A DNA stretch of 64,000 nucleotides from Gemmatimonadota bacterium (lineage in GTDB: Bacteria > Gemmatimonadota > Gemmatimonadetes > Longimicrobiales > Gaopeijiaceae), in assembly GCA_022826005.1 (NCBI GenBank), contig JAJDVT010000063.1, positions 62,001 to 126,000 of the forward strand. Reading direction: 5' to 3'. How positions within the stretch are numbered: the first letter of the stretch is position 1; every line of letters begins with the position of its first letter. Positions 1-64,000 of this stretch are shown here, in pieces. The position numbers were made by a program, and so were the translations under genes. Below the pieces are notes generated by a model. It did not search any database. It saw nothing but the letters and a program-made list of their open reading frames with translations, and was not told the origin of the DNA.

Positions 1-2043
1 GACGGCGGCGACATCCCCGTCCTGCAACAACTGGGCCTCCAGCCTCGTCGCGAACTCCGCCGTCGCTTCCAGCTGCGTCGATTCGTCGAGCGCCATCCGC
101 ACGGTGAAGGCCCCCTGGTCCACGTCCGGGAGAAGGTCGCGATCAAGCGTGAGGGCCAGGGCCACACTGCCGCCAAGAGCGGCGACCGAGATCACCAGCA
201 CCGTTGCCCGGCGCTCCAGAGCGACCGCGAGGACGCCGTGGTACCACCGCGCGAAGACGTTGAAGGCGCGGTCGAAGATCCCCAGGAACGGCGAGAAGAG
301 GAAGGACAGCACCTTGCCGAGTGCCTCCATCCAGAAACGGAAGAGCTGCACCGCGATCGAAACCGGCAGCTTGATCGCCAGGAAGGGAAGCAGGAGCAGC
401 AGGCGGACGAAGCGGTTGAACCAGCTCGCCAGCCCCCAGAGGAAGCGCGGAAGAGCCGCCTCCGGCGCACGCTCCCTGATCTCCGCTACCGGGTCCGGTT
501 TCCGGGCAACTTCGGGTGCGTCGGCTCCAAGTCCGCCGAAGCGGGCTGCCATCGTGGGCAGGAGCGTCAGCGCCACCGCCAGGCTCGCCAGGAGGGAAAA
601 CGCCACCGCAAGCGAGAGTGCGCTGAAAAGCTCTCCGGCAACCCCCTGTACATAGATGATGGGACCGAAAACCGAGATCGTGGTGAGCGTCGCCGCCGTG
701 ATCGCCCCCTGCACCTCCTCCGCGCCGCGCGCCGCGGCCTCCAGCGCTCCCAGACCCGATTGCCGGTGCCGGAAGATGTTCTCGAGAACGATGATCGAGT
801 TGTCGACCAGCATTCCGACCCCCAGGGCGAGGCCACCCAGACTCATGATGTTGAGCGACACGCCAAAGGCGTCCATGAGCGCGAAGGCTCCGATCACCGA
901 GATGGGGATGGCCGCCGCGATGGCCACCGGGTAGCGGGGGTCCCTGAGGAAGAAGAACAGAACGACGAAGGCCAGCAGCCCGCCAAGCATCAGCGCCTGT
1001 GCGACGTTGCTGATCGACTCGTCGATGAAGACGGCCTGGTCGTATGCGACATCGGCCGTGAAGTCCGGGTATTGCTCCTTGAGCAGGTCGAGGACCTCGC
1101 GGACCTGCTCCGACACGCGAACCGTGTTCGCTCCCGACTCCTTGAAGACCAGCAGCCCCACCGACTCGGATCCGTTGTAGCGGGCGATCTCCTGCCGGTC
1201 GGCGTAGCCGTCGATGACCGTCGCGACATCGCGGACGCGAACCTGGCGGAAGCCCGGGTCTTCGTCGCCTCCCGTGCCACCACCGCCGCCCCCGCCCATC
1301 TGCTGCCGCCCCACCACCACGTCCCGGATCTCGTTGACGTGCTGGAACTCGCCGAGGGTGCGCAGCGGATAGCGGTAGCGTCCCTGCAGGATGGAGCCCC
1401 CGAGCGAGGAGGTGTTCGCCGCCCCGATCGCGTTGACCAACTCCGACGCGCTGACTTCGTAGGCATCCAGCAGCGGTGGATGGTACTCGACCTGGATCTC
1501 GCGGTCGAGGCCCCCGGTCACGGAAGCCTGCGCGACCCCGTCGAGCTGTTCGAGGCGCCGCCGGAAGACCCTCTCCGCGATCTGCTTGTTGTGGAGGAGG
1601 CCGCTGCCCCCGGTCAGCGACACCGCCATGACCGGATCCGACTGGGGATCGACGCGCAGGATGATGGGCCTCTCGGCGCTACCGGGCAGGTTGTAGTTGA
1701 TGTTGTCGAGACGCTCCCGGAGCCCCAGCGCGGCAAAGTCCATGTTCGCGCCCCATGCGAAGCGGAGCGTGACCAGGCTCATCCCGTCCTGCGAGACCGA
1801 AGTCACCTTCTCTACCCCGCCCACGGCGGCGGCCTGCCGCTCGACCGGCTCCGTGACCAGCCGTTCCACCTCGGCCGGCGCGACGTCCGGGTAGCTCGTG
1901 TAGACGATCAGCCGCGGGAAGCTGATCTCCGGGAGGAGGTCGATCGGCAGTCGCGTCCAGGAGATGGCCCCGAGTAGCACCACCGCCAGGATGAGCATGG
2001 CGACCGCGACCGGCCGCTTCGTGCATGTTCTGGATACCGACAT
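1..2043 (-). CDS. HAE1-family RND efflux permease (partial, C-terminus beyond window)
   Basis: Inner-membrane proton-driven efflux pump subunit. About 681 codons are visible of a family length near 1,020-1,060; the frame is still open at base 1. The N-terminus has the first transmembrane helix (AMLILAVVLLGAIS), then a porter-domain sequence including EPVERQAAAVGGVEKV and the FAWGANMDFA segment. The TM4 signature GVGMLVDNSIIVLENI is clear near residue 400. After TM6 there is a basic linker leading into the second half. The ATG at 2043 lies 3 nt after the stop of the TolC-like gene, so the two are co-transcribed. Substrate cannot be told; HAE1 pumps usually export hydrophobic or amphiphilic compounds. 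Identification is secure, specificity is not. Confidence 0.93.
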   Translation of the reverse strand, partial: MSVSRTCTKRPVAVAMLILAVVLLGAISWTRLPIDLLPEISFPRLIVYTSYPDVAPAEVERLVTEPVERQAAAVGGVEKVTSVSQDGMSLVTLRFAWGANMDFAALGLRERLDNINYNLPGSAERPIILRVDPQSDPVMAVSLTGGSGLLHNKQIAERVFRRRLEQLDGVAQASVTGGLDREIQVEYHPPLLDAYEVSASELVNAIGAANTSSLGGSILQGRYRYPLRTLGEFQHVNEIRDVVVGRQQMGGGGGGGTGGDEDPGFRQVRVRDVATVIDGYADRQEIARYNGSESVGLLVFKESGANTVRVSEQVREVLDLLKEQYPDFTADVAYDQAVFIDESISNVAQALMLGGLLAFVVLFFFLRDPRYPVAIAAAIPISVIGAFALMDAFGVSLNIMSLGGLALGVGMLVDNSIIVLENIFRHRQSGLGALEAAARGAEEVQGAITAATLTTISVFGPIIYVQGVAGELFSALSLAVAFSLLASLAVALTLLPTMAARFGGLGADAPEVARKPDPVAEIRERAPEAALPRFLWGLASWFNRFVRLLLLLPFLAIKLPVSIAVQLFRFWMEALGKVLSFLFSPFLGIFDRAFNVFARWYHGVLAVALERRATVLVISVAALGGSVALALTLDRDLLPDVDQGAFTVRMALDESTQLEATAEFATRLEAQLLQDGDVAAV

Positions 2044-2046
2044 GGC

Positions 2047-3543
2047 TCAGTTCCCTTCCGGTACGGTCTCGATGCCGAGTTCCTGCCCCACTATGCCCAC
2101 CGTCTGGTAGAGGTCGAGGAGGGCAAGAGCGAAGGCATAACGCTGGTCGACGAGATTCCTGCGCTGGCTCGCCTCCTCGCTGATGGCCGACCTGAGCGCC
2201 TGGATGTCCACGGTCGCCAGCTGGTATTCCTCCCGCATGATCCGGAGGCGCTCACTGGCGAGTTCAAGGGCCCTTTCGCGCTGCTGCAGGGTTGCCCAGT
2301 TCGTGGTCAGTGAAGCGTAGCGCGTCCGGACGTCCAGTTCCAGCTGCATTTCGCGCTGCCGCAGGCTCTCATTGGCGTTCTGCAGAGTGACGCGTGCACT
2401 GGCTGTGTTGTACGATCGCTGGAAGCCGTCGAAGAGGGGGATCGAAAAATTGAAACTCCAGTCCGCGGTACCACTGGTGCTTTTTCCGGGCCGCAAATCG
2501 AAGATGGCGTCCGGCCCGGACTCATTCGAACTCCGGCCCCAATTGGTACTCGCCCTGATAGTGGGCCACCACTGCGTCTGGCCAGCCCGCAGCTGCGCCC
2601 GGCTGATCTCCACCTGAGCCTCCTGTGCGCGCAGCGTGGGGTTCTCCGCCAACGTCCGCGCAACGAGGCTCTCAATGTCCAGCGACGCCGGGTCGAAGGG
2701 CTCGGGCAGCGTCTCGGCCACGTCCAGTGACTCCAGGGACGGGTCACCGATGGCCACGCGCAGGTTGAGGAGCGCAATCTCCACCCTTCCTTCGGCCTCC
2801 GTCAGCGCCGCGCTTTGCTGCTCGACATCAAGCTCGCGCGCAAGCAGGTCGTCCCGGCGATCGAGCGCCAGCTCAAAGCGCCTCTCAGTGAGCTGCAGGT
2901 CGCTCTCCCTGTCCGCCAGCAGCTCGGACTCAAGCTCCACCCGGGCCTTCTCGCGGAGCACACTCAGGAACCGGTTCTGCACCTGGACCAGGATGCCATC
3001 CAGCGCCACCCTTGCGTTCAGCCTGCTGCTCCGTATGTCGGCGTGGATTCGTTCCCGGTCGCGCATGCGCCTGCCCCCGTCAAAGATATCGTAGCTCAGA
3101 TTCAGACCGGCGCGGGCATTGGAGGAATTCACCCAAGTGGGGTTAAGATTCTCCGTGGGCCTGCCCACGAAGTCGCGATAGCTGGTCTGTCGTTGAAAAT
3201 ACTGTCCTGTCGAGTAGCCGACACTCACGTTGGGCAGGAATACCGCCCAGGCCTGCCGGGACCGGGCGCCCAGCAACTCCAGCCGGTTGATCTCCTGTCG
3301 GTATTGCGGATTGTGCTCGGTGGCGAGGGTCAGGGCCTCCTGGAGGGTCAGAACCCTCACGCCAGGATCCCGCTGCATCTGCTGAGCGGACAGGGTTGTG
3401 CCATCAGGGGCCGTGGTGACAAGCATCCCCGCCAGCAGCGCTGCAACCGCCCAAGCCATACTCGGCCGCCGCGCGAACGCCGGATACCGGCTTTGTGAAG
3501 GGATGTTGTAAAGGGGCTTTCGGCTGCTTGTCCCGAATCTCAT
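2047..3543 (-). CDS. TolC-like outer-membrane efflux protein
   Basis: 498-aa outer-membrane channel of the tripartite efflux system. The N-terminus carries a basic stretch, then a hydrophobic signal segment (AWAVAALLAGMLVTT) ending near LSAQ. Two long helical repeats follow, starting with LTLQEALTLATEHNPQYRQ and, halfway, VARTLAENPTLRAQEAQV, the typical duplicated TolC pattern rich in coiled-coil heptads. The start ATG overlaps the adaptor gene's TGA in an ATGA overlap at 3540-3543, which fixes the start and shows translational coupling. It is followed 3 nt later by the permease start. Confidence 0.93.
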   Translation of the reverse strand: MRFGTSSRKPLYNIPSQSRYPAFARRPSMAWAVAALLAGMLVTTAPDGTTLSAQQMQRDPGVRVLTLQEALTLATEHNPQYRQEINRLELLGARSRQAWAVFLPNVSVGYSTGQYFQRQTSYRDFVGRPTENLNPTWVNSSNARAGLNLSYDIFDGGRRMRDRERIHADIRSSRLNARVALDGILVQVQNRFLSVLREKARVELESELLADRESDLQLTERRFELALDRRDDLLARELDVEQQSAALTEAEGRVEIALLNLRVAIGDPSLESLDVAETLPEPFDPASLDIESLVARTLAENPTLRAQEAQVEISRAQLRAGQTQWWPTIRASTNWGRSSNESGPDAIFDLRPGKSTSGTADWSFNFSIPLFDGFQRSYNTASARVTLQNANESLRQREMQLELDVRTRYASLTTNWATLQQRERALELASERLRIMREEYQLATVDIQALRSAISEEASQRRNLVDQRYAFALALLDLYQTVGIVGQELGIETVPEGN

Positions 3544-4721
3544 CGCGTGGGCCTTCCCCCGGCCGCCGCCACGTCCGCGACCAGCTGGACGGCGGCGTCG
3601 TGAATGATCGACTGATGGCCATCGATGAGGACGGTCCATCCCGGCTCCACCCACTCCTGGCTGCCCGGTTCCCCGAGGAGTTCGACCAGGGTCTCGTTCA
3701 TCCGGCCGAGCGGAACGTAGATCCACTTGGCCCTGCCGTCCTGCTCGACGAAGAGGTGGGTGCGGCGGTCTTCGGTCTCGCGGATCGCGGACCTGGGAAC
3801 AAGGATCACGTCGGGGACCTGGCGGGCCTCCAGGCGCGCGTCCGCGTACATGCCGGGCCGGATGCGCCCGTCGGGATTGGGGAGCAGGACCGTGACGCGG
3901 GTGGTGTTGGTCTGCAGATCCACCACCGGGTTGATGGTCTCGATTCGGCCGAAGAAGGTGGTGTCGGGCAGGGCCGAGAAGACCATCGAGGCCCCGCGTC
4001 CCTCCTCCAGATTGACCACCGCCGTCTCCAGTACCGAGACCGATACCTTGATCGGGTCGATGGTCACCACCGTCAGGAGCTCCGCACCCCCCACGTGCTG
4101 GCCCTGGACGACCTTCAGGTCCGCGATCCGGCCCGCGAAGGGCGCCGTGACCCTGGTCTTCTCCATTTCGATTTCGGCGCGGCGCAGACTGGCTTCCGCC
4201 TGCGACAGTCCCGTGAGGATCCTGGCCCGCTCGGCCCTCGCCGCCCGGAGCTCCGGATCCTCGATCATCTCGTCCTGAAGCAGCCGGACCTGGTAGTCGA
4301 CCTCCGCCCTGGCCTTTGCGGCCCGGGCGTCCGCCAGGTTGAGGGCGTAATCCGTGGTGTCGATCTGGATGAGCAGCTGGCCGCGGCGCACCACCTGGTT
4401 CTCGCGCACATGGATGGATTGCACGATGCCGGAGACCTGGGCCGACACCTTGACCTCCCTCAGGGCTTCGGCGCGGGCCTTGGCGATCACCGAGATGCGC
4501 AGGGTGTCGCGCACCACCGGGACGCCTACGACCGGCGTGGGAATCTCGGTGTTGAACTGCTGGACAACGGATTCGACCACCTCCGCCTCCGCTTCGGACA
4601 TCTCCGGCTCCTCCTCCGTCACCTCCGGCGGGGGGCGCAGCTTGTACCAGGTGAAGTAGGTTAGGCCGCCCAGCATGAGGAGGACGGTGATCAGTCCGAG
4701 GGTGGTACGCGATTGTGACAT
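3540..4721 (-). CDS. RND efflux periplasmic adaptor (MFP/HlyD-type)
   Basis: 393-aa membrane-fusion protein linking the permease to the TolC-like channel. It has one N-terminal anchor helix (LGLITVLLMLGGLTYFTWY), an acidic stretch, then the biotinyl-lipoyl half motif VKVSAQVSGIVQSIHV, a helical hairpin (about residues 125-185), and the second lipoyl half TRVTAPFAGRIADLKV. Beta-barrel and membrane-proximal domains follow, with the RPGMYADARLEARQVPDVILVP-type segment. First gene of the operon; a GGAG ribosome-binding site sits 8 nt before the ATG. Confidence 0.93.
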   Translation of the reverse strand: MSQSRTTLGLITVLLMLGGLTYFTWYKLRPPPEVTEEEPEMSEAEAEVVESVVQQFNTEIPTPVVGVPVVRDTLRISVIAKARAEALREVKVSAQVSGIVQSIHVRENQVVRRGQLLIQIDTTDYALNLADARAAKARAEVDYQVRLLQDEMIEDPELRAARAERARILTGLSQAEASLRRAEIEMEKTRVTAPFAGRIADLKVVQGQHVGGAELLTVVTIDPIKVSVSVLETAVVNLEEGRGASMVFSALPDTTFFGRIETINPVVDLQTNTTRVTVLLPNPDGRIRPGMYADARLEARQVPDVILVPRSAIRETEDRRTHLFVEQDGRAKWIYVPLGRMNETLVELLGEPGSQEWVEPGWTVLIDGHQSIIHDAAVQLVADVAAAGGRPTR

Positions 4722-4760
4722 CTCTCAAGCTCCGTTCGGTTCTCCGGCCGGTTTCATCGC

Positions 4761-4788
4761 GGGCGGTCCCGCAAGTCCCGGACCGCCC
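4761..4788 (-). promoter_or_regulatory. Perfect 9-bp hairpin in the 5' leader of the efflux operon
   Basis: GGGCGGTCC and GGACCGCCC form a perfect 9-bp stem around a 10-nt loop, 40 nt upstream of the adaptor start. No T-run follows in either direction, so it is not a classical intrinsic terminator for ispG. It could mark the end of ispG mRNA or be part of the efflux leader. Function is inferred only from position. Confidence 0.4.
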
Positions 4789-4849
4789 ATTCCTTCACAC
4801 CTACTGTTCTGATATCGCCGGGGTGTCAACGGTTGCCCCGCAGTGGTGG

Positions 4850-6064
4850 TCACCTGCGACCGTCGCCTCCGTAGCGCCGCTCCACATAGTCCCCCAGAAT
4901 CTCCTTGAACTCCTCGACGATGCGGTTGCCCTTGAGGGTCCTGAGGTGGGCTCCGTCCACGTAGACCGGGGCCTTCGGCTCTTCGAAGTTGCCGGGGAGC
5001 GAGATGCCCAGGTCCGCGTGCTTGGACTCCCCGGGGCCGTTCACAACGCAGCCCATCACCGCGACCTTGAGGTCCTCCACGCCGGGGTAGGTGCGCCTCC
5101 ATTCGGGCATGCGGCGGCGGATGTGGCCCTGGATGTCCTCCGTCATCTCCTGGAAGAAGGTGCTGGTGGTGCGGCCGCACCCCGGGCAGGCGGTCACCTG
5201 CGGCTCGAAGCTGCGGATTTCGAGCGACTGCAGGATCTGCTGCGCGATCTGCACCTCCTCGGTGCGGTCCCCGTCGGGCCGCGGCGTAAGCGACACGCGG
5301 ATCGTGTCACCGATCCCGTCGAGGAGGAGCGGGGCGAGCGCGACCGAGGTGGCCACGATCCCTTTGGACCCCATCCCGGCTTCGGTGAGGCCCAGGTGCA
5401 GCGGGTACCGGGTGAGCGGGGCAAGCTGCCGGTAGACCAGGATGAGTTCGCGCACCCCCGAGACCTTGGCGCTCAGGACGATCCGGTCCGCGCCCAGACC
5501 CGTCTCCTCGGCGAGCTCGGCCGACCGGGTGGCGCTCTCGACGATCGCGTCGCGCAGGACCTGGCCGGCGTCCTTCGGGTTCGCGCGGCGGCCGTTCTCG
5601 TCCATCATCTGGGTGAGGAGGCGCTGGTCGAGCGAGCCCCAGTTGACGCCGATACGCACGGCCTTGCCGTTCTCGATGGCGATGCGGACGATCGCCTGGA
5701 AGTTCTCGTCGCGGCGGCTCGTGCCGACGTTGCCCGGGTTGATGCGGTACTTGACGAGGAGCTCGGCCGCGCGGGGGAAGTCGCGCAGCAGGATGTGGCC
5801 GTTGTAGTGGAAATCGCCGACGATCGGCACCGTGCAGTCCAGGTCGGCGAGGCGCTCGAAGAGCTCGGGGACGGCGGCGGCGGCGTACTTGTTGTTCACC
5901 GTGACGCGCACGATCTCGCTCCCCGCGTCGGCGAGCGCCTTGACCTGCGCGGCGGTGGCAGCCGGGTCGGCGGTGTCGGTGTTGGTCATCGATTGGACCA
6001 CGACGGGGTTGCCGCCGCCCACCTTCACACCGCCGACATCGACCTCGATCGACCGTCTGGCCAA
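4850..6064 (-). CDS. ispG: 4-hydroxy-3-methylbut-2-enyl diphosphate synthase (IspG/GcpE)
   Basis: Converts 2-C-methyl-D-erythritol 2,4-cyclodiphosphate to HMBPP in the MEP isoprenoid pathway, using a [4Fe-4S] cluster. 404 aa, the normal size for the short bacterial form. The N-terminal TIM barrel opens with [19 protein letters not shown] and contains NKYAAA and GDFHYNGH, with INPGN for ligand binding. The C-terminal cluster domain has the three cysteine ligands in CPGCGRT and [10 protein letters not shown], the latter with the conserved glutamate. It starts next to the divergent S9 peptidase promoter region and is separated by 128 bp from the efflux operon, so it is probably its own unit. Confidence 0.97.
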
Positions 6065-6255
6065 TGGGTTTCACTCCTTCGTCACGATTCTCCTGCCCAG
6101 AAAGCTACCCAAGCGGCGGGAAGGGCAACAAGGCGGGCGTGCCTGAGTGCGGCGTGACTTGCACCGGGCCCGTGCGCGGAGAATATTGGGCGAACACAGT
6201 GGCGCGACGCCGGTTGCGCGCGCCTCCTCTCCCAGGAAGTCCGGAAGGTGGAAAC

Positions 6256-9186
6256 ATGAGAACCGCAACACTCCTCCCCCGCGGCACCGCGGCGGTGGCA
6301 GCCGTCCTCCTCACGTGCACGCTCGGCGCACCCGCCCGCGCCCAGGAAAAGAAGCCCACCCTGACCGTCGACGACTATGGCCAGTTCGAACGTCTGGGCG
6401 GCGCGACCCTGTCGCCGGACGGCCGCTGGATGGCGGTCGGGATATCCCGCGTCAACGACGAGGGCGAACTCCGGGTGCACTCCACCGATTCCGATTCGGT
6501 GGTCGTGATCCCGTTCGCCACGCGCCCGGTGTTCAGCGATGACAACCGCTGGCTGGCGTATGCGATCGGCGTATCGCCCGATCAGCGCGAACGGATGCAG
6601 CAGCAGCGGCAGCCCGTCCGCACCAAGCTCGGCCTTCTGGACTTCCAGACGGGCGAGCAGGAGACCATCGACGACATCCAGTCCTTCACCTTCTCTCCCG
6701 ACGGGCGCTACCTGGCGCTGCGGCGCTACAAGCCCCAGGAGAAGGAGTCGAGCGGCGTGGACGTCGTGTTGCGGGAGATGGCGACCGGGTCCACGCTCAT
6801 CAGCTTCGGCAACGTCGCGCAGATGTCCTGGCAGGACGAGGGGTCACTGCTGGCCATGACGATCGACGCCGACGACCAGGTCTTCAACGGGGTACGGCTG
6901 TACGATCCCGCTACCGGCCGGCTGCGCTCGCTCGACACCGACGAGGCGACGTACCGGCATCTGCGGTGGCGTGAGGAGTCGGGCGACCTGTTGGTGCTGA
7001 AGACCTACAACGACGAGGAGCACGAGGATACCGCGCACGTGGTGATGGCGTGGCGGGATCTGGACGATGGCGACGGCCGGTCCTTCGTACTCGACCCGCG
7101 TGAGGGTTCCGAGGTGCCGGCCACCTCCCGGGTCACCGAGTACCGCCCTCCCAGCTGGTCGGAGGATGGGAGCACGATCTTCCTGGGGCTCCAGGAGCGC
7201 AGGCCGGTTGAAAACGCCGAGGATGACGAAGAGGAAGAGGGCGAGGAGGGTGATGAGGAGGGTGAGGGTGAAGGCGAAGGCGATGAAGAAGGTGAAGGCG
7301 ACGAGGAGGACGAGGGTGAAGGCGACGAAGAAGGGGAAGGCGACGAAGAGGACGACGAGGAGGAGGATGGGCCTCCCGCGAGGCGCGCGGCCCAGGAAGA
7401 GGAAGACCCCCCCGGCGTCGAGATCTGGCACTCCAAGGATGTCGACCCCGTCCCGCAGCAGCGGGTCCGCGAAGGGTCGCTGCGACGGCTCAACCACATC
7501 GCCCGCTGGGGCCTCGACGACGGGAGCTTCCTGCAGCTGGGCGGCGATCACGCCGACGGCGCGTCCATCGTGGCCGACGGCCGCTACATGGTCGCCCGGG
7601 ACGAGACCCCCTATGACGTGGACGCGATGTTCCGGCAGCAGTTCTACGATCTCTATGTCGTCGACGCCGCCACGGGGCAGCGCGACCTGGTGCGGTCCCG
7701 GATCTTCTCGGGTGCCTCGGGGAGCCCGGGGGGACGCTATCTCATGTGGTTCGAGGGCGACGACTACTGGACCTACGACCTGGAGAGCGGTGAGATCCAG
7801 AACATCACCGAGGGCGTGGACGGCGTCTTCGTCAACCTGGATGTGACGCCCACGAGGGAGCAGATGCCTTCGTTCGGGACCTCCGGCTGGATGGAGGACG
7901 ACGAGGCGGTCCTGATCAACGACAAATGGGACGTCTGGGAGATCCAGCCCGACGGCTCGGGTGGCAGGCGCCTCACACCGGGCGCGGAGAACGACGTGCT
8001 GTACCGGCCGATACGCATCGACCGGGAAGCCGACGCCTTCGACCCCGACGAGCCGATCTACTATTCGACCTACGGTGAGTGGACGAAGAAGATGGGATTC
8101 GCGCGGGCCCGGCCCGGTCGCGACCCCGAACAGCTGATCTGGGAGGACGCGCTGGTCGGGGGCTTCGGCGGGATCCAGAAGGCCGAGGACGCCGACGTGT
8201 TCGTCATTCGCAGGGAGCGCTTCGACGACTCGCCCGACTACTTCGTCACCCGGCGCGACGACCTGAGCGACCTCAGCCAGGTGACGAGCACCAACCCCTT
8301 CCACGCCGACTACGCCTGGGGACGCACCGAGCTGATCGATTACGAGAACGAGTGGGGCCGGCGGCTCCAGGGCTTCCTCACCTACCCGGCAAATTACGAG
8401 GAAGGCAAGCAGTACCCCATGATCGTCTATCACTACGAATTGCTGTCACGGGGTCTGCACCGCTTCGTCCTGGCCGACGAAACCAGCTACTACAACGTCC
8501 AGGCGTGGAGCCAGGAGGGCTACTTCGTGCTGCAGCCGGACATCGTCTTCCGCAACCGCGATCCCGGGCGGTCCAGCGTCCAGACGCTGCGCCCGGCGGT
8601 GGCCGCCGCGGTCGAGACCGGCATGATCGACCCCGAGCGCGTCGGGCTGATCGGGCACTCGTGGGGAGGCTACCAGACGACCTTCTTCGTCACGCAGGAC
8701 GATGTCTTCGCGAGCGCGGTGGCCGGCGCGCCCCTCACGAACCTCATGAGCATGTACCTGTCGTTCTACTGGAACTCGGGGGGCACCGACGCGCGCATCT
8801 TCGAGATCAGCCAGGGGCGGATGCAGGTGCCGTGGTGGGAAGACTACGACTCGTATGCGGCCAACTCGCCGGTCCACAACATCCAGAACATGAACACGCC
8901 GCTGCTCATGATGTTCGGGAGCGAGGACGGGGCCGTCGAGTTCAACCAGGGGGTCGAGTTCTACAATGCGGCCAGGCGACTGGGCAAGGACATGGTGCTG
9001 CTGGTCTACGACGGCGAGAACCACGGCCTGGCGCGGGAGCCCAACCAGAAGGACTACCGCAACCGCATCATGGAGTGGTTCGCCCACTACCTGAAGGGCG
9101 AGCCGGCGCCGGACTGGATCACGAAGGGGCTGTCCTACATCGAGCAGAAGGACGGGCTGCAGCGGAAGCGGAGGCCGATCAGCTGA
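6256..9186 (+). CDS. Secreted S9 family prolyl oligopeptidase with acidic insert
   Basis: 976-aa exported serine peptidase of the DPP-IV/acylaminoacyl-peptidase type. The chosen ATG follows a GGAAGGTGG ribosome-binding site and gives a clean signal peptide (LLPRGTAAVAAVLLTC ending ARAQ); the longer open frame upstream lacks one. The first two thirds form a WD/YWTD-like propeller (for example LSPDGRWMAVG, FSPDGRYLALRR). The C-terminal alpha/beta-hydrolase has nucleophile GHSWGGYQ, the Asp in MFGSEDGAVEF and the His in GENHGLARE, a full catalytic triad. Odd: an almost pure Glu/Asp/Gly run of about 55 residues around residues 317-375 interrupts the propeller. It ends at a terminator shared with susD. 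Confidence 0.93.
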   Translation: MRTATLLPRGTAAVAAVLLTCTLGAPARAQEKKPTLTVDDYGQFERLGGATLSPDGRWMAVGISRVNDEGELRVHSTDSDSVVVIPFATRPVFSDDNRWLAYAIGVSPDQRERMQQQRQPVRTKLGLLDFQTGEQETIDDIQSFTFSPDGRYLALRRYKPQEKESSGVDVVLREMATGSTLISFGNVAQMSWQDEGSLLAMTIDADDQVFNGVRLYDPATGRLRSLDTDEATYRHLRWREESGDLLVLKTYNDEEHEDTAHVVMAWRDLDDGDGRSFVLDPREGSEVPATSRVTEYRPPSWSEDGSTIFLGLQERRPVENAEDDEEEEGEEGDEEGEGEGEGDEEGEGDEEDEGEGDEEGEGDEEDDEEEDGPPARRAAQEEEDPPGVEIWHSKDVDPVPQQRVREGSLRRLNHIARWGLDDGSFLQLGGDHADGASIVADGRYMVARDETPYDVDAMFRQQFYDLYVVDAATGQRDLVRSRIFSGASGSPGGRYLMWFEGDDYWTYDLESGEIQNITEGVDGVFVNLDVTPTREQMPSFGTSGWMEDDEAVLINDKWDVWEIQPDGSGGRRLTPGAENDVLYRPIRIDREADAFDPDEPIYYSTYGEWTKKMGFARARPGRDPEQLIWEDALVGGFGGIQKAEDADVFVIRRERFDDSPDYFVTRRDDLSDLSQVTSTNPFHADYAWGRTELIDYENEWGRRLQGFLTYPANYEEGKQYPMIVYHYELLSRGLHRFVLADETSYYNVQAWSQEGYFVLQPDIVFRNRDPGRSSVQTLRPAVAAAVETGMIDPERVGLIGHSWGGYQTTFFVTQDDVFASAVAGAPLTNLMSMYLSFYWNSGGTDARIFEISQGRMQVPWWEDYDSYAANSPVHNIQNMNTPLLMMFGSEDGAVEFNQGVEFYNAARRLGKDMVLLVYDGENHGLAREPNQKDYRNRIMEWFAHYLKGEPAPDWITKGLSYIEQKDGLQRKRRPIS

Positions 9187-9238
9187 GGGGACGGCCCGGC
9201 TGGCGTGCAGGAGGCGGTCCGGGGACGACGCCTGTGAG

Positions 9239-9285
9239 GGCGGCGGGGGCGGGCGAAACATGCCCCGCCCCCGCCGCCTCGTTTC
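9239..9285. terminator. Bidirectional intrinsic terminator between convergent S9 peptidase and susD
   Basis: GGCGGCGGGGGCGGG (9239-9253) pairs perfectly with CCCGCCCCCGCCGCC (9264-9278) over 15 bp with a 10-nt loop. On the plus strand it is followed by TCGTTT. It lies between two converging genes, so it can serve both. Confidence 0.75.
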
Positions 9286-9303
9286 GGCGAGCGGGTCAGC
9301 CGC

Positions 9304-10680
9304 TCAACTGCCGTAGATCGTGCCGCAGGGCTGGTCGCGCCCGGTCCCCAGCTCGGGACGCGCCAGGCACTCGTTCTGCGGGAAGGGTAGCTGAAGGAAC
9401 ACGACGTGGTCGCTGCGGGCCCTGGGGAGCTGGTCCGTGCGGCCGTACTGCCGTGCGTCGTAGTACGTGAAACCGCCCTCCAGCGCGAGCGACATGAACT
9501 TGTTGTAGAGGATCTCGTCGAGCACGGCTGCGTCGTTGCCGGGATCCTCGAAGGGCGCCAGGCCGTGCGCGGCGCGGACGATGTTCACATCGTCGATGGC
9601 CCCCTGGCGGTCACCCGTGGCGAGGGCGGCCTCGGCGTGAATAAGGATCAGCTCCTCGTTCCTGACCCACGGGACGGGCGAATCCTGATTCGGATAGATC
9701 GTGTACCGCTCGGTGACGTCGATGCCCAGCAGCGAGAAGACCTGGGGCTGGACCTCGACCTTGCTGGCGCGGTCGTCGGGGGTCCCGTCCGGCTTCATCT
9801 GGGCATCCGCCAGGAAGCGCGGGTGCGCGAAGTGGCTCGCGCGCGAGAAGAACGGGTTGGCGGCGTCGCCGGGATTGGTGCTGTAGTTGTGGTACAGCCC
9901 GTAGTCGAGATCGCCGCCGGGGTTCATGAACGAACCCGCAAGGGCGCTCATCGCTTCGCCCCATTCGCCGTTGTACTTGTGGTAGCGGGCCTTGAGCGCG
10001 CGGTTGAGCCGGATGAAGTCTGAGGGAGTGGAGAAGCCCTCGTACCCGCTCGTCAGCCCGAAGGGGAAGGAGCTCCCCGCGCTGGAGAGGTGCTGCTGCG
10101 CTTCGTCCAGCAGCTGGTGGATGCGGGCATGGACCTGGTCCTCGCTCACGATGGGCGACAGCTCGTCACCGGGGTCGGCGGGCGGCTCCAGCGCCGCGCC
10201 GAACGAGGTGTGCATGATGATGATGTTCCAGAGCGACTGGGCCGCCACCGTCTTGGCGAAGCCCCGGATCGCGTTCTTGTCCGGCTCGGCGATCGCCTCG
10301 ACGGCGTCCACCGCGTCGAGCAGCACCTGGATGTTCTTGAGGCTGGAATACCCCCAGAAGGCGCCCCCGTTTACCGGGTCAAGGGGGCCGATAAGGCGGT
10401 TGGTGGTGGTGCGGGGCTCCTCCGGGCGAAGGTCGTACGCCTCGCGTCCCCAGATGCCCACGTAGAGCACCCGCGATGAGGTGTTGCCGCGGGCGGTCGC
10501 CATCAGGTTCTGGGCCGCCGCCACCACGCTGTTGACGGTGGGGTTGGTGGTCAGGTCCTCGACGCTCGGGTCGTTGAAGTTCGGCACGACGAGGTCGGTG
10601 CACGCCGCGCCCGACAGGGCCAGCACAAGCGCCGCCGCGCCGGCCGCCATCTTCCTGTTTCGTTTGTTCTTGCTGTTCAT
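9304..10680 (-). CDS. SusD/RagB-family outer-membrane nutrient-binding lipoprotein
   Basis: 458-aa surface lipoprotein that caps a SusC-type TonB-dependent transporter. The signal peptide ends in lipobox LSGAAC, and the mature protein starts at that Cys. Typical SusD features are the N-terminal NFNDPSVEDLTTNPT segment, TPR-like helices, RNEELILIHAEAALATGD and a C-terminal ALEGGFTYYDARQYGR region. A GGGAG ribosome-binding site precedes the ATG. It lies 27 bp after susC and is read from the same transcript. The substrate (peptide, glycan or other) cannot be deduced; the neighbouring peptidase makes peptides possible. Confidence 0.93.
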   Translation of the reverse strand: MNSKNKRNRKMAAGAAALVLALSGAACTDLVVPNFNDPSVEDLTTNPTVNSVVAAAQNLMATARGNTSSRVLYVGIWGREAYDLRPEEPRTTTNRLIGPLDPVNGGAFWGYSSLKNIQVLLDAVDAVEAIAEPDKNAIRGFAKTVAAQSLWNIIIMHTSFGAALEPPADPGDELSPIVSEDQVHARIHQLLDEAQQHLSSAGSSFPFGLTSGYEGFSTPSDFIRLNRALKARYHKYNGEWGEAMSALAGSFMNPGGDLDYGLYHNYSTNPGDAANPFFSRASHFAHPRFLADAQMKPDGTPDDRASKVEVQPQVFSLLGIDVTERYTIYPNQDSPVPWVRNEELILIHAEAALATGDRQGAIDDVNIVRAAHGLAPFEDPGNDAAVLDEILYNKFMSLALEGGFTYYDARQYGRTDQLPRARSDHVVFLQLPFPQNECLARPELGTGRDQPCGTIYGS

Positions 10681-10707
10681 TTCGAATATCTCCCTGGCCT
10701 GCGCCGC

Positions 10708-13700
10708 TCAGAAGCCCATGTTGACGGAGAACCAGAAGCTCCGGCTCGGTGGATAGGGCGCCACATCGATGTTCCGCGCGATCGCCTCCGAGCCGAAGTT
10801 GCTCACCTCGGGGTCCATGCCCCCGTAGCCAGTGAACGTCAGGACGTTCCTGCCGCTGAGCGAGAGGGTCATGTTGCTGACGCGGCCCCACATCATGCCG
10901 ATGAACCGCTCGGGCACGTCGTAGTTGACCGTGACCTCGCGCAACTTCACGAAGGTGGCGTCCTCCAGCCAGACGCTGGAGATCTTGCTGGGGTAGACGC
11001 GCAGGCGGAAGTCGCCGAGCGACTCGCCGGGCATGCAGCCTTGGTCGGTGCACGGGTCGGCGTAGTCCTCCGCGTTCTTGCTGAGGTCGTAGAGCCAGCC
11101 GGTGAGGTTCGCAACCGTGCCGCCCTGCTGCCAGTCGAAGAGCATGTAGGCGCTGAAGTCGCCGAAGCGGAAGTCGTTGCCGAAGCCCATCCGGAAGTCC
11201 GGGTTCGCGTCTCCCAGCACCACGATGATCCGGTCACCGACCTCACAGGGGCCGCCGCAGCGCGGATCGTTTGCGACGGCGGCCGTGTCGCGGCCGAAGA
11301 AGGCCGACGGCGATTTGCCCTCGGTGATCTGGAAGCCGCCCAGCGCCGTGCCGAAGCCGCCCGCGCGGAACTCGGGCACCGGCAATTCGACGATCTCGCT
11401 GCGGTCCGTCGAGAAGGTGGCGTTCGTCGTCCAGCTGAAGCCTTCCGTGGTTACGGGGAAGACGGTCAGCCCGGCCTCCACGCCCAGCGTTTCCATGACG
11501 CCGCCGTTGAAGATCTGGGTGCTGAAGCCGGTCGACGGCGGCAGCGCGCGCTGCAGGAGCAGATCGGTGATCTCCTTCTGGTATACGGTCAGCTCGAGCG
11601 TGGCGCGGTCGCCCAGGAGGGTGGCGTCGGTGCCGAACTCGATCTCGCGCTGGCGCTCGGGCTTGAGGTCCGGCGCCACGGTGGTTCCCGAGACCGAGAA
11701 GGTCTGCAGGCCGCCGATGTTGCCGGTGTTCAGGGTGCTGAACTTCTGCCCGTAGAGAGGCTGGTTGCCGGACTGGCCAAAGGCGGCGCGCAGCTTGACC
11801 TCGTCCACCAGCCCCGGCGCGAGCCCCGGAAAGCGGTAGGAGGCGGCGGCCTTGGGATAGTAGAATAGTGACGAGGGCTCCGCGTTGTTGCTGCTCTGGT
11901 CGGCGCGGATCGCGCCCGTCAGGAGGAGCCGGTCGCCCAGCAGAAATTCCTCCTGCACGAAGAACCCGAAGTCCCTGACCTGCTGCCGGTTCTGGCGCAC
12001 CGAAAGGTCGGTTCCGTCGTCGGCGTTGGAGAGCCCGGCGACCAGGTTCTTCGCCGCGATGCGGGAGATGTCGAGGTCGCGTTCCTCGTACTGGAATCCC
12101 GCCGAGAAGGTGGAGGTGAAACTGTCATGGGTGTAGGTGTGGATGCCGTTGGTGCTCCAGTTGACGTAGCGGCTGGCCGCGTCGCCCTTCACACTGGTGC
12201 CCGGCAGTCCGTCGTCGGGCTCGTACTGGAGCTCCGGCGGGCTGAAGATCGTGTTCTGCTGGGTGAAGAAGTCCACTCCCGCGTTTGACACGAAGCGGAG
12301 CGCGTGCCCGCCCGACACGAAGGCGTCCCACGACAGGTTGGCCGCGCCGATGAAGCGGTACACGTCCTCGTCGTTGACGACGTTGGCCGCCGTCTCGAGG
12401 ATGTTGCTGTTGGCGAACGGGTTGCGGGGCCAGGAGCCGTCCTCCCGCTGGCGCAGGTCGATGAAGGACGGGGTCGATGGCAGCGTCATCCAGTAGCTGA
12501 TGCTGCGGTTGTCGTTGTTGGTGAACCCGCGCGCGGTCTTGGTGTGGAGCGCGGTCGTGCTGATGCGGAAGAGGACCGAGGAGCCGATGCTCTGGTCCAC
12601 GTTCAGCTTGAGCGACTGCTTGTCGTAGCCCGTGCCGGTGACGATGCCGCCGTCGTGCTTGACCAGCCCGGAGACGTAGTAGCGGGTGGACTCGTTCCCA
12701 CCGTTCACGCTGAGCGCGCTCTCGTAGGAGAGGGGCGTGTTGCCGGCCAGGAACTCCTCGTGGTCGTAGAAGGCGTCAGCAGAGTAGAAGTTGGCCGCGT
12801 TGGGGCCGAAGGCGTCCACTGCGTCCTCCATGGTGTCGAACTTGCGCAGCCCGAGGTCGTTGGTCTTCTGGAAGAAGCCGAGGCGCTGGGTAAAGTTGAA
12901 GCGGGGCGCGCCCACGAGGCCGCGCTTGGTGGTGATCAGGACGACGCCGTTGGTGGCCTTCGAGCCGTAGATCGCGGACGCGGAAGCCCCCTTGAGGATC
13001 TCGATGCTCTCGATGTCGTTGGGATTGAGGTCGGCGATCCGGTTGGGCGCGTTGTCCTGCTGGCCCCCGCGGACCGGGCTGCTCGACGAGACCGTGACCA
13101 CGTGCACGTTGGACGCGATCTCGTCGTTGCTGACGATCACGCCGTCGACGACGTAGAGCGGCCGGTGGTCGCCGATGATCGACGAAGTGCCGCGCAGCTG
13201 CACCTGGATGCCGCCGCCGGGGGCGCCGTTGTTCGCCTGCACGTTGGCGCCCGCGATGCGGCCCTGGAGCGCCTGCTCGAAGCTGGCGACGGGAGCGCGG
13301 GAAAGGTCCTCCGCGCCCACCGTGGCCACCGCGTTGGCGAGGTTCTGGCGCCGCACGCCGGTCGCCTGCCCGGTGACGACGATCGCGTCGAGGTTGAGCA
13401 CGTCCCGCTCGAGTTCGATGGGAACGTTGGTCTGTCCGGCGGCAACGGTGATCTCGACGCTGCGGTAGCCGATGATCCGCACCGTAAGTCGCTGCTCGCC
13501 GGCCGGGAGTTCGAGGGAGAAGTTCCCCTCGTCGTTGGAGTAGGCGTGGACGGTGGTGCCCTCCAGATTGATCAGCGCTGATGCGACCGGGACTTCGCCG
13601 CCCGTCTCGGTGACCTTGCCGGTCACGGTGCGGGTCTGGGCGGAGAGCGTTGGCGCCCCGAGGAACGCGCCGAGCAGTAGGAGGGGGATCGAACGGGTAA

Positions 13701-13713
13701 GCCGGTGTTCCAT
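10708..13713 (-). CDS. SusC/RagA-family TonB-dependent outer-membrane transporter
   Basis: 1001-aa TonB-linked outer-membrane protein. Order: signal peptide (LLLLGAFLGAPTLSAQ), a carboxypeptidase-like beta-sandwich (VTGKVTETGGEVPVASALI... about residues 28-105), a plug with the SusC signature LRGTSSIIGDHRPLYVVDGV and EILKGASASAIYGSKATNGV, then the 22-strand barrel ending in an aromatic FSVNMGF terminus. Size fits the family. The GGGAGG ribosome-binding site is 6 nt before the ATG. Upstream are about 200 bp of leader and then a 37-bp double-dyad element (13911-13946). Confidence 0.95.
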   Translation of the reverse strand: MEHRLTRSIPLLLLGAFLGAPTLSAQTRTVTGKVTETGGEVPVASALINLEGTTVHAYSNDEGNFSLELPAGEQRLTVRIIGYRSVEITVAAGQTNVPIELERDVLNLDAIVVTGQATGVRRQNLANAVATVGAEDLSRAPVASFEQALQGRIAGANVQANNGAPGGGIQVQLRGTSSIIGDHRPLYVVDGVIVSNDEIASNVHVVTVSSSSPVRGGQQDNAPNRIADLNPNDIESIEILKGASASAIYGSKATNGVVLITTKRGLVGAPRFNFTQRLGFFQKTNDLGLRKFDTMEDAVDAFGPNAANFYSADAFYDHEEFLAGNTPLSYESALSVNGGNESTRYYVSGLVKHDGGIVTGTGYDKQSLKLNVDQSIGSSVLFRISTTALHTKTARGFTNNDNRSISYWMTLPSTPSFIDLRQREDGSWPRNPFANSNILETAANVVNDEDVYRFIGAANLSWDAFVSGGHALRFVSNAGVDFFTQQNTIFSPPELQYEPDDGLPGTSVKGDAASRYVNWSTNGIHTYTHDSFTSTFSAGFQYEERDLDISRIAAKNLVAGLSNADDGTDLSVRQNRQQVRDFGFFVQEEFLLGDRLLLTGAIRADQSSNNAEPSSLFYYPKAAASYRFPGLAPGLVDEVKLRAAFGQSGNQPLYGQKFSTLNTGNIGGLQTFSVSGTTVAPDLKPERQREIEFGTDATLLGDRATLELTVYQKEITDLLLQRALPPSTGFSTQIFNGGVMETLGVEAGLTVFPVTTEGFSWTTNATFSTDRSEIVELPVPEFRAGGFGTALGGFQITEGKSPSAFFGRDTAAVANDPRCGGPCEVGDRIIVVLGDANPDFRMGFGNDFRFGDFSAYMLFDWQQGGTVANLTGWLYDLSKNAEDYADPCTDQGCMPGESLGDFRLRVYPSKISSVWLEDATFVKLREVTVNYDVPERFIGMMWGRVSNMTLSLSGRNVLTFTGYGGMDPEVSNFGSEAIARNIDVAPYPPSRSFWFSVNMGF

Positions 13714-13910
13714 GAGGACCTCCCTGGTTCGGAACCGGCGATGGCCCGCTGCTCCGCAGTCCAGCGTCTACCGGACGCCTGCGCGGGCCGGTACTACGGA
13801 ATAGCGGGGCAATCTAGTGCGGGAGGACGGGATGGCAAGTGGGTGGGGGGGCGGGTCGGTTGGGGGGCGTCCGAGCCTGCAATCACAAGCGACAAATTCA
13901 CCTCGGAGTG

Positions 13911-13946
13911 GTAACTTTGCTTTACATTCCGTAAGGTAAGCTTTAC
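13911..13946 (-). repeat. 37-bp double-dyad element, copy E1
   Basis: On the minus strand: GTAAAGCTTACCTTAC, spacer GGAAT, then GTAAAGCAAAGTTAC; the second dyad is 15 bp instead of 16. It begins 36 bp beyond the stop of the first ankyrin gene and lies 198 bp before the susC start, so it could mark a gene 3' end or regulate susCD. Confidence 0.7.
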
Positions 13947-13982
13947 ACGCTCTTCGTGACGGGGAGTAAATGCGCGGAAGGG

Positions 13983-16900
13983 CTAACCGGATCCACCGGG
14001 CGTGCCTGCCGACCGTCGTACCACCTCCAGCCCCTGCAGCGCCCGGTTGTCCCGCGCGTAGTCCAGGGGGGTTCTGCCTTCGTCGTCGAGCGCGGCAAGG
14101 TCGGCGCCGAGGCGCAGAAGCGTGGGAAAAACGGCCGGGTTGTACCGCGCCGCGAGATGAAGGGGGGTGCTGCCCGAGCCGTCGCGGGCGTCCAGGTCCG
14201 CGCCGACGGCGGCCAGTATTTCCAGGACGGCCCGGTTGGGGTTGCGAGACGCCGCTGCGTGAAGTGGAGCGGCCCCGGCATGCGAGCGCGCATGCGGGTC
14301 CACTCCGACATCCAGCAACGCCTGCAGGACGGCGGGGTTGGGATTGCCCGCCGCCGCGACGTGAAGCGCGGTTCTTCCACCGGCACCCCGGACATGCGGA
14401 TCCGCACCGGCTTCCAGAAGGATGGAGATCGCCTCGAGGTTGTCGTTACTCCCGGCGGATTCCAGCAATGGAGTCTGTCCCCCATCCGCACGCGCGTTTG
14501 CGTCCGCTCCGGCACTCAGCAGCGATGCGATCGCGGTTGGGTCGGGGGTCGCACGCGCCGCGTCGTGGAGCGGTGTCATTCCGCTTCGGAAGCCCAGATA
14601 GTTTCCCCTCGTGCGCGCGTTGACGTCCGCGCCCGCATGCACCAGCGCGGCAACCACCCCGGGGTTAGGATTCGCGGTCGCCTCGTGCAGCGGGGTGTCG
14701 TCCCACCTGACGTGGTAGGTGGATCCCGTTGCCCATGCGTTCACCTGCGCTCCCGCTTCCAGCAGCGCGGTCAGGACCGCCGGTTGCGCATTGTGACGGG
14801 CGGCGAGGTGCAGGGGGGAATAGTGTCTGCCGTCGCGCGAGTTGACTTCGGCACCGGCCTCCATGAGTACCGGGATCACCGCGGGGTCGCGGGTCCACTC
14901 AGCCGCCAGGTGCAGTGGTGCGGGGCCTCCGCCCGGGCTCAGGAAAGGATCGCGAGGCTCCTCGCCCCGGGCATTGACGTCGGCGCCCCTCCGGATGCAG
15001 CCGAAGACGATGGCGGCTGTCGCAGCCCGGAAGAAGGCGGGCGTGTTCCATCTCGCGCAGTCGGCGGCATCGGCGGCACGTTCGAACTCCATCCTCATCG
15101 CCGCGGCGCCGCCGAGTTCGACCAGCCGGGCGATGACATCGCTGTTCCCCCTTTCGAGCGCTTCGTGCAGTGGCGTGCGGCCGGTCTCGTCAGCTGCGTC
15201 CAAAGAGGCCCCCGCGTCGACAAGGAACTGGACGACCGGATCCGACCGCGCTGCGTGGTGAAGGGGTGTGCGGCGCGAGTCGTCGCGCGCGTTGACATCC
15301 GCGCCTGCTTCCAGGAGGGCGGCCGCCAGATCGATCCTCCCCCGCCCCGCAACGTCGTGAAGGGGGGTGGTGCCCCGATCCGATCGCGCGTTCACGTCCG
15401 CACCGGCCTCGGCGAGCATTCCGATGAGCGTGGCCGCGAAGTGGTTCGGCCGGTAGGCGTTCACCAGCTGATGCAGGGGCGTGTTGCCGTTCTGGTCCCG
15501 GGCGTTCACGTCGGCGCCATGCTCGATGCAGCCCTGCACGCTTTCGGGCGGGGCGGTGCTGATGAACTCCTCGTCCGGCAACTCGCAAACTCGGCGATCT
15601 CGCACGGTCATCCTGCGGTTGTCCGGCACTTCCCTGTCTGCGCCCAGCTCCATGAGCTTGTCCACCGCCACCGTGTCGCCGTTGTTCCAGGCCAGGTGGA
15701 GGGGAGTCTCTCCCTTCCCGTTGCGGGCATTCACGTCCGCACCCGCGCGCACCAGGGCGGAGACGATCGCCGTATCCGGACGCGGGGCGTCTTCCTGCCG
15801 ATTCGGGCGACGCCGCAAGTACAGAAGGTGCAGGGGCGTGTCACCGTCCTCGTTGCGAGCACCGGGGTCCGCGGCCGCGTCAATCAACAGGGTGACGTTG
15901 TCGTTCTTGCGCGTGCGGACTGCGCCGTGGAGCGGCGTCAGGCCCCGGTCATCCGCGGCATTCACCTCTGCGCCGGCCTCCAGAAGAGCGCCAACGACCG
16001 CCGGGGCGCCGTACTCCGCCGCGACGTCAAGCGCGGACGAGCCGTAGTTGGTCCGCAGATTCACGTCCGCCCCAGCCTCCAGCAGCATCGAGACCGGGGT
16101 GACGTTCTCTCGGAAGCTCGCCAGATACAGTGGAGTCCAGCCGCTGTCGTCTCGCGAGTCGGGATCCACCCCCAGGGCCAGCAGCGTGCGAAGCATCCGC
16201 AGCTGTTCGGGGGATTCATCCACGGTAGTGACCCAATGCAGGACGGTCCCCCGGGCATCGGTCACATTGACGTCGGCTCCAGCTTCCAGCAAGAGCCGAA
16301 CAACGGGCAAGCTGCTCGCCAGGAGCAACGGGGTGGATCCGTTCGCGTTACGCGCCTCCAGCTCCGCACCGGCCTGGAGCAGCAGCGCGACAACCCCGGT
16401 GTCGCCCCGGAGTGCGGCATCATGCAGAGGGGTTGTGCCCTCGTCGTCGCGTGCGTTTGCATTCGCCCCGGCTTCAAGCAGCATCGTCGCGTTGCGGAGG
16501 CTCCCGAGCGACGCGGCGACGTGCAGCGGGGTGTGCCCGGCGTCGTTTCGGGAGTGCGGGTCGGCACCCCGGCTCAGCAGCAGGGCGACAATGGCGGGGT
16601 CCTCCGGCCTGAGGGTCCCGACTCCCCTTCGGGGCCACACCGACCCCCAGTGCAGCGGGGTGTTGCCCCCCTCGTCGGGTGCGTGCAGATCCGAGCCGGA
16701 ATCGAGGCAATCTGCTACGTGTTCGGGAAGAGCGGTTCGGCGAAAGAGCTGTGTGTTCCAGTATTCGCAGTGGGCCGGGTCGGCTGCGCTGCCCCGATCG
16801 TCGCGTGCCTCCGGGTCGGCCCCCGCGGCGAGCAGTTCCCGGATCACGGCACGCTCGTTGTACCATGCCCTGTGAAGCGGTGTGCGCTGGTACGCGTCGC

Positions 16901-17306
16901 GTGCGTTCACGTTCGCGCCGGCGGCTATCAGCGCGGCGATGACCTCGGGAGTCCGGTTCCCCCCCGCGGCATCGTGCAGGGGGGTCCGCTCCGCCCAGTC
17001 CCTCGCGTTCACGTCCGCGCCAGCCGCGAGCAGCGCGGACACGACTCCAATGTCCCCGTCTCGAGCGGACGCCGCGTGCAGGAGGGTCTTGTTGTTGTTG
17101 TCACGAGCGTCGATGTCGGTCCCGCCCCGGAGGCAGGCGTTCACCGTGTCGGCGGTTGCCGTCCGAAGGAACCACGAGAAGCGGCCCTCACTCCAGTCTT
17201 CGCAGTCCGGCGGGCCGTCTCCTGTCAGGATGGTGCGCTGGGCCGTGGCGGGGGTTGCGAGCAGCAGGAGTGCTCCGGCTACGGCAAGTCGACTGAATCT
17301 TCCCAT
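13983..17306 (-). CDS. Giant exported ankyrin-repeat protein 1
   Basis: 1107 aa. The start at 17306 (not the upstream in-frame ATG) has the ribosome-binding site GGAGGG 6 nt before it and gives a clean signal peptide ending ATPATAQ. The rest is nearly continuous ankyrin repeats with the consensus G.TPLH.AA....V...LL.AGADVNARD. Four non-canonical cysteine modules interrupt them near residues 33 (CEDW), 178 (CEYWNT), 572 (CELP) and 749 (CARWNT); each has a second Cys about 20-25 residues on (for example VADCLDSG), suggesting a disulfide per module. The C-terminus has the array-wide ending LRLGADLAALDDEGRTPLDY. Closest relative is its neighbour, protein 2. Ankyrin repeats bind proteins; the partner is unknown. 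Confidence 0.9.
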   Translation of the reverse strand: MGRFSRLAVAGALLLLATPATAQRTILTGDGPPDCEDWSEGRFSWFLRTATADTVNACLRGGTDIDARDNNNKTLLHAASARDGDIGVVSALLAAGADVNARDWAERTPLHDAAGGNRTPEVIAALIAAGANVNARDAYQRTPLHRAWYNERAVIRELLAAGADPEARDDRGSAADPAHCEYWNTQLFRRTALPEHVADCLDSGSDLHAPDEGGNTPLHWGSVWPRRGVGTLRPEDPAIVALLLSRGADPHSRNDAGHTPLHVAASLGSLRNATMLLEAGANANARDDEGTTPLHDAALRGDTGVVALLLQAGAELEARNANGSTPLLLASSLPVVRLLLEAGADVNVTDARGTVLHWVTTVDESPEQLRMLRTLLALGVDPDSRDDSGWTPLYLASFRENVTPVSMLLEAGADVNLRTNYGSSALDVAAEYGAPAVVGALLEAGAEVNAADDRGLTPLHGAVRTRKNDNVTLLIDAAADPGARNEDGDTPLHLLYLRRRPNRQEDAPRPDTAIVSALVRAGADVNARNGKGETPLHLAWNNGDTVAVDKLMELGADREVPDNRRMTVRDRRVCELPDEEFISTAPPESVQGCIEHGADVNARDQNGNTPLHQLVNAYRPNHFAATLIGMLAEAGADVNARSDRGTTPLHDVAGRGRIDLAAALLEAGADVNARDDSRRTPLHHAARSDPVVQFLVDAGASLDAADETGRTPLHEALERGNSDVIARLVELGGAAAMRMEFERAADAADCARWNTPAFFRAATAAIVFGCIRRGADVNARGEEPRDPFLSPGGGPAPLHLAAEWTRDPAVIPVLMEAGAEVNSRDGRHYSPLHLAARHNAQPAVLTALLEAGAQVNAWATGSTYHVRWDDTPLHEATANPNPGVVAALVHAGADVNARTRGNYLGFRSGMTPLHDAARATPDPTAIASLLSAGADANARADGGQTPLLESAGSNDNLEAISILLEAGADPHVRGAGGRTALHVAAAGNPNPAVLQALLDVGVDPHARSHAGAAPLHAAASRNPNRAVLEILAAVGADLDARDGSGSTPLHLAARYNPAVFPTLLRLGADLAALDDEGRTPLDYARDNRALQGLEVVRRSAGTPGGSG

Positions 17307-17354
17307 GAGACCCTCCGCAGGAGCCACGCCTTATGCGGGCGACGATCGATCACT
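17307..17354 (-). promoter_or_regulatory. Conserved 5' leader with hairpin covering the ribosome-binding site (ankyrin gene 1)
   Basis: The leader between element E2 and the ATG is nearly identical to those of ankyrin genes 2 and 6. It can form CTCC-TGC-GGAG, in which GGAG is the Shine-Dalgarno sequence, and an upstream stem CGCC/GGCG. Pairing would hide the ribosome-binding site. No experimental support; the inference is from sequence and conservation. Confidence 0.45.
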
Positions 17355-17391
17355 GTAAGGCAGAGTTTACATTCTGACATGTGTAGTTTAC
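17355..17391 (-). repeat. 37-bp double-dyad element, copy E2
   Basis: Minus strand: GTAAACTACACATGTC, AGAAT, GTAAACTCTGCCTTAC. It begins 3 bp after the stop of ankyrin gene 2 and lies 49 bp before the start of ankyrin gene 1. The first dyad's right half is changed to TGTC; the second dyad is intact. Confidence 0.85.
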
Positions 17392-17394
17392 TTA

Positions 17395-20300
17395 TCAGCG
17401 TTCCAGACGGCCACTGGCCGGGCCGCGGGGAGGACCTCCCGACTGCCGCACGACCTCCAGCCCCTGCAGCGCCCGGTTCTCCCGCGCGTAGTCGAGAGGG
17501 GTCCGGCCCTCGTCGTCGAGGGCGGCAAGGTCGGCGCCGAGGCGCAGAAGGACGGGAAACACAGCCGGATTGTGCCGCGCCGCGAGATGAAGGGGGGTCT
17601 GGCCCGAGTCGTCGCGTGCGTTCAGATCCGACCCGAGGGCGGCCAGGAGCTCCGGGACGGCCCGGTTGGGGTTGCGCTGCGCAGCCTCGTGCAGCGGAGT
17701 GGCCCCGGTCCGCGAGCGCGCCTGCGGGTCCAATCCGGCGTCCAGCAGCGTCTGCAGTACGGAGGGGTTGGGATTGCCCGCCGCCGCGACGTGAAGCGCC
17801 GTTCTTCCGCCGGCACCGCGGGCATGCAGATCCGCGCCGGCTTCCAGAAGTACGGAGATCACCTGGGGGTTGCCGTTACCCCCAGCCGCTTCCAGCAACG
17901 GCGTCTCCCCCACATCCGCCCGCGCGTTTACGTCCGCACCGGCATTCAGCAGCGATGCGAGCGCGGTGGGGTCGGGGGTCGAACGCGCTACGTAGTGGAG
18001 CGGTGTCATGCCGTTCCGGGAACCCAGGTAACGTGCCATGCCACGTGCGTTGACGTCCGCGCCCGCGTGCACCAGCGCGGCAACGATCCCGGGGTTCGGG
18101 TTCCGGGTCGCCTGGTGCAGCGGGGTTTCGTCCCACCTGACGCTTCGCCAAGACCCCGTTGCCCATGCGTTCACCTCCGCCCCCGCTTCCAGCAGCGCGG
18201 TGAGGACCGCCGGATCGGGGTTGCGGCGGGCGGCGAGGTGCAGCGGGGAATAGTGGCTGCCGTCGCGCGCGCTGACTTCGGCACCTGCCTCCACGAGAAC
18301 CGGGATCACTCCGGGGTCGCGGGTCCACTCCGCCGCCAGATGCAGCGGTGCGGGGCCCCCGCCCGGCCTCAGGGAAATGTCGCGAGACTCCTCCCTGGCA
18401 TTGACGTCGGCACCCCTCCGGATGCAGCCAAAGACGATGGCAGCCGTCGCGGCCCGGAAGAAGGCGCGCGAGTTCCATCTCGCGCAGTCCGCGGCATCGG
18501 CGGCATCGGCGGCATGTTCCATCTGCAACCTCAGCGCCGCGTCGCCGCCGAGTTCGACCAGCCGGGCGATGACGCCGCCGTTCCCCCCTTCCAGCGCTTC
18601 ATGCAGTGGCGTGCGGTCGGTCTCGTCAGCCGCGTCCCAGGAGGCCCCCGCGTCCACAAGGAGCTGGGCGACCGGATCCGACCACCGCGATGCGTAGTGA
18701 AGGGGTGTGCGGCGCGAGTCGTCGCGTGCGTTGACGTCCGCGCCTGCTTCCAAGAGGGCGGCCGCCAGATCGACCCTGCTCCGCCACGCAGCGTCGTGGA
18801 GGGGGGTGGTGCCCCGATCCGACCGCGCGTTCAAGTCCGCTCCCGCTTCCGCGAGCATCTCGATGAGCGTGGCCGCGAAGCGGTTCACCCCGGCCCTGGG
18901 GGAGCCGTTCACCAGGTGATGCAGGGGCGTGTTGCCGTCGCGGTCCCGGGCGTTCACGTCGGCGCCATGCTCGATGCAGCCTCGCACGCTCTCGGGCGGG
19001 GCGGTGCTGATGAACTCCTCGTCCGGAAACTCGCAACTCCGGCGATCTCGCACGGTCATCCCGCGGTTGTCCGGAACTTCCCTGTCTGCGCCCAGCTCGA
19101 TGAGCTTGTCCACCGCCACCTTGTCGCCGTTGTTCCAGGCCAGGTGCAGGAGAGTCTCTCCCTTTCCGTTGCGGGCGTTCACGTCCGCACCGGCGCGCAC
19201 CAGGGCGGTGACGATCGCCGTGTCCGGACGCGGGGCGTCTTCCAGCCGACCCCGGCGGCGTGCCAGGTGCAGGGGCGTGTCACGGTCCTGGTTGCGAGCA
19301 CCGGGATCCGCGCCCGCTTCCAGGAGCAGGATCACGTTGTCGGGATTGCGGCCGAAAACTGCTTCGTGCAGCGGAGTGTCACCCGACCGCGTCCGTGCAT
19401 GCAGGTCTTCCCCGGCCTCCAGCAGAGCGGCAACGACCGCCGGGGCGCCGGATGCCGCCGCATTGTGAAGCGCGGACACGCCATAATTGGCCTGCTGGTT
19501 CACCTGCGCGCCGGCCTCCAGCAGCATCAAGACCGGGGTGACGTCCTCGCCAAAACTCGCCAGGTGCAAGGGGGTCCGGCCCCTGTCGTCCCTGGAATCC
19601 ACATCCGCACCAAGATCCAGTAGTGTGCCAAGCAACCGCTGCCGTTCGGGGGATACGTCAAAACTGAGGACAACGTGCAGGATACTCCCCTGCGCACTGG
19701 TCACACTCATGTCCGCTCCCGCCTCCAGCAACAGGCGGACCGACGGCACGCGGTCGGCCTGGAGCACCGGCACGCTGCCGGCCACAAGCAAGGGAGTCGA
19801 GCCGTTGGAGTCACGCGCCTCCACCTCCGCGCCGGCTTGGAGCAGCAGCGCGACAATCCCGGCGTCGCCCCGGAAAGCGGCTTCATGCAGTGGGGTGGAG
19901 CCGTCGTTGTCGCGAGCGTTCACGTCGGCCCCGGCCTGGAGGAGCATCGTCGCGCTGCGGAGGCTCCCGAGCGATGCTGCCAAGTGCAACGGGGTGTGCC
20001 CGGCGTCGTTGCGAGCGTGCGGGTCGGCGCCCCGGCCCAGCAGCATGGCCACGATGTCGAGGTACTCCGGTCCGAGGGTGAGGGCCCACCTCTCCCACGG
20101 GAACCGCTCCGACCCCCAGAGGTGCAGCGGGGTGTTGCCTTCTCCGTCGCGAGCATGCAGATCCACACCGGAATCGAGGCAGTTCGCCACGTCTTCGGGA
20201 AGAGCCGTCCGGCGGAAGCGCGAAGTGTTCCAGTACTCGCAGTGCATCGGGTCGGCCACTCCGCCCCGATGGTCGCGCGCCTCCCCGTCGGCCCCCGCGG

Positions 20301-20778
20301 CGAGCAGTTCCCGGATGACGGCACGCTCATTGTTCCATGCCAGGTGAAGCGGGGTACGCTGGTAGGCGTCGCGTGCGTTCACGTTCGCGCCGGCCGCGAT
20401 CAGCGCGGCGACGACCTCTGGGTCCCGGTTCCCCCACGCGGCATCGTGCAGGGGGGTCCGCGCCGCCCAGTCCCCCGCGTTGACGTCCGCGCCGGCGGCG
20501 AGCAGCGCGGACATGACTTCAAGGTCCCCACCGCCCGCCGACGCCGCGTGCAGGAGGGTCTTGTTGTTGTCGTCGCGCGCGTCGATGTCGGTTCCTTCGC
20601 GAAGGCAGGCGTTCACCGAGTCGGCCGTCGCCGTCCGAAGGAACCCCCCGAAGCGGCCCTCGCTCCAGTCCTCGCAGTCGGGCGGGCCGTCTCCCGTCAG
20701 GATGGCGCGCTGGGCGGAGGCAGGCACTACGAGCAGCAGGAGAATTCCGGCTAGGGCAAGTCGTCCGAATCTTCTCAT
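17395..20778 (-). CDS. Giant exported ankyrin-repeat protein 2
   Basis: 1127 aa, the closest paralogue of protein 1 over its full length (same signal peptide pattern, same order of repeats, many identical blocks such as TAPPESV.GCIEHGADVNARD). The ATG at 20778 follows a GGAGGG ribosome-binding site; the signal peptide ends VVPASAQ. Cysteine modules sit near residues 33 (CEDW), 179 (CEYWNT), 581 (CEFP) and 764 (CARWNS). The C-terminus ends PRGPASGRLER, shared with protein 3 and nearly with protein 7 but not with protein 1. That points to duplications or exchanges that had the gene junction as a boundary. Confidence 0.9.
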   Translation of the reverse strand: MRRFGRLALAGILLLLVVPASAQRAILTGDGPPDCEDWSEGRFGGFLRTATADSVNACLREGTDIDARDDNNKTLLHAASAGGGDLEVMSALLAAGADVNAGDWAARTPLHDAAWGNRDPEVVAALIAAGANVNARDAYQRTPLHLAWNNERAVIRELLAAGADGEARDHRGGVADPMHCEYWNTSRFRRTALPEDVANCLDSGVDLHARDGEGNTPLHLWGSERFPWERWALTLGPEYLDIVAMLLGRGADPHARNDAGHTPLHLAASLGSLRSATMLLQAGADVNARDNDGSTPLHEAAFRGDAGIVALLLQAGAEVEARDSNGSTPLLVAGSVPVLQADRVPSVRLLLEAGADMSVTSAQGSILHVVLSFDVSPERQRLLGTLLDLGADVDSRDDRGRTPLHLASFGEDVTPVLMLLEAGAQVNQQANYGVSALHNAAASGAPAVVAALLEAGEDLHARTRSGDTPLHEAVFGRNPDNVILLLEAGADPGARNQDRDTPLHLARRRGRLEDAPRPDTAIVTALVRAGADVNARNGKGETLLHLAWNNGDKVAVDKLIELGADREVPDNRGMTVRDRRSCEFPDEEFISTAPPESVRGCIEHGADVNARDRDGNTPLHHLVNGSPRAGVNRFAATLIEMLAEAGADLNARSDRGTTPLHDAAWRSRVDLAAALLEAGADVNARDDSRRTPLHYASRWSDPVAQLLVDAGASWDAADETDRTPLHEALEGGNGGVIARLVELGGDAALRLQMEHAADAADAADCARWNSRAFFRAATAAIVFGCIRRGADVNAREESRDISLRPGGGPAPLHLAAEWTRDPGVIPVLVEAGAEVSARDGSHYSPLHLAARRNPDPAVLTALLEAGAEVNAWATGSWRSVRWDETPLHQATRNPNPGIVAALVHAGADVNARGMARYLGSRNGMTPLHYVARSTPDPTALASLLNAGADVNARADVGETPLLEAAGGNGNPQVISVLLEAGADLHARGAGGRTALHVAAAGNPNPSVLQTLLDAGLDPQARSRTGATPLHEAAQRNPNRAVPELLAALGSDLNARDDSGQTPLHLAARHNPAVFPVLLRLGADLAALDDEGRTPLDYARENRALQGLEVVRQSGGPPRGPASGRLER

Positions 20779-20825
20779 GAGACCCTCCACAGGAGCCACG
20801 CCTTTACGAGCGAAGGCCGAGCGCT
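20779..20825 (-). promoter_or_regulatory. Conserved 5' leader with hairpin covering the ribosome-binding site (ankyrin gene 2)
   Basis: Same leader as in front of ankyrin genes 1 and 6. The hairpin here is CTCC-TGT-GGAG; only the loop base differs while both arms are kept. A second possible stem is CCTT/AAGG just upstream. Confidence 0.45.
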
Positions 20826-20862
20826 GTAAAGCGGAGCTTACATTCTGACATGTGTAGTTTAC
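20826..20862 (-). repeat. 37-bp double-dyad element, copy E3
   Basis: Minus strand: GTAAACTACACATGTC, AGAAT, GTAAGCTCCGCTTTAC. It begins 3 bp after the stop of ankyrin gene 3 and lies 48 bp before the start of ankyrin gene 2. Confidence 0.85.
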
Positions 20863-20865
20863 CTA

Positions 20866-23800
20866 TCAGCGTTCCAGACGGCCACTTGCCGGCCCGCGGG
20901 GAGGATCTTCCGAGCTCCTTACAACCTCCAGCCCCTGCAGCGCCTGGTTGTCGCGCGCATAGTCCAGCGGGGTCCGGCCTTCGTTGTCGAGGGCGGCGAG
21001 ATCCGCGCCGAGGCGCAGCAGGGTGGGAAACGCGGCCGGGTTGCTTCGCGCCGCGAGGTGGAGGGGGGTGCGGCCCAGGTCGTCGCGTGCGTTCAGGTCC
21101 GCGCCGAGGGCGACCAGCAACTCCAGGATGGGCCGGTTGCGGTTCCCCGACGCGCCGTCGTGCAGCGGGGTGGACCCTGATCCGGTTCGCGCGTTCATGT
21201 CCGCGCCTGCGTCCAGCAACGCCTGCAGAACCGCCGGGTTCGAATTCCCTGCCGCCGCAAAGTGGAGCGCGGTCCTGTCGCGCGCGCCACGGGCATGCAG
21301 ATCGGCGCCGGCCTCGAGAAGGGTCACGACTACCTCGGGATTGCCATTGGCTCTGGCGGCCTCCAGCAACGGCATCTGACCCCCGTCCGCACGTACGTTC
21401 ACATCCGCTCCGGCCCCCAGCAGCAGTGCAATGTTGGATGGGTCGCGAGCGCGACCCGCGGCGTAGTGGAGTGGTGTCATGCCGCTCCTGTCGTCCGGGT
21501 CACGCGCCGAGCGCGCGTTGACGTCCGCTCCCGCCCGCACCAGGGCAACCGCGATCTCGGGGTTCCGGTTCGCCATCGCTTCGTGCAGCGGGGTGTAGTC
21601 CCACCCGTAGTCGATGTGGAATCCGGTTGCCCAGGCGTTTACATTCGCTCCCGCCTCCAGGAGCTTGCTTAGGACCTCCAGGTCAGGGTTGTGCCGGGCG
21701 GCGAGGTGCAATGGGGCATTGTCGCGTTCGTCGTGCGCGTTCACATCGGCCCCGGCTTCGAGCAGCACGGAGATCACCCCGGGATCGCGGGTCCACTGCG
21801 CCGCCATGTGCAGAGGTGCGGTCCCCCCGCCGGGGCGCGTCATGATTGACCCTGGCACTCGGACATTGACATCGGCTCCGTCGCGAATGCAGATCGCCAC
21901 CAGGGTAGCCGTCGCGACGCGGAAGAAGTCGGGGGTGTTCCATCTGTCGCAGTTCGCCGCATCGGTGGCATGGTCGATTCTGGCTCGGGCCACCGAATCA
22001 CCCGAGAGCTCAACGAACCGTTGTACGACCGCCTGGTTCTCGGTTAGCAGGGCTGCTGCCTGCAATGGAGTGTGGCCAGTGTCGTCAACCGCATGCACCG
22101 AAGCGCCCGCGTCGACAAGGAGCGATACTAGCGAGACCGGGCCCCACCGGGCGTGGTGCAGCGGTGTGCCGCCCGTCGAATCGCGAGCGTGCACATCCGC
22201 GCCCGCTTCCAGAAGCGCTGCCACCAGGTCTGGCCTCCTCCAGGCTGCAGCATCGTGGAGGGGCGTGGCACCCCGGTCGGATCGCGCGTTCACGTCCGCC
22301 CCTGCCTCGGCAAGTATCCCGATGAGCCTGGTCGCGAAATGCGTCCGCGAGCCATTCACAAGGTGATGCAGCGGGGTGTTGCCGTCATGGTCCGTGGCGT
22401 TCACGTCGGCGCCATGCTCGATGCAGCCGCGCACGCTCTCGGGCGGAGCGGCCTTGATGAAATCCGCGTCCGGCCAGTCACACAACTGGCGATCACCCGG
22501 TACGTCCCCAAGGTTGTCCGGCATTTCAGGATCAGCACCCAGCTCCAGCAGCTTGTCCACCACCGGAGTGTTTCCCGTGTTCCAGGCCACATGCAGCGGT
22601 GTCTCGCCCTTGTCGTTGCGGGCATCGATGTCCGCGCCGGCACCGACCAGCGCCGAGACGATCACCGTGTCGAGACGCAACGAGGTCTCCCGCCAGTCCG
22701 GGCGGCGTGGCCGAGAGGCAGCGAGGTGCAATGGCGTGTCGCCGTTTTCGTTGGCGGCGCCCGGATCTGCACCCGTCTCCAGAAGCAGAACCATGTTTTC
22801 CTGCCTGTCCCGGCGGACCGCCCCGTGCAGCGGTGTGTTGCCGCGGCGGTCCGCGATGGCCATTTCCGCCCCAGCCTCAAGCAGGGCGGCAACAACTGCG
22901 GTGCCGCCATGCTCTGCCGCCACGCCGAGTGGAGACGGGTCATATTCGGTCCGCCGGTTCACATCCGCGCCGGCGTTGAGAAGAATCGAGATCCGGGCAA
23001 CGTCTTCGGCAAAGCTCGCCCGGTACAAGGGCGTCCAGCCCAAGCCGTCCCCCGAGTTCGGATCGGCCCCCAGGTCCAGCAACGTGCGGAGCATAAGGAC
23101 CGACGCAGAGTCATCACCCATGGCGATAACGCGATGCAGGACGTTCTCCCGGGCCCCGTACGAGTTCACGTCGGCCCCCGCATTCAGCAGCGTCTGAAGA
23201 ACGGCTATGCTACCCCCCATGTGGAGCGGGGTGGTCCCGTTGGCGTCACGCACCTCCGGCTCAGCGCCGGATTGGAGCAGCAGCGTGACCATGCCGGGGT
23301 GCCCGTGCCGGGCGGCGCGATGCAGCGGGGCCTCGCCGTTGTTGTCACGTGCGCCGACCTCCGCCCCGGCCTCCAGCAACATCGTTGCGATGGGAACGCT
23401 CCCGAGCGAAGCTGCGACGTGCAGCGGGGTGTGCCCGGCGCCGTTTCGGGCGCGGGCGTCGGCGCCTGCGTCCAGGAGCATGGCAACGATCTCGGGATCT
23501 TCCGGTTTCGGGGGTTCCAACCTTCCCCGTCCCCACGCCGACGCCCAGTGCAGCGGAGTGTTGCCCTCTTCGTCACGGGCACGCGGGTCCGCGCCGGACT
23601 CGAGGCAACGCGCCACCTCCTCGGGAAGAGCCGTCCGGCGGAAGAGCCCCGTGTTCCAGTTCGCGCAGCTCGTCGGGTCGGCTACCCTGCCTCGATCGTC
23701 ACGGGCGCCCCGGTCGGCCCCTGCGGCAAGCAGTGTGCGGATCACGGCAACATTCCTGTTGGACCAGGCCATGTGCAGAGGGGTGCGCTCGTAGGCGTCA

Positions 23801-24273
23801 CGCGCATTCACGCCCGCTCCCGCGGCCAGCAACGTCCGGACGACTTCGGGATCCTCGCTTCGCTCGGCGGCCACGTGCAGCGGAGTGCGCCCCGCCCAAT
23901 CTCGCGCGTCAACGTCGGCACCGGCCGCGAGGAGCGCGGCCACGACTCCGGGGTCGGCAGAGTATCCGTTCGCCTCATGCAGGAGCGTCCTGTTGTTGCC
24001 ATCGCGAGCGTTTGCGTCGATGCCATCCTGGAGACAAAGAGTCACGGAGTCGGCGGTCGTCCTCGAGAGGAACCAGGAGAAGAGGCCCGCCTTCAGGTCT
24101 TCGCAGGTCGGTGGCCAGTTGCCCACCACGACGACGCGCTGGGCGGAGGCGGGGGATGCGGGCAGAAGGAGTGCTCCGGCCGCAACCAGCAGGGCGTGGA
24201 CAAGCCTCGGTATCGCCAGCCGAATACGGCTGGGCTCTGTTCCGCGGGTCACTAGTCGATCGAGTCCTGTCAT
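20866..24273 (-). CDS. Giant exported ankyrin-repeat protein 3
   Basis: 1135 aa with a long basic n-region and a signal peptide hydrophobic core LLVAAGALLLPASPASAQ. Ankyrin repeats fill the protein. Cysteine modules sit near residues 57 (CEDLKAGLF), 201 (CANWNT), 594 (CDWPDADF) and 776 (CDRWNT). It belongs to the protein 1/2 subgroup by the TALPEEV.RCLESG and APPESVRGCIEHG blocks, but is more diverged. It ends PPRGPASGRLER as in protein 2. Only 14 bp separate it from the stop of ankyrin gene 4, with a GGAG ribosome-binding site in between. It has no 37-bp element or hairpin leader of its own, so it is probably co-transcribed with gene 4. Confidence 0.9.
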   Translation of the reverse strand: MTGLDRLVTRGTEPSRIRLAIPRLVHALLVAAGALLLPASPASAQRVVVVGNWPPTCEDLKAGLFSWFLSRTTADSVTLCLQDGIDANARDGNNRTLLHEANGYSADPGVVAALLAAGADVDARDWAGRTPLHVAAERSEDPEVVRTLLAAGAGVNARDAYERTPLHMAWSNRNVAVIRTLLAAGADRGARDDRGRVADPTSCANWNTGLFRRTALPEEVARCLESGADPRARDEEGNTPLHWASAWGRGRLEPPKPEDPEIVAMLLDAGADARARNGAGHTPLHVAASLGSVPIATMLLEAGAEVGARDNNGEAPLHRAARHGHPGMVTLLLQSGAEPEVRDANGTTPLHMGGSIAVLQTLLNAGADVNSYGARENVLHRVIAMGDDSASVLMLRTLLDLGADPNSGDGLGWTPLYRASFAEDVARISILLNAGADVNRRTEYDPSPLGVAAEHGGTAVVAALLEAGAEMAIADRRGNTPLHGAVRRDRQENMVLLLETGADPGAANENGDTPLHLAASRPRRPDWRETSLRLDTVIVSALVGAGADIDARNDKGETPLHVAWNTGNTPVVDKLLELGADPEMPDNLGDVPGDRQLCDWPDADFIKAAPPESVRGCIEHGADVNATDHDGNTPLHHLVNGSRTHFATRLIGILAEAGADVNARSDRGATPLHDAAAWRRPDLVAALLEAGADVHARDSTGGTPLHHARWGPVSLVSLLVDAGASVHAVDDTGHTPLQAAALLTENQAVVQRFVELSGDSVARARIDHATDAANCDRWNTPDFFRVATATLVAICIRDGADVNVRVPGSIMTRPGGGTAPLHMAAQWTRDPGVISVLLEAGADVNAHDERDNAPLHLAARHNPDLEVLSKLLEAGANVNAWATGFHIDYGWDYTPLHEAMANRNPEIAVALVRAGADVNARSARDPDDRSGMTPLHYAAGRARDPSNIALLLGAGADVNVRADGGQMPLLEAARANGNPEVVVTLLEAGADLHARGARDRTALHFAAAGNSNPAVLQALLDAGADMNARTGSGSTPLHDGASGNRNRPILELLVALGADLNARDDLGRTPLHLAARSNPAAFPTLLRLGADLAALDNEGRTPLDYARDNQALQGLEVVRSSEDPPRGPASGRLER

Positions 24274-24287
24274 TCGTTGCTCCGAAG

Positions 24288-27200
24288 TCAGCCGGATCCG
24301 CCGGGAGTGTTCCCAGCACGCCGCACCACCTCCAGCCCCTGCAGCGCGGCGTTGTCCCGTGCGTAGTCCAGGGGGGTCGTGCCCTCGTCGTCGAGCGCTT
24401 CCGGGTCGGCGCCGAGGCGCAGAAGGACGGGAAAGTTGATGGCATTGCGCCTGGCGGACAGGTGCAGGGGGGTAACACCGGTTGCACCCGTCGCGTTCAC
24501 GTCCGCGCCAGCGTTCACCAGCGCCTCCACGACGAGCGGACTCCTGTTGATATAGGCCGCGAGGTGAAGGGGGGTAACGGCGCCGGGCACCTCGCGGGCG
24601 TTGACATCACCCCCGGCTTCGACCAGCGCAGCCACGATCTCCGGGTTGCGGTTGACAGCCGCCGCGTGCAGCGGCGTGGCGTTCCCGGTCCACCAGGCCC
24701 TGACTTCGTAGTGGCCCCAGACGTTCATCTCCGCGCCGGCGTCCAGAAGGGTCGTGATCACATCGGGGTCGGGGTTGCTGAACGCCGCGTCGAGGAGCGG
24801 GGTCTGCCCGCCTTCGGCTCGGGCGTGCACCGACGCGCCGGCCTCCAGCAGGGCGGCGATCATCTCCGGGGTGCCGAATTGCGCCGCCCGGTGCAGCGGG
24901 GTCCTTCCCCCTTCGCCCCGGTCGTGCACGTCCGCCCCGGCCGCAAGCAGCAGTCGCGCGACCTCCGGGTTCGGATTCGCCGCCGCTTCGTAGAGCGGTG
25001 TGGAGTCCCACCCGTAGTGGATGTGGAATCCCTCCGCCCTCCCCTCCAGATCGGCACCGGCCTCAAGCAGCGCCGCGGCCACGGCAGGTTCCTCGTTCAT
25101 GAGCGCGGCCCGGTGCAACGGAGAATAATCCCTCTCGTCGCGAGCGTTCACATCGGCCCCGGCCGCCACCAGGAGGGTGATGACCGCAGGGTCTCGGGTC
25201 CACGCCGCTGCGTAGTGCAGAGGGGTAGAGCCGGGGTGCAGGCTCATGAGCGCGTCCTGGACCGCGGTTGCGTCCGCCCCGTCCTCAATGCAGGCGGCGA
25301 CCTCGTCGGCGGTCGCGAAACGGAAAAACGCCCCGGTATTCCATCTCTCGCAGCCGGTGGGGTCGGCCACGCGGCCGGAATCGTCCTCTGCCGAGAGATC
25401 GGCGCCGTATTCCATGAGCGTGGCCACAACCTCGACATTGTCCCGTCCCAGGGCCAGGTGCGTGGCGGTGCGGCCGTAGTCATCCCCTGCGTTCACGTCC
25501 GCCCCTGCCTCCAGCAGGAGCGAAACCAGGTCGGTCCGGTCGGAGAATCCTCCCGCAGCGCCGTGCAGCGGCGTCCGGCCCCGGTCGTCCCGTGCGTTCA
25601 CGTCCGCTCCCGCCTCCAGAAGCGCGGCCGCGAAGTCCGCCTGTTCCCCCCGGAGAGCGTACCCAACCTGATGAAGGGGGGTCGACCCGGTGGCGTCCCG
25701 CGCATTCACGTCCGCGCCGGCCTCGACGAACGCCGCGACGATCGAGGCGGCCGGAAAGAAGACATCCCCCGCGAGGTTGTGGAGCGGCGTACGACCGCGC
25801 TCGTCCTGAGCACGCACGTCGGCCCCGGCCGCCAGGCAGCCTTCCACACTCTCGCGTGGGACGCGCATCGAGAAACTGCGATCCGTCCAGTCGCAGACCA
25901 TGGGGCGGGGTACCTCTCCGGAATCGTCCTGTGCTTCCGTGTCGGCGCCAAGCCGCAGGAGCTGGTCAACAACCGGAGCGTGTTCGTTGCGCGTGGCGAT
26001 GTGGAGCGGCGTCCTGCCGATGCCGTTGCGGGCATTCACGTCCGCACCCGCGGAAACGAGCGTGGCAACCATCACAGTGTCCGGGTACGGCTCGGCGTCC
26101 CTCCGGGCGGGGAATTCCGGGGGCCAGGCCGCCGCGACATGCAGGGGCGTGTTGCCGAGCTCGTTCTGTGCGCGCACGTCCGCGCCGGCCGCGACAAGGA
26201 GGGCCACGTGAGCCGGCTTCTTCGCCTCGACCGCGTGATGCAGCGGCGTCTCGTCCTGACCGTCAGCGGCGTTCACTTCAGCCCCCGCGTTCAGCAGGGC
26301 GGTGATGACTGCAGGGTCCTCGGCGGATCGGGCGGCCTCGTGAAGAGGGGTCTGGTTGCCGCGAGTGCGCGCGTTGACGTCGGCGCCGGCGTTTGCCAGT
26401 CCCGTGACCAATTCGGGGCCCCCCTCGTCGAAACTGTCGACCAGGTGCATCGCGGTTCGGCCCGCCCAGTCGCTGGCCGTGGGGTCGGCTCCAAGGGCCA
26501 ACAGCCTGTCGACCACGTCGGTGACGGGGGCGACCGGGGGACGCTCCGTTGCGAGCATCGCGGGAACGAACCAGCCGGGACTCATGACCCGGAGGAGTGC
26601 GGTCCCGCCGCGCTCGTTCTCCGCGTTCACGTCCGCTCCCGCCTCCACGAGCATCTCCAGCACCGCCAGGCTCTCAAAGCCTATCTCGGCGGCCACGAGC
26701 AACGGGGTGTTGCCCTCCGCGTCCACAGCGTGGATATCGGCACCGGCCTGCAGCAGGAGCGCCAGCGTCTCAGGCACCTGACTCCGCGCCGCCAGATGAA
26801 GTGCGGATTCACCGCGTTCGTTGGTCGCGTCGATGTCGGCGCCAGCGTTCAGCAGAGGCGTCAGGTTCCCGGGTCCCGCCCGCGCCGCCCAATGAAGGGG
26901 TGTGTTGCCCTGTTCGTCTCGAACGTTCACATCCGCGCCGGCTTCGAGACAACCGGCTACGGCATCGGCGTCGGCAATGAAGGAGAACACGCGTGTGTTC
27001 CAGTGTTCGCAGCTCGCCGGGTCCGCGACCCGGCCCTCGCTGTTGCGCGCCGTCCGGTCCGCGCCAAGCTCGAGCAGCCTGCGGATGACGTCCTGGTTAG
27101 GGTTGGACCAGGCCCTGTGGAGCGGCGTATTCGACTGAAGATCCCGCGCGTTCACATCCGCGCCGGCCTCCACCATCGCGGCGACCACGTCGGGGTCGCG

Positions 27201-27524
27201 GTACGCCGCGGCCGCGAGGTGGAGGGGGGTGTGGCCCTCACCGTCACGGGCATTCACATCCGCACCGGCCGCGAGCAGCACTGTGAAGACCTCGGGATCC
27301 CAGTTGTAGAGGGACGCAATGTGCAGTGGCGTGCCCCCGCGAATCGCGGCATTCACGTCCGCGCCCGCATCGATGCAGGCCTGAACCGTCCCGGCCGTGG
27401 CCTCGCGGAAGAAATCGACCGTGGCCCAGTCTTCGCAGCTCTCCTGGGCGACGGCCGGAGTCGTCACCAGCACCAAGGCGACGGTGGATGCGCCGAGATG
27501 CAGTCGATGGCCGGATCCTGTCAT
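24288..27524 (-). CDS. Giant exported ankyrin-repeat protein 4
   Basis: 1078 aa. The ATG at 27524 is preferred: a GGAGG ribosome-binding site lies 7 nt upstream and the signal peptide (LHLGASTVALVLVTTPAVAQ) then starts at once. Cysteine modules: about residues 28 (CEDW), 171 (CEHWNT), 543 (CDWTDRSF) and 723 (CERWNTGAFF). The third module and flanks resemble protein 7 more than proteins 1-3. It ends with the common LRLGADPEALDDEGTTPLDY block and NTPGGSG, like protein 1. First gene of a likely pair with gene 3. Confidence 0.9.
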   Translation of the reverse strand: MTGSGHRLHLGASTVALVLVTTPAVAQESCEDWATVDFFREATAGTVQACIDAGADVNAAIRGGTPLHIASLYNWDPEVFTVLLAAGADVNARDGEGHTPLHLAAAAYRDPDVVAAMVEAGADVNARDLQSNTPLHRAWSNPNQDVIRRLLELGADRTARNSEGRVADPASCEHWNTRVFSFIADADAVAGCLEAGADVNVRDEQGNTPLHWAARAGPGNLTPLLNAGADIDATNERGESALHLAARSQVPETLALLLQAGADIHAVDAEGNTPLLVAAEIGFESLAVLEMLVEAGADVNAENERGGTALLRVMSPGWFVPAMLATERPPVAPVTDVVDRLLALGADPTASDWAGRTAMHLVDSFDEGGPELVTGLANAGADVNARTRGNQTPLHEAARSAEDPAVITALLNAGAEVNAADGQDETPLHHAVEAKKPAHVALLVAAGADVRAQNELGNTPLHVAAAWPPEFPARRDAEPYPDTVMVATLVSAGADVNARNGIGRTPLHIATRNEHAPVVDQLLRLGADTEAQDDSGEVPRPMVCDWTDRSFSMRVPRESVEGCLAAGADVRAQDERGRTPLHNLAGDVFFPAASIVAAFVEAGADVNARDATGSTPLHQVGYALRGEQADFAAALLEAGADVNARDDRGRTPLHGAAGGFSDRTDLVSLLLEAGADVNAGDDYGRTATHLALGRDNVEVVATLMEYGADLSAEDDSGRVADPTGCERWNTGAFFRFATADEVAACIEDGADATAVQDALMSLHPGSTPLHYAAAWTRDPAVITLLVAAGADVNARDERDYSPLHRAALMNEEPAVAAALLEAGADLEGRAEGFHIHYGWDSTPLYEAAANPNPEVARLLLAAGADVHDRGEGGRTPLHRAAQFGTPEMIAALLEAGASVHARAEGGQTPLLDAAFSNPDPDVITTLLDAGAEMNVWGHYEVRAWWTGNATPLHAAAVNRNPEIVAALVEAGGDVNAREVPGAVTPLHLAAYINRSPLVVEALVNAGADVNATGATGVTPLHLSARRNAINFPVLLRLGADPEALDDEGTTPLDYARDNAALQGLEVVRRAGNTPGGSG

Positions 27525-27548
27525 TTGTCGCCTCCAGGCTGTACGGAT

Positions 27549-27585
27549 GTAACGTTCACATTGCAAGATGACATGTATAGTTTAC
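27549..27585 (-). repeat. 37-bp double-dyad element, copy E4 (partly degenerate)
   Basis: Minus strand: GTAAACTATACATGTC, ATCTT, GCAATGTGAACGTTAC. Length and spacing are kept although the second dyad's left arm is GCAA. It lies 14 bp after the stop of ankyrin gene 5 and 25 bp before the start of ankyrin gene 4. Confidence 0.7.
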
Positions 27586-27599
27586 ATATTCGTAACGGT

Positions 27600-30500
27600 T
27601 TATCGCTCCCGCAACAGCTCCCGCAGGAGCGGATTCTGTCGCGCATGATCCAGCGGCGTCCTGCCCTCCTCGTCGACCGCCTGCGTGTCGGCGCCCAGGG
27701 CCAGGAGCGCCAGGAAGACGTTGTTGTTGCGGCGCGCCGCGATGTGCAGAGGCGTCTGGCCGCCGTGGTCCCTCGCATTCACCTCCGCGCCCGCCGCGAC
27801 CAGTGCCTCCACGATCTCCGGATTCCTGTTGTCGCCGGCAGCGACGTGGAGAGGCGTCCCTCCGGACCGGTCGCGCGCATTGACCTCCGCACCGGCCCCG
27901 ACCAGCGCCTCCACGATCTCCGGATTCCAGTTCCTGAGCGCCGCCGAGTGCAGTGGCGTCCGGTACTGCCGCGACGCGCTGATCGCGGTGGTGCGGCCCC
28001 AGACGTTGACCTGCGCCCCGGCCTCGAGAAGGACGGTGATCACGGCGGGATCGTCGTTGCTCCGCGCGGCCCAATGGAGCGGCGTCATGCCGCGATCCGC
28101 GCGTGCGTTCACATCCGCACCGGCTTCCAGCAACAGGCGGATCATAGCCGCATTCCCGCTTTCCGCCGCACTGTGGAGCGGAGTACCGCCTCCGTAGCCC
28201 CGGTCGTTGACATTCGCGCCGGCTTCCAGCAGGGCGGCGGCAACGGCCAGGTTCGGGGTCGCCGCAGCCCGATGGAGCGCCGTGTAGTTCCACCCGGCAT
28301 CGACGCCGAATCCCGCCGCCCTGGCGTCGACTTCGGCGCCTGCCCTCAGCAGCGCAGTGGCGACGGCCGGGTCGGGGTTGTACCGGGCAGCCATGTGCAG
28401 CGGAGTGTCGCCATTGTCGTCACGAGCGTCCAGGTCGGCACCGGACTCGATGAGCAAGGAGATGACGGACACGTCCGTCGTGAATCGCGCGGCAAGGTGG
28501 AGGGGCGTGGGATTGTAGAACAGGGTCCGCCAGCGTACTCGCCCCTCCCCCGGGCGGCCGTTAACGTCGGCGCCCCGGTCGATGCACCCGGCGACGCCAC
28601 CGGCGTCCGCGACGCGGAAGAACACACCCGTATTCCAGCGGTCACAGGTCCGGGGATCGGCCGCCTGACCGGTGTCGTCAAAGGCCACGGGTTCGGCGCC
28701 CCGTGCGAGAAGTACCGCGGCCAAGCCGGGGTTGTCTCTCTCTACGGCCAGGTGCAGCGGGGTCCGGCCCAGGTTGTCGCGTGCGTTCGGGTCGGCACCG
28801 GCCCCGACCAGGAGAGAGGCGATGGAGGGCAGGTCGTCCAGTGATCCGGCTGCAGCATGCAGGGGCGTTCGGCCCTCGTCGTCACGCGCGTTCACGTCCG
28901 CTCCGAGAGCCACCAGCAACTCCGTGCCAGCTGGATCGTCGAGGAGTGACGCCACCGCACGGTGGAGTGGCGTGCTCCCGGCAGAATCCCGGGCGTCCAC
29001 ATCCGCGCCGGCTTCAACCAGCGCACGGGCGACCGCAGTCAGCCGGGCGGGGTCTTCCAGGCGTATTGGCGCCATCGGTCCCGGGATTGCCACCGCCACC
29101 GCGTGCAGGGGAGTGCGGCCGCGCTCGTCGGGGGCTGCCGGGTCGGCGCCCGCCTCCAGGCAGGTCACAACCATGTCGAGCGGGAGGCTGACGATCGTCC
29201 ACTCGCTCCAGTCACAGTACGGCGCGGTGGCTGGAGGTTCCCCCGATCCGCCCACCGGGTCGGCGACCGCGCCCAGCTGCACGAGCCTTTCCGCGAGGGC
29301 AATGTTGCCGCGCTTCCTGGCCAGGTCCAGCGGGGTGTCGCCCTCTCTGTTCACGGCGCCGACATCCGCACCCGCTTCCACAAGAGCAGAGACTATCGCC
29401 GTGTCGGCGTGGCGCGGAATCCTCCCGCGGCCCCACGAACCCCGGTGCAGCGGCGTGTCTCCGTTCGTGGCTCGCGCATTCACGTCCGCGCCCGCCTCCA
29501 GCAGCACGGCCACATTGACGGCCGCCTTTTCGTTGGCCGCCCGGTGCAGCGGTGTCTCCGCGTTCAGATCCCGTGCGTTGACATCGGCGCCGGCGGCCAG
29601 CAGCGCGCCTGCGACTGCTTGATTGCGGCTGTAGGCGGCTGCGACGTGAAGCGCTGTCCGGCCCAGCCGATCCACCGCGCCGATCTCCGCGCCAGCCTCG
29701 AGGAGTGCAACGACCAGAGCCTCGCTCGTCCCCCGGCTCGCCCCGTGCAGCGGGGTTTCCTGCGAGATCGGTCCCAACGTGCCCCGCGCGTTGGGGTTCG
29801 CCCCCAGCTCAAGGAGCCTGGAGACGATCGCGAGCGCGGCGTCGGGGTCGCCCGCAAGCCACGAGGCGGCGTGGTTGAGCGCGGTACCGAGATCCGCTGC
29901 ATCCATCTCCGCCCCCGCCCCGAGGAGCGCTTCGAAGGATGCCCGGTTTCCGTACCCCTGGGCCAGCCGGTTGGCCGCCCACGCCACGGGAGTTGCACCG
30001 CGGGTGTCTTGCGCCTCCAACTCCGCGCCGGCCCGGAGAAGCAGGGGGACGATGCCGGGATCCTCGCTGGCGGCAGCGTGGTGCAGCGGGGTCGCGGCTC
30101 TGGCGTCGGACGCGCTCACAACCGCCCCCGCCTCGATCAGCAGGGCCGCTACGGGTACACTCCCGGCCCTGGCCGCGAAATGGAGCGGGGTCTGTCCGGC
30201 CTCGTTGCGGGCGTTCACGTCGGCGCCCGAAGCCAGGAGCATCTCGACGACTTCGGCGTTCTCGGGCAGGCCCTGGAACCGGCGGGTTCCCACTTCCCAA
30301 CCTCGCGCCACCTGGTGCAGCGGGGTGTCGCCCTCTTCGTCGCGCGCGTTTACGTCCGCCCCGGAATCGAGGCAGCGCCGCACGTCCTCCGGCAGCGCCG
30401 CACGGCCGAAGAGCGGCGTGTTCCACTCCTCGCAGCGCGCCGGATCGGCGATGTTGCCGCGGTCGTCCCGCGCCGTCCGATCGGCTCCCGATCCGAGCAG

Positions 30501-31034
30501 GATCCGAGCCAGGGCGGGGTTCGGCCGGAACCTGGCGCGATGCAGCGGCGTTTGGCCGTACGCATCCCGCACATTCACATCCGCTCCGGCCCGCAGCAGC
30601 AGCTCGACGATCTCTGGACTCCCGTTGACGATCGCGTGATGCAGCGGCGTGCGGTCCGCCCAGTCCCGGACCCCAACCTCCGCTCCGGCCCGCAGCAGCA
30701 CGGTGATGACTGCGGGATCGCTGCTCTGATTGGCTGCAACGAGGAGCGGCGTGTCGCCCCCGAGGCTCCGCCCGTTGACGTCCAGGCCGGCTTCGACGCA
30801 CTCCGCGACTTCTTCGGCCGTGGCAAAGTAGAAGTAGCCGCCGGCCATGTAGGTCGTTGGGTTGTCCCAGTCGTTGCAGGCGGGCCCGGGAAGGTCCGTG
30901 AATCCGCGGAGCTGGGCGGAGAGCGGGGGCGGGGCCAGCCAGGGGCCCCATGTGCGGGCGTCCAGGCACGGAAGCGTGGCCAGCAGGAAGAAGTGCAGGA
31001 TGCTGCCTGCGGCGGAGGGGTTCGTCCGTTTCAT
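27600..31034 (-). CDS. Giant exported ankyrin-repeat protein 5
   Basis: 1144 aa, the most diverged member. Signal sequence SILHFFLLATLPCLDA with a likely cleavage after PPLSAQ; GGAGG ribosome-binding site before the ATG. Cysteine modules: about residues 52 (CNDW, with an insert), 198 (CEEWNT), 606 (CDWSEWTI) and 795 (CDRWNTGVFF). The C-terminal block is LALGADTQAVDEEGRTPLDH and the protein ends in LLRER, unlike the others. Upstream, 31035-31170 (136 bp) contains no 37-bp element or leader hairpin, and I see nothing else in it. Confidence 0.9.
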   Translation of the reverse strand: MKRTNPSAAGSILHFFLLATLPCLDARTWGPWLAPPPLSAQLRGFTDLPGPACNDWDNPTTYMAGGYFYFATAEEVAECVEAGLDVNGRSLGGDTPLLVAANQSSDPAVITVLLRAGAEVGVRDWADRTPLHHAIVNGSPEIVELLLRAGADVNVRDAYGQTPLHRARFRPNPALARILLGSGADRTARDDRGNIADPARCEEWNTPLFGRAALPEDVRRCLDSGADVNARDEEGDTPLHQVARGWEVGTRRFQGLPENAEVVEMLLASGADVNARNEAGQTPLHFAARAGSVPVAALLIEAGAVVSASDARAATPLHHAAASEDPGIVPLLLRAGAELEAQDTRGATPVAWAANRLAQGYGNRASFEALLGAGAEMDAADLGTALNHAASWLAGDPDAALAIVSRLLELGANPNARGTLGPISQETPLHGASRGTSEALVVALLEAGAEIGAVDRLGRTALHVAAAYSRNQAVAGALLAAGADVNARDLNAETPLHRAANEKAAVNVAVLLEAGADVNARATNGDTPLHRGSWGRGRIPRHADTAIVSALVEAGADVGAVNREGDTPLDLARKRGNIALAERLVQLGAVADPVGGSGEPPATAPYCDWSEWTIVSLPLDMVVTCLEAGADPAAPDERGRTPLHAVAVAIPGPMAPIRLEDPARLTAVARALVEAGADVDARDSAGSTPLHRAVASLLDDPAGTELLVALGADVNARDDEGRTPLHAAAGSLDDLPSIASLLVGAGADPNARDNLGRTPLHLAVERDNPGLAAVLLARGAEPVAFDDTGQAADPRTCDRWNTGVFFRVADAGGVAGCIDRGADVNGRPGEGRVRWRTLFYNPTPLHLAARFTTDVSVISLLIESGADLDARDDNGDTPLHMAARYNPDPAVATALLRAGAEVDARAAGFGVDAGWNYTALHRAAATPNLAVAAALLEAGANVNDRGYGGGTPLHSAAESGNAAMIRLLLEAGADVNARADRGMTPLHWAARSNDDPAVITVLLEAGAQVNVWGRTTAISASRQYRTPLHSAALRNWNPEIVEALVGAGAEVNARDRSGGTPLHVAAGDNRNPEIVEALVAAGAEVNARDHGGQTPLHIAARRNNNVFLALLALGADTQAVDEEGRTPLDHARQNPLLRELLRER

Positions 31035-31170
31035 CGTGCCTCCAGCCTAACGGACGGAATGGGCGGGCGTGCCTTCAAAATACCATGAGACGTGCGCACC
31101 CCGCACTCTTCGGCTGCGAAGGAGGCGCGCAGGCCCACCGCCGGTCGGATCCGAGGGGTGTGATTCCCGA

Positions 31171-34100
31171 CTACCGCACCACCTCCAGCCCCTGCAGCGC
31201 CCGGTTGTCCCGCGCGTAGTCCAGGGGGGTTCTGCCGTCCGCGTCGAGCGCCGTCAGGTCGGCGCCGAGGCGGAGCAGCACGGGGAATACGGCGGGGTTG
31301 GACCTCGCGGCAACATGCAGCGGGGTTTGCCCGGCGTCGTTCCTCGCATTCGGATCGGCACCGAGGCCGACCAGCGTCTCCAGGACGGCGGGGTTGGGGT
31401 TGCCGGATGCAGCCAGATGCAGGGGCGTGGCACCGGATTCGGGCATACGTGCACGGATGTCCGCCCCCGATCGCACGAGAAGCGTGACCACGTCGGGATT
31501 TGAATTCCCTTGGGCCGCAGAGTGCAGGGGTGTTCTGTCCATCCGTTCGACCGGGAACCCGCCGCTCGTTGCGAGGTTCACACCCGACCCATTCACGTCC
31601 GCTCCCGCGTCGAGCAGCGCCTCCAGAACGGCGGGGTTGGCGTTGCGCGCGGCGGCTTCGTGGAGCGGGGTTCTACCTCCACTCCTGCGTGCGTTCACCT
31701 TTGCCCCACCCTCCACCAGCACGTTGATCATCGCCGGATCGGCGTTCCACCCGGCAGCCTGCTGGAGCGGGGTGCCGTTGTGGCCGAGCGCATTCGGGTT
31801 CGCGCCCGCCGCGAGCAATGCCGCCGCGACCCCGGGATCCGGGTTGGTGGACGCCGCGTGCAGCGGTGTGAAGTCCCAACCCCAGTCAACTCCGAAGCCG
31901 GTCGCCCACGCATTCGCCTCCGCGCCCGCTTTCAGGAGGACGTCCATGACAGCGGCCGTGCCGTACCGGGCGGCATGGTGCAGGGGATTGTTGCCGTCCC
32001 GGTCCACGGCATGGACATCCGCACCGGCCTCCAGGCACCGGCGGACGAGAGCCGGCGACGCGGCGATGGCAAAGCCTCTCGTGTTCCAGTCTTCGCAATC
32101 GGCCGTCAACGAGGCTTCGCGGCGCGTTGGCAGCCCCGCGGAATCCGCGCCCAGCTGGAGGAGCGTTGCTCGAAGTCTGTCCCCGTACCGGTTCGCCACC
32201 ACGGTCAGAGCGGTCTGGCCCAGGGCGTTGCGGGCATCGACCTCCGCGCCCGCCTCAACGAGAAGGACGGCGGTTTCAGGAGCGCGGTACGAACCCGAGG
32301 CCGCCACGAGATGAAGGGGCGTGTTGCCCCGCTCGTCGCGCGCGTTGACATCGGCACCCGCCTCGATGCACCCCGCAACGCTTTCGGGCGGTGCAGGCCG
32401 GCCAAACAGTGAAGTGGACGCGAAAAACGCGCTGTCCGGCCATTCGCAGACGGCGAGGCGCGGGGTCCTGCCCCGGTTGTCCAGCGCTTCGGGATCGGCG
32501 CCCAGGTCCAGCAACCGGTCTCGCACCAGCGGGACGGACGCCTCGCCAGCGATGTGCAACGGCGTCGCGCCCGCCCCGTTCCTGGCGTTCGGATCGGCAC
32601 CGGCGTCCGCCAGAGCGGTGACCATTGCGGTGTCGAAGCGGACGGAACGCCGACTCTCGCCGTACCATCTCAACGGGCGGGCAACCCTGTGCAGCGGCGT
32701 GTCTCCGTCTGCGTCTCTGGCCCGGACATTCGCGCCGAAGCGCAGGAGCGCGGCCACGCCGGCATGCTTCTTCGCCGATACCGCGCGGTGCAGCGGGGTC
32801 TCGCCCCCCGCATTCGCCGCGTTCGGGTCGGCTCCGGCCTCCAGAAGAATCGTGACAACGGCGTTTTCGGCAGGCGCGGCCGGATGAGGACTTGCCGGAT
32901 CGATACGCGGAACCACCCGGAGCGGCCAGTCCGCCGCCAGGTGCAGAGGTGTGAGGCCGCTGGAGTCTCGGGCGTTCACGTCGGCTCCCGCCTCGATCAG
33001 AGACGCAAGGAGGAGCTCGTTGTTCGACCTGCTCGCCAGATGCAGCGGGGTCTCGCCGGCGTCGTTGAGGGCGTTCGGATCGGCTCCGGATTCGATGAGC
33101 ATTCCGAAGACCTCTTGCGCCGATGGGTCATCAGCGTCCCCTCGGGTGACGGCCCAATGCAAGGCGGTCGTGCCATAGCGGCCCCCTCGGGCGTTCACGT
33201 CCGCGCCTGCCTCCAGCAAAGCCTCAACGAGTGCGGGATTCCCCGGCCCTCCCCAGTCGTGAGAAACGACCTGAAGCAGAGGAGTCGAGTTTTGGTTGTC
33301 GCGGGCGTTGACGTCCGAGCCGGCTTCGAGCAGACGGACGACCACGGCGAGGCTATCGCTCCACGCCGCCTGGTGCAGGGGGATCTGGCCGCTGGCAGCG
33401 CGCGCCCCTGGATCCGCGCCGGCCTGCAACAACAGGGTGACAACGGCGGGGTTGCCGCTGGCGGCCGCATGGTGGAGTGGGGACCGGCCCCTGGCGTCAC
33501 GGGCGTTCACGTCGGCGCCGGCTTTGAGGAGCGCGCCGGCGACGGCAGGGTTGCCGCTGGCGGCTGCGTAGTGGAGGGGGGTCTTGCGGTCGCCCGGGCG
33601 GAAGGAGGGCCGCACGCGTCCGAGAGGCCGGGGAACACGAACATCATCGCGCGGATCCACCTCGGCGCCGGCCTCCAGGAGCAATGCGGCGACGGCGGCG
33701 TCCGGGTTCGTCGCTGCGTAGTGCAACGGGGTCTGACCTTGGCCGCTGCGCACATTCACATCCGCGCCCGCCTCGACGAGGAGCGTCAGGCTCCCGGCGT
33801 CGCCCTGCTGTGCGGCGTGGTGAAGTGGGGTGTTGCCGTCATCGTCCGTTGCGTGCAGGTCCGACCCGGACTCGATGCAATCCGCCACCGCGCTCGTTGA
33901 TGCCATGCGGGCGAAGACGGGCGTGTTCCAGTTGCGGCAGTGCGTGGGGTCGGCGAGGTCGCCGCGATCGTTCCGCGCGAGCGGATCCGCTCCCGTCTCC
34001 AGCAGTGCGTGGGCGACGGCGGGATCGGCATTGTCCCAGGCCGCGTGGAGCGGGGTGTTCCAGGCGTCGTCCTGTGCACTCACCTCGGCGCCGGCGTCCA

Positions 34101-34365
34101 CGAGTGCGTGGATGGCGGCGGGATCCTCGATGTAGCGGGCCGCCAGGTGCAGGGGGGTGCGGCCGCGGTCGTCCAGGGTGTTGGCGTCCGCCCCTTCGTC
34201 GAGGCAGGCAGCGACGTCGTTGGCCCCGGCGGACTCGAAGAAGGCCTCAAGCTGGCCCGATCGCCAGTCCTCACAATCGGCCAGGACCGCATCGGTGGAC
34301 CCGGGAGCCCGGCAGGCAACGAACAGGAGGGCGGCGGCTCCGGCAAATCGACTGAACCTTCTCAT
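31171..34365 (-). CDS. Giant exported ankyrin-repeat protein 6 (possible lipoprotein)
   Basis: 1064 aa. The N-terminus MRRFSRFAGAAALLFVAC has a weak lipobox (FVAC), so it may be lipid-anchored, unlike its neighbours, which end in an SPase I site. Cysteine modules: about residues 31 (CEDW), 143 (CRNWNT), 640 (CEWPDSAFF, with a 7-residue insert before the second Cys) and 757 (CEDWNTRGF). It shares the 5' leader and element with genes 1 and 2 although its coding sequence is clearly more distant, so leader and gene have different histories. It ends with the standard LRLGADLTALDADGRTPLDY block. Confidence 0.9.
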   Translation of the reverse strand: MRRFSRFAGAAALLFVACRAPGSTDAVLADCEDWRSGQLEAFFESAGANDVAACLDEGADANTLDDRGRTPLHLAARYIEDPAAIHALVDAGAEVSAQDDAWNTPLHAAWDNADPAVAHALLETGADPLARNDRGDLADPTHCRNWNTPVFARMASTSAVADCIESGSDLHATDDDGNTPLHHAAQQGDAGSLTLLVEAGADVNVRSGQGQTPLHYAATNPDAAVAALLLEAGAEVDPRDDVRVPRPLGRVRPSFRPGDRKTPLHYAAASGNPAVAGALLKAGADVNARDARGRSPLHHAAASGNPAVVTLLLQAGADPGARAASGQIPLHQAAWSDSLAVVVRLLEAGSDVNARDNQNSTPLLQVVSHDWGGPGNPALVEALLEAGADVNARGGRYGTTALHWAVTRGDADDPSAQEVFGMLIESGADPNALNDAGETPLHLASRSNNELLLASLIEAGADVNARDSSGLTPLHLAADWPLRVVPRIDPASPHPAAPAENAVVTILLEAGADPNAANAGGETPLHRAVSAKKHAGVAALLRFGANVRARDADGDTPLHRVARPLRWYGESRRSVRFDTAMVTALADAGADPNARNGAGATPLHIAGEASVPLVRDRLLDLGADPEALDNRGRTPRLAVCEWPDSAFFASTSLFGRPAPPESVAGCIEAGADVNARDERGNTPLHLVAASGSYRAPETAVLLVEAGAEVDARNALGQTALTVVANRYGDRLRATLLQLGADSAGLPTRREASLTADCEDWNTRGFAIAASPALVRRCLEAGADVHAVDRDGNNPLHHAARYGTAAVMDVLLKAGAEANAWATGFGVDWGWDFTPLHAASTNPDPGVAAALLAAGANPNALGHNGTPLQQAAGWNADPAMINVLVEGGAKVNARRSGGRTPLHEAAARNANPAVLEALLDAGADVNGSGVNLATSGGFPVERMDRTPLHSAAQGNSNPDVVTLLVRSGADIRARMPESGATPLHLAASGNPNPAVLETLVGLGADPNARNDAGQTPLHVAARSNPAVFPVLLRLGADLTALDADGRTPLDYARDNRALQGLEVVR

Positions 34366-34413
34366 TGAGACCCTCCGCAGGAGCCACGCCTTTACGGGCG
34401 AAGGTCGAGCACT
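34366..34413 (-). promoter_or_regulatory. Conserved 5' leader with hairpin covering the ribosome-binding site (ankyrin gene 6)
   Basis: CTCC-TGC-GGAG (34373-34383) contains the Shine-Dalgarno GGAG; a second stem CGCC/GGCG lies at 34387-34400. Nearly identical to the leaders at 17307 and 20779. Confidence 0.45.
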
Positions 34414-34450
34414 GTAAAGCGGAGTTTACATTCTGACATGTGCAGTTTAC
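34414..34450 (-). repeat. 37-bp double-dyad element, copy E5
   Basis: Minus strand: GTAAACTGCACATGTC, AGAAT, GTAAACTCCGCTTTAC. It begins 4 bp after the stop of ankyrin gene 7 and lies 49 bp before the start of ankyrin gene 6. Confidence 0.85.
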
Positions 34451-34454
34451 CTAT

Positions 34455-37400
34455 TCAGCGTTGCAGACGGCCACTGGCCGGGCCGCGGGGAAGGTCTTCC
34501 GACCGCCGCACCACCTCCAGCATCTGCAGGGCCTCGTTCTCCCGCGCGTAGTCGATCGGAGTCCTGCCGTCCTCGTCGAGTGCGTCCGGATCGGCGCCGG
34601 CTTCCAGCAGAAACAGGAACACGGCCGGATTCCTGCGGGCGGAAGCGTGGAGAGGAGTGACGCCGGAAGACAGGCGGGAGTTCAGGTCCGCGCCGGCCCG
34701 CAGGAGGACGTCGATGACCGCCGGATTGCGGTTGGCCACAGCAGCGAGCGACAGGGGGGTCCCGGAATCCGCGCCGGTTGCATGGACATCCGCTCCGGCC
34801 TCGATCAGCATGGTGAAGATGATGGGTCCGGCGTTTCCCACGGCGGCCACGTGCAACGGCGTCATCTCGCCGTGCCAGCCGCTGGCCTGCGCGATCGACC
34901 CCCAAACGTTGACCTCCGCCCCGGCTGCGAGGAGGGCGCCGAGAACGGCGGGGTTGGTGTTTCGCTCTGCCGCCTCGTGCAGCGGCGTCCTGCCGTGTGC
35001 TCCGCGGGCGTTCACATCCGCCCCGGCGTCGAGCAGCAGGTTGACGACTTCGGGATTCGGGTTGCCTTCCGCGGCCCAGTGAAGGGGAGTCCTGCCGCCC
35101 CAGCCCTGTGCGTGCAGATCGGCCCCGGCCTCCAGCAGCGCGGTCGCGACGGCGGGATTCCCGTTCCCGCCCGCGGCCTGGTGCAGCGGCGTGTGGTTCC
35201 ACCCGAAGTCGGTGCGGAATCCCTCCGCCCACGCCTCCAGTTCGGCTCCCGCCTCCATCAGCGCCGCGATCATCGCCGGATCCTCGTTCATGCCGGCGGC
35301 GCGGTGCAGTGGCGAATAGCCGTCCGCGTCCCGTGCGTTGACCTCCGCCCCCGCCTCCACCAGCAAGCGGACGACGGCGGGATCCCGGGACCAGGCCGCA
35401 GCGAAGTGGAGAGGGGTGGAGCCGGACCGCAGGTTGAAGCCACCCGGTTGCGAGACGGCGTTCACATCCGCGCCGCCTTCGATGCAGGCCGCCACGACCT
35501 CCGGGGCCGCCACGTGGAAGAAGACCCCGGTGTTCCATCTCTCGCAGCTCTCGGGATCGGCCACGCGCGCGGAATCGTCCTGCAACGCCGGGTCCGCACC
35601 CAGTTCCAGGAGACGGGCCGCCGTGGCGGGATTGTCCTGCCGCACTGCCCAATGCAGCGGAGTCCGGCCCTGGCCGTCGGCTGCATCCGGATCCGCTCCC
35701 GCTTCCACCAGAACCGCAACCAGGGACGGATTCTCGAAGATTGCACGGGAAGCGTAGTGCAGGGGCGTGAAGCCTCCGTCGGTACGCGCGTCGACATCCG
35801 CGCCCGCCTCCAGAAGCGCGGCCACGATGCCCGGGCGGTCTTGCAGTCCACCGATGGCGGCGTGCAGGGGAGTCAGGCCCTGGTTGTCCCGCACGTTGAT
35901 ATCCGCACCAGCTTCGAGAAACGCCGCCACGGCCGCGGCGGCGGGGTACTGGTCCGGCCGCAGATCCGATGCCAGACCGTGGAGGGGCGTTCGGCCAAGG
36001 CGGTCGCGTGCGTGGACAGCCGCGCCGCCCTCGAGACAGGCTTCAACGCTCTCCAGCGGAGCGTCGCGGAAGAAACCGTACTCCGTCCAGTTGCAAACCA
36101 TCGGACGGGGCGTCCTTCCCAGATCGTCCTCGGCGTCGGGGTCGGCTCCCCGCTCCAGCAGTCGGTTCACGACCGGTTCGTGGCCGCTCCGCGTGGCGAT
36201 GTGCAGGGGCGTCTCACCCCGGTCGTTGCGGGCGTCGACATCCGCGCCGCGGCCGACCAGGGCGTTGACGATGACCGTGTCGGAAAAGGGGTCCGCCGCA
36301 GGCCGGTAGCCCCACTCCGGGGGCCAGACCGCCACTTCGTGCAGGGGTGTGTCGCCCGTTTCATTCGTTGCGTTCACATCCGCGCCTGCCTCCAGCAGCA
36401 GCGCCACATGCGCGGGCTTCTTCGCCGCGGCCGCCCGGTGCAGAGGCGTCTCGCCACGGTTATCGCGCGCGCTCACCTCCGCCCCGCCCCGCAGCAGTGC
36501 CGCGATGACCGGAGGCTCCCCGAAGAGGGCCGCATCATGCAGGGGCGACTGTCCGACGCGGTTCCTCGCGTTGACGTCGAGGCCGGCCCCCAGCAGCACG
36601 GCAACGACTTCGGGGTCGCCACCGGAGGTTGCAGCCCCATGCAGCAGGGTCTCAGCTGCCCTGCTTCGCACCGTGGGATCGGCCCCGAGCTCCAGGAGCC
36701 TCTCGACGATGCCGGCATCCTGCAGAGCGAAGCCCAGCGCGGTCACGCCGTACTCGGACCGGGCGTTGACGTCGGCACCGGCCTCCACGAGGGCCTCGAA
36801 TACGGTGAGGCTCGCGAATCCCCCCTCGGCCGCCGCGAGAAAGGGGGTGTTCCCTCTTGCATCGCGGGAGTGCACGTCCGCCCCGGCCTCCAGCAGGAGC
36901 GCCACGGTTTCGGGCCCCTCCACCTGCGCTGCCCGGTGAAGCGGGGTGGCGTCCCGGTCGTTGCGGGCGTCGACATCGGCGCCGGCGTCCAGCAGCAAGG
37001 CCACGATGACGGGATTCTCGACCCGGGGCCTGCCCGGGATCCGGAGTCCGCGTGTGTTGTCCGGAAGCGCCCCCGCCACATGATGCAGCGGAGTGTCTCC
37101 GCCGGGATCCCGCAGGTTCACGTCCGCCCCCGCTCCCAGAAGGAGGGTGACAACGGTCGGATCCTCGCTCGCCGGCGCGCCGACCGTGCCACCCGCCGAC
37201 GCGCTGGTCGCCAGCAACAGCGGGGAGTTGCCGCGCTCGTTGACGGCGTTCGGATCGGCTCCGGCCTCCAGGCACCCCGCCACGGCCTCGGCGGTGGCGG
37301 TGCGCGCGAACCGCCTGGTGTTCCAATGGTCGCAGCTCATCGGATCGGCGACCTGGCCCCGGTCGTTGCGGGCCGTGCGGTCGGCTCCCAGCTCCATCAG

Positions 37401-37865
37401 CGTGTGGGGCACGGCAGGGTTCCGGTTGCTCCAGGAGGCGTGCAGCGGGGTGTTCCCTTCCCCGTCCCGCGCTTCCGGATCCGCTCCCGCCGCGACCAGC
37501 TCCGTGACGACCACGGGGTCGCGGTACAGGGCGGCGGCCGTATGCAGCGGGGTCTCGCCGTCCATGTCCCGGGCGCTCAGATCCGCTCCCGCCGCGATCA
37601 GCACGCTGATGACCGCGGGATCCGGACTGTACTGGGTGGCCCGGTGCAGCGGGGTCCCGCCGCGGTCACCGAACAACGGATCACGCTGACCGCGATAGTC
37701 GTTCACATCCGCCCCGGCCTCCAGGCAGGCCGTCACCATCTCCACCGTGGCCGACATGAAGAACTCCGAGGTGTTCCAGTCGTCGCAGCTGTCCTGGGCG
37801 GTCGCGGAGGTGGCAAGGAGAAGGAGGAGTCCGATGAGTGTCAGGTGTGCCTTACATTGTGTCAT
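34455..37865 (-). CDS. Giant exported ankyrin-repeat protein 7
   Basis: 1136 aa. The ATG at 37865 follows GGGGAGG with 9-nt spacing and opens a signal peptide (LTLIGLLLLLATSATAQ); the upstream in-frame extension is not signal-like. Cysteine modules: about residues 26 (CDDWNTSEFF), 177 (CDHWNT), 590 (CNWTEYGFF) and 773 (CERWNTGVFF). It resembles protein 4 most. It ends LPRGPASGRLQR, almost the ending of proteins 2 and 3. It is the first gene of the array in the direction of transcription; a degenerate 37-bp element overlaps its start codon. Confidence 0.9.
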   Translation of the reverse strand: MTQCKAHLTLIGLLLLLATSATAQDSCDDWNTSEFFMSATVEMVTACLEAGADVNDYRGQRDPLFGDRGGTPLHRATQYSPDPAVISVLIAAGADLSARDMDGETPLHTAAALYRDPVVVTELVAAGADPEARDGEGNTPLHASWSNRNPAVPHTLMELGADRTARNDRGQVADPMSCDHWNTRRFARTATAEAVAGCLEAGADPNAVNERGNSPLLLATSASAGGTVGAPASEDPTVVTLLLGAGADVNLRDPGGDTPLHHVAGALPDNTRGLRIPGRPRVENPVIVALLLDAGADVDARNDRDATPLHRAAQVEGPETVALLLEAGADVHSRDARGNTPFLAAAEGGFASLTVFEALVEAGADVNARSEYGVTALGFALQDAGIVERLLELGADPTVRSRAAETLLHGAATSGGDPEVVAVLLGAGLDVNARNRVGQSPLHDAALFGEPPVIAALLRGGAEVSARDNRGETPLHRAAAAKKPAHVALLLEAGADVNATNETGDTPLHEVAVWPPEWGYRPAADPFSDTVIVNALVGRGADVDARNDRGETPLHIATRSGHEPVVNRLLERGADPDAEDDLGRTPRPMVCNWTEYGFFRDAPLESVEACLEGGAAVHARDRLGRTPLHGLASDLRPDQYPAAAAVAAFLEAGADINVRDNQGLTPLHAAIGGLQDRPGIVAALLEAGADVDARTDGGFTPLHYASRAIFENPSLVAVLVEAGADPDAADGQGRTPLHWAVRQDNPATAARLLELGADPALQDDSARVADPESCERWNTGVFFHVAAPEVVAACIEGGADVNAVSQPGGFNLRSGSTPLHFAAAWSRDPAVVRLLVEAGAEVNARDADGYSPLHRAAGMNEDPAMIAALMEAGAELEAWAEGFRTDFGWNHTPLHQAAGGNGNPAVATALLEAGADLHAQGWGGRTPLHWAAEGNPNPEVVNLLLDAGADVNARGAHGRTPLHEAAERNTNPAVLGALLAAGAEVNVWGSIAQASGWHGEMTPLHVAAVGNAGPIIFTMLIEAGADVHATGADSGTPLSLAAVANRNPAVIDVLLRAGADLNSRLSSGVTPLHASARRNPAVFLFLLEAGADPDALDEDGRTPIDYARENEALQMLEVVRRSEDLPRGPASGRLQR

Positions 37866-37876
37866 GCCGAGGCTAC
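37840..37876 (-). repeat. 37-bp double-dyad element, degenerate copy E9 over the start of ankyrin gene 7
   Basis: Minus strand: GTAGCCTCGGCATGAC, ACAAT, GTAAGGCACACCTGAC. Spacing fits exactly but both right arms are TGAC and one left arm is GTAG. Because it overlaps the coding start, chance resemblance is possible. Confidence 0.35.
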
Positions 37877-37937
37877 CTCCCCGCCTGTTGTCCCAATAAG
37901 GAATACTCCGGACGGCCTCCAAGGCCCGTCAAGGCCC

Positions 37938-38777
37938 TCAACCGTCGTGGCGCGGACCCCGGACTCGCCGCCAGGCGTCCCAGTAGACATCCGCGCGGAC
38001 ATCCAGGTAGCCGGGGTATTCCCTGCGCGCCGCCTCCAGCGCCGACCGTTCCAGGGTGACCGACGCGACAGGGTCCGTCGTCTCGAGGAGCACGTCGCCG
38101 GTGGGGCCGACCGCGACCGACGGGCCGCCGATTACGCCGCCGGAGCGGGTGCCGGGCCGGTTGACCGAGATCACGTAGGCGCAGCTGGTGACCGCGGCCG
38201 CGCGCAGGACCAGCCGCCAGCGCGCCCAGGTCTCCGCCGGGGTCGCGCGGGGGATGAGGATGACTTCCGCGCCCATCGCGGCGAGCGCGCTGCACGCCTG
38301 GAGTCGGTTCGCGTCCGAGCAGATCTGCACGCCGATGCCCCAGCCGGCCACCCGCGCGGGGGGCTCGAGGCGGTCGCCGGGGTCGTAGTGGTGCGCCTCC
38401 CAGTAGCCCTCCTCGTCGGGGAGGTGGACCTTGCGGTAGTCGAGGAGGGGCTCGCCGCCGGGGCCGAAGAGGAGCGCGGTGTTGTGACGGCGTCCCGTGT
38501 CGGGGTCGCGGAGGATCGTGCCGCCGAGGAGCGCGAGACTGGCGGCGCGGGCGGCGGCCGCGAGGGTGCGGTGGCGGGGGCCGCGCGGGGGCTCGGCGTC
38601 GGCGCGGGATGGTTGCCGGGTGAGGGGGGTCCAGGGGTGGAGGGGCAGCTCCGGGAGGACCGCGAGGCGGGCGTTCAGGGAGGTCGCCGCGCGGAGGTGG
38701 GTGGGGAGGCGGGGGGTGTCTTCGGAGGCCGGGAAGACATCCGTGACGAGGGCGACGGTGAGTTGGTCGGGTGACAT
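37938..38777 (-). CDS. Carbon-nitrogen hydrolase (nitrilase superfamily)
   Basis: 279-aa cytoplasmic amidase/nitrilase-fold enzyme, normal length. The Glu-Lys-Cys triad is visible: Glu in AVLPELPL, Lys in DYRKVHLPD, Cys in GVQICSDANR; the GYWEAHHYDPGD segment is typical of the family. The substrate cannot be named. The ATG lies inside element E6 with no Shine-Dalgarno sequence, suggesting a leaderless message. Alternatively it is the tail of one long frame that opens at 39644 and has no stop between. The lack of SD, presence of E6 and a cytoplasmic-type domain favour a separate start. Confidence 0.8.
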   Translation of the reverse strand: MSPDQLTVALVTDVFPASEDTPRLPTHLRAATSLNARLAVLPELPLHPWTPLTRQPSRADAEPPRGPRHRTLAAAARAASLALLGGTILRDPDTGRRHNTALLFGPGGEPLLDYRKVHLPDEEGYWEAHHYDPGDRLEPPARVAGWGIGVQICSDANRLQACSALAAMGAEVILIPRATPAETWARWRLVLRAAAVTSCAYVISVNRPGTRSGGVIGGPSVAVGPTGDVLLETTDPVASVTLERSALEAARREYPGYLDVRADVYWDAWRRVRGPRHDG

Positions 38778-38809
38778 GTCCGGTTTACATTCTGACAAGT
38801 AGAGGTTAC
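38773..38809 (-). repeat. 37-bp double-dyad element, copy E6
   Basis: Minus strand: GTAACCTCTACTTGTC, AGAAT, GTAAACCGGACATGTC. Both right arms are TGTC. The last dyad contains the nitrilase ATG. It lies at the 3' side of the frame of the dockerin-like gene. Confidence 0.75.
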
Positions 38810-39644
38810 ATGTTGAAGGCGCGGGGGCCCCCGGAACGTGTGTTGGCAGGAGAAATGTGGCGACTCTCCGGCCCGCGCGCAGGGCCGGGGAGTCCCGGCG
38901 GTGGTTTTCGGTGGCGACTACCGGGCCTGCCGCCTGATCACCGCCCGGTATTCCGTCGTGCGCGCCCTCCGGGACGCTCAACTCCACCGTCAGATACCCG
39001 GGATCCGGCTCCAGGGAGACGGGACGCACGAGATCATCGGCGTCTGCGCAGCCCCAGAGCAGCGCGGCGACGAAGAGGAGCACGCACGCGTACCAGAGCG
39101 ACATTCCGCGCCAGGACGCACGCCGGAGGGAGGGCCTGCCGAACGCGCCCGCGCCGCGCCGGGTCACGGAACCGGTCGACCCTGAGATGGCGTGCATTTC
39201 GCGGACGCGGCGGCGCGCAAATGCACCCCCGGACAGCAACCCGGCAACGCCGAATGGCGGGGCGGGTGCGCCGGGCGCCTTCGTGCCGCAGTCCACTTCA
39301 CCGCGGCGGCAACGTTCGACCCACGAGAGAAGATCGCCCAGGTCGTAGCCTCCGTTCCGGTTGCCCAGTTGATCCAGAGCGTCGAGCTGGACAGGGCTCA
39401 GGTTCCCATCCCCCAACAGGGCGGCCGCAGCGTCCTCCGGGGTGACGCCGTCGAGATGCAGCTGAACGGCTGGGGTGGTGCGCGGGTCGATCGGCGCTGA
39501 AGGGCGCGCCTCCTGCGTGTCGACAGGCTTGCCGGCCGGATACGCCGCCAGCACGGGTGCCGGTGTTGCGCCGAGTAGTGTGAGTATCGCCGGAAGGGTC
39601 GCTCGGGTTCGGCGCCGGTTGGTTCTCGGGGTCTCGCGTTTCAT
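38778..39644 (-). CDS. Dockerin-like secreted/membrane protein, probably truncated and run into the nitrilase frame
   Basis: The ATG at 39644 has a GGAGG ribosome-binding site 8 nt upstream and a signal peptide (LPAILTLLGATPAPVLA). Residues about 75-110 hold a dockerin/EF-hand-like segment, LGDGNLSPVQLDALDQLGN and YDLGDLLSWVERC. A basic linker, a second hydrophobic helix (LWYACVLLFVAALLWGC) and a PGYLTVELSVPEGAHDG segment follow. Similar Gemmatimonadota-type proteins continue from there into a longer beta domain (from general knowledge), which is missing here. No stop codon occurs before element E6 and the nitrilase start, so either the 3' part was lost when the element and nitrilase arrived, or a 568-aa fusion is made. 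Confidence 0.5.
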
Positions 39645-39890
39645 CGTGGCTGCCTCCTCCCGTCCCCCTCGGGGGTTCGCCATCGCGGACAATCAGTAAC
39701 CGTCTGGGCGCCGCGGCACGGAGGAACGGTTTTGGAGTCTTAACCGTCCACTTTGCGAGCTTGTTCCGGGGTTCCGGGGTTCCATCGGCAAACGGTCGGC
39801 ACAGGCACGGCGTCGGTTACTATCGCGTAGTCAAGCCCCGGATTGGGGTGGATTCAGCCAGGAGAAACCCGCGGTTCGGAGAAAGAAGCG
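39645..39890. other. Intergenic region with a small hairpin and a short tandem repeat
   Basis: 246 bp without a gene. ACGGTT (39726-39731) and AACCGT (39742-39747) can form a 6-bp hairpin, a weak terminator candidate for the macro-domain gene. Just after it GTTCCGGG is repeated about three times (near 39762-39783). I see nothing else. Confidence 0.4.
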
Positions 39891-40421
39891 TCAGCCGGGC
39901 CGGCCCGCGTTCTCCAATGCTCCCCGGTGCAGTTCAGCGGACTCGTCGGAGAAGCAACAGAAGATGACTCTGGTGATGGACTGGGTCTCCCGGAGGAAGG
40001 AAACCACGGTCCCCACCGCAATCGACGCCGCGCGGTCGGCGGGAAAGCCGTAGACTCCCGTCGAGATCGCCGGGAAAGCGATCGTGAGGAGTCCGTTCTG
40101 CAGGGCGACCTCGAGGCTGCTCCGATAGCAACGGGCCAGCAGCTCGTCCTCGCCCTCGTTCCCGCCCCGCCAGACCGGGCCGACCGTATGAATCACATGA
40201 GCCGCCGGCAGGTGGTAGCCCGCGGTGATCTTCGCGTCGCCCGTCCGGCATCCACCCAGCGTCCGGCACTCGACCAGGAGTTCCGGACCCGCCGCACGGT
40301 GGATCGCGCCATCCACCCCACCGCCGCCCAGCAGGGACTCGTTCGCGGCATTGACGATCGCGTCCGCTTCGAGCGTGGTGATGTCGCCCCGGATGATCTC
40401 GATTCTGCTCAGTGTCTCCAC
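39891..40421 (-). CDS. Macro-domain protein (O-acetyl-ADP-ribose deacetylase type)
   Basis: 176 aa, one macro domain over its full length. ADP-ribose-binding motifs: [33 protein letters not shown], and the phosphate loop [10 protein letters not shown]. The Asn in NAAN and Asp in GGVDGAI are the residues used by YmdB-type hydrolases. GTG start with AAGGA 7 nt upstream. Divergent from the MscS gene. Likely removes or reads ADP-ribose modifications in the cytoplasm. Confidence 0.93.
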
Positions 40422-40509
40422 GGCCTTGTCCTTCGTTTCCGCTGGTTTGCGGGCTGGGAACAGATGTATACTCTATTCCCTTGCCAGCGACCGACAACTG
40501 CCGGAATCG
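40422..40509. promoter_or_regulatory. Divergent promoter region of the macro-domain and MscS genes
   Basis: For the minus strand a plausible promoter is -35 TTGTCG (40492-40497) and -10 TAGAGT (40470-40475) with a 16-bp spacer. For the plus strand TATACT at 40467-40472 is a good -10 without a clear -35. Sequence match only. Confidence 0.35.
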
Positions 40510-41826
40510 ATGAACATGGCGCCACGAGACCACTCCCGCGCGACCGGACGAGGCCCCGCCCCACCCCGCCGCCGCTCTCCGCGCCGACCCTCCTCGCTGG
40601 CGCGCACGGCCCCCGCGCTGCCCGTCCTCCTCCTCACGCTGGCGGCCTGCACCGAGGCGCCGCTGCCCGAGGTCGAGGTCGACCCGGTCCAGGCAGCCCC
40701 CGCCGCAGCCGTCCCGGCTCCCATCGACACGGCCTCGCCGGCATCCCCCGCCCCCACCACCCCACCCGACCCCGGCGCGCTCACCCAGGCCTCGCTGCAA
40801 CAGCCCCCCTCCCCCACCACCCTCGACTCCCTCACGGCACGGCTCGCCGAAATCTCCGCGGCTCAGCAGCTCATCCTCTCGCGCCTCGACTCGCTGCAGG
40901 GCGGCGCGGTGCCGGGGACCGCCCTCCAGCAGCCCGCCGCCTCACCGCAGGAGCCCCCCGACTCCGCCGCCGGACTCGAGCTCCCCGACCTCGAGGAGGC
41001 GACCGAAGACGTGCAGAGCATCGGGCTCGGCATCGCACTGTCGCTCCTCGTCATCCTGGTCTTCCATTTCCTGATCCGGGCTCTGATCTGGGTGCTGGAA
41101 ACGCTCGCCGAACGGAGCACCGCGCGGCGCCTCTCGTTCAAGTGGCTAATTCCAATTACCCGAATGGTCTTCGGGGCGATCGCGGTCTTCCTGATCGTCA
41201 ACAACATCTTCCAGGTCGACGCCCAGGGGCTCATCGCCGCGGGCGCCGCGCTGGGCGTGGGGATCGCGGTCGCTGCGCAGGACGTGCTCAAGAACGTGCT
41301 GGGCGGCCTCACCGTCGTCTTCGACCAGCCCTTCCAGGTCGGCGACAAGATCTCGGTTGGGGGCACCTACGGCGAAGTGGTGTCGATCGGCCTGCGCTCC
41401 ACGCGGATCGTGACCGACGACGACGACATGGTGTCCATCCCGAACGCCAAGCTGGTCGAGGAGCAGGTCGCCAACTCGAACGCGGGCCAGCTCAACTGCC
41501 AGGTGGCGACGAACCTGTACCTGCCCGGCCGGGTCGACGAGCGCCTGGCGAAGAAGATCGCCTTCGAGGCCGCGGTGACCTCCAGGTACGTCTTTCTGAA
41601 CAAACCGATCGTGGTGCTGGTGCAGGACGACTTCCGCACCACCTTCGTGACGCGGATCAAGGTCCGCGCCTACGTGCTGGACCCGCGCTTCGAGTTCGTC
41701 TTCCAGAGCGACGTTACGGAGCGCGCGCGGGACGGGTTCCGCAAGGCCGGTCTGATGCCGGAGCGGGACTGGTACCCGATGGTCGAGGGGGACGGGATGG
41801 AAACGGTGGAGGCGGGGGCCGGATGA
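40510..41826 (+). CDS. MscS-family mechanosensitive channel with lipoprotein-like N-terminus
   Basis: 438 aa. The N-terminus is very basic, then LPVLLLTLAACTEAP, a lipobox-like signal, followed by about 100 residues rich in Pro/Ala and a short helix (periplasmic linker). Two or three transmembrane helices follow (IALSLLVILVFHFLIRALIW, MVFGAIAVFLIVNNIF) and the pore helix GLIAAGAALGVGIAVAAQDVL. The MscS beta domain has FDQPFQVGDKISVGG and VSIPNAKLVEEQVANSN. The stop overlaps the next gene's start as ATGA, so the channel and the ATPase are translated together. Confidence 0.92.
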   Translation: MNMAPRDHSRATGRGPAPPRRRSPRRPSSLARTAPALPVLLLTLAACTEAPLPEVEVDPVQAAPAAAVPAPIDTASPASPAPTTPPDPGALTQASLQQPPSPTTLDSLTARLAEISAAQQLILSRLDSLQGGAVPGTALQQPAASPQEPPDSAAGLELPDLEEATEDVQSIGLGIALSLLVILVFHFLIRALIWVLETLAERSTARRLSFKWLIPITRMVFGAIAVFLIVNNIFQVDAQGLIAAGAALGVGIAVAAQDVLKNVLGGLTVVFDQPFQVGDKISVGGTYGEVVSIGLRSTRIVTDDDDMVSIPNAKLVEEQVANSNAGQLNCQVATNLYLPGRVDERLAKKIAFEAAVTSRYVFLNKPIVVLVQDDFRTTFVTRIKVRAYVLDPRFEFVFQSDVTERARDGFRKAGLMPERDWYPMVEGDGMETVEAGAG

Positions 41827-44800
41827 GCGGGGGGATCGGTGGAGGCGGGGGACGGGCGAGCGGCGGGGTGCCCCCTGCCCGCGGGGATGCGGGAGCATCG
41901 CTGTCGACCGACCAGGAGATCGCGGCGCTGATCTCGGCGACGGTTCACGAGCCGTTCCGGGAGTTGTGGCGGGGGTATGAGAGGGAAGCGTGGGCGCCGG
42001 TGCTCGCGGTGCTGGACGAGGTGGTAGCGGCTCATGAGAGGGCGATGGGGGGGTTGGGGGGTGTGGAGGGGACCGGGGGCGCGGAGGGAGCCGGGTCCGC
42101 GACAGGTGCCCAGGCGTCGGAGCGAACGGGGGCCGTGGAGAGCGCTGGGACACCTGGGGACGTCGAGACGTCCGAGGGCGCCGAGGGCCGTGTGGCGGGT
42201 GAAGACGCCGGCGCCGGCGCCCGCTACCGCCGGCGTGTGGTCGACGACGTGCTCGGCCCGCTGCGGTCCGCCGTGCGCGACGCCAGGCACGCCGTGACGC
42301 TGGAGGCGGCGCTGGCCGAGACTGCGCGGCAGGTCGCAGGCGGTGTGGATGCCCTGCCAGCGATGGCCACCGTGCCTCTCTCTCCATCGGCGCTGGAGCC
42401 GCAGCCCGGAATAGGGCTCTGGCCGGCAGTGAAGCGCGGGGTAGCCCGCTCCCTCCGCACCCTCCTGTGGCGGCGCGAGGTGCACGATGTCGCCGTGGCG
42501 GAGGTGGCGCGCGGGCATCTCGGCCGGGTGGTGCTGCCGGGCCAGCTGCGCGCCTTCCGGGACAGCCAGCGCAGCCGGGCGGCGTGGCTGGGGGGACTCG
42601 AGCGCGCCTGGGCCGAATGGGTGCCGGAGGTGCTGGGGGCGGCTGACCTCGACGCGGCCAAACGGCTCGACCGGGAGCTGCGGGTGCTGGCCGCGGGCGG
42701 TTCCTCCCCGTGGGGACGGGGTGTCGGGATGAACGCCGAGCGGAGCGAGGGGATTCTACTTGCGACGGTCGCGGTGGCCAGCACCTTCGCCGAGATCGAC
42801 GCCGATGGAGACACCGCTCCCCGGCGCGATGAGGAGGCCGCAGCCGAGTGGGACCGGTGGGCGGACGAGAGCGCGGCCCGGCTCGACCTCTGCGCGATCC
42901 TGCTGGACGCGTGCGATGCGGTGGACGGGACCCGCCGGGAGATGATCGCGAGCTGGACGGGGGCGGTGGGGGAGATCGACGCCGCGCTGAGCGAGGTGGG
43001 CGCGCGCCTGGATCGGGGCCGGGTGAGGGCGGAGCGCCTTGCCGGCAAGGTCGCCGGTCTCGCTGAGGCGCTCCAGCGCGAGGAGGAGAGAACGGTCGAC
43101 GACATCAGCCGGATCGAGGGCACCCTGCCCGACCCGGGACGGCTGCTCGACACGCTGACCGGCGCAGTCGACGAAGCGCTCGCCCGCTTCGAGGAGACCG
43201 GCGCGCACCTGCCGGAGTCGCTGGTCGTGCACCGTGTTCCGCGTGCGGACGCCGGGATGCGCCGGCCAGGCGGTCCGGGACACGAGGTCGAGTTGCGCGA
43301 GGCGGCACTGCAGGCCTTCGACGCGCTCCGTGACCAGCGGATCCGGCGCGCCCCGACGGCCGTCTCGGAGGCGATGGGACGCGTTCACACCGTGGTCGCG
43401 GAGCTGCGCGAAGTGTCCGCGTACGGATACGAGGCCGCGATCGCCGAGCTCTCCGAGGCCGCCGATCCGGCTGAGGTCGAACCCACCGTGATGGTCGTGA
43501 ACGGCCTCTCCCGCGCGGCCCGCAAGGTGGAGGACGCGCGGGGAATCCTCCGTGACGCCCTCGCCGCGGCCGAGGCGAGGGCCAACCTCGAAGTCGCCGA
43601 AGGCACCGAGCACCTCGTCCAGCGCGCCACCGCGGACCGCCTGACCGCACGCTACCTGGACGCCCGCTCCCACGTCGTCGCCGAAGCCGCCCGCGACCAG
43701 AAGAAGTGGCGTCGCCGGCTCGCCCGCGTGGCGGGCCGCGCAACGGCGGCCTGGCGCATCCTTCGCACCCGTCTGTGGCCGGTGAAGCGCGCCCTGGGAA
43801 TCGGCGCGGACCTCCGCAGCCAGGCGGAGCTCAGGGATCGCTCGCTCGCGTTCGCCGAAGAGGTCCCCGCGCGGCTCCCCGTCGTCTACCGCCGGCTCTT
43901 CGCCTTCGAACCCCTCTCCGACCCCCGGCTGCTCGCCGGAAGAGAGGACGCGGTGGACGCGGTCGAGTCCTCCTGGGCCAGGTGGCAGAGCGAGCGTACC
44001 CGGTCCCTGATGGTCGTCGCCCCACCCGGGTCGGGCATCACCAGCTTCCTGAACATCGTCGCTGACCGGCTGCGGGCCGAAGCACCACGAGTGCAGTCCA
44101 GACCGCCACCGGTGGTGCGCCAGACACTGCGGGAGCGCATGCGCACGGAGGCCGACCTCGCAAACCGGCTCGGAGGCTGGCTGGGAATGGGAGACACACA
44201 GGGATTGGGTGTCACACCGGAAACGGGTGACCCGCCGGACCCGGGTGACGCGCCGAACCTGTGCGACGTGGCGGACCCGGGTGACGCAGCGGACCTGGGC
44301 AACGCGCCGGACCTGGAAGCGTTGGCGTCGCGAATCCTGCGGGCCCCGCCGGACTCCCTGCCGCGCGTGGTAATCCTCGAAGGGGCCGAGCACCTGCACC
44401 TGCGCGTGCCCGACGGTGCCCGTCTCCTGGAACGAATGCTCGCCTTCGCCTCCCGAACCCAGCCGCGCATCTTCTGGGTGCTTTCGATGACTTCATCCTC
44501 GTGGCAGTTGGCGAAAAAGCGCTCCCCGGCAAGCTTCGGAGACCTCGAGTCCATCGAACTGGACAGCCTGACGGCCACGGAGCTGAAACAGGCCGTCCTG
44601 GCCCGGCACCGGCTCAGCGGACTGCCGCTTCAATACGTCGAGCCGCGCACCGGCCGACACATCCTCCTCGGCCGGGCCAGGGGCACCGGGTCCAGGAAGC
44701 ACCAGCAACAGATCGAAGCGGACTACTTCCAGAAGCTGCACCGCACGTCATTGGGCTCGATCCGGCTGGCGCTCTTCCATTGGCTGCGCTCGGCCGATTT

Positions 44801-45140
44801 CCGCACCGTGGAGGGAAGTCTGCTGGTGCAGCCGCTGGAGCCGTTGCAACCGTTCGCGGGGGCCCTCGACATCGACCAGAGCTTCGCGCTCAAGGCGCTC
44901 CTCGACCACGGCACGCTGACGGTGCGCGAGTACTGCGAGATCGTGCGCGTTCCCCTGCCCCAGGGTCGCCACCTCTTCCACGCGCTCTGCGATCTGCGGG
45001 TTGTGGAGCCCGCGCCGGGGGCGGCAGACCCGATCGAGGCGTCACCGGACTCGGACGCGCAGGAGACGCTCTACCGCGTGCGGCCGCTTGTGGCAGGAGC
45101 CGTGGTCACGCACCTGAAGTCGCTGAACATCCTGCACTAA
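41823..45140 (+). CDS. Large coiled-coil P-loop ATPase coupled to MscS
   Basis: 1105 aa, start set by the ATGA overlap with mscS. The first 130 residues are Gly/Ala-rich and variable. About 130-680 are long charged helices, probably coiled coil. An AAA/STAND-like NTPase follows: FAFEPLSDPRLLAGREDAV, Walker A APPGSGITS (about residue 730), Walker B-like VVILEGAEHL (about 848) and sensor-like FWVLSMTSSSW. A short GD-PD-GD repeat (about 795-835) separates Walker A from B. The C-terminal 90 residues look like a winged helix (LLDHGTLTVREYCEIVRVPL). No signal peptide, so cytoplasmic or peripheral. The pairing suggests it senses or signals channel or envelope state; this is inference. Confidence 0.75.
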   Translation: MSGGIGGGGGRASGGVPPARGDAGASLSTDQEIAALISATVHEPFRELWRGYEREAWAPVLAVLDEVVAAHERAMGGLGGVEGTGGAEGAGSATGAQASERTGAVESAGTPGDVETSEGAEGRVAGEDAGAGARYRRRVVDDVLGPLRSAVRDARHAVTLEAALAETARQVAGGVDALPAMATVPLSPSALEPQPGIGLWPAVKRGVARSLRTLLWRREVHDVAVAEVARGHLGRVVLPGQLRAFRDSQRSRAAWLGGLERAWAEWVPEVLGAADLDAAKRLDRELRVLAAGGSSPWGRGVGMNAERSEGILLATVAVASTFAEIDADGDTAPRRDEEAAAEWDRWADESAARLDLCAILLDACDAVDGTRREMIASWTGAVGEIDAALSEVGARLDRGRVRAERLAGKVAGLAEALQREEERTVDDISRIEGTLPDPGRLLDTLTGAVDEALARFEETGAHLPESLVVHRVPRADAGMRRPGGPGHEVELREAALQAFDALRDQRIRRAPTAVSEAMGRVHTVVAELREVSAYGYEAAIAELSEAADPAEVEPTVMVVNGLSRAARKVEDARGILRDALAAAEARANLEVAEGTEHLVQRATADRLTARYLDARSHVVAEAARDQKKWRRRLARVAGRATAAWRILRTRLWPVKRALGIGADLRSQAELRDRSLAFAEEVPARLPVVYRRLFAFEPLSDPRLLAGREDAVDAVESSWARWQSERTRSLMVVAPPGSGITSFLNIVADRLRAEAPRVQSRPPPVVRQTLRERMRTEADLANRLGGWLGMGDTQGLGVTPETGDPPDPGDAPNLCDVADPGDAADLGNAPDLEALASRILRAPPDSLPRVVILEGAEHLHLRVPDGARLLERMLAFASRTQPRIFWVLSMTSSSWQLAKKRSPASFGDLESIELDSLTATELKQAVLARHRLSGLPLQYVEPRTGRHILLGRARGTGSRKHQQQIEADYFQKLHRTSLGSIRLALFHWLRSADFRTVEGSLLVQPLEPLQPFAGALDIDQSFALKALLDHGTLTVREYCEIVRVPLPQGRHLFHALCDLRVVEPAPGAADPIEASPDSDAQETLYRVRPLVAGAVVTHLKSLNILH

Positions 45141-45148
45141 CACTAACT

Positions 45149-45185
45149 GTAAAGCCTACTTTACATAATGTAATGTCCGCTTTAC
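45149..45185 (-). repeat. 37-bp double-dyad element, copy E7
   Basis: Minus strand: GTAAAGCGGACATTAC, ATTAT, GTAAAGTAGGCTTTAC; both dyads intact and the ends form a 7-bp inverted repeat (GTAAAGC/GCTTTAC). It lies 8 bp past the stop of the plus-strand ATPase gene and not upstream of any minus-strand gene. Confidence 0.85.
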
Positions 45186-45204
45186 TCTCGCCGCCCGATC
45201 CGCG
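45175..45204 (-). repeat. 30-bp exact copy of the 3' end of the AAA ATPase gene at 47882-47911
   Basis: Identical to the segment spanning part of element E8 and the last codons (ARIGRRE, stop) of the ATPase gene 2.7 kb away. The stop codon TAA is inside the element in both. No further homology to that gene is visible upstream, so it looks like a remnant of a gene 3' end left next to an element. Confidence 0.75.
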
Positions 45205-45252
45205 CGTGGTACAGCCCGGGCCCGACATCTTGCATGTCGAAGCCCGCGAGTC

Positions 45253-46479
45253 CTATTCGGACTTCCTGATCTCGTAGACCCGGATCTCCTGAACGCGGGT
45301 TTCCTCATTCCGCGTCCTGACCACCACCGCACCATCGCCGAACGCCAGCACGGTGGCAGGTCCCGGAACGTCCAGACGGGCCAACAGCTCGCCCGCCGGG
45401 CCGAAGACCAGCCACTGGGGGCCCCGCAACACACGCCCTTCCCGCACGGTCCACCTCTGCACATAGACGAAGCCGTCGGTCCCGATCCTGAGGCTCGCAG
45501 CCGACGGGAAGCGCGCTGCGCCGTCCCAGAAATCGGAATCTTCCTGGGGGATGGAACGGTCACCCGCCTCCCACTCGACCTCAAGCAGGATGTCCCCGGA
45601 GCGATGGACAGCGAGAAGCACGGGCTTCTCCGTGGGGACGATCCAGATTGTGTCACCGGCTACGGCGGATGTGAAGCGGGGTCGATGGGCCCAGGATGCC
45701 GACCTGCGGGCGTTGGCGGGATCCTTGGGAACAGCCGTCTTGAAGAGCACTTCCTCCGCACGCAGGTCCGCAGGATCATGCCCGACCTCTACCGGCCAGG
45801 CAGCTACAGTCGACGAGACGATCGTCGCATAAGTCGAACCCGATTCCATCATGACGACCAGCGATCCATCCGGAAACACCCCGAGCATTTTTCCGAAGCT
45901 GGCCACGGAGGACGTGGGCCGGGTGAATCCGTTTTGCCGACCGGCTTGCCACATGTCCGTCCTTCCCCGATGGATCAGCGGCGGCCGGTTGTTGTCCCTC
46001 AGAATGATCTCGCCGTGGTGAGCAGCCATGGTGGCGTGGCCCCAGCTCGGTGAAAGGCCATCCTCCAACCGCGGCGCTGGAATCCGGACTTCTTCGTCAC
46101 CGGCGGGGTCGAAGATGTGTAGCAGGATCGAGTCCGGCGCCCCCATGGCGTAGAGGAGAACGACCCGTTGATCCGGCAGTACAATTGCCTCGTTGACATA
46201 TCGCTGTCGTCTTTCCGCAACCTGGCTGCCGCCCGGGCCTGTCCCCCACCTCTCCACCGAGTCCGGCACCAACACGAATGCGGGCTCGTCGGCGATCACC
46301 CACCGCCCCGCGGCAGTCATTTCATCCCTGGACCATTGCCGAACCTCCCGCGCTTCGAACGGCTCGCCCCAGCCCAGCGGCGTCCCTCCACCTCGTGAGC
46401 CACCCCCCTCACAGGCAATGCCAACGAGCAGCGACCCCCAGCCAATCACCGCAATCGTTCGAACCGCCAGAATCCTCAT
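45253..46479 (-). CDS. Secreted 6-bladed beta-propeller-like protein (probable lipoprotein)
   Basis: 408 aa. The internal ATG at 46479 has GGAGAGGG just upstream and gives a signal peptide (ILAVRTIAVIGWGSLLVGIAC) with a lipobox-like end. The mature part has repeated short beta patterns (FGKMLGVFPDGSLVVMMES, SLRIGTDGFVYVQRW, VLAFGDGAVVVRT) like blades of an NHL/6-bladed propeller. Second gene of a pair; 35 bp separate it from the propeller gene upstream. No enzymatic residues recognised. Confidence 0.65.
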   Translation of the reverse strand: MRILAVRTIAVIGWGSLLVGIACEGGGSRGGGTPLGWGEPFEAREVRQWSRDEMTAAGRWVIADEPAFVLVPDSVERWGTGPGGSQVAERRQRYVNEAIVLPDQRVVLLYAMGAPDSILLHIFDPAGDEEVRIPAPRLEDGLSPSWGHATMAAHHGEIILRDNNRPPLIHRGRTDMWQAGRQNGFTRPTSSVASFGKMLGVFPDGSLVVMMESGSTYATIVSSTVAAWPVEVGHDPADLRAEEVLFKTAVPKDPANARRSASWAHRPRFTSAVAGDTIWIVPTEKPVLLAVHRSGDILLEVEWEAGDRSIPQEDSDFWDGAARFPSAASLRIGTDGFVYVQRWTVREGRVLRGPQWLVFGPAGELLARLDVPGPATVLAFGDGAVVVRTRNEETRVQEIRVYEIRKSE

Positions 46480-46514
46480 CCCTCTCCGGCCTCCTGGCGC
46501 CTGCGCGATACCCC

Positions 46515-47735
46515 TCACCGAGCCACCAGCTCCACGCTCACGATCTCCACGAAGGGCAGGCCGCCTTCGCTTTCCCGGTACCGATACCCCCGGAGCGAGC
46601 CGCGGAACAGCCCCTGCGGGATGATGTCGCGTGCTTCCGGCCACATGTAGGGATCGGAGGCGAGGAGCTCACCGGATCTCGTATCGATCACCTCGACGAC
46701 GACCTCCATCGCCGCCTCCATCCGTTCTTCCTGTTCCTGCAGTTCGCGGGGATCCACCTCTGCCACGCGCTCCCATCCTCTCTGCGCTCTCTCGTACTCT
46801 TTCACGTACTGCTCGGTGGGGCGGAAGACGACGACATAAAGAAGGCCACTCCGGGCGACGTGCAGCATCCCCACTTGTGGCGAGATTTCGCTCTGCCCAC
46901 GCCACCGATACCACGACACGTCGCGGTGCAGCGTCCGGAGAAGCGTTCCGTCGGAATCCCACTCCTCCAGAACGTAGGCGTCCGCGCCTTCCTCGCCGGG
47001 CCCCGCCCAGAAGGTGTTGCCACCCGCATGGGAGATTCGCCGCAGGCCGTCCCCGGATGGTCTGTCGCCTACCGTTCCGAAGGTCCGCGCAAGTGAACCA
47101 CTGGAGTCCAACATGCGAAAAAGGTGCTCACTGCCAGTCCCTTGCCTCGGACTGCCCAAAACCCATCCATCATCAAGAACGACCGTGGTCCCGGTCCCCC
47201 CAACCACGTTTTGGGGTGGGAGTTGCCTGATGAATTCCAGCCGCGGCGAAAAAACCGACCAGCCGCCAAAGCCGTGCACGACATGCAGGTTGTCCCGGCC
47301 GTCGATGAACAGGCGGAGCATCCCGCGCGCGCTCAACTCTCCGGGACCTTCGCCCTCTCCTCCGAATGATGAGAGGTACCTTCCCCGAGCGTCCCATACG
47401 CTGATCACGGCATTCCACCCCCGTGCATTCGCCGAGATGAAACGACCATTCGAGTCCACCAGTACGGTTCGGCCCGGGTCCGGCCTGGAACCATCCGCAA
47501 CCGCTTCAAGCCGAATCCCGGTCTCGCGAAATTCGATCCGGCAGGGAGGCTTCGAGTCCTTGATCTCCGTGACGCTGCCTACCGTGTAGCCTCGCGCCGG
47601 ATTCCTCGGGCAGGGCAACGCCTGGGCACTCGAACCATAGCAAGGCTCGACGATCGCGAGGCCCCAACAGAAGACCAGCCCCGCAACCGGCAACCTCACC
47701 AACGACACTCGGTGTGGTGGTCGTCCAAGGTCCAT
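46515..47735 (-). CDS. Secreted 6-bladed beta-propeller protein
   Basis: 406 aa with an N-terminal signal (VRLPVAGLVFCWGLAIVEPC) and GGAG 6 nt before the ATG. The family pattern SSFGGEGEGPGELSARGM and following blades (LFIDGRDNLHVVHGFGGW, VVLDDGWVLGSPRQG) are typical of the 6-bladed propeller proteins common in Gemmatimonadota. A charged helix (EQVKEYERAQ, RELQEQEERMEAAME) near residues 310-350 is unusual. First gene of the pair; element E8 lies 121 bp upstream. Confidence 0.75.
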   Translation of the reverse strand: MDLGRPPHRVSLVRLPVAGLVFCWGLAIVEPCYGSSAQALPCPRNPARGYTVGSVTEIKDSKPPCRIEFRETGIRLEAVADGSRPDPGRTVLVDSNGRFISANARGWNAVISVWDARGRYLSSFGGEGEGPGELSARGMLRLFIDGRDNLHVVHGFGGWSVFSPRLEFIRQLPPQNVVGGTGTTVVLDDGWVLGSPRQGTGSEHLFRMLDSSGSLARTFGTVGDRPSGDGLRRISHAGGNTFWAGPGEEGADAYVLEEWDSDGTLLRTLHRDVSWYRWRGQSEISPQVGMLHVARSGLLYVVVFRPTEQYVKEYERAQRGWERVAEVDPRELQEQEERMEAAMEVVVEVIDTRSGELLASDPYMWPEARDIIPQGLFRGSLRGYRYRESEGGLPFVEIVSVELVAR

Positions 47736-47855
47736 CCGCGCTCCAACCCGTGCGGTGCCTGGGAGGTTTGATTCATGGGGTAAACACCATAGCTGATAAT
47801 GAGGAACGAGTGCAAGATTCGTCGCCGCCCGCCACTATGACTTTAGTAAGTAACT

Positions 47856-47892
47856 GTAAAGCTGACCTTACAAAACGTAACGTCCGCTTTAC
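47856..47892 (-). repeat. 37-bp double-dyad element, copy E8
   Basis: Minus strand: GTAAAGCGGACGTTAC, GTTTT, GTAAGGTCAGCTTTAC, with 7-bp inverted ends. The TAA inside the first GTAAAG is the stop codon of the AAA ATPase gene. Confidence 0.85.
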
Positions 47893-49130
47893 TCTCGCCG
47901 CCCGATCCGCGCCCCGCCGTCCTCGCCCCGTTCGCAGAACAGCACCTCGGCCGGATCGAAAAGCCGCTGCAGCGCGGGAGAATACGTCGTGGCCACGACC
48001 TGGGAATCGGGCATCGAGAACAGCGAGGCGTGAAGCGCGCCCAGGGCGTCGGGGTGGATGCCGCGCTCGGGTTCCTTCACCAGGTAGATCCCCCCCTCGG
48101 CCCCGGGCAGGAATGCCGGCAGCGTGAGGGCGAGGAGACGCAGGATGCCGCCGGAGACGAGCCAGGAGGGCGTGTCGAGCCCGCGGCTAGTGAGGGTCAT
48201 GTAGCGGTGCGGGTCCGACTTCCGTCGCGTGACGCGGATGTCCTCGAGGCCGGGAAGCACGCCGCGAAGCAGCCCGAGCCACTCGTTGAAGGCGTCGCGG
48301 TGCTCGCCGCGCAGCCTGCGGACCACGCAGGCCAGATTCGTCCCTGAGGGGAGGAGCGCTTCATCGGGTAGTGTGGGCCAGCACAGACGTCTCATGGCCG
48401 CAACGCGCGGGTGAAGCTGCGTGACGACCGTCTCGAGCACCCGCTTGGCGTAGGTGGACGCCGGCAGGGTCTCGGGCGACTCCGGCAGGTTGCCCAGCGC
48501 GGACCGCTTCGGGCCCAGGGCGATATCAGTGATCCATCCCCTGGGATCCTGCTCCACGTAGAACCGGTCCATTCCCCCGGCCGACTTGCTCACCACCGTG
48601 CGCGCGCCTGCCCGCGGCGGTGCGAGAATCGTCTCCGGCGGTTCCGGAAGATCTGGAAACAGATAGGCCTGATCCCCATCCGCCGCTTCCTTTCGCGACG
48701 CGAGGATTCCCCTCTCCGCCCGGATGCCCACACCTTCCGCGCCCCCTCCGACCGCGACTTCATACCGGTACGTCCGATACCCTTTTTCCGGGGGCAACTG
48801 GCTCCGGACCTCCTCCGGCAACTCCAGCTCGACTGCCAGTTCGAAGCGCGCATCGGTCTCCGGTCGTCCCCGGACCAGGTCGCGAAAGACGTCGCCGTTC
48901 CGGCCCACGTTCGCCACCGACCCCATGCGCGCCATTTCGCGAACCGCGCCTGCGTGCCTGGCGACTGCGGCACCCGGCCCCTTGCGCACCAGGCCGCGCA
49001 GGAAGGTGAACGCCGCGATCAGCGAACCCTTGCCACTGCCGTTCGGGCCCACCAGCACCTGCCGTGGGCCGAGCGGGATGTCGACATGGCGGAGGCAGCG
49101 GAAGTTCAGGGCCTCGATGCGGCGGATCAT
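47889..49130 (-). CDS. AAA-family ATPase (RecF/OLD-like, AAA_21 type)
   Basis: 413-aa cytoplasmic SMC-like ATPase. Walker A is GPNGSGKGS near residue 30 directly after the N-terminal strand FRCLRHVDIPLG; the signature region is SWLVSGGILRLLAL; Walker B is GIYLVKEPERGIHP, where the usual EEPE-type acid pair reads KEPE; the D-loop region and VVATTYSPALQRLF (usual T-HS is TYSP) follow. No nuclease (TOPRIM) domain and no partner gene are adjacent. Such lone ATPases occur in defence or repair contexts, which cannot be shown here. The stop lies in element E8. No clear ribosome-binding site before the ATG at 49130. Confidence 0.85.
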   Translation of the reverse strand: MIRRIEALNFRCLRHVDIPLGPRQVLVGPNGSGKGSLIAAFTFLRGLVRKGPGAAVARHAGAVREMARMGSVANVGRNGDVFRDLVRGRPETDARFELAVELELPEEVRSQLPPEKGYRTYRYEVAVGGGAEGVGIRAERGILASRKEAADGDQAYLFPDLPEPPETILAPPRAGARTVVSKSAGGMDRFYVEQDPRGWITDIALGPKRSALGNLPESPETLPASTYAKRVLETVVTQLHPRVAAMRRLCWPTLPDEALLPSGTNLACVVRRLRGEHRDAFNEWLGLLRGVLPGLEDIRVTRRKSDPHRYMTLTSRGLDTPSWLVSGGILRLLALTLPAFLPGAEGGIYLVKEPERGIHPDALGALHASLFSMPDSQVVATTYSPALQRLFDPAEVLFCERGEDGGARIGRRE

Positions 49131-49217
49131 GGCCGTACAGGCTCTTTTCTCAGAGAGGTCGGGGTCGGGTGCGTCGTGGACTGATTGTTGTGGACGCGGA
49201 GGTGCGCCGTCAATCAG

Positions 49218-50450
49218 CTACCCCACCGGCACGATCCTCGCCCGGACGACGTACGGCACGTCGAGTTCGTCGGTCACGATTCTCCACCACGCGTCCCCCT
49301 GGACGACCGGATCGAGCCACGGCACGGGGTTGAGATCCGGCGAGCTTGCAGAGCCCAGGTACGCGCCGTCCGGCGCCAGTACATCATAGGTCGCAACTCC
49401 GTCGACGGAGGGGACGAGCACCCAGAGGTTCCCATCCGCCGACTCGAACAGGCTCGTCACGGGCGGCTTGGTCGCGGGGATCTTCGACCAGTCCATCTCG
49501 CGGGTAATCCCCCGGAACTGCGCGAGACTCTCCCGGACGTCGGCAATCGCGGAATCGCGCTCGGCGGCAGTCACCGGCACCGGCGGGCGCTCCACAGTCA
49601 CGATCAGCGTCGTGTCCGCCCCCGGATTCCACCGAACGATCCGGTAGTGGGAGGCTGCGGGCTCGGCGGACCACATGTCGGCATTCCGCCCGATCCGGGC
49701 AGGCGAGTAGGCGTAGAATGGAACCGCCATCATCCCCTCGAAGGACGACGGGTCGTCGTTCGGGTCGTACTCCTCATCGGACTCGGAGGGCAGCAGGACC
49801 GAGTCCACCTGGGTCATCGTGCCGTCGAAGATCCGCAGCATGTCGTTGTCGTGTTTCACGATGCGCCCGTCGCCGGTCATCCTGCCCATCCACACCCAGC
49901 CCCGGACGAAGGAGATGAAGCGGAAGGACTCCAGGAAGCCTGCCACCGGATCGAACACCGACATCCGCGTGAGGCGAGAGTCGGGAACCCAGAGCCGCCC
50001 CCGGGGATCCACCATCAGCCCGTTGGCGTCGATGAACTCTCCGGGGCCTTCACCCCGCCGCCCGTGCGTCGCCAGGTGCGATCCGTCCCGGCCGAAGACA
50101 CGGATCTCCTGGGCCTGTGAGTCGAAGATGGCGAAGCCACCCCCGGCGAGCAGGACTAGGCCCTTGAGCTCCCCGAAGGAGTCCGGCCGCCCGCCTTCGA
50201 TGGTGCCCACCCGCATCTCCTCCACCAGCGTCCAGGTCGTCGCGGGGTCGGCCGGCGGCGTGTGGGTGACGCTCGACACGCCGCCCGGCAAGGTGTCGCG
50301 CACCGAGGTCCATCCGGTTCCGGTCGCCGAATCCTCGCAGGCCGATGCGCCCGCCAGCACACCGAGGATGAGCGCCGGCGACGCTGCGTGGCGCAGTCGG
50401 CTACCGCCCCGGCGCGCAGTCACGTTGCCCTTCCGGACTTGCCCTTCCAT
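49218..50450 (-). CDS. 6-bladed beta-propeller lipoprotein
   Basis: 410 aa. The ATG at 50450 has GGAGG upstream; the signal peptide ends in lipobox LAGASAC. Blade motifs: GGFAIFDSQAQEIRVFGRDG, HGRRGEGPGEFIDANGLMVD and PRGRLWVPDSRLTRMSVFD. Later part: SADGNLWVLVPSVDGVATYD. It follows the M56-SUMF1 gene by 25 bp and is probably in its operon, so it may be part of the same envelope-stress or sensing response. Confidence 0.75.
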   Translation of the reverse strand: MEGQVRKGNVTARRGGSRLRHAASPALILGVLAGASACEDSATGTGWTSVRDTLPGGVSSVTHTPPADPATTWTLVEEMRVGTIEGGRPDSFGELKGLVLLAGGGFAIFDSQAQEIRVFGRDGSHLATHGRRGEGPGEFIDANGLMVDPRGRLWVPDSRLTRMSVFDPVAGFLESFRFISFVRGWVWMGRMTGDGRIVKHDNDMLRIFDGTMTQVDSVLLPSESDEEYDPNDDPSSFEGMMAVPFYAYSPARIGRNADMWSAEPAASHYRIVRWNPGADTTLIVTVERPPVPVTAAERDSAIADVRESLAQFRGITREMDWSKIPATKPPVTSLFESADGNLWVLVPSVDGVATYDVLAPDGAYLGSASSPDLNPVPWLDPVVQGDAWWRIVTDELDVPYVVRARIVPVG

Positions 50451-50475
50451 CGGCGCGCCTCCCTGCCTGCACGTT

Positions 50476-52404
50476 TCAGCCCAAAACGCGAACCACGCGG
50501 AACCCGAACCCATGGTGACGGATCGCGGGCCGGGCCCCGAACCGGCTGGCCGAACGAAGATGCCATGGACCGAGAGCCCAGGAACCGCCGCTGAGGTTCC
50601 GTTGCGAACAATCCCCGGTTTCCTGCGGGCGGCCATCGGCCGGGGCACCGGAATACCCCCAGCTCCAGCAGTCCTGCGTCCACTCCTGCACGTTGCCCAT
50701 CACGTCGTGGAGTCCGAATCCGTTCGGCTCGAACGACCCCACCGGCGCCGTCCCCTGATAGCCGTCGGAGCAGAACGCGATCGGAGGATCCGGGTCAGCC
50801 TCGCGAAGAGCCTCGTCGGCCCCATTCGCGTACCGGCACTGCTCGGCATCGCTCTCCCCCCAGTACCGTGCCGTGCTCGTTCCCGCACGGGCCGCGTACT
50901 GCCACTCCGCCTCGCTGGGCAATCGGTATTCCTCGCCGAGCTCGTCCGACAGCCAGGCGACGTAGGCCTGCGCGTCCTCCCAGCTCACCTTCGTCACCGG
51001 CAGCATCCCGCGGCCCCGACCGCCGTCGTCCGGACTGTAGCCAAGGCAGCCGCCCCCCCGCACACAGGCATCCCATTGGGCGTACGTGATTTCGTAGACC
51101 CCCACGGCCAGCGGCGACGGGATCGTCACCCGGCGCTGTGGTCCTTCATTGTCCATTCGCTGCTCTTCCGTAGCGGCCGACCCCATCAGGAAGCTGCCCG
51201 CCGGCACAACGACCAACTCCGGACAGGCCTCGCAGTCCCTGAAGCGGTCGCCGGTCTGCGGGGGCTCACCCGTGTTCAACTGCGGGACTGTCGCCGGACG
51301 CTGTGGCGAGGGCGAACGGGCGTCACCGACGGTGGCGGATCCACACGCGAGCGCGAGTCCAGTGAAGAGGAAGCCGGCGGTCGCAGCGACACCTCGGTGT
51401 GCCCGCGACGGGCGTCGCGAATTCGCAAGCCTCCGCATGGTCTCCAGCCTCTGCTTCAGCGAAGACGGCTGCGCATACATGCTCGCGGTCAGTCCGTCCA
51501 TGGCGACCCGATGGGCAGCATCGGTACGGACCAGCAGTTGCGCGTATCGGGTGACCGGCACGTCGCCGGACCGCAGGACCTCGGCATCGCAGGAAGTCTC
51601 CCGGCATCGCTGAATCCCCCGCCGCAACAGCCATACCAGGGGATGAAAGGCGAAGACGGCCGCGACGAGGCAATCCAGCAGTGCCCAGACGGCGTCACCG
51701 CGACGCACATGGATCAACTCGTGCATCAGGACCGTCTTCAGGGAATCGGGCGATCCGAGCAACTCGCGCGGAACGACAACGACGGGGCGCCACGTGCCAA
51801 ACGTCATCGGCACGCACCCCGGCGGTCCCTCCCGCAGTTCGACCGGCCGCCGAACTCCGAGCTGCCCGGACAGTTCCTGCAGAAGCCCGTCCAGCACCGG
51901 ATCATCGACCCGGCGTGCTGCCTTGCCGAGGTTGCGAAGCCGCCGCATGGCACCGGCAAGCATCACGAGACGAACGATCGCCAGCAGCACCAGGGCGATC
52001 ACCGCCACTCCCAGCATCGAGGCGGTGATGTCGACGTCGGATCCCGGCAGCGGATCTGGCGTCCACAGACCCACAGTGGCTGTCGTCAGTTCACCTTCGA
52101 CCACTCCCGTCGTAGTCGGCCCGGCAGCGGGATCCAGCAAGGGCGTGGATGCCCGGCCCAGCGCCTCAAGAGCTGGAGCACGGATGACGGGCAGCGGCAA
52201 GCGCGGCAGCCAGGGCGCGGCGAGGATGGATGCAGGCAGTGCGAGAAGAAGCGCCTGGCGCAGCCGGTATCCGGCCAGGGGGTGGAGGTCTCGGGCCAGG
52301 GCGAGGCAGACTGCGGCCACCCCGGCCAGGGCTGTCCACGCAAGCACCGGCGTCCAAAGGTACAGGATGCTGGCGTTTCCGAGCTGCTGAAGGAATTCGA
52401 GCAT
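50476..52404 (-). CDS. M56 (BlaR1-like) membrane peptidase fused to a SUMF1/FGE-like domain
   Basis: 642 aa. Residues 1-360 form a BlaR1/MecR1-type M56 zinc peptidase: hydrophobic helices near 12-35, 48-66, 128-150, 236-256 and 338-356, with the gluzincin motif HELIHVRRGD near residue 224 and the downstream RCRETSCDAEVL. Residues about 390-642 are a formylglycine-generating-enzyme-like C-type-lectin fold: VVVPAGSFLMGS, VSWEDAQAYVAWLS, YRLPSEAEWQYAAR, NGFGLHDVMGNVQEW. The terminal GFGFRVVR lacks the Cys of the GFRC motif of true FGE, so sulfatase maturation is unlikely. AAGGA ribosome-binding site. No BlaI-type repressor gene is nearby. Operator-like dyad upstream at 52448-52479. Confidence 0.88.
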   Translation of the reverse strand: MLEFLQQLGNASILYLWTPVLAWTALAGVAAVCLALARDLHPLAGYRLRQALLLALPASILAAPWLPRLPLPVIRAPALEALGRASTPLLDPAAGPTTTGVVEGELTTATVGLWTPDPLPGSDVDITASMLGVAVIALVLLAIVRLVMLAGAMRRLRNLGKAARRVDDPVLDGLLQELSGQLGVRRPVELREGPPGCVPMTFGTWRPVVVVPRELLGSPDSLKTVLMHELIHVRRGDAVWALLDCLVAAVFAFHPLVWLLRRGIQRCRETSCDAEVLRSGDVPVTRYAQLLVRTDAAHRVAMDGLTASMYAQPSSLKQRLETMRRLANSRRPSRAHRGVAATAGFLFTGLALACGSATVGDARSPSPQRPATVPQLNTGEPPQTGDRFRDCEACPELVVVPAGSFLMGSAATEEQRMDNEGPQRRVTIPSPLAVGVYEITYAQWDACVRGGGCLGYSPDDGGRGRGMLPVTKVSWEDAQAYVAWLSDELGEEYRLPSEAEWQYAARAGTSTARYWGESDAEQCRYANGADEALREADPDPPIAFCSDGYQGTAPVGSFEPNGFGLHDVMGNVQEWTQDCWSWGYSGAPADGRPQETGDCSQRNLSGGSWALGPWHLRSASRFGARPAIRHHGFGFRVVRVLG

Positions 52405-52447
52405 CCCACTGTCCTTTCCCTGGCGGCAGGTTCCCGGTTGCCTCGCT

Positions 52448-52479
52448 ATACTATCATCGTAATACTATTATGATCGTAT
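52448..52479 (-). promoter_or_regulatory. 32-bp dyad operator candidate upstream of the M56 fusion gene
   Basis: On the minus strand the outer arms are ATACGATCAT and ATGATAGTAT around AATAGTATTACG; the centre is itself near-palindromic (AATAGTATT). 31 of 32 bases match the copy at 56388-56419. A plausible promoter overlaps it: TTGCCA then, after 17 bp, TACGAT. AT-rich in a GC-rich genome. M56 peptidases typically work with BlaI repressors binding such dyads, so a BlaI-type operator is the likely identity (inference). Confidence 0.65.
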
Positions 52480-52500
52480 GGCAACCGCCACCAGATCGGC

Positions 52501-52555
52501 GTGGAACACCCGTGGAACGTTCGTGGAACGTTCGTGGAACGTCCGTGGAACACCC
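52501..52555 (+). repeat. Five tandem 11-bp repeats (GTGGAACGTTC family)
   Basis: Five consecutive 11-bp units: GTGGAACACCC, GTGGAACGTTC twice, GTGGAACGTCC, GTGGAACACCC. The middle copies contain the 8-bp palindrome GAACGTTC. It lies between the M56 operator and the 3' end of the choice-of-anchor gene. Function unknown; 11-bp phasing would suit a protein-binding array. Confidence 0.8.
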
Positions 52556-52584
52556 GGTGGCACCCATTGCGGAGCCCTCCTCCC

Positions 52585-54963
52585 TCAGGGAATCAGCACC
52601 CGCGGCACCCTCCGCACCACGAACACCCCCTCCTTCCCCGAGGTCACCACGATGATCCCGCTCTCGAAGTACGGGTAGTTGCTCCAGGACCCGGCGAAAC
52701 CCGGCTCGTCCTCGCCCCAGGGGACCGTGTCGAGGAAGCCGATCTCCACCGGGTTCTCGCGGTCCGAGATGTCCAGAATGCGCAGCCCGCTCCGGTAGTT
52801 GGACTGGTACATGAGGTCGCCGAGGATGTAGAGGTTGTGGTCGGAGGCGTGGTTTTCGGAGAAGTGCTCGGCGGCGAGGATCGGGTCGTCGAGGTCGCGC
52901 ACGTCCCAGATCAGGGTCCGGGTGCTGGGGACGCTCCCGTCGACCTCGTCGATTTCGTCGTTCATGTAGAAGTACTCGTGGGCCTCGTCGATCCATCCCT
53001 GGTGGGTGTAGCTCCGGTTCGGGTAGTCGCTCGCGGCGAGCTCGATCGGCGCCGACTTGTCGGTGACGTCGGCGATGCTGAGCATCCTGCCGTTCGACCC
53101 GAAGCAGATCTCGCTGCCCCGGTGCTCCGTGTCGGGACCGTGGTAGGTGATGCACATCGCATCGTGGCTGGCCGGTGCCCCCGACTGGGAGGTGAAGCAG
53201 CCGACGAAGGTCGGATTCAACGGCTCGCGGATGTCCATCATATGGAGCCCGCCGCCGCACGTGTTGCCGCCTCCGTTCGACCCCACCGCGTAGGCGAAAC
53301 CCGTCTCTTCATTGATGATGACGTTGTGGGCGCTGTGGATTCCCCAATAAAGGGCCGTCGCCTCGAAGGTGACGGGAGGGCCGGTCACGTCGCGCAGCTG
53401 CGCCAGGTCGAAGATCTGCATGCCGTGTTCCCCCGCCCCGTCGGAGACGATGAAGGCGTGGTCCCGGTAGACCTTGATGTCGCGCCAGACGCTGGGGTTC
53501 GCGCCCTCGGTCAGCGGCAGATCGCCGACGTAGCGCGGGTTGCCGGGGTCGCTGAGGTCGATGAAGGAGGTGCCGTCGTAGCGGCCGACCAGCGCCCACT
53601 CGGTGCCCGTGACAGGGTCCGTCCAGCCCCACATGTCGTTCACCTCCACGCCGCGCGTGCCGCCCATCTGATCGACCGGAAGGAACGACACGATGTCCAC
53701 GTGGTCGCAGTCGAAGACGTCCGCGGTCCCGTTCTCGCAGGCGACGTCGCCACCGCTGATGGCATCGAGGCCGGCGACTTCGCTCGCCACCCTGACGCCC
53801 CGGGTCCAGCCGTCGCCCTGTCGCTCGATGATCACCGCGGTGCCCATCCCGAAGTCGTCCTCCGGCAGGCCGACGGCGCCGGCGCTCGCGCCCAGGGCCA
53901 GCGCCGATCCCATCTGATCTCTTCGCGCCAGGCCATCCACCGCGAAGCTCCTCATCGCTCCCCGACCACCGCTGTCATCCGTCGAAACCACGTAGTACCG
54001 CCCCTCGAAGCCGCCCGCCGTCGGGGCTCCGATCCAGACTTCGCCCGCGGCGAGCGCAATGCTGCTGCCGAAGCTCCCGAACGTCTCGTCGAAGGCGCGA
54101 TAGGTGCCGTCGGCCATCCACTCGCCCGATGATTCGTCGAGGATGTAGCTGTGCACCGCTCCCGCGACTCCGTCCTGCCTCGGCGCACCGATCAGCAGCT
54201 TTCCGTCACCCACCGCCACGGCCGACCCGAACCACACCGGTACTTCTGCTTCGGGCTCCAGCATCGCGGCCTCCGTCCAGTCTCCGGCGGCCCCGCGGCG
54301 ATAGACGTAGGCGGCTCCGCGGCCATCACCCCTCCCGAACGCCCCCACCACGGCAAACTCGCCATCGGTGGCCGCGGCAACGCCGAATTCGTCCCCGGGC
54401 CGTCCGTCGGAGGCCATCAGTTGGGCCTGTTCGGACCATTCGCCGGTCTCGGTGCGAGTCAGCACGTATACCGCACCGCGTCCATCCCGGCTTGCCGGGG
54501 CGGAGACCAGTGCGACGCCGCCACCGACCGTGACCACGCTGCCGAAGCCGTCACCCTCCTCGCCGTTACTGGCCATGATCCTCCCGCTCTCCGTCCAGAC
54601 ACCCCCGTCGTTCGGGCGGAAGATGTAGACGGCGCCCGGGCCGCCTGCGGCGCCTGATGAACCGACGAGGAGATCGCCCGCCGCGACTGCGAGCGACTGG
54701 CCGAAGCCGTCGCCGGTGGTCGCGTCGGAGGCGGAGAGACGCTGCGCTTCGATCCAGCCGCCGGCAGTGCGCTGGTAGACGTAGACGTAGCCGGGCGTGC
54801 GCTCGTTGAGGGCTTCCGCGATGATCACGTCGTCGCCGCTGATCGCTACGGCGTTGCCGAAGCCCTGGGCGGCGGTGTTCCACGGCTGCGAGGAGAGGGT
54901 CAGCAACGCCAGCATCAGAGCGATGGAGTGTCGCACGGTCGGCACCTTTCGTCGGGGTGTCAT
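52585..54963 (-). CDS. Secreted choice-of-anchor B / LVIVD protein with FG-GAP-like repeats
   Basis: 792 aa. Start at 54963 gives a signal peptide (SIALMLALLTLSSQPWNTAAQ); a GTG eight codons later, with AAAGGTG upstream, is an alternative. Residues about 35-380 are seven FG-GAP-like repeats (GDGFGQSLAVAAGDLLVGSS, GDEFGVAAATDGEFAVVGAF). The second half is the choice-of-anchor B domain: WGWTDPVTGTEWALVGRYDG, FIDLSDPGNPRYVGDLPL, WRDIKVYRDHAFIVSDGAGE, GMQIFDLAQLRDV and LRILDISDRENPVEIGF. Probably a cell-surface or released propeller protein. Between it and the next gene (54964-55177) I see no other feature. Confidence 0.85.
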   Translation of the reverse strand: MTPRRKVPTVRHSIALMLALLTLSSQPWNTAAQGFGNAVAISGDDVIIAEALNERTPGYVYVYQRTAGGWIEAQRLSASDATTGDGFGQSLAVAAGDLLVGSSGAAGGPGAVYIFRPNDGGVWTESGRIMASNGEEGDGFGSVVTVGGGVALVSAPASRDGRGAVYVLTRTETGEWSEQAQLMASDGRPGDEFGVAAATDGEFAVVGAFGRGDGRGAAYVYRRGAAGDWTEAAMLEPEAEVPVWFGSAVAVGDGKLLIGAPRQDGVAGAVHSYILDESSGEWMADGTYRAFDETFGSFGSSIALAAGEVWIGAPTAGGFEGRYYVVSTDDSGGRGAMRSFAVDGLARRDQMGSALALGASAGAVGLPEDDFGMGTAVIIERQGDGWTRGVRVASEVAGLDAISGGDVACENGTADVFDCDHVDIVSFLPVDQMGGTRGVEVNDMWGWTDPVTGTEWALVGRYDGTSFIDLSDPGNPRYVGDLPLTEGANPSVWRDIKVYRDHAFIVSDGAGEHGMQIFDLAQLRDVTGPPVTFEATALYWGIHSAHNVIINEETGFAYAVGSNGGGNTCGGGLHMMDIREPLNPTFVGCFTSQSGAPASHDAMCITYHGPDTEHRGSEICFGSNGRMLSIADVTDKSAPIELAASDYPNRSYTHQGWIDEAHEYFYMNDEIDEVDGSVPSTRTLIWDVRDLDDPILAAEHFSENHASDHNLYILGDLMYQSNYRSGLRILDISDRENPVEIGFLDTVPWGEDEPGFAGSWSNYPYFESGIIVVTSGKEGVFVVRRVPRVLIP

Positions 54964-55177
54964 CGGGTCGCGCTCAGCGGAAGGTATCCGTACAGGGCAC
55001 GATCCCGTGGGGATGCGTGATCCTACGGGGTTCAGCCCTGACGGAGCAAGCAACCAGAGCGTGGCTGCGGTCGCGAGCGGTTTCCACGAAGGCATCGCCC
55101 AGGACGGCCTCGCCGGGCAGAGCCGCGACAGCGCGGGGATCCGTATTGTCGATGCAGGTCGGCGGCCGCGTTGCCCA

Positions 55178-56233
55178 TCAGTTCGGCGTGGGAGCGGGGA
55201 TCTGCGCGCCCCGACCTGACGGCAAGTGGTTCATCCACTCTGACCAGGCTTCCGGATTCGCTCCGAAGTCCTCACCACTCACGAACTTCAGAAACTCGAT
55301 CGCGGTCTCCCGCGTTCCCTCGTGCTCGGCGCCAACGTGGGCAAGCAGGAGGTCCGGCGCCTCGCGGATCAGATGCCTCGCCAACGCCGAGCTGACCTCG
55401 GTGGCGGCCAAGAGCTCCAGAACAGTCGGAAAGGCGAACAGGTTCGTGCCATCCAGCAGCGCCATCAGGGGCTCTTGGGCCGACTCCCACCGGATAGGGC
55501 GACTCTTGCCCCCCTCTACCCCGACCAACCCCCGGAGGACGGCCCCGGCCAGCGTCTGAACCCGCCCGTCGGGATCGATCAGAGTGGACACGAGATCGTG
55601 CCAGGCGGCGTCCTGTGCGCGGAAGTTGACGAGGACGCTCGCTGCGGCGGCGCGGGAGGACCAGGACGAGTCGTGGGCGAGAACTTCATGGGCCAGGAGA
55701 CGATCCTGTTCGTCATCCAGGGCGTCGATCAGTCCCCAGATACCATCCAGGGCCGCCGGATCGAGGCCCCTGATCTCGGCGCTTTCGCGCACGCTTGCGG
55801 CATCGTGTCGCAAATCCGATATCTCCGCGGCCAGGACCAGTGTGCCGAAATCCTCTTCGGCAACGGATTTCAGCTCTTGCCACGGCTCCGGCAGGCCGAT
55901 CGTCCGGGTGCCGGCCGCACGGTACCGGACCCGAGCGCTGTCCTCCACGCCCACAATGACCGTGTACCGTTTGCTCCAATCATCGGATTCCGGATAGATG
56001 AAGACGGCGGCATCGGGGAAGCCGAGTTCGCTCTTCATGGTAGCCGCACACGCGTGGAGGGGTTGGTCGGGAGCTATCTCCTGGATGGCTTCGAGCAGGT
56101 CCGGTGCATTCCAACGCTGCAGCCCGACGAATTCGACAGGCCCGTGCGGGCCGGCAACGACCTGACTGTCGCCGTGTGACGCGGCGGCAGCGAGCAAGGT
56201 CACCACTCCAAGGATCGATGGCAGGATCTTCAT
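55178..56233 (-). CDS. Secreted HEAT-repeat-like protein of unknown function
   Basis: 351 aa with signal peptide ILPSILGVVTLLAAAASHGDSQ and GGAG 5 nt before the ATG. Residues about 150-300 have alternating helices in the HEAT/Armadillo manner (LLAHEVLAHDSSWSSRAAAA, DPDGRVQTLAGAVLRGLVGV, LLLAHVGAEHEGTRETAIEF). Cys in LHACAATMKSEL. I do not recognise a specific family. Divergent from the propeller gene at 56500, sharing the region with the 32-bp dyad. Confidence 0.6.
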   Translation of the reverse strand: MKILPSILGVVTLLAAAASHGDSQVVAGPHGPVEFVGLQRWNAPDLLEAIQEIAPDQPLHACAATMKSELGFPDAAVFIYPESDDWSKRYTVIVGVEDSARVRYRAAGTRTIGLPEPWQELKSVAEEDFGTLVLAAEISDLRHDAASVRESAEIRGLDPAALDGIWGLIDALDDEQDRLLAHEVLAHDSSWSSRAAAASVLVNFRAQDAAWHDLVSTLIDPDGRVQTLAGAVLRGLVGVEGGKSRPIRWESAQEPLMALLDGTNLFAFPTVLELLAATEVSSALARHLIREAPDLLLAHVGAEHEGTRETAIEFLKFVSGEDFGANPEAWSEWMNHLPSGRGAQIPAPTPN

Positions 56234-56377
56234 GGTCGCTCCATCTTGAGAGGTATGGCGGTCGTAGCGGTCCGCACCTGCGAAATAGGACGCGCTGTTG
56301 CCTGGAATCGCTTACACACGTCGGATACTCCGGCCGGACCTGGAGACCGGGTAAGGGCGCACGGATGGGCAACTCGT

Positions 56378-56419
56378 TTGACCCGTAATACGATCATAAT
56401 AGTATTACCATGATAGTAT
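56378..56419 (+). promoter_or_regulatory. Promoter with second copy of the 32-bp dyad operator candidate
   Basis: -35 TTGACC (56378-56383), 16-bp spacer, -10 TAGTAT (56400-56405). The dyad at 56388-56419 covers the spacer and -10, with arms ATACGATCAT and ATGATAGTAT, one base different from the copy at 52448-52479. It reads towards the propeller gene at 56500; the divergent HEAT-like gene could also be controlled. Confidence 0.65.
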
Positions 56420-56499
56420 GTGAGGGGGGCGCTCAGGCGGGCGGAGTGACCGAAGCCCGTTCCACCAACTTTCTCCTCTCCGCCGAAAGGACATTCCCC

Positions 56500-57849
56500 A
56501 TGGATTCGACGCGCCGCACTCCAGACGGAATCGCGGGCTACACCAAACCCGCGATCAACCGGGCTTATCGCACCCCCATGCTCCTGGCGGCCGTTTGGGC
56601 CGCATGCACGCCCGACGCCAACACACCGCTCCCCGGCATGTCCACCGTCACCGACAGCGCTGGCGTGCGGGTCGTTGATCTCGGCGATGCGCCCCTGGAC
56701 ATCGCTCCGCGGCTCGCGTTTGCCCCCGATCCCGAACACGTCATTCGAAGCCGCGAGGACGACGCCTCCGCCTTGCTCTACGATGTCCGCGATGTGGAGA
56801 TGCTGCCGCGGGGCCGCATCGCCGTGGCGAACGGGAGCGGAAACGAAATCCTGGTGTTCGATTCGTCCGGAGAACCGGTGGCAACCTGGGGTGGCACGGG
56901 GGATGGGCCAGGGGAGTTCCGGTCCCTTGAATGGCTGGCCCTCTTGCCCCCGGACACCTTCGCTGCGGGGGACCGCGGCCTGCGGCGCGCCACTGTCTTC
57001 AATACCGCGGGCCAGTACATCCGCAGCTTCGGGACCGCAGACGCGGTCGATCGGGCGTCCAACCCGATACCACCGATACCGGTGGGCCTGCTTGACGACG
57101 GCTCGGTAATCGCGGTGGCTTATTCCCAGCCAGACCCGGTGCCGGGCTCCGAGCGGCCGGCGGTCGAGATCGTGGCGATCCCGCCCACCGCAGACTCCGT
57201 GCACGCGATCGGAACGTGGCCCGGTGAGGAAGTCGCCAAGTTCCGAGATGACGGTCTCCTGGAGGTCACCCAACCACCGTTCGGCAGGCGCCTCCACCTC
57301 GCCGCCAGGGCCGACGGTGTCTGGATCGCCGACGACGATCGGTGGGAGGCACGCAAATACTCTGCCGGGGGTGAACTGCGCATGATTGTCCGGTCTTCAG
57401 CCGGATCCGTGTGGGTGACGGACGAGCTCCTCGAGGCGTTTATCAGAGAGCGGTATCGGGATGCCGCGGAGGTTCCCACCCTCGAAGAGATGAAGGAGGA
57501 CCTGCGGGAGATCGCCCGGCAAACCACGACACCGAGCTTTGGCATGATCGTGGGCAGGACGGATGGGGGTGTGGCCATCGGCGAATTCGGGCTGGGCACG
57601 GCGTCTCCTCGAAAGTGGGTCACAGTGCAGCCAAACGGTACCGTCGCAACGGTCGAACTCCCGGCCGGCCTCGATGTCAAGCGGTGGGGGCCGAACTGGA
57701 TCCTCGGAGTCGTGCGCGACGAGCTGGACCGCGAGGAGATTCATCTCTACCGGATCCTGACCGGCGCAGCCCCGGGGCCAGTAGCACAAGCCAGCCCGTC
57801 CCTTCGTCCATCAAACGGCTTGGACATTGTGGGACATCAATTGACTTGA
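56500..57849 (+). CDS. 6-bladed beta-propeller lipoprotein
   Basis: 449 aa. The ATG at 56500 follows AAAGGA; a start at the internal MLLAAVWAAC would give a short lipoprotein signal with Cys at its end. Blades: VRDVEMLPRGRIAVANGSGN, WGGTGDGPGEFRSLEWLALL and DTFAAGDRGLRRATVFNTAG. The GTGDGPGEF pattern matches the other propeller proteins here. It stands alone on the plus strand under the 32-bp dyad. Its stop lies 2 bp before the 3' end of the convergent tRNA-Ser gene, so no terminator fits between. Confidence 0.75.
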   Translation: MDSTRRTPDGIAGYTKPAINRAYRTPMLLAAVWAACTPDANTPLPGMSTVTDSAGVRVVDLGDAPLDIAPRLAFAPDPEHVIRSREDDASALLYDVRDVEMLPRGRIAVANGSGNEILVFDSSGEPVATWGGTGDGPGEFRSLEWLALLPPDTFAAGDRGLRRATVFNTAGQYIRSFGTADAVDRASNPIPPIPVGLLDDGSVIAVAYSQPDPVPGSERPAVEIVAIPPTADSVHAIGTWPGEEVAKFRDDGLLEVTQPPFGRRLHLAARADGVWIADDDRWEARKYSAGGELRMIVRSSAGSVWVTDELLEAFIRERYRDAAEVPTLEEMKEDLREIARQTTTPSFGMIVGRTDGGVAIGEFGLGTASPRKWVTVQPNGTVATVELPAGLDVKRWGPNWILGVVRDELDREEIHLYRILTGAAPGPVAQASPSLRPSNGLDIVGHQLT

Positions 57850-57850
57850 A

Positions 57851-57934
<84 letters not shown>

Positions 57935-57960
57935 CTGCCCTCCAAGATGGCCCCGGAGGG

Positions 57961-59730
57961 CTAATGCCGGAAGAGCCTCCGCCCGGTGAAGACCATCGCG
58001 ATCTCGTGTTCGTCGGCGGCGGCGATGACCTCGTCGTCACGGATCGAGCCGCCGGGTTGGATGATCGCGGCGGCTCCCGCGTCGGCAGCCGCGTCCACTC
58101 CGTCGCGGAAGGGGAAGAAGGCGTCGGATGCCAGGGCGCAGCCCTCCAGCTCAGCGGCGAAGCCGTGCTCACGGGCCTTGCTCACCGCCAGACGCGACGA
58201 ATCCACGCGGCTGGTCTGACCCGCGCCGATCCCGACCGTTGCCAATCCCCTTGCGAGCAGAATGGCGTTGGACTTGACGCCGGCGACGGCCGCCCAGGCG
58301 AACGACAGGTCGGCGAGCTCGGCTTCGGAGGGCGCGCGTGCGGTGACCACCTTCCAGCCGGGGGCGGTCGGATCGTGGAAGGGCGGGTCGGAGAGCGACT
58401 GGAAGAGTACGCCGCCGTAAACGGAGCGGAAGCTGATCGACCCAACGTCCCCGTCCGCACCCGAATGACCCGCGGCCCGCGCCAGCCACCGGGCCGCGGC
58501 GCGGGTAGAGTCTTCCAGCTCTATCCAGCGGCCGTCGTGCAGGGGCTCGGCCGGGTGGGGCGCGGCCGAACCCGTAAAGCGCAGGAGGCGGATGTTCTTC
58601 TTATCGGTAAGCACCTCGAGCGAATCGGGAGTGAAGTCCGGCGCAACGACACACTCCACGAACATTCCGCCGATCCCGGACGCCGTGTCCCGGTCGACCG
58701 GGCGGTTGACCGCGATCACGGAACCGAATGCTGAGACCGGGTCGGTGGCGCGGGCCCGTTCGAAGGCGGCGGCGAGGGTGGGGCGCAGCGCGAGACCGCA
58801 CGGGGTCGTGTGTTTGACGAAGCAGACGGCCGGTTCGAGCGCAAATGCGAAGGGAGCGAGGCTGAGAAGTGCGCCGTCCAAGTCAAGCAAGTTGTTGTAG
58901 GACAGCTCTTTACCATGTAATTGTTCAAGTTCGGCTATACCTTGCGGTGTGCCTCGGGGCGCGTAGAATCCGGCGTCCTGGCCGGGATTCTCGCCGTATC
59001 TGGGCAGGCTTTGCCGGGTCAGTGCCAGCGTGACCTGTGAGGGCATCCCATCAGCCACTTTGTTCGGTGAACGAACAAAGTTCCGTGGCGGCGAGGGCGC
59101 GCCCTCTGTTGCCACTCCCTCCAAATAGTCCGCCACGGCGTTGTCGTAGAACGAAATCTCCCGAAACACTTTCGCTGCGAGCCGACGCCGCAGTGCGTGC
59201 GACTGCACGTCCGCCCCTTCCTCCCCGGACCTGGAACGGGGTTCAGTCTCGTTCGCAACCGCCTCCAGCACGGCCCCGTAGTCCCCCGGGTCCACCACGA
59301 CCCACACGTCTCGGTGGTTCTTGGCGGCGGCGCGGATCAGCGTGGGGCCCCCGATGTCCACGTTCTCCATGGCTTCGCGCAGGGTGACGCCCGGCGCGGC
59401 GACGGTCTCGCGGAAGGGATACAGATTCACCGCGACCAGGTCGATGGGAGCGTAGCCCTGGCGGGCGACCTCGGCCATGTCGTCCGGCCGGTCCCGGCGC
59501 GCGAGCAGTCCGGCGTGAATCGCGGGGTGCAGCGTCTTGACCCTGCCGTCCATCATCTCGGGGTGGCCGGTCACGACCGACACCTCGGTGACGGGGACCC
59601 CGGCCGCCGCGAGCGCCCGCGCCGTACCCCCGGTGGAGAGCACATCCCAACCGCGCTCCGTGAGCGCCCTGCCGAGTTCAGCGATTCCCGTCTTGTCCGA
59701 CACGCTTAGCAGTGCTCTGCGGCTAGTCAC
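57961..59730 (-). CDS. purH: Bifunctional AICAR formyltransferase/IMP cyclohydrolase
   Basis: 589 aa; catalyses the last two steps of IMP synthesis. The N-terminal MGS-like IMP cyclohydrolase domain begins [20 protein letters not shown] and holds STGGTARAL and [14 protein letters not shown]. The C-terminal AICAR transformylase has [24 protein letters not shown] and [11 protein letters not shown]. It ends [17 protein letters not shown], a complete terminus. GTG start with GGAGG 5 nt before it; it overlaps the end of purN by 8 bp (GTGACTAG). Last gene of the erpA-MBL-purN-purH run. Confidence 0.96.
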
Positions 59731-60523
59731 CCGCGCCTCCGAAGGCCTGTTGGATTCGTTGTTCGAGGTTCGTGGCCGCGGAGGACCGGTCATCGGCCTG
59801 AGTTTCCGCATCCGCCCTGGACGCCCCCGCCGGCCGTTCGCCGCCCGGCCAGCGGAACACCGGAGCCGGCCCGCCGTCCGGCCATCCACCCTGCACCGCC
59901 CGGGCCAGCGCATCCGCGGCCGCGGGATATAGGGCGTGCTCCACGCGCAGCACACGGGCGGCCAGCGCATCCGGCGTGTCGCCGGGGAGCACCGGGACCG
60001 CCCACTGCGCGAGGATCCGGCCTTCGTCGTAGCGCTCGTCGACGAAGTGGATGGTCGGCCCCGACAGCGACGCGCCCGAGCGCAGCACCGCTTCGTGCAC
60101 GTGGTGGCCGTACATCCCCTTTCCCCCGAAGGCGGGCAGCAGCGCCGGATGGATGTTCAGGATCCTGCCCCGGTAGGCGGCACAGACCCTTGCCGGGACG
60201 AGGCGGAGGAAGCCGGCGAGGAGGATTCCCTCGGCGTGGTGTCGTTTCAAGAGGCGGAGGAGTCGGCTGGCACAGGTGTCTTGCGGCGTGGCGGCCGGAT
60301 CGTGGGAGGCACCGGCCCCGGCATCGCTCCGCGACGCGCCCCCTCGGCGAAAATCCACCCGGTACACGGCCCGCCCAAGCGCACGGGCACGCTTCTCCGC
60401 GGCACATTCCCGGTCGGTGATCAGGAGTTCGATGCGGTACGCCGGACCGTCCCGCTCATGGTCCAGGAGGGCCTGCATGTTGGTGCCGGATCCCGACGCG
60501 AGAACCGCGAAGGGAACGCTCAC
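59723..60523 (-). CDS. purN: Phosphoribosylglycinamide formyltransferase, with insert and C-terminal extension
   Basis: 266 aa against about 190-215 for the family; transfers formyl from 10-formyl-THF to GAR. Core motifs: VLASGSGTNMQALLDH (phosphate loop), GRILNIHPALLPAF (catalytic Asn and His) and GPTIHFVDERYDEG (catalytic Asp). An insert of about 25 Gly/Ala/Ser residues follows YRVDFRRGG, and about 50 extra residues rich in Ala, Gln and Arg follow WPGGERP at the C-terminus. GTG start. Overlaps purH. Confidence 0.93.
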   Translation of the reverse strand: MSVPFAVLASGSGTNMQALLDHERDGPAYRIELLITDRECAAEKRARALGRAVYRVDFRRGGASRSDAGAGASHDPAATPQDTCASRLLRLLKRHHAEGILLAGFLRLVPARVCAAYRGRILNIHPALLPAFGGKGMYGHHVHEAVLRSGASLSGPTIHFVDERYDEGRILAQWAVPVLPGDTPDALAARVLRVEHALYPAAADALARAVQGGWPDGGPAPVFRWPGGERPAGASRADAETQADDRSSAATNLEQRIQQAFGGAGD

Positions 60524-60593
60524 CGGCGCGCGAGGATGCCCTGCGGATTCGGTAAGGCAGCCGCCCGCCGACCCATGGGCACGCGCGCCGTCC

Positions 60594-61244
60594 TCACACG
60601 AATTCGCCCCCGTAGACTGGGACGAGGAAGGGGTTCGTGTCCCGCTCGTGCGCGACGGTCGTCTCGGGACCGTGCCCGGTGATCAGCCGGGTCTCCGGAG
60701 GAAGGGTCAGCACCCGGGTGCGGATCGAATCCATGAGCACCCGGTAGTCTCCGCCCGGCAGGTCGGTGCGCCCGATCGAGCCGAAGAAGATCACGTCGCC
60801 CACGATGGCCACGGGCTCCGTGGTGGAGACAAGGATGACGTGGCCCGGCGCGTGGCCGGGAGCGAAGATGACTTCGAACTCCGAACCACCGAAGGAGACG
60901 TTGACACCGGGGACGAGGTCGTGGTCCGGCGGCGGCAGCTCGAAGGAAGCGACGCCGAAGGCCGCGGCCTGGGCGGGGAGGTTGTCGTAGAGGATGCGGT
61001 CGTCGGGGTGAAGATGGATGGGGGCGCCGGTGGCGGATCTGGCCAGGGGAACGCCGTCCACGTGGTCGAGGTGGGCGTGGGTCAGGAGGATCGCGGCGAT
61101 GCGCAGGTTCCGGGCGCGAGCGACTGCAAGGGCCTCGGCGGTCGCAGCGCCGGGATCGATGAGCACGGCCGTGCGGCCGTCGTCACAGGCAACCAGGACG
61201 GTGTTCTGAACGAATGGGCCGCCGGTGAAGGTGAGGATCTCGAT
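60594..61244 (-). CDS. MBL-fold metallohydrolase (glyoxalase II-like) with probable AUC start
   Basis: Zinc hydrolase: LLTHAHLDHVDGVPLA (HxHxDH), FAPGHAPGHVILV, VGDVIFFGSIGRTDLPGGD and LITGHGPETTVAHERDTNPF. The first canonical start in frame, GTG at 61166, would remove the first beta strands (IEILTFTGGPFVQNTVLVA). A GGAG sits 7 nt before an ATC at 61244, matching the expected N-terminus, and no ATG/GTG/TTG is available there. So I place the start at that ATC (216 aa). It starts 13 bp after erpA ends. Confidence 0.85.
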   Translation of the reverse strand: MEILTFTGGPFVQNTVLVACDDGRTAVLIDPGAATAEALAVARARNLRIAAILLTHAHLDHVDGVPLARSATGAPIHLHPDDRILYDNLPAQAAAFGVASFELPPPDHDLVPGVNVSFGGSEFEVIFAPGHAPGHVILVSTTEPVAIVGDVIFFGSIGRTDLPGGDYRVLMDSIRTRVLTLPPETRLITGHGPETTVAHERDTNPFLVPVYGGEFV

Positions 61245-61257
61245 CGGCCGGCTCCGG

Positions 61258-61587
61258 TCAGACCGTGAAGGAACTTCCGCAACCGCAGCCCCCGGAGGCC
61301 TGCGGATTCTTGAAGGAGAACCCCGATCCCATCAGCGAGGAGACGTAGTCGATCTCGATCCCTTCCAGGTACTGCGCGCTGAAGGGGTCCACGAAGATGC
61401 GGATCCCGTCCTGCACGAGGATCTCGTCGTCCCCCTCGGGCGCAGGTTCGATGTCGACGCCGTACTGGAACCCCGAGCAGCCTCCCGGGAGGACGGCGAC
61501 CCGCAGTCCGGCCTCGTGGCTCTCGCCGAAATCCGCGAGGAATCCCCGCACCTTGCGCGTCGCTTCAGGGGTGAGCGTGAGGTCCAT
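61258..61587 (-). CDS. Iron-sulfur cluster carrier of the ErpA/IscA/HesB family
   Basis: 109 aa. A-type carrier that binds and passes Fe-S clusters. The three conserved cysteines are present: GGCSGFQYG and GGCGCGSSF at the C-terminus. The start at 61587 matches the family (LTLTPEATRKVRGFL). First gene of an operon with the MBL hydrolase, purN and purH; a good promoter lies 130 bp upstream. ErpA cannot be told from IscA by sequence alone. Confidence 0.9.
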   Translation of the reverse strand: MDLTLTPEATRKVRGFLADFGESHEAGLRVAVLPGGCSGFQYGVDIEPAPEGDDEILVQDGIRIFVDPFSAQYLEGIEIDYVSSLMGSGFSFKNPQASGGCGCGSSFTV

Positions 61588-61716
61588 CGGTCCCGTATTG
61601 CACTCCGTTGATCTCTGATTGGTCCGGGCCGGGAGAGAACGCCATGCGGCCCTCGCTCCCTCGCCACGGCTGTCCGCCATCAAGTGGGGCGCCGTCGGGC
61701 GCGGTGCCCGTTCAAA

Positions 61717-61745
61717 AAGCTATTTCAGGGGAGAAAACGGGTCAA
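61717..61745 (-). promoter_or_regulatory. Sigma-70-type promoter for the erpA-purH operon
   Basis: -35 TTGACC (61740-61745), 17-bp spacer, -10 TAGCTT (61717-61722). It lies about 130 bp before the start at 61587. Sequence match only. Confidence 0.55.
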
Positions 61746-61825
61746 CGAGGCGGCAACCGGTCGCCAAACCAATTCGGGCGCGGCGCTTCGGGTCGCCAGG
61801 GCCGCAGCGCCCCGACGACGTGCTG

Positions 61826-62413
61826 TCAGGACTCCAGGCGCTCGATCAGCTCTGCGGCTCCGGCCAGGTCGTCGGCCACCAGCCAACTGCCGCCGGACCC
61901 GCCGTCCTCCGCCATCCTCTCTTCCTCTGCCGTGCCGTGACCGGTGCGAAGCAGGATGCCGGTGCCCCTGAGCGTCGCCGCGGGGAGCACGTCGCTGAGC
62001 TTGTCTCCCACGTAGTAGGATCCGGCCAGCGCCAGTCCGAGATCGCGGGCGGCCCGGCGGTACAGCACCGGGCTGGGCTTGCGGCAGGTGGTTTCCGGGT
62101 CGCCGCCGGGAGCGTCGGTGCAGAAGTACGTGGCGTCGATGGTGACTCCGGCCCGCTCAAGCTGAAGATCCGTCTCGGCGGCCACCCGCCGGTAGTCGGC
62201 GAGGGTGTAGAGGCCGCGGCCGATGCCGGATTGGTTGGTGACCACGACCAGGGCGAACCCGAGGGCGCGCAGGCGGGTCAGCGCCTCCGGAGAACCCGGG
62301 ATGAGGGTGACATCGGCAGGATCCGCAATGTAGTGCCGGTCTTCGATGATCGTGCCGTCGCGGTCCGCGAACACCGCCCGGCGACCACCTCGCACAACGG
62401 GAGTTCCTCGCAC
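61826..62413 (-). CDS. HAD-IIIA phosphatase, GmhB-like (D-glycero-D-manno-heptose 1,7-bisphosphate phosphatase type)
   Basis: 195 aa. HAD motifs: FADRDGTIIEDRHYI (I), VVVTNQSGIGRGLY (II), CRKPSPVLYRRAARDLGL (III) and YYVGDKLSDVLPA (IV). Only two cysteines occur in the CTDAPGGDPETTCRKP loop, fewer than in the zinc-binding loop of E. coli GmhB, so the metal site may be reduced or absent. Likely in LPS heptose synthesis, but related histidinol-phosphate phosphatases are possible. GTG start, 6 bp after selA. Confidence 0.85.
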   Translation of the reverse strand: MRGTPVVRGGRRAVFADRDGTIIEDRHYIADPADVTLIPGSPEALTRLRALGFALVVVTNQSGIGRGLYTLADYRRVAAETDLQLERAGVTIDATYFCTDAPGGDPETTCRKPSPVLYRRAARDLGLALAGSYYVGDKLSDVLPAATLRGTGILLRTGHGTAEEERMAEDGGSGGSWLVADDLAGAAELIERLES

Positions 62414-62419
62414 GGGACG

Positions 62420-63862
<1,443 letters not shown>

Positions 63863-64000
63863 CGGCCGGAAGAGCCGCGGCCCGGGCGGGAGCGGCGCCA
63901 GGGCGGACGGCTGCCACTCCGCGTTGCCAGAGCGTTCCCGCGTGACCGAGCCACTGGCGACACCCGGACCCTTCGTGGCGGGCCGGCATCCGGATTGGTC
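63863..64000 (-). other. Open frame upstream of selA to the window edge
   Basis: The selA frame continues without stop for 46 codons to the right edge, but the residues (Gly/Pro/Arg rich) are not like SelA. No promoter or ribosome-binding site is clear. It could be the end of an overlapping upstream gene or leader. Confidence 0.3.

What the first reader, a model, noticed from the sequence alone, without database searches (positions are those of the whole stretch)
13983..37865. Tandem array of seven giant exported ankyrin-repeat genes
Seven consecutive minus-strand genes of about 1060-1140 codons, each with an export signal, are nearly all ankyrin repeats and clearly paralogous. They fill 24 kb with few interruptions. 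Large ankyrin proteins are common as single genes; such a long array of exported ones at one locus is unusual. Possible roles are recognition of other cells or proteins, surface adhesion, immunity to secreted toxins, or a diversifying binding repertoire.
Basis: partly seen in the sequence, partly recalled or inferred. Interest (0 to 1): 0.8.

Follow-up and report, generated by a model that had tools for sequence, protein, structure and literature searches.

The report
Disulfide-capped exported ankyrin gene array
A bacterium of the phylum Gemmatimonadota carries seven back-to-back genes for very long exported binding proteins, each built as four ankyrin modules apparently pinned by one disulfide apiece, and related species keep a different number and choice of these genes at the same chromosomal site, as expected of a fast-changing set of binding proteins whose targets are still unknown.

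Summary
Seven intact minus-strand genes (13983-37865) encode 1064-1144-residue proteins made almost entirely of ankyrin repeats, most with clear Sec signal peptides. (1) Each protein is four modules, each opened by a special first repeat, ADPxxCxxW[NG]TxxFFxxA(x4)VxxC[LI]xAGADxNA. All 56 cysteines counted in the seven mature proteins (8 each) lie in these 28 caps, implying four disulfide-pinned solenoids. (2) The family is lineage-specific: caps occur in 39 of 395 Gemmatimonadota genomes (4 of 138 genera), strongly expanded only in this genus. (3) Gene content at the same site turns over: 7 genes here, 2 plus an internally deleted one in a near relative, 1 of a distant lineage in another whose flanking receptor is 97% identical, none beside the receptor in a fourth. 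Ankyrin genes evolve at dN/dS 0.33-0.41 against 0.08-0.15 for neighbours. Change is spread over exposed positions, not beta-turns, and no class exceeds 1. Some gene junctions are 86-92% identical while the genes beside them are about 60%, so recombination at junctions is likely. Partner, final location and habitat are not shown. New variant of a known kind.

The parts
34455..37865 (-). ank gene A1 (first in transcription order); caps at 37725-37787, 37272-37334, 36036-36095, 35484-35546
31171..34365 (-). ank gene A2; caps at 34204-34275, 33877-33939, 32368-32448, 32035-32097; orthologue in G020 (84% aa)
27600..31034 (-). ank gene A3; caps at 30798-30878, 30372-30434, 29160-29216, 28584-28646; lineage of the single G008 copy
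24288..27524 (-). ank gene A4; caps at 27375-27437, 26949-27011, 25836-25895, 25290-25352; internally deleted counterpart in G020
20866..24273 (-). ank gene A5; caps at 24034-24105, 23605-23667, 22423-22482, 21889-21951
17395..20778 (-). ank gene A6; caps at 20605-20676, 20179-20241, 18976-19035, 18424-18486; structure predicted
13983..17306 (-). ank gene A7; caps at 17133-17204, 16707-16769, 15528-15587, 14997-15059; 79% aa identical to A6
34355..34555 (-). A1|A2 junction island (3' tail of A1 and leader of A2), 86-92% identical to the A5|A6 and A6|A7 junctions; element GTAAACTnnACATGTCA at 34434-34450
20766..20966 (-). A5|A6 junction island; element at 20846-20862
17295..17495 (-). A6|A7 junction island; element at 17375-17391
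27569..27585 (-). same element upstream of A4
37938..38777 (-). upstream flank: 279-aa carbon-nitrogen hydrolase (nitrilase superfamily), conserved flank in G020, G008, G005
10708..13713 (-). downstream flank: TonB-dependent receptor with CarboxypepD_reg-like domain, conserved
9304..10680 (-). downstream flank: SusD/RagB-like protein

Best explanation
The array is one local set of a lineage-specific, expanded family of exported binding scaffolds. Each protein is made in the cytoplasm, exported by Sec, and folds in an oxidising compartment into four consecutive ankyrin solenoids. The first repeat of each solenoid is a modified cap whose two cysteines (one just before helix 1, one replacing a core leucine of helix 2) form a disulfide that pins the open end. 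The long concave surfaces bind other proteins. Whole genes are gained, lost, internally deleted and exchanged by homologous recombination, helped by near-identical junctions between genes, so each species carries its own set at a fixed site. The most likely use is binding proteins of other cells, a eukaryotic host or grazers first of all, as described for other symbiont ankyrin proteins. Shown: gene structure, four-module cysteine pattern, gene turnover at the site, faster protein evolution, junction islands, broken copies in relatives. Inferred: the disulfides, protein binding, recombination as the cause of the islands. Speculative: the identity of the partner and passage across the outer membrane.
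For: Four caps and exactly eight mature cysteines in all seven proteins, none elsewhere; genus-wide, in four-cap genes, 423 of 468 cysteines after the first cap are in cap pairs, most of the rest being one CC motif of a second subfamily. Module spacing is conserved between paralogues and species. VKOR next to a DsbA-like gene in this genome. Predicted fold: continuous helix pairs, pLDDT 79, best PDB matches ankyrin-B/R; in all four caps the first cysteine lies at or before helix 1 and the second in helix 2. Locus turnover with conserved flanks. Ank dN/dS 0.33-0.41 against 0.08-0.15 in flanking genes at similar dS. Old lineages shared across species plus recent A5/A6/A7 duplicates. Junction islands. 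Frameshifted copies in relatives. Restricted distribution. Literature: ankyrin proteins of sponge symbionts change phagocytosis when expressed in E. coli, and sponge Gemmatimonadota carry more ankyrin genes than seawater ones (PMC8163846; PMC9868349).
Against: No partner, expression or localisation data. Habitat of this genome is not known: the only named relative is 'Gemmatimonadetes bacterium isolate jk18x9bins.40'. No surface anchor recognised, and no type II secretin above the curated cut-off, so the proteins could stay in the periplasm. No position class has dN/dS above 1, so positive selection for new specificities is not demonstrated; weaker constraint would also fit.
Confidence: 0.55

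Rival explanations
1. Periplasmic scaffold or envelope-protection proteins: the giants stay in the periplasm, where they bind and organise or protect envelope proteins, and copy number changes neutrally.
For: SPase I-type signals without anchors; no type II secretin over the cut-off; neighbours are outer-membrane receptor genes; disulfide chemistry available.
Against: A housekeeping scaffold should be kept in relatives; two genomes of the genus show no caps and others have a single gene; rapid change of surface residues.
Confidence: 0.22
2. Homogeneous polyimmunity locus: a tandem set of exported immunity proteins that neutralise incoming toxins in the periplasm.
For: Polyimmunity loci are tandem paralogue arrays that vary in number between strains, and ankyrin immunity proteins (Imm-Ank) are described (PMC3482391). 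The array has the same genomic logic.
Against: No toxin or toxin-delivery gene among the window and related-array ORFs examined; proteins are about 1100 residues with four modules and exported, unlike typical small immunity proteins (own knowledge); extended polyimmunity loci were reported in that paper only from other phyla.
Confidence: 0.1
3. Relaxed, near-neutral expansion: duplicates accumulate and decay with little function beyond one ancestral role.
For: dN/dS around 0.35 with no class above 1; broken and truncated copies in relatives.
Against: All seven window copies are intact, all keep eight cap cysteines and conserved cores (core dN/dS 0.19) although most pairs are near saturation at synonymous sites.
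Confidence: 0.13

Closest known systems
Eukaryotic-like ankyrin-repeat proteins of sponge and other symbionts (e.g. those tested by Nguyen, Liu and Thomas 2014, cited in PMC8163846 and PMC9868349)
   Same: Bacterial ankyrin proteins expanded in particular lineages, thought to act on eukaryotic cells
   Different: Here four cysteine-capped modules, about 1100 residues, in a tandem array with gene turnover; habitat and effect on eukaryotic cells unknown
Dot/Icm ankyrin effectors of Legionella (AnkY and others)
   Same: Ankyrin repeats; NCBIfam models match through repeats
   Different: All effector-model scores far below the curated cut-offs; here Sec signals and cysteine caps
Wolbachia phage WO ankyrin proteins
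   Same: Long bacterial/phage ankyrin proteins
   Different: Only 24-34% identity through generic repeats; no phage genes among the window ORFs examined
Polyimmunity loci (PMC3482391)
   Same: Tandem paralogue array of binding proteins, variable in number between relatives
   Different: No toxin genes seen; exported giant proteins
Ankyrin-R/B membrane-binding domain and tankyrase ankyrin clusters
   Same: Long ankyrin solenoid; several repeat clusters in one chain
   Different: Cytosolic eukaryotic proteins (own knowledge) without the cysteine caps

Membership tests
Ankyrin-repeat superfamily (Pfam Ank clan) | 33-residue helix-turn-helix repeats with G-x-TPLH and GADVNA motifs | tested here: met
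Eukaryotic-like ankyrin proteins of symbionts | N-terminal export signal | tested here: met
   Read by eye: clear in five of seven, weaker in A2 and A3; no predictor available
Eukaryotic-like ankyrin proteins of symbionts | Organism lives in or on a eukaryotic host | not testable with these tools
   Genome unnamed; only relative named is a MAG without source information
Eukaryotic-like ankyrin proteins of symbionts | Alters eukaryotic cell behaviour such as phagocytosis | not testable with these tools
   needs experiment
Type IV-secreted ankyrin effectors | Match over curated effector model cut-off | tested here: not met
   AnkY 318 bits against cut-off 600
Homogeneous polyimmunity locus | Tandem paralogues varying in number between close relatives | tested here: met
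Homogeneous polyimmunity locus | Association with toxins or known immunity families | tested here: not met
   none found among ORFs examined around this and related arrays
Diversifying recognition repertoire (positive selection at contact positions) | dN/dS above 1 or excess change at beta-turn positions | tested here: not met
   beta-turn 0.41, inner helix 0.60, convex 0.52, core 0.19
Phage-borne ankyrins (WO phage, ankyphage) | Phage context or close phage homologue | tested here: not met
   only distant generic matches

The most novel reading that the evidence does not exclude
A bacterial exported recognition repertoire: disulfide-stapled ankyrin cassettes kept at fixed chromosomal sites and reshuffled by recombination between near-identical gene junctions, giving each lineage its own set of long-surface binders for foreign (host, predator or competitor) proteins.
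Probability: 0.25. Interest if true: 0.8.

Novelty: new variant of a known kind. Interest (0 to 1): 0.55.

Why it matters
Ankyrin proteins of uncultured bacteria are usually just counted as 'eukaryotic-like'. Here a defined, testable family emerges: exported ankyrin proteins with a recognisable cysteine cap, a fixed four-module plan and a site with conserved flanks where gene content turns over. The cap motif makes them countable in any genome, suggests how ankyrin solenoids are stabilised outside the cytoplasm, and offers natural scaffolds for binder design. If the partners prove to be host proteins, the arrays would be a handle on how uncultured Gemmatimonadota live with eukaryotes.

Tried and rejected
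Phage origin (only distant WO-phage and other generic ankyrins). Beta-turn diversification (not concentrated there). Wholesale gene conversion inside the array (synonymous divergence uniformly high for most pairs; only junctions are alike). Functional coupling to the CN-hydrolase or TonB receptor: both occur away from ank arrays in other genomes, so they look like bystanders; the 584-aa CN ORF is really a 279-aa gene. A first cap HMM with flanking repeats overcalled ordinary repeats and was replaced by a cysteine-pair pattern and a 39-column cap model. A viral-contig scan with the cap alignment could not run (no conserved stretch). Attempts to learn the habitat or genus name from the literature failed; the guess of a sponge-associated genus is unverified. 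A single-sequence fold of one part added little.

Full report
Observation. The window is contig C3, 62001-126000, of a 4.85 Mb, 143-contig genome. Seven uninterrupted minus-strand ORFs fill 13983-37922. Codon composition supports the minus frame, and the plus-strand giant ORFs are mirror artefacts. Pfam and a repeat HMM confirm ankyrin repeats throughout. Gaps between the ORFs are 14-136 bases, and 269 before the receptor gene. Signals: A1 and A4-A7 end in A-x-A/Q; A3 is weaker; A2 may be a lipoprotein.

Anatomy. Every protein is four modules. Each module starts with a modified repeat whose consensus is ADPxxCxxWxTxxFFxxAxxxxVxxCLxAGADxNA, with C, C and G invariant and W, F and A at 90% or more. 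Each mature protein has exactly eight cysteines, and all 56 sit in the 28 caps. Cap positions are colinear in the seven paralogues, roughly 150, 400 and 185 residues apart with about 340 residues after the last, except a shortened module 1 in A2. Many long ankyrin genes of sister species have the same plan; some have six caps. A second subfamily, on C14/C121 of this genome and in relatives, adds a CC motif. Of 468 cysteines after the first cap in four-cap genes, 423 are in cap pairs. The genome has VKOR beside a DsbA-like protein on C76, so disulfide formation is plausible.

Structure. AlphaFold2 on A6 with eight relatives gives a continuous series of helix pairs with mean pLDDT 79 and pTM 0.48, so the local fold is reliable but the overall arrangement of modules is not. 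Foldseek matches are ankyrin-B/R, NOMPC and DARPins. In all four caps the first cysteine lies at or just before helix 1 and the second inside helix 2, where normal repeats have a core leucine.

Distribution. Strong matches to A6 occur in 19 of 40 genomes in the relatives search, all of the same genus. The cap model finds 39 of 395 Gemmatimonadota genomes and 4 of 138 genera, three in one family and one in another family of the class. The one named relative, G020, is the Gemmatimonadetes bacterium MAG jk18x9bins.40, identified by its contig length of 130831 bases.

The site in relatives. In G020 the same flanks enclose an internally deleted A4-like gene, an A6/A7-like gene and an A2-like gene, in an order that differs from the window. 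In G008, where the receptor is 97% identical in protein, a single copy lies between the CN-hydrolase and the receptor; it groups with A3 and is about as distant as the paralogues are from one another. G005 has at least two copies on split contigs; G009 has the receptor (88%) with no ankyrin gene within the fetched 20 kb. Frameshifted or split copies occur in G003, G018, G021 (a single-contig genome) and in the C14 array. The tree places A1, A2, A3, A4 and the A5-A7 group in separate old lineages, several of them shared with other species. This is birth and death with gene shuffling, not one-to-one inheritance. All genomes here may be draft assemblies, and collapsed or broken repeats could affect single counts; G021 and the contiguous G008, G020 and window contigs argue against this as the general cause.

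Evolution. Between species or recent duplicates the window-type ankyrin genes have dN/dS 0.33-0.41 (0.25-0.35 in two C14-type pairs) against 0.08-0.15 for the flanking receptor and SusD-like genes at similar or higher dS. By repeat position: core 0.19, beta-turn 0.41, convex helix 0.52, inner-helix positions 13/14 0.60 and position 10 0.68. So surface residues change freely while the fold is kept, with a slight excess on the inner helix and none above 1. The beta-turn prediction fails.

Junctions. The 3' tail and leader between A1|A2, A5|A6 and A6|A7 are about 86-92% identical over some 200 bases, while the genes on either side of A1|A2 fall to about 60% against the others. This points to recombination at junctions; it is inference. 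The leaders carry GTAAACTnnACATGTCA, with 35 sites in the genome at up to 2 mismatches against none for the reversed control. It also lies at the CN-hydrolase start. It may be a promoter or operator; its nature is open.

Function. The best reading is exported protein-binding scaffolds whose set differs between species. Sponge Gemmatimonadota were reported to carry more ankyrin genes than seawater ones (0.25% against 0.09% of genes), and repeat proteins from sponge symbionts let E. coli evade phagocytosis (PMC8163846). Whether this organism is host-associated is not known. The same paper notes that few sponge symbionts encode classical secretion systems, which fits the lack of a type II secretin over the cut-off here. 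Polyimmunity loci share the array logic (PMC3482391), but no toxin genes were found.

Verdict. A real, well-defined lineage-specific family; a new variant of a known kind. No description of the cysteine cap was found in the papers searched, which cover open-access texts only. The novel reading, an exported shuffling repertoire, is not excluded.

Noticed in passing
window 17375-17391, 20846-20862, 27569-27585, 34434-34450, 38772-38809; about 30 further sites in the genome (L101-L120): Dispersed element GTAAAsTnnACATGwCA followed by ATGTAAnnTnnnCTTTACA, repeated half-sites about 10 bases apart, 35 genome sites at up to 2 mismatches and 0 for the control pattern. Looks like a promoter or operator shared by many genes.
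   Followed up: partly
L065, L072, L073, L076, L077 (arrays of G007, G018, G021): The related ankyrin arrays there are interleaved with three kinds of proteins, some weakly similar to 6-bladed beta-propellers (DUF5128/NHL), which are about 76-88% conserved between the species.
   Followed up: partly
window 47889-49130 and 49218-50648; L065:2314-3855; L077:4810-6369: An AAA ATPase similar to MAD3 of the methylation-associated defence system (NCBIfam 282 bits, below cut-off 420) sits near ankyrin arrays in this genome, G007 and G021, without the rest of that system being seen.
   Followed up: no
L013:3172-9034 and 9047-15038, L014, L015, L016: Other ankyrin genes of this genome are third in three-gene sets: PSD-type DUF1587/1592/1588/1585 protein, DUF1552 protein, ankyrin protein often ending in NNNNCVSC-like tails. 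One set was checked with Pfam; the others by size and pattern.
   Followed up: partly
L011:4-4047 (G000:C121): A 1348-aa protein with bacterial Ig-like and leucine-rich repeats lies near the second ankyrin array.
   Followed up: no
window 62420-63862: A SelA (selenocysteine synthase) gene, suggesting that this genome may use selenocysteine.
   Followed up: no
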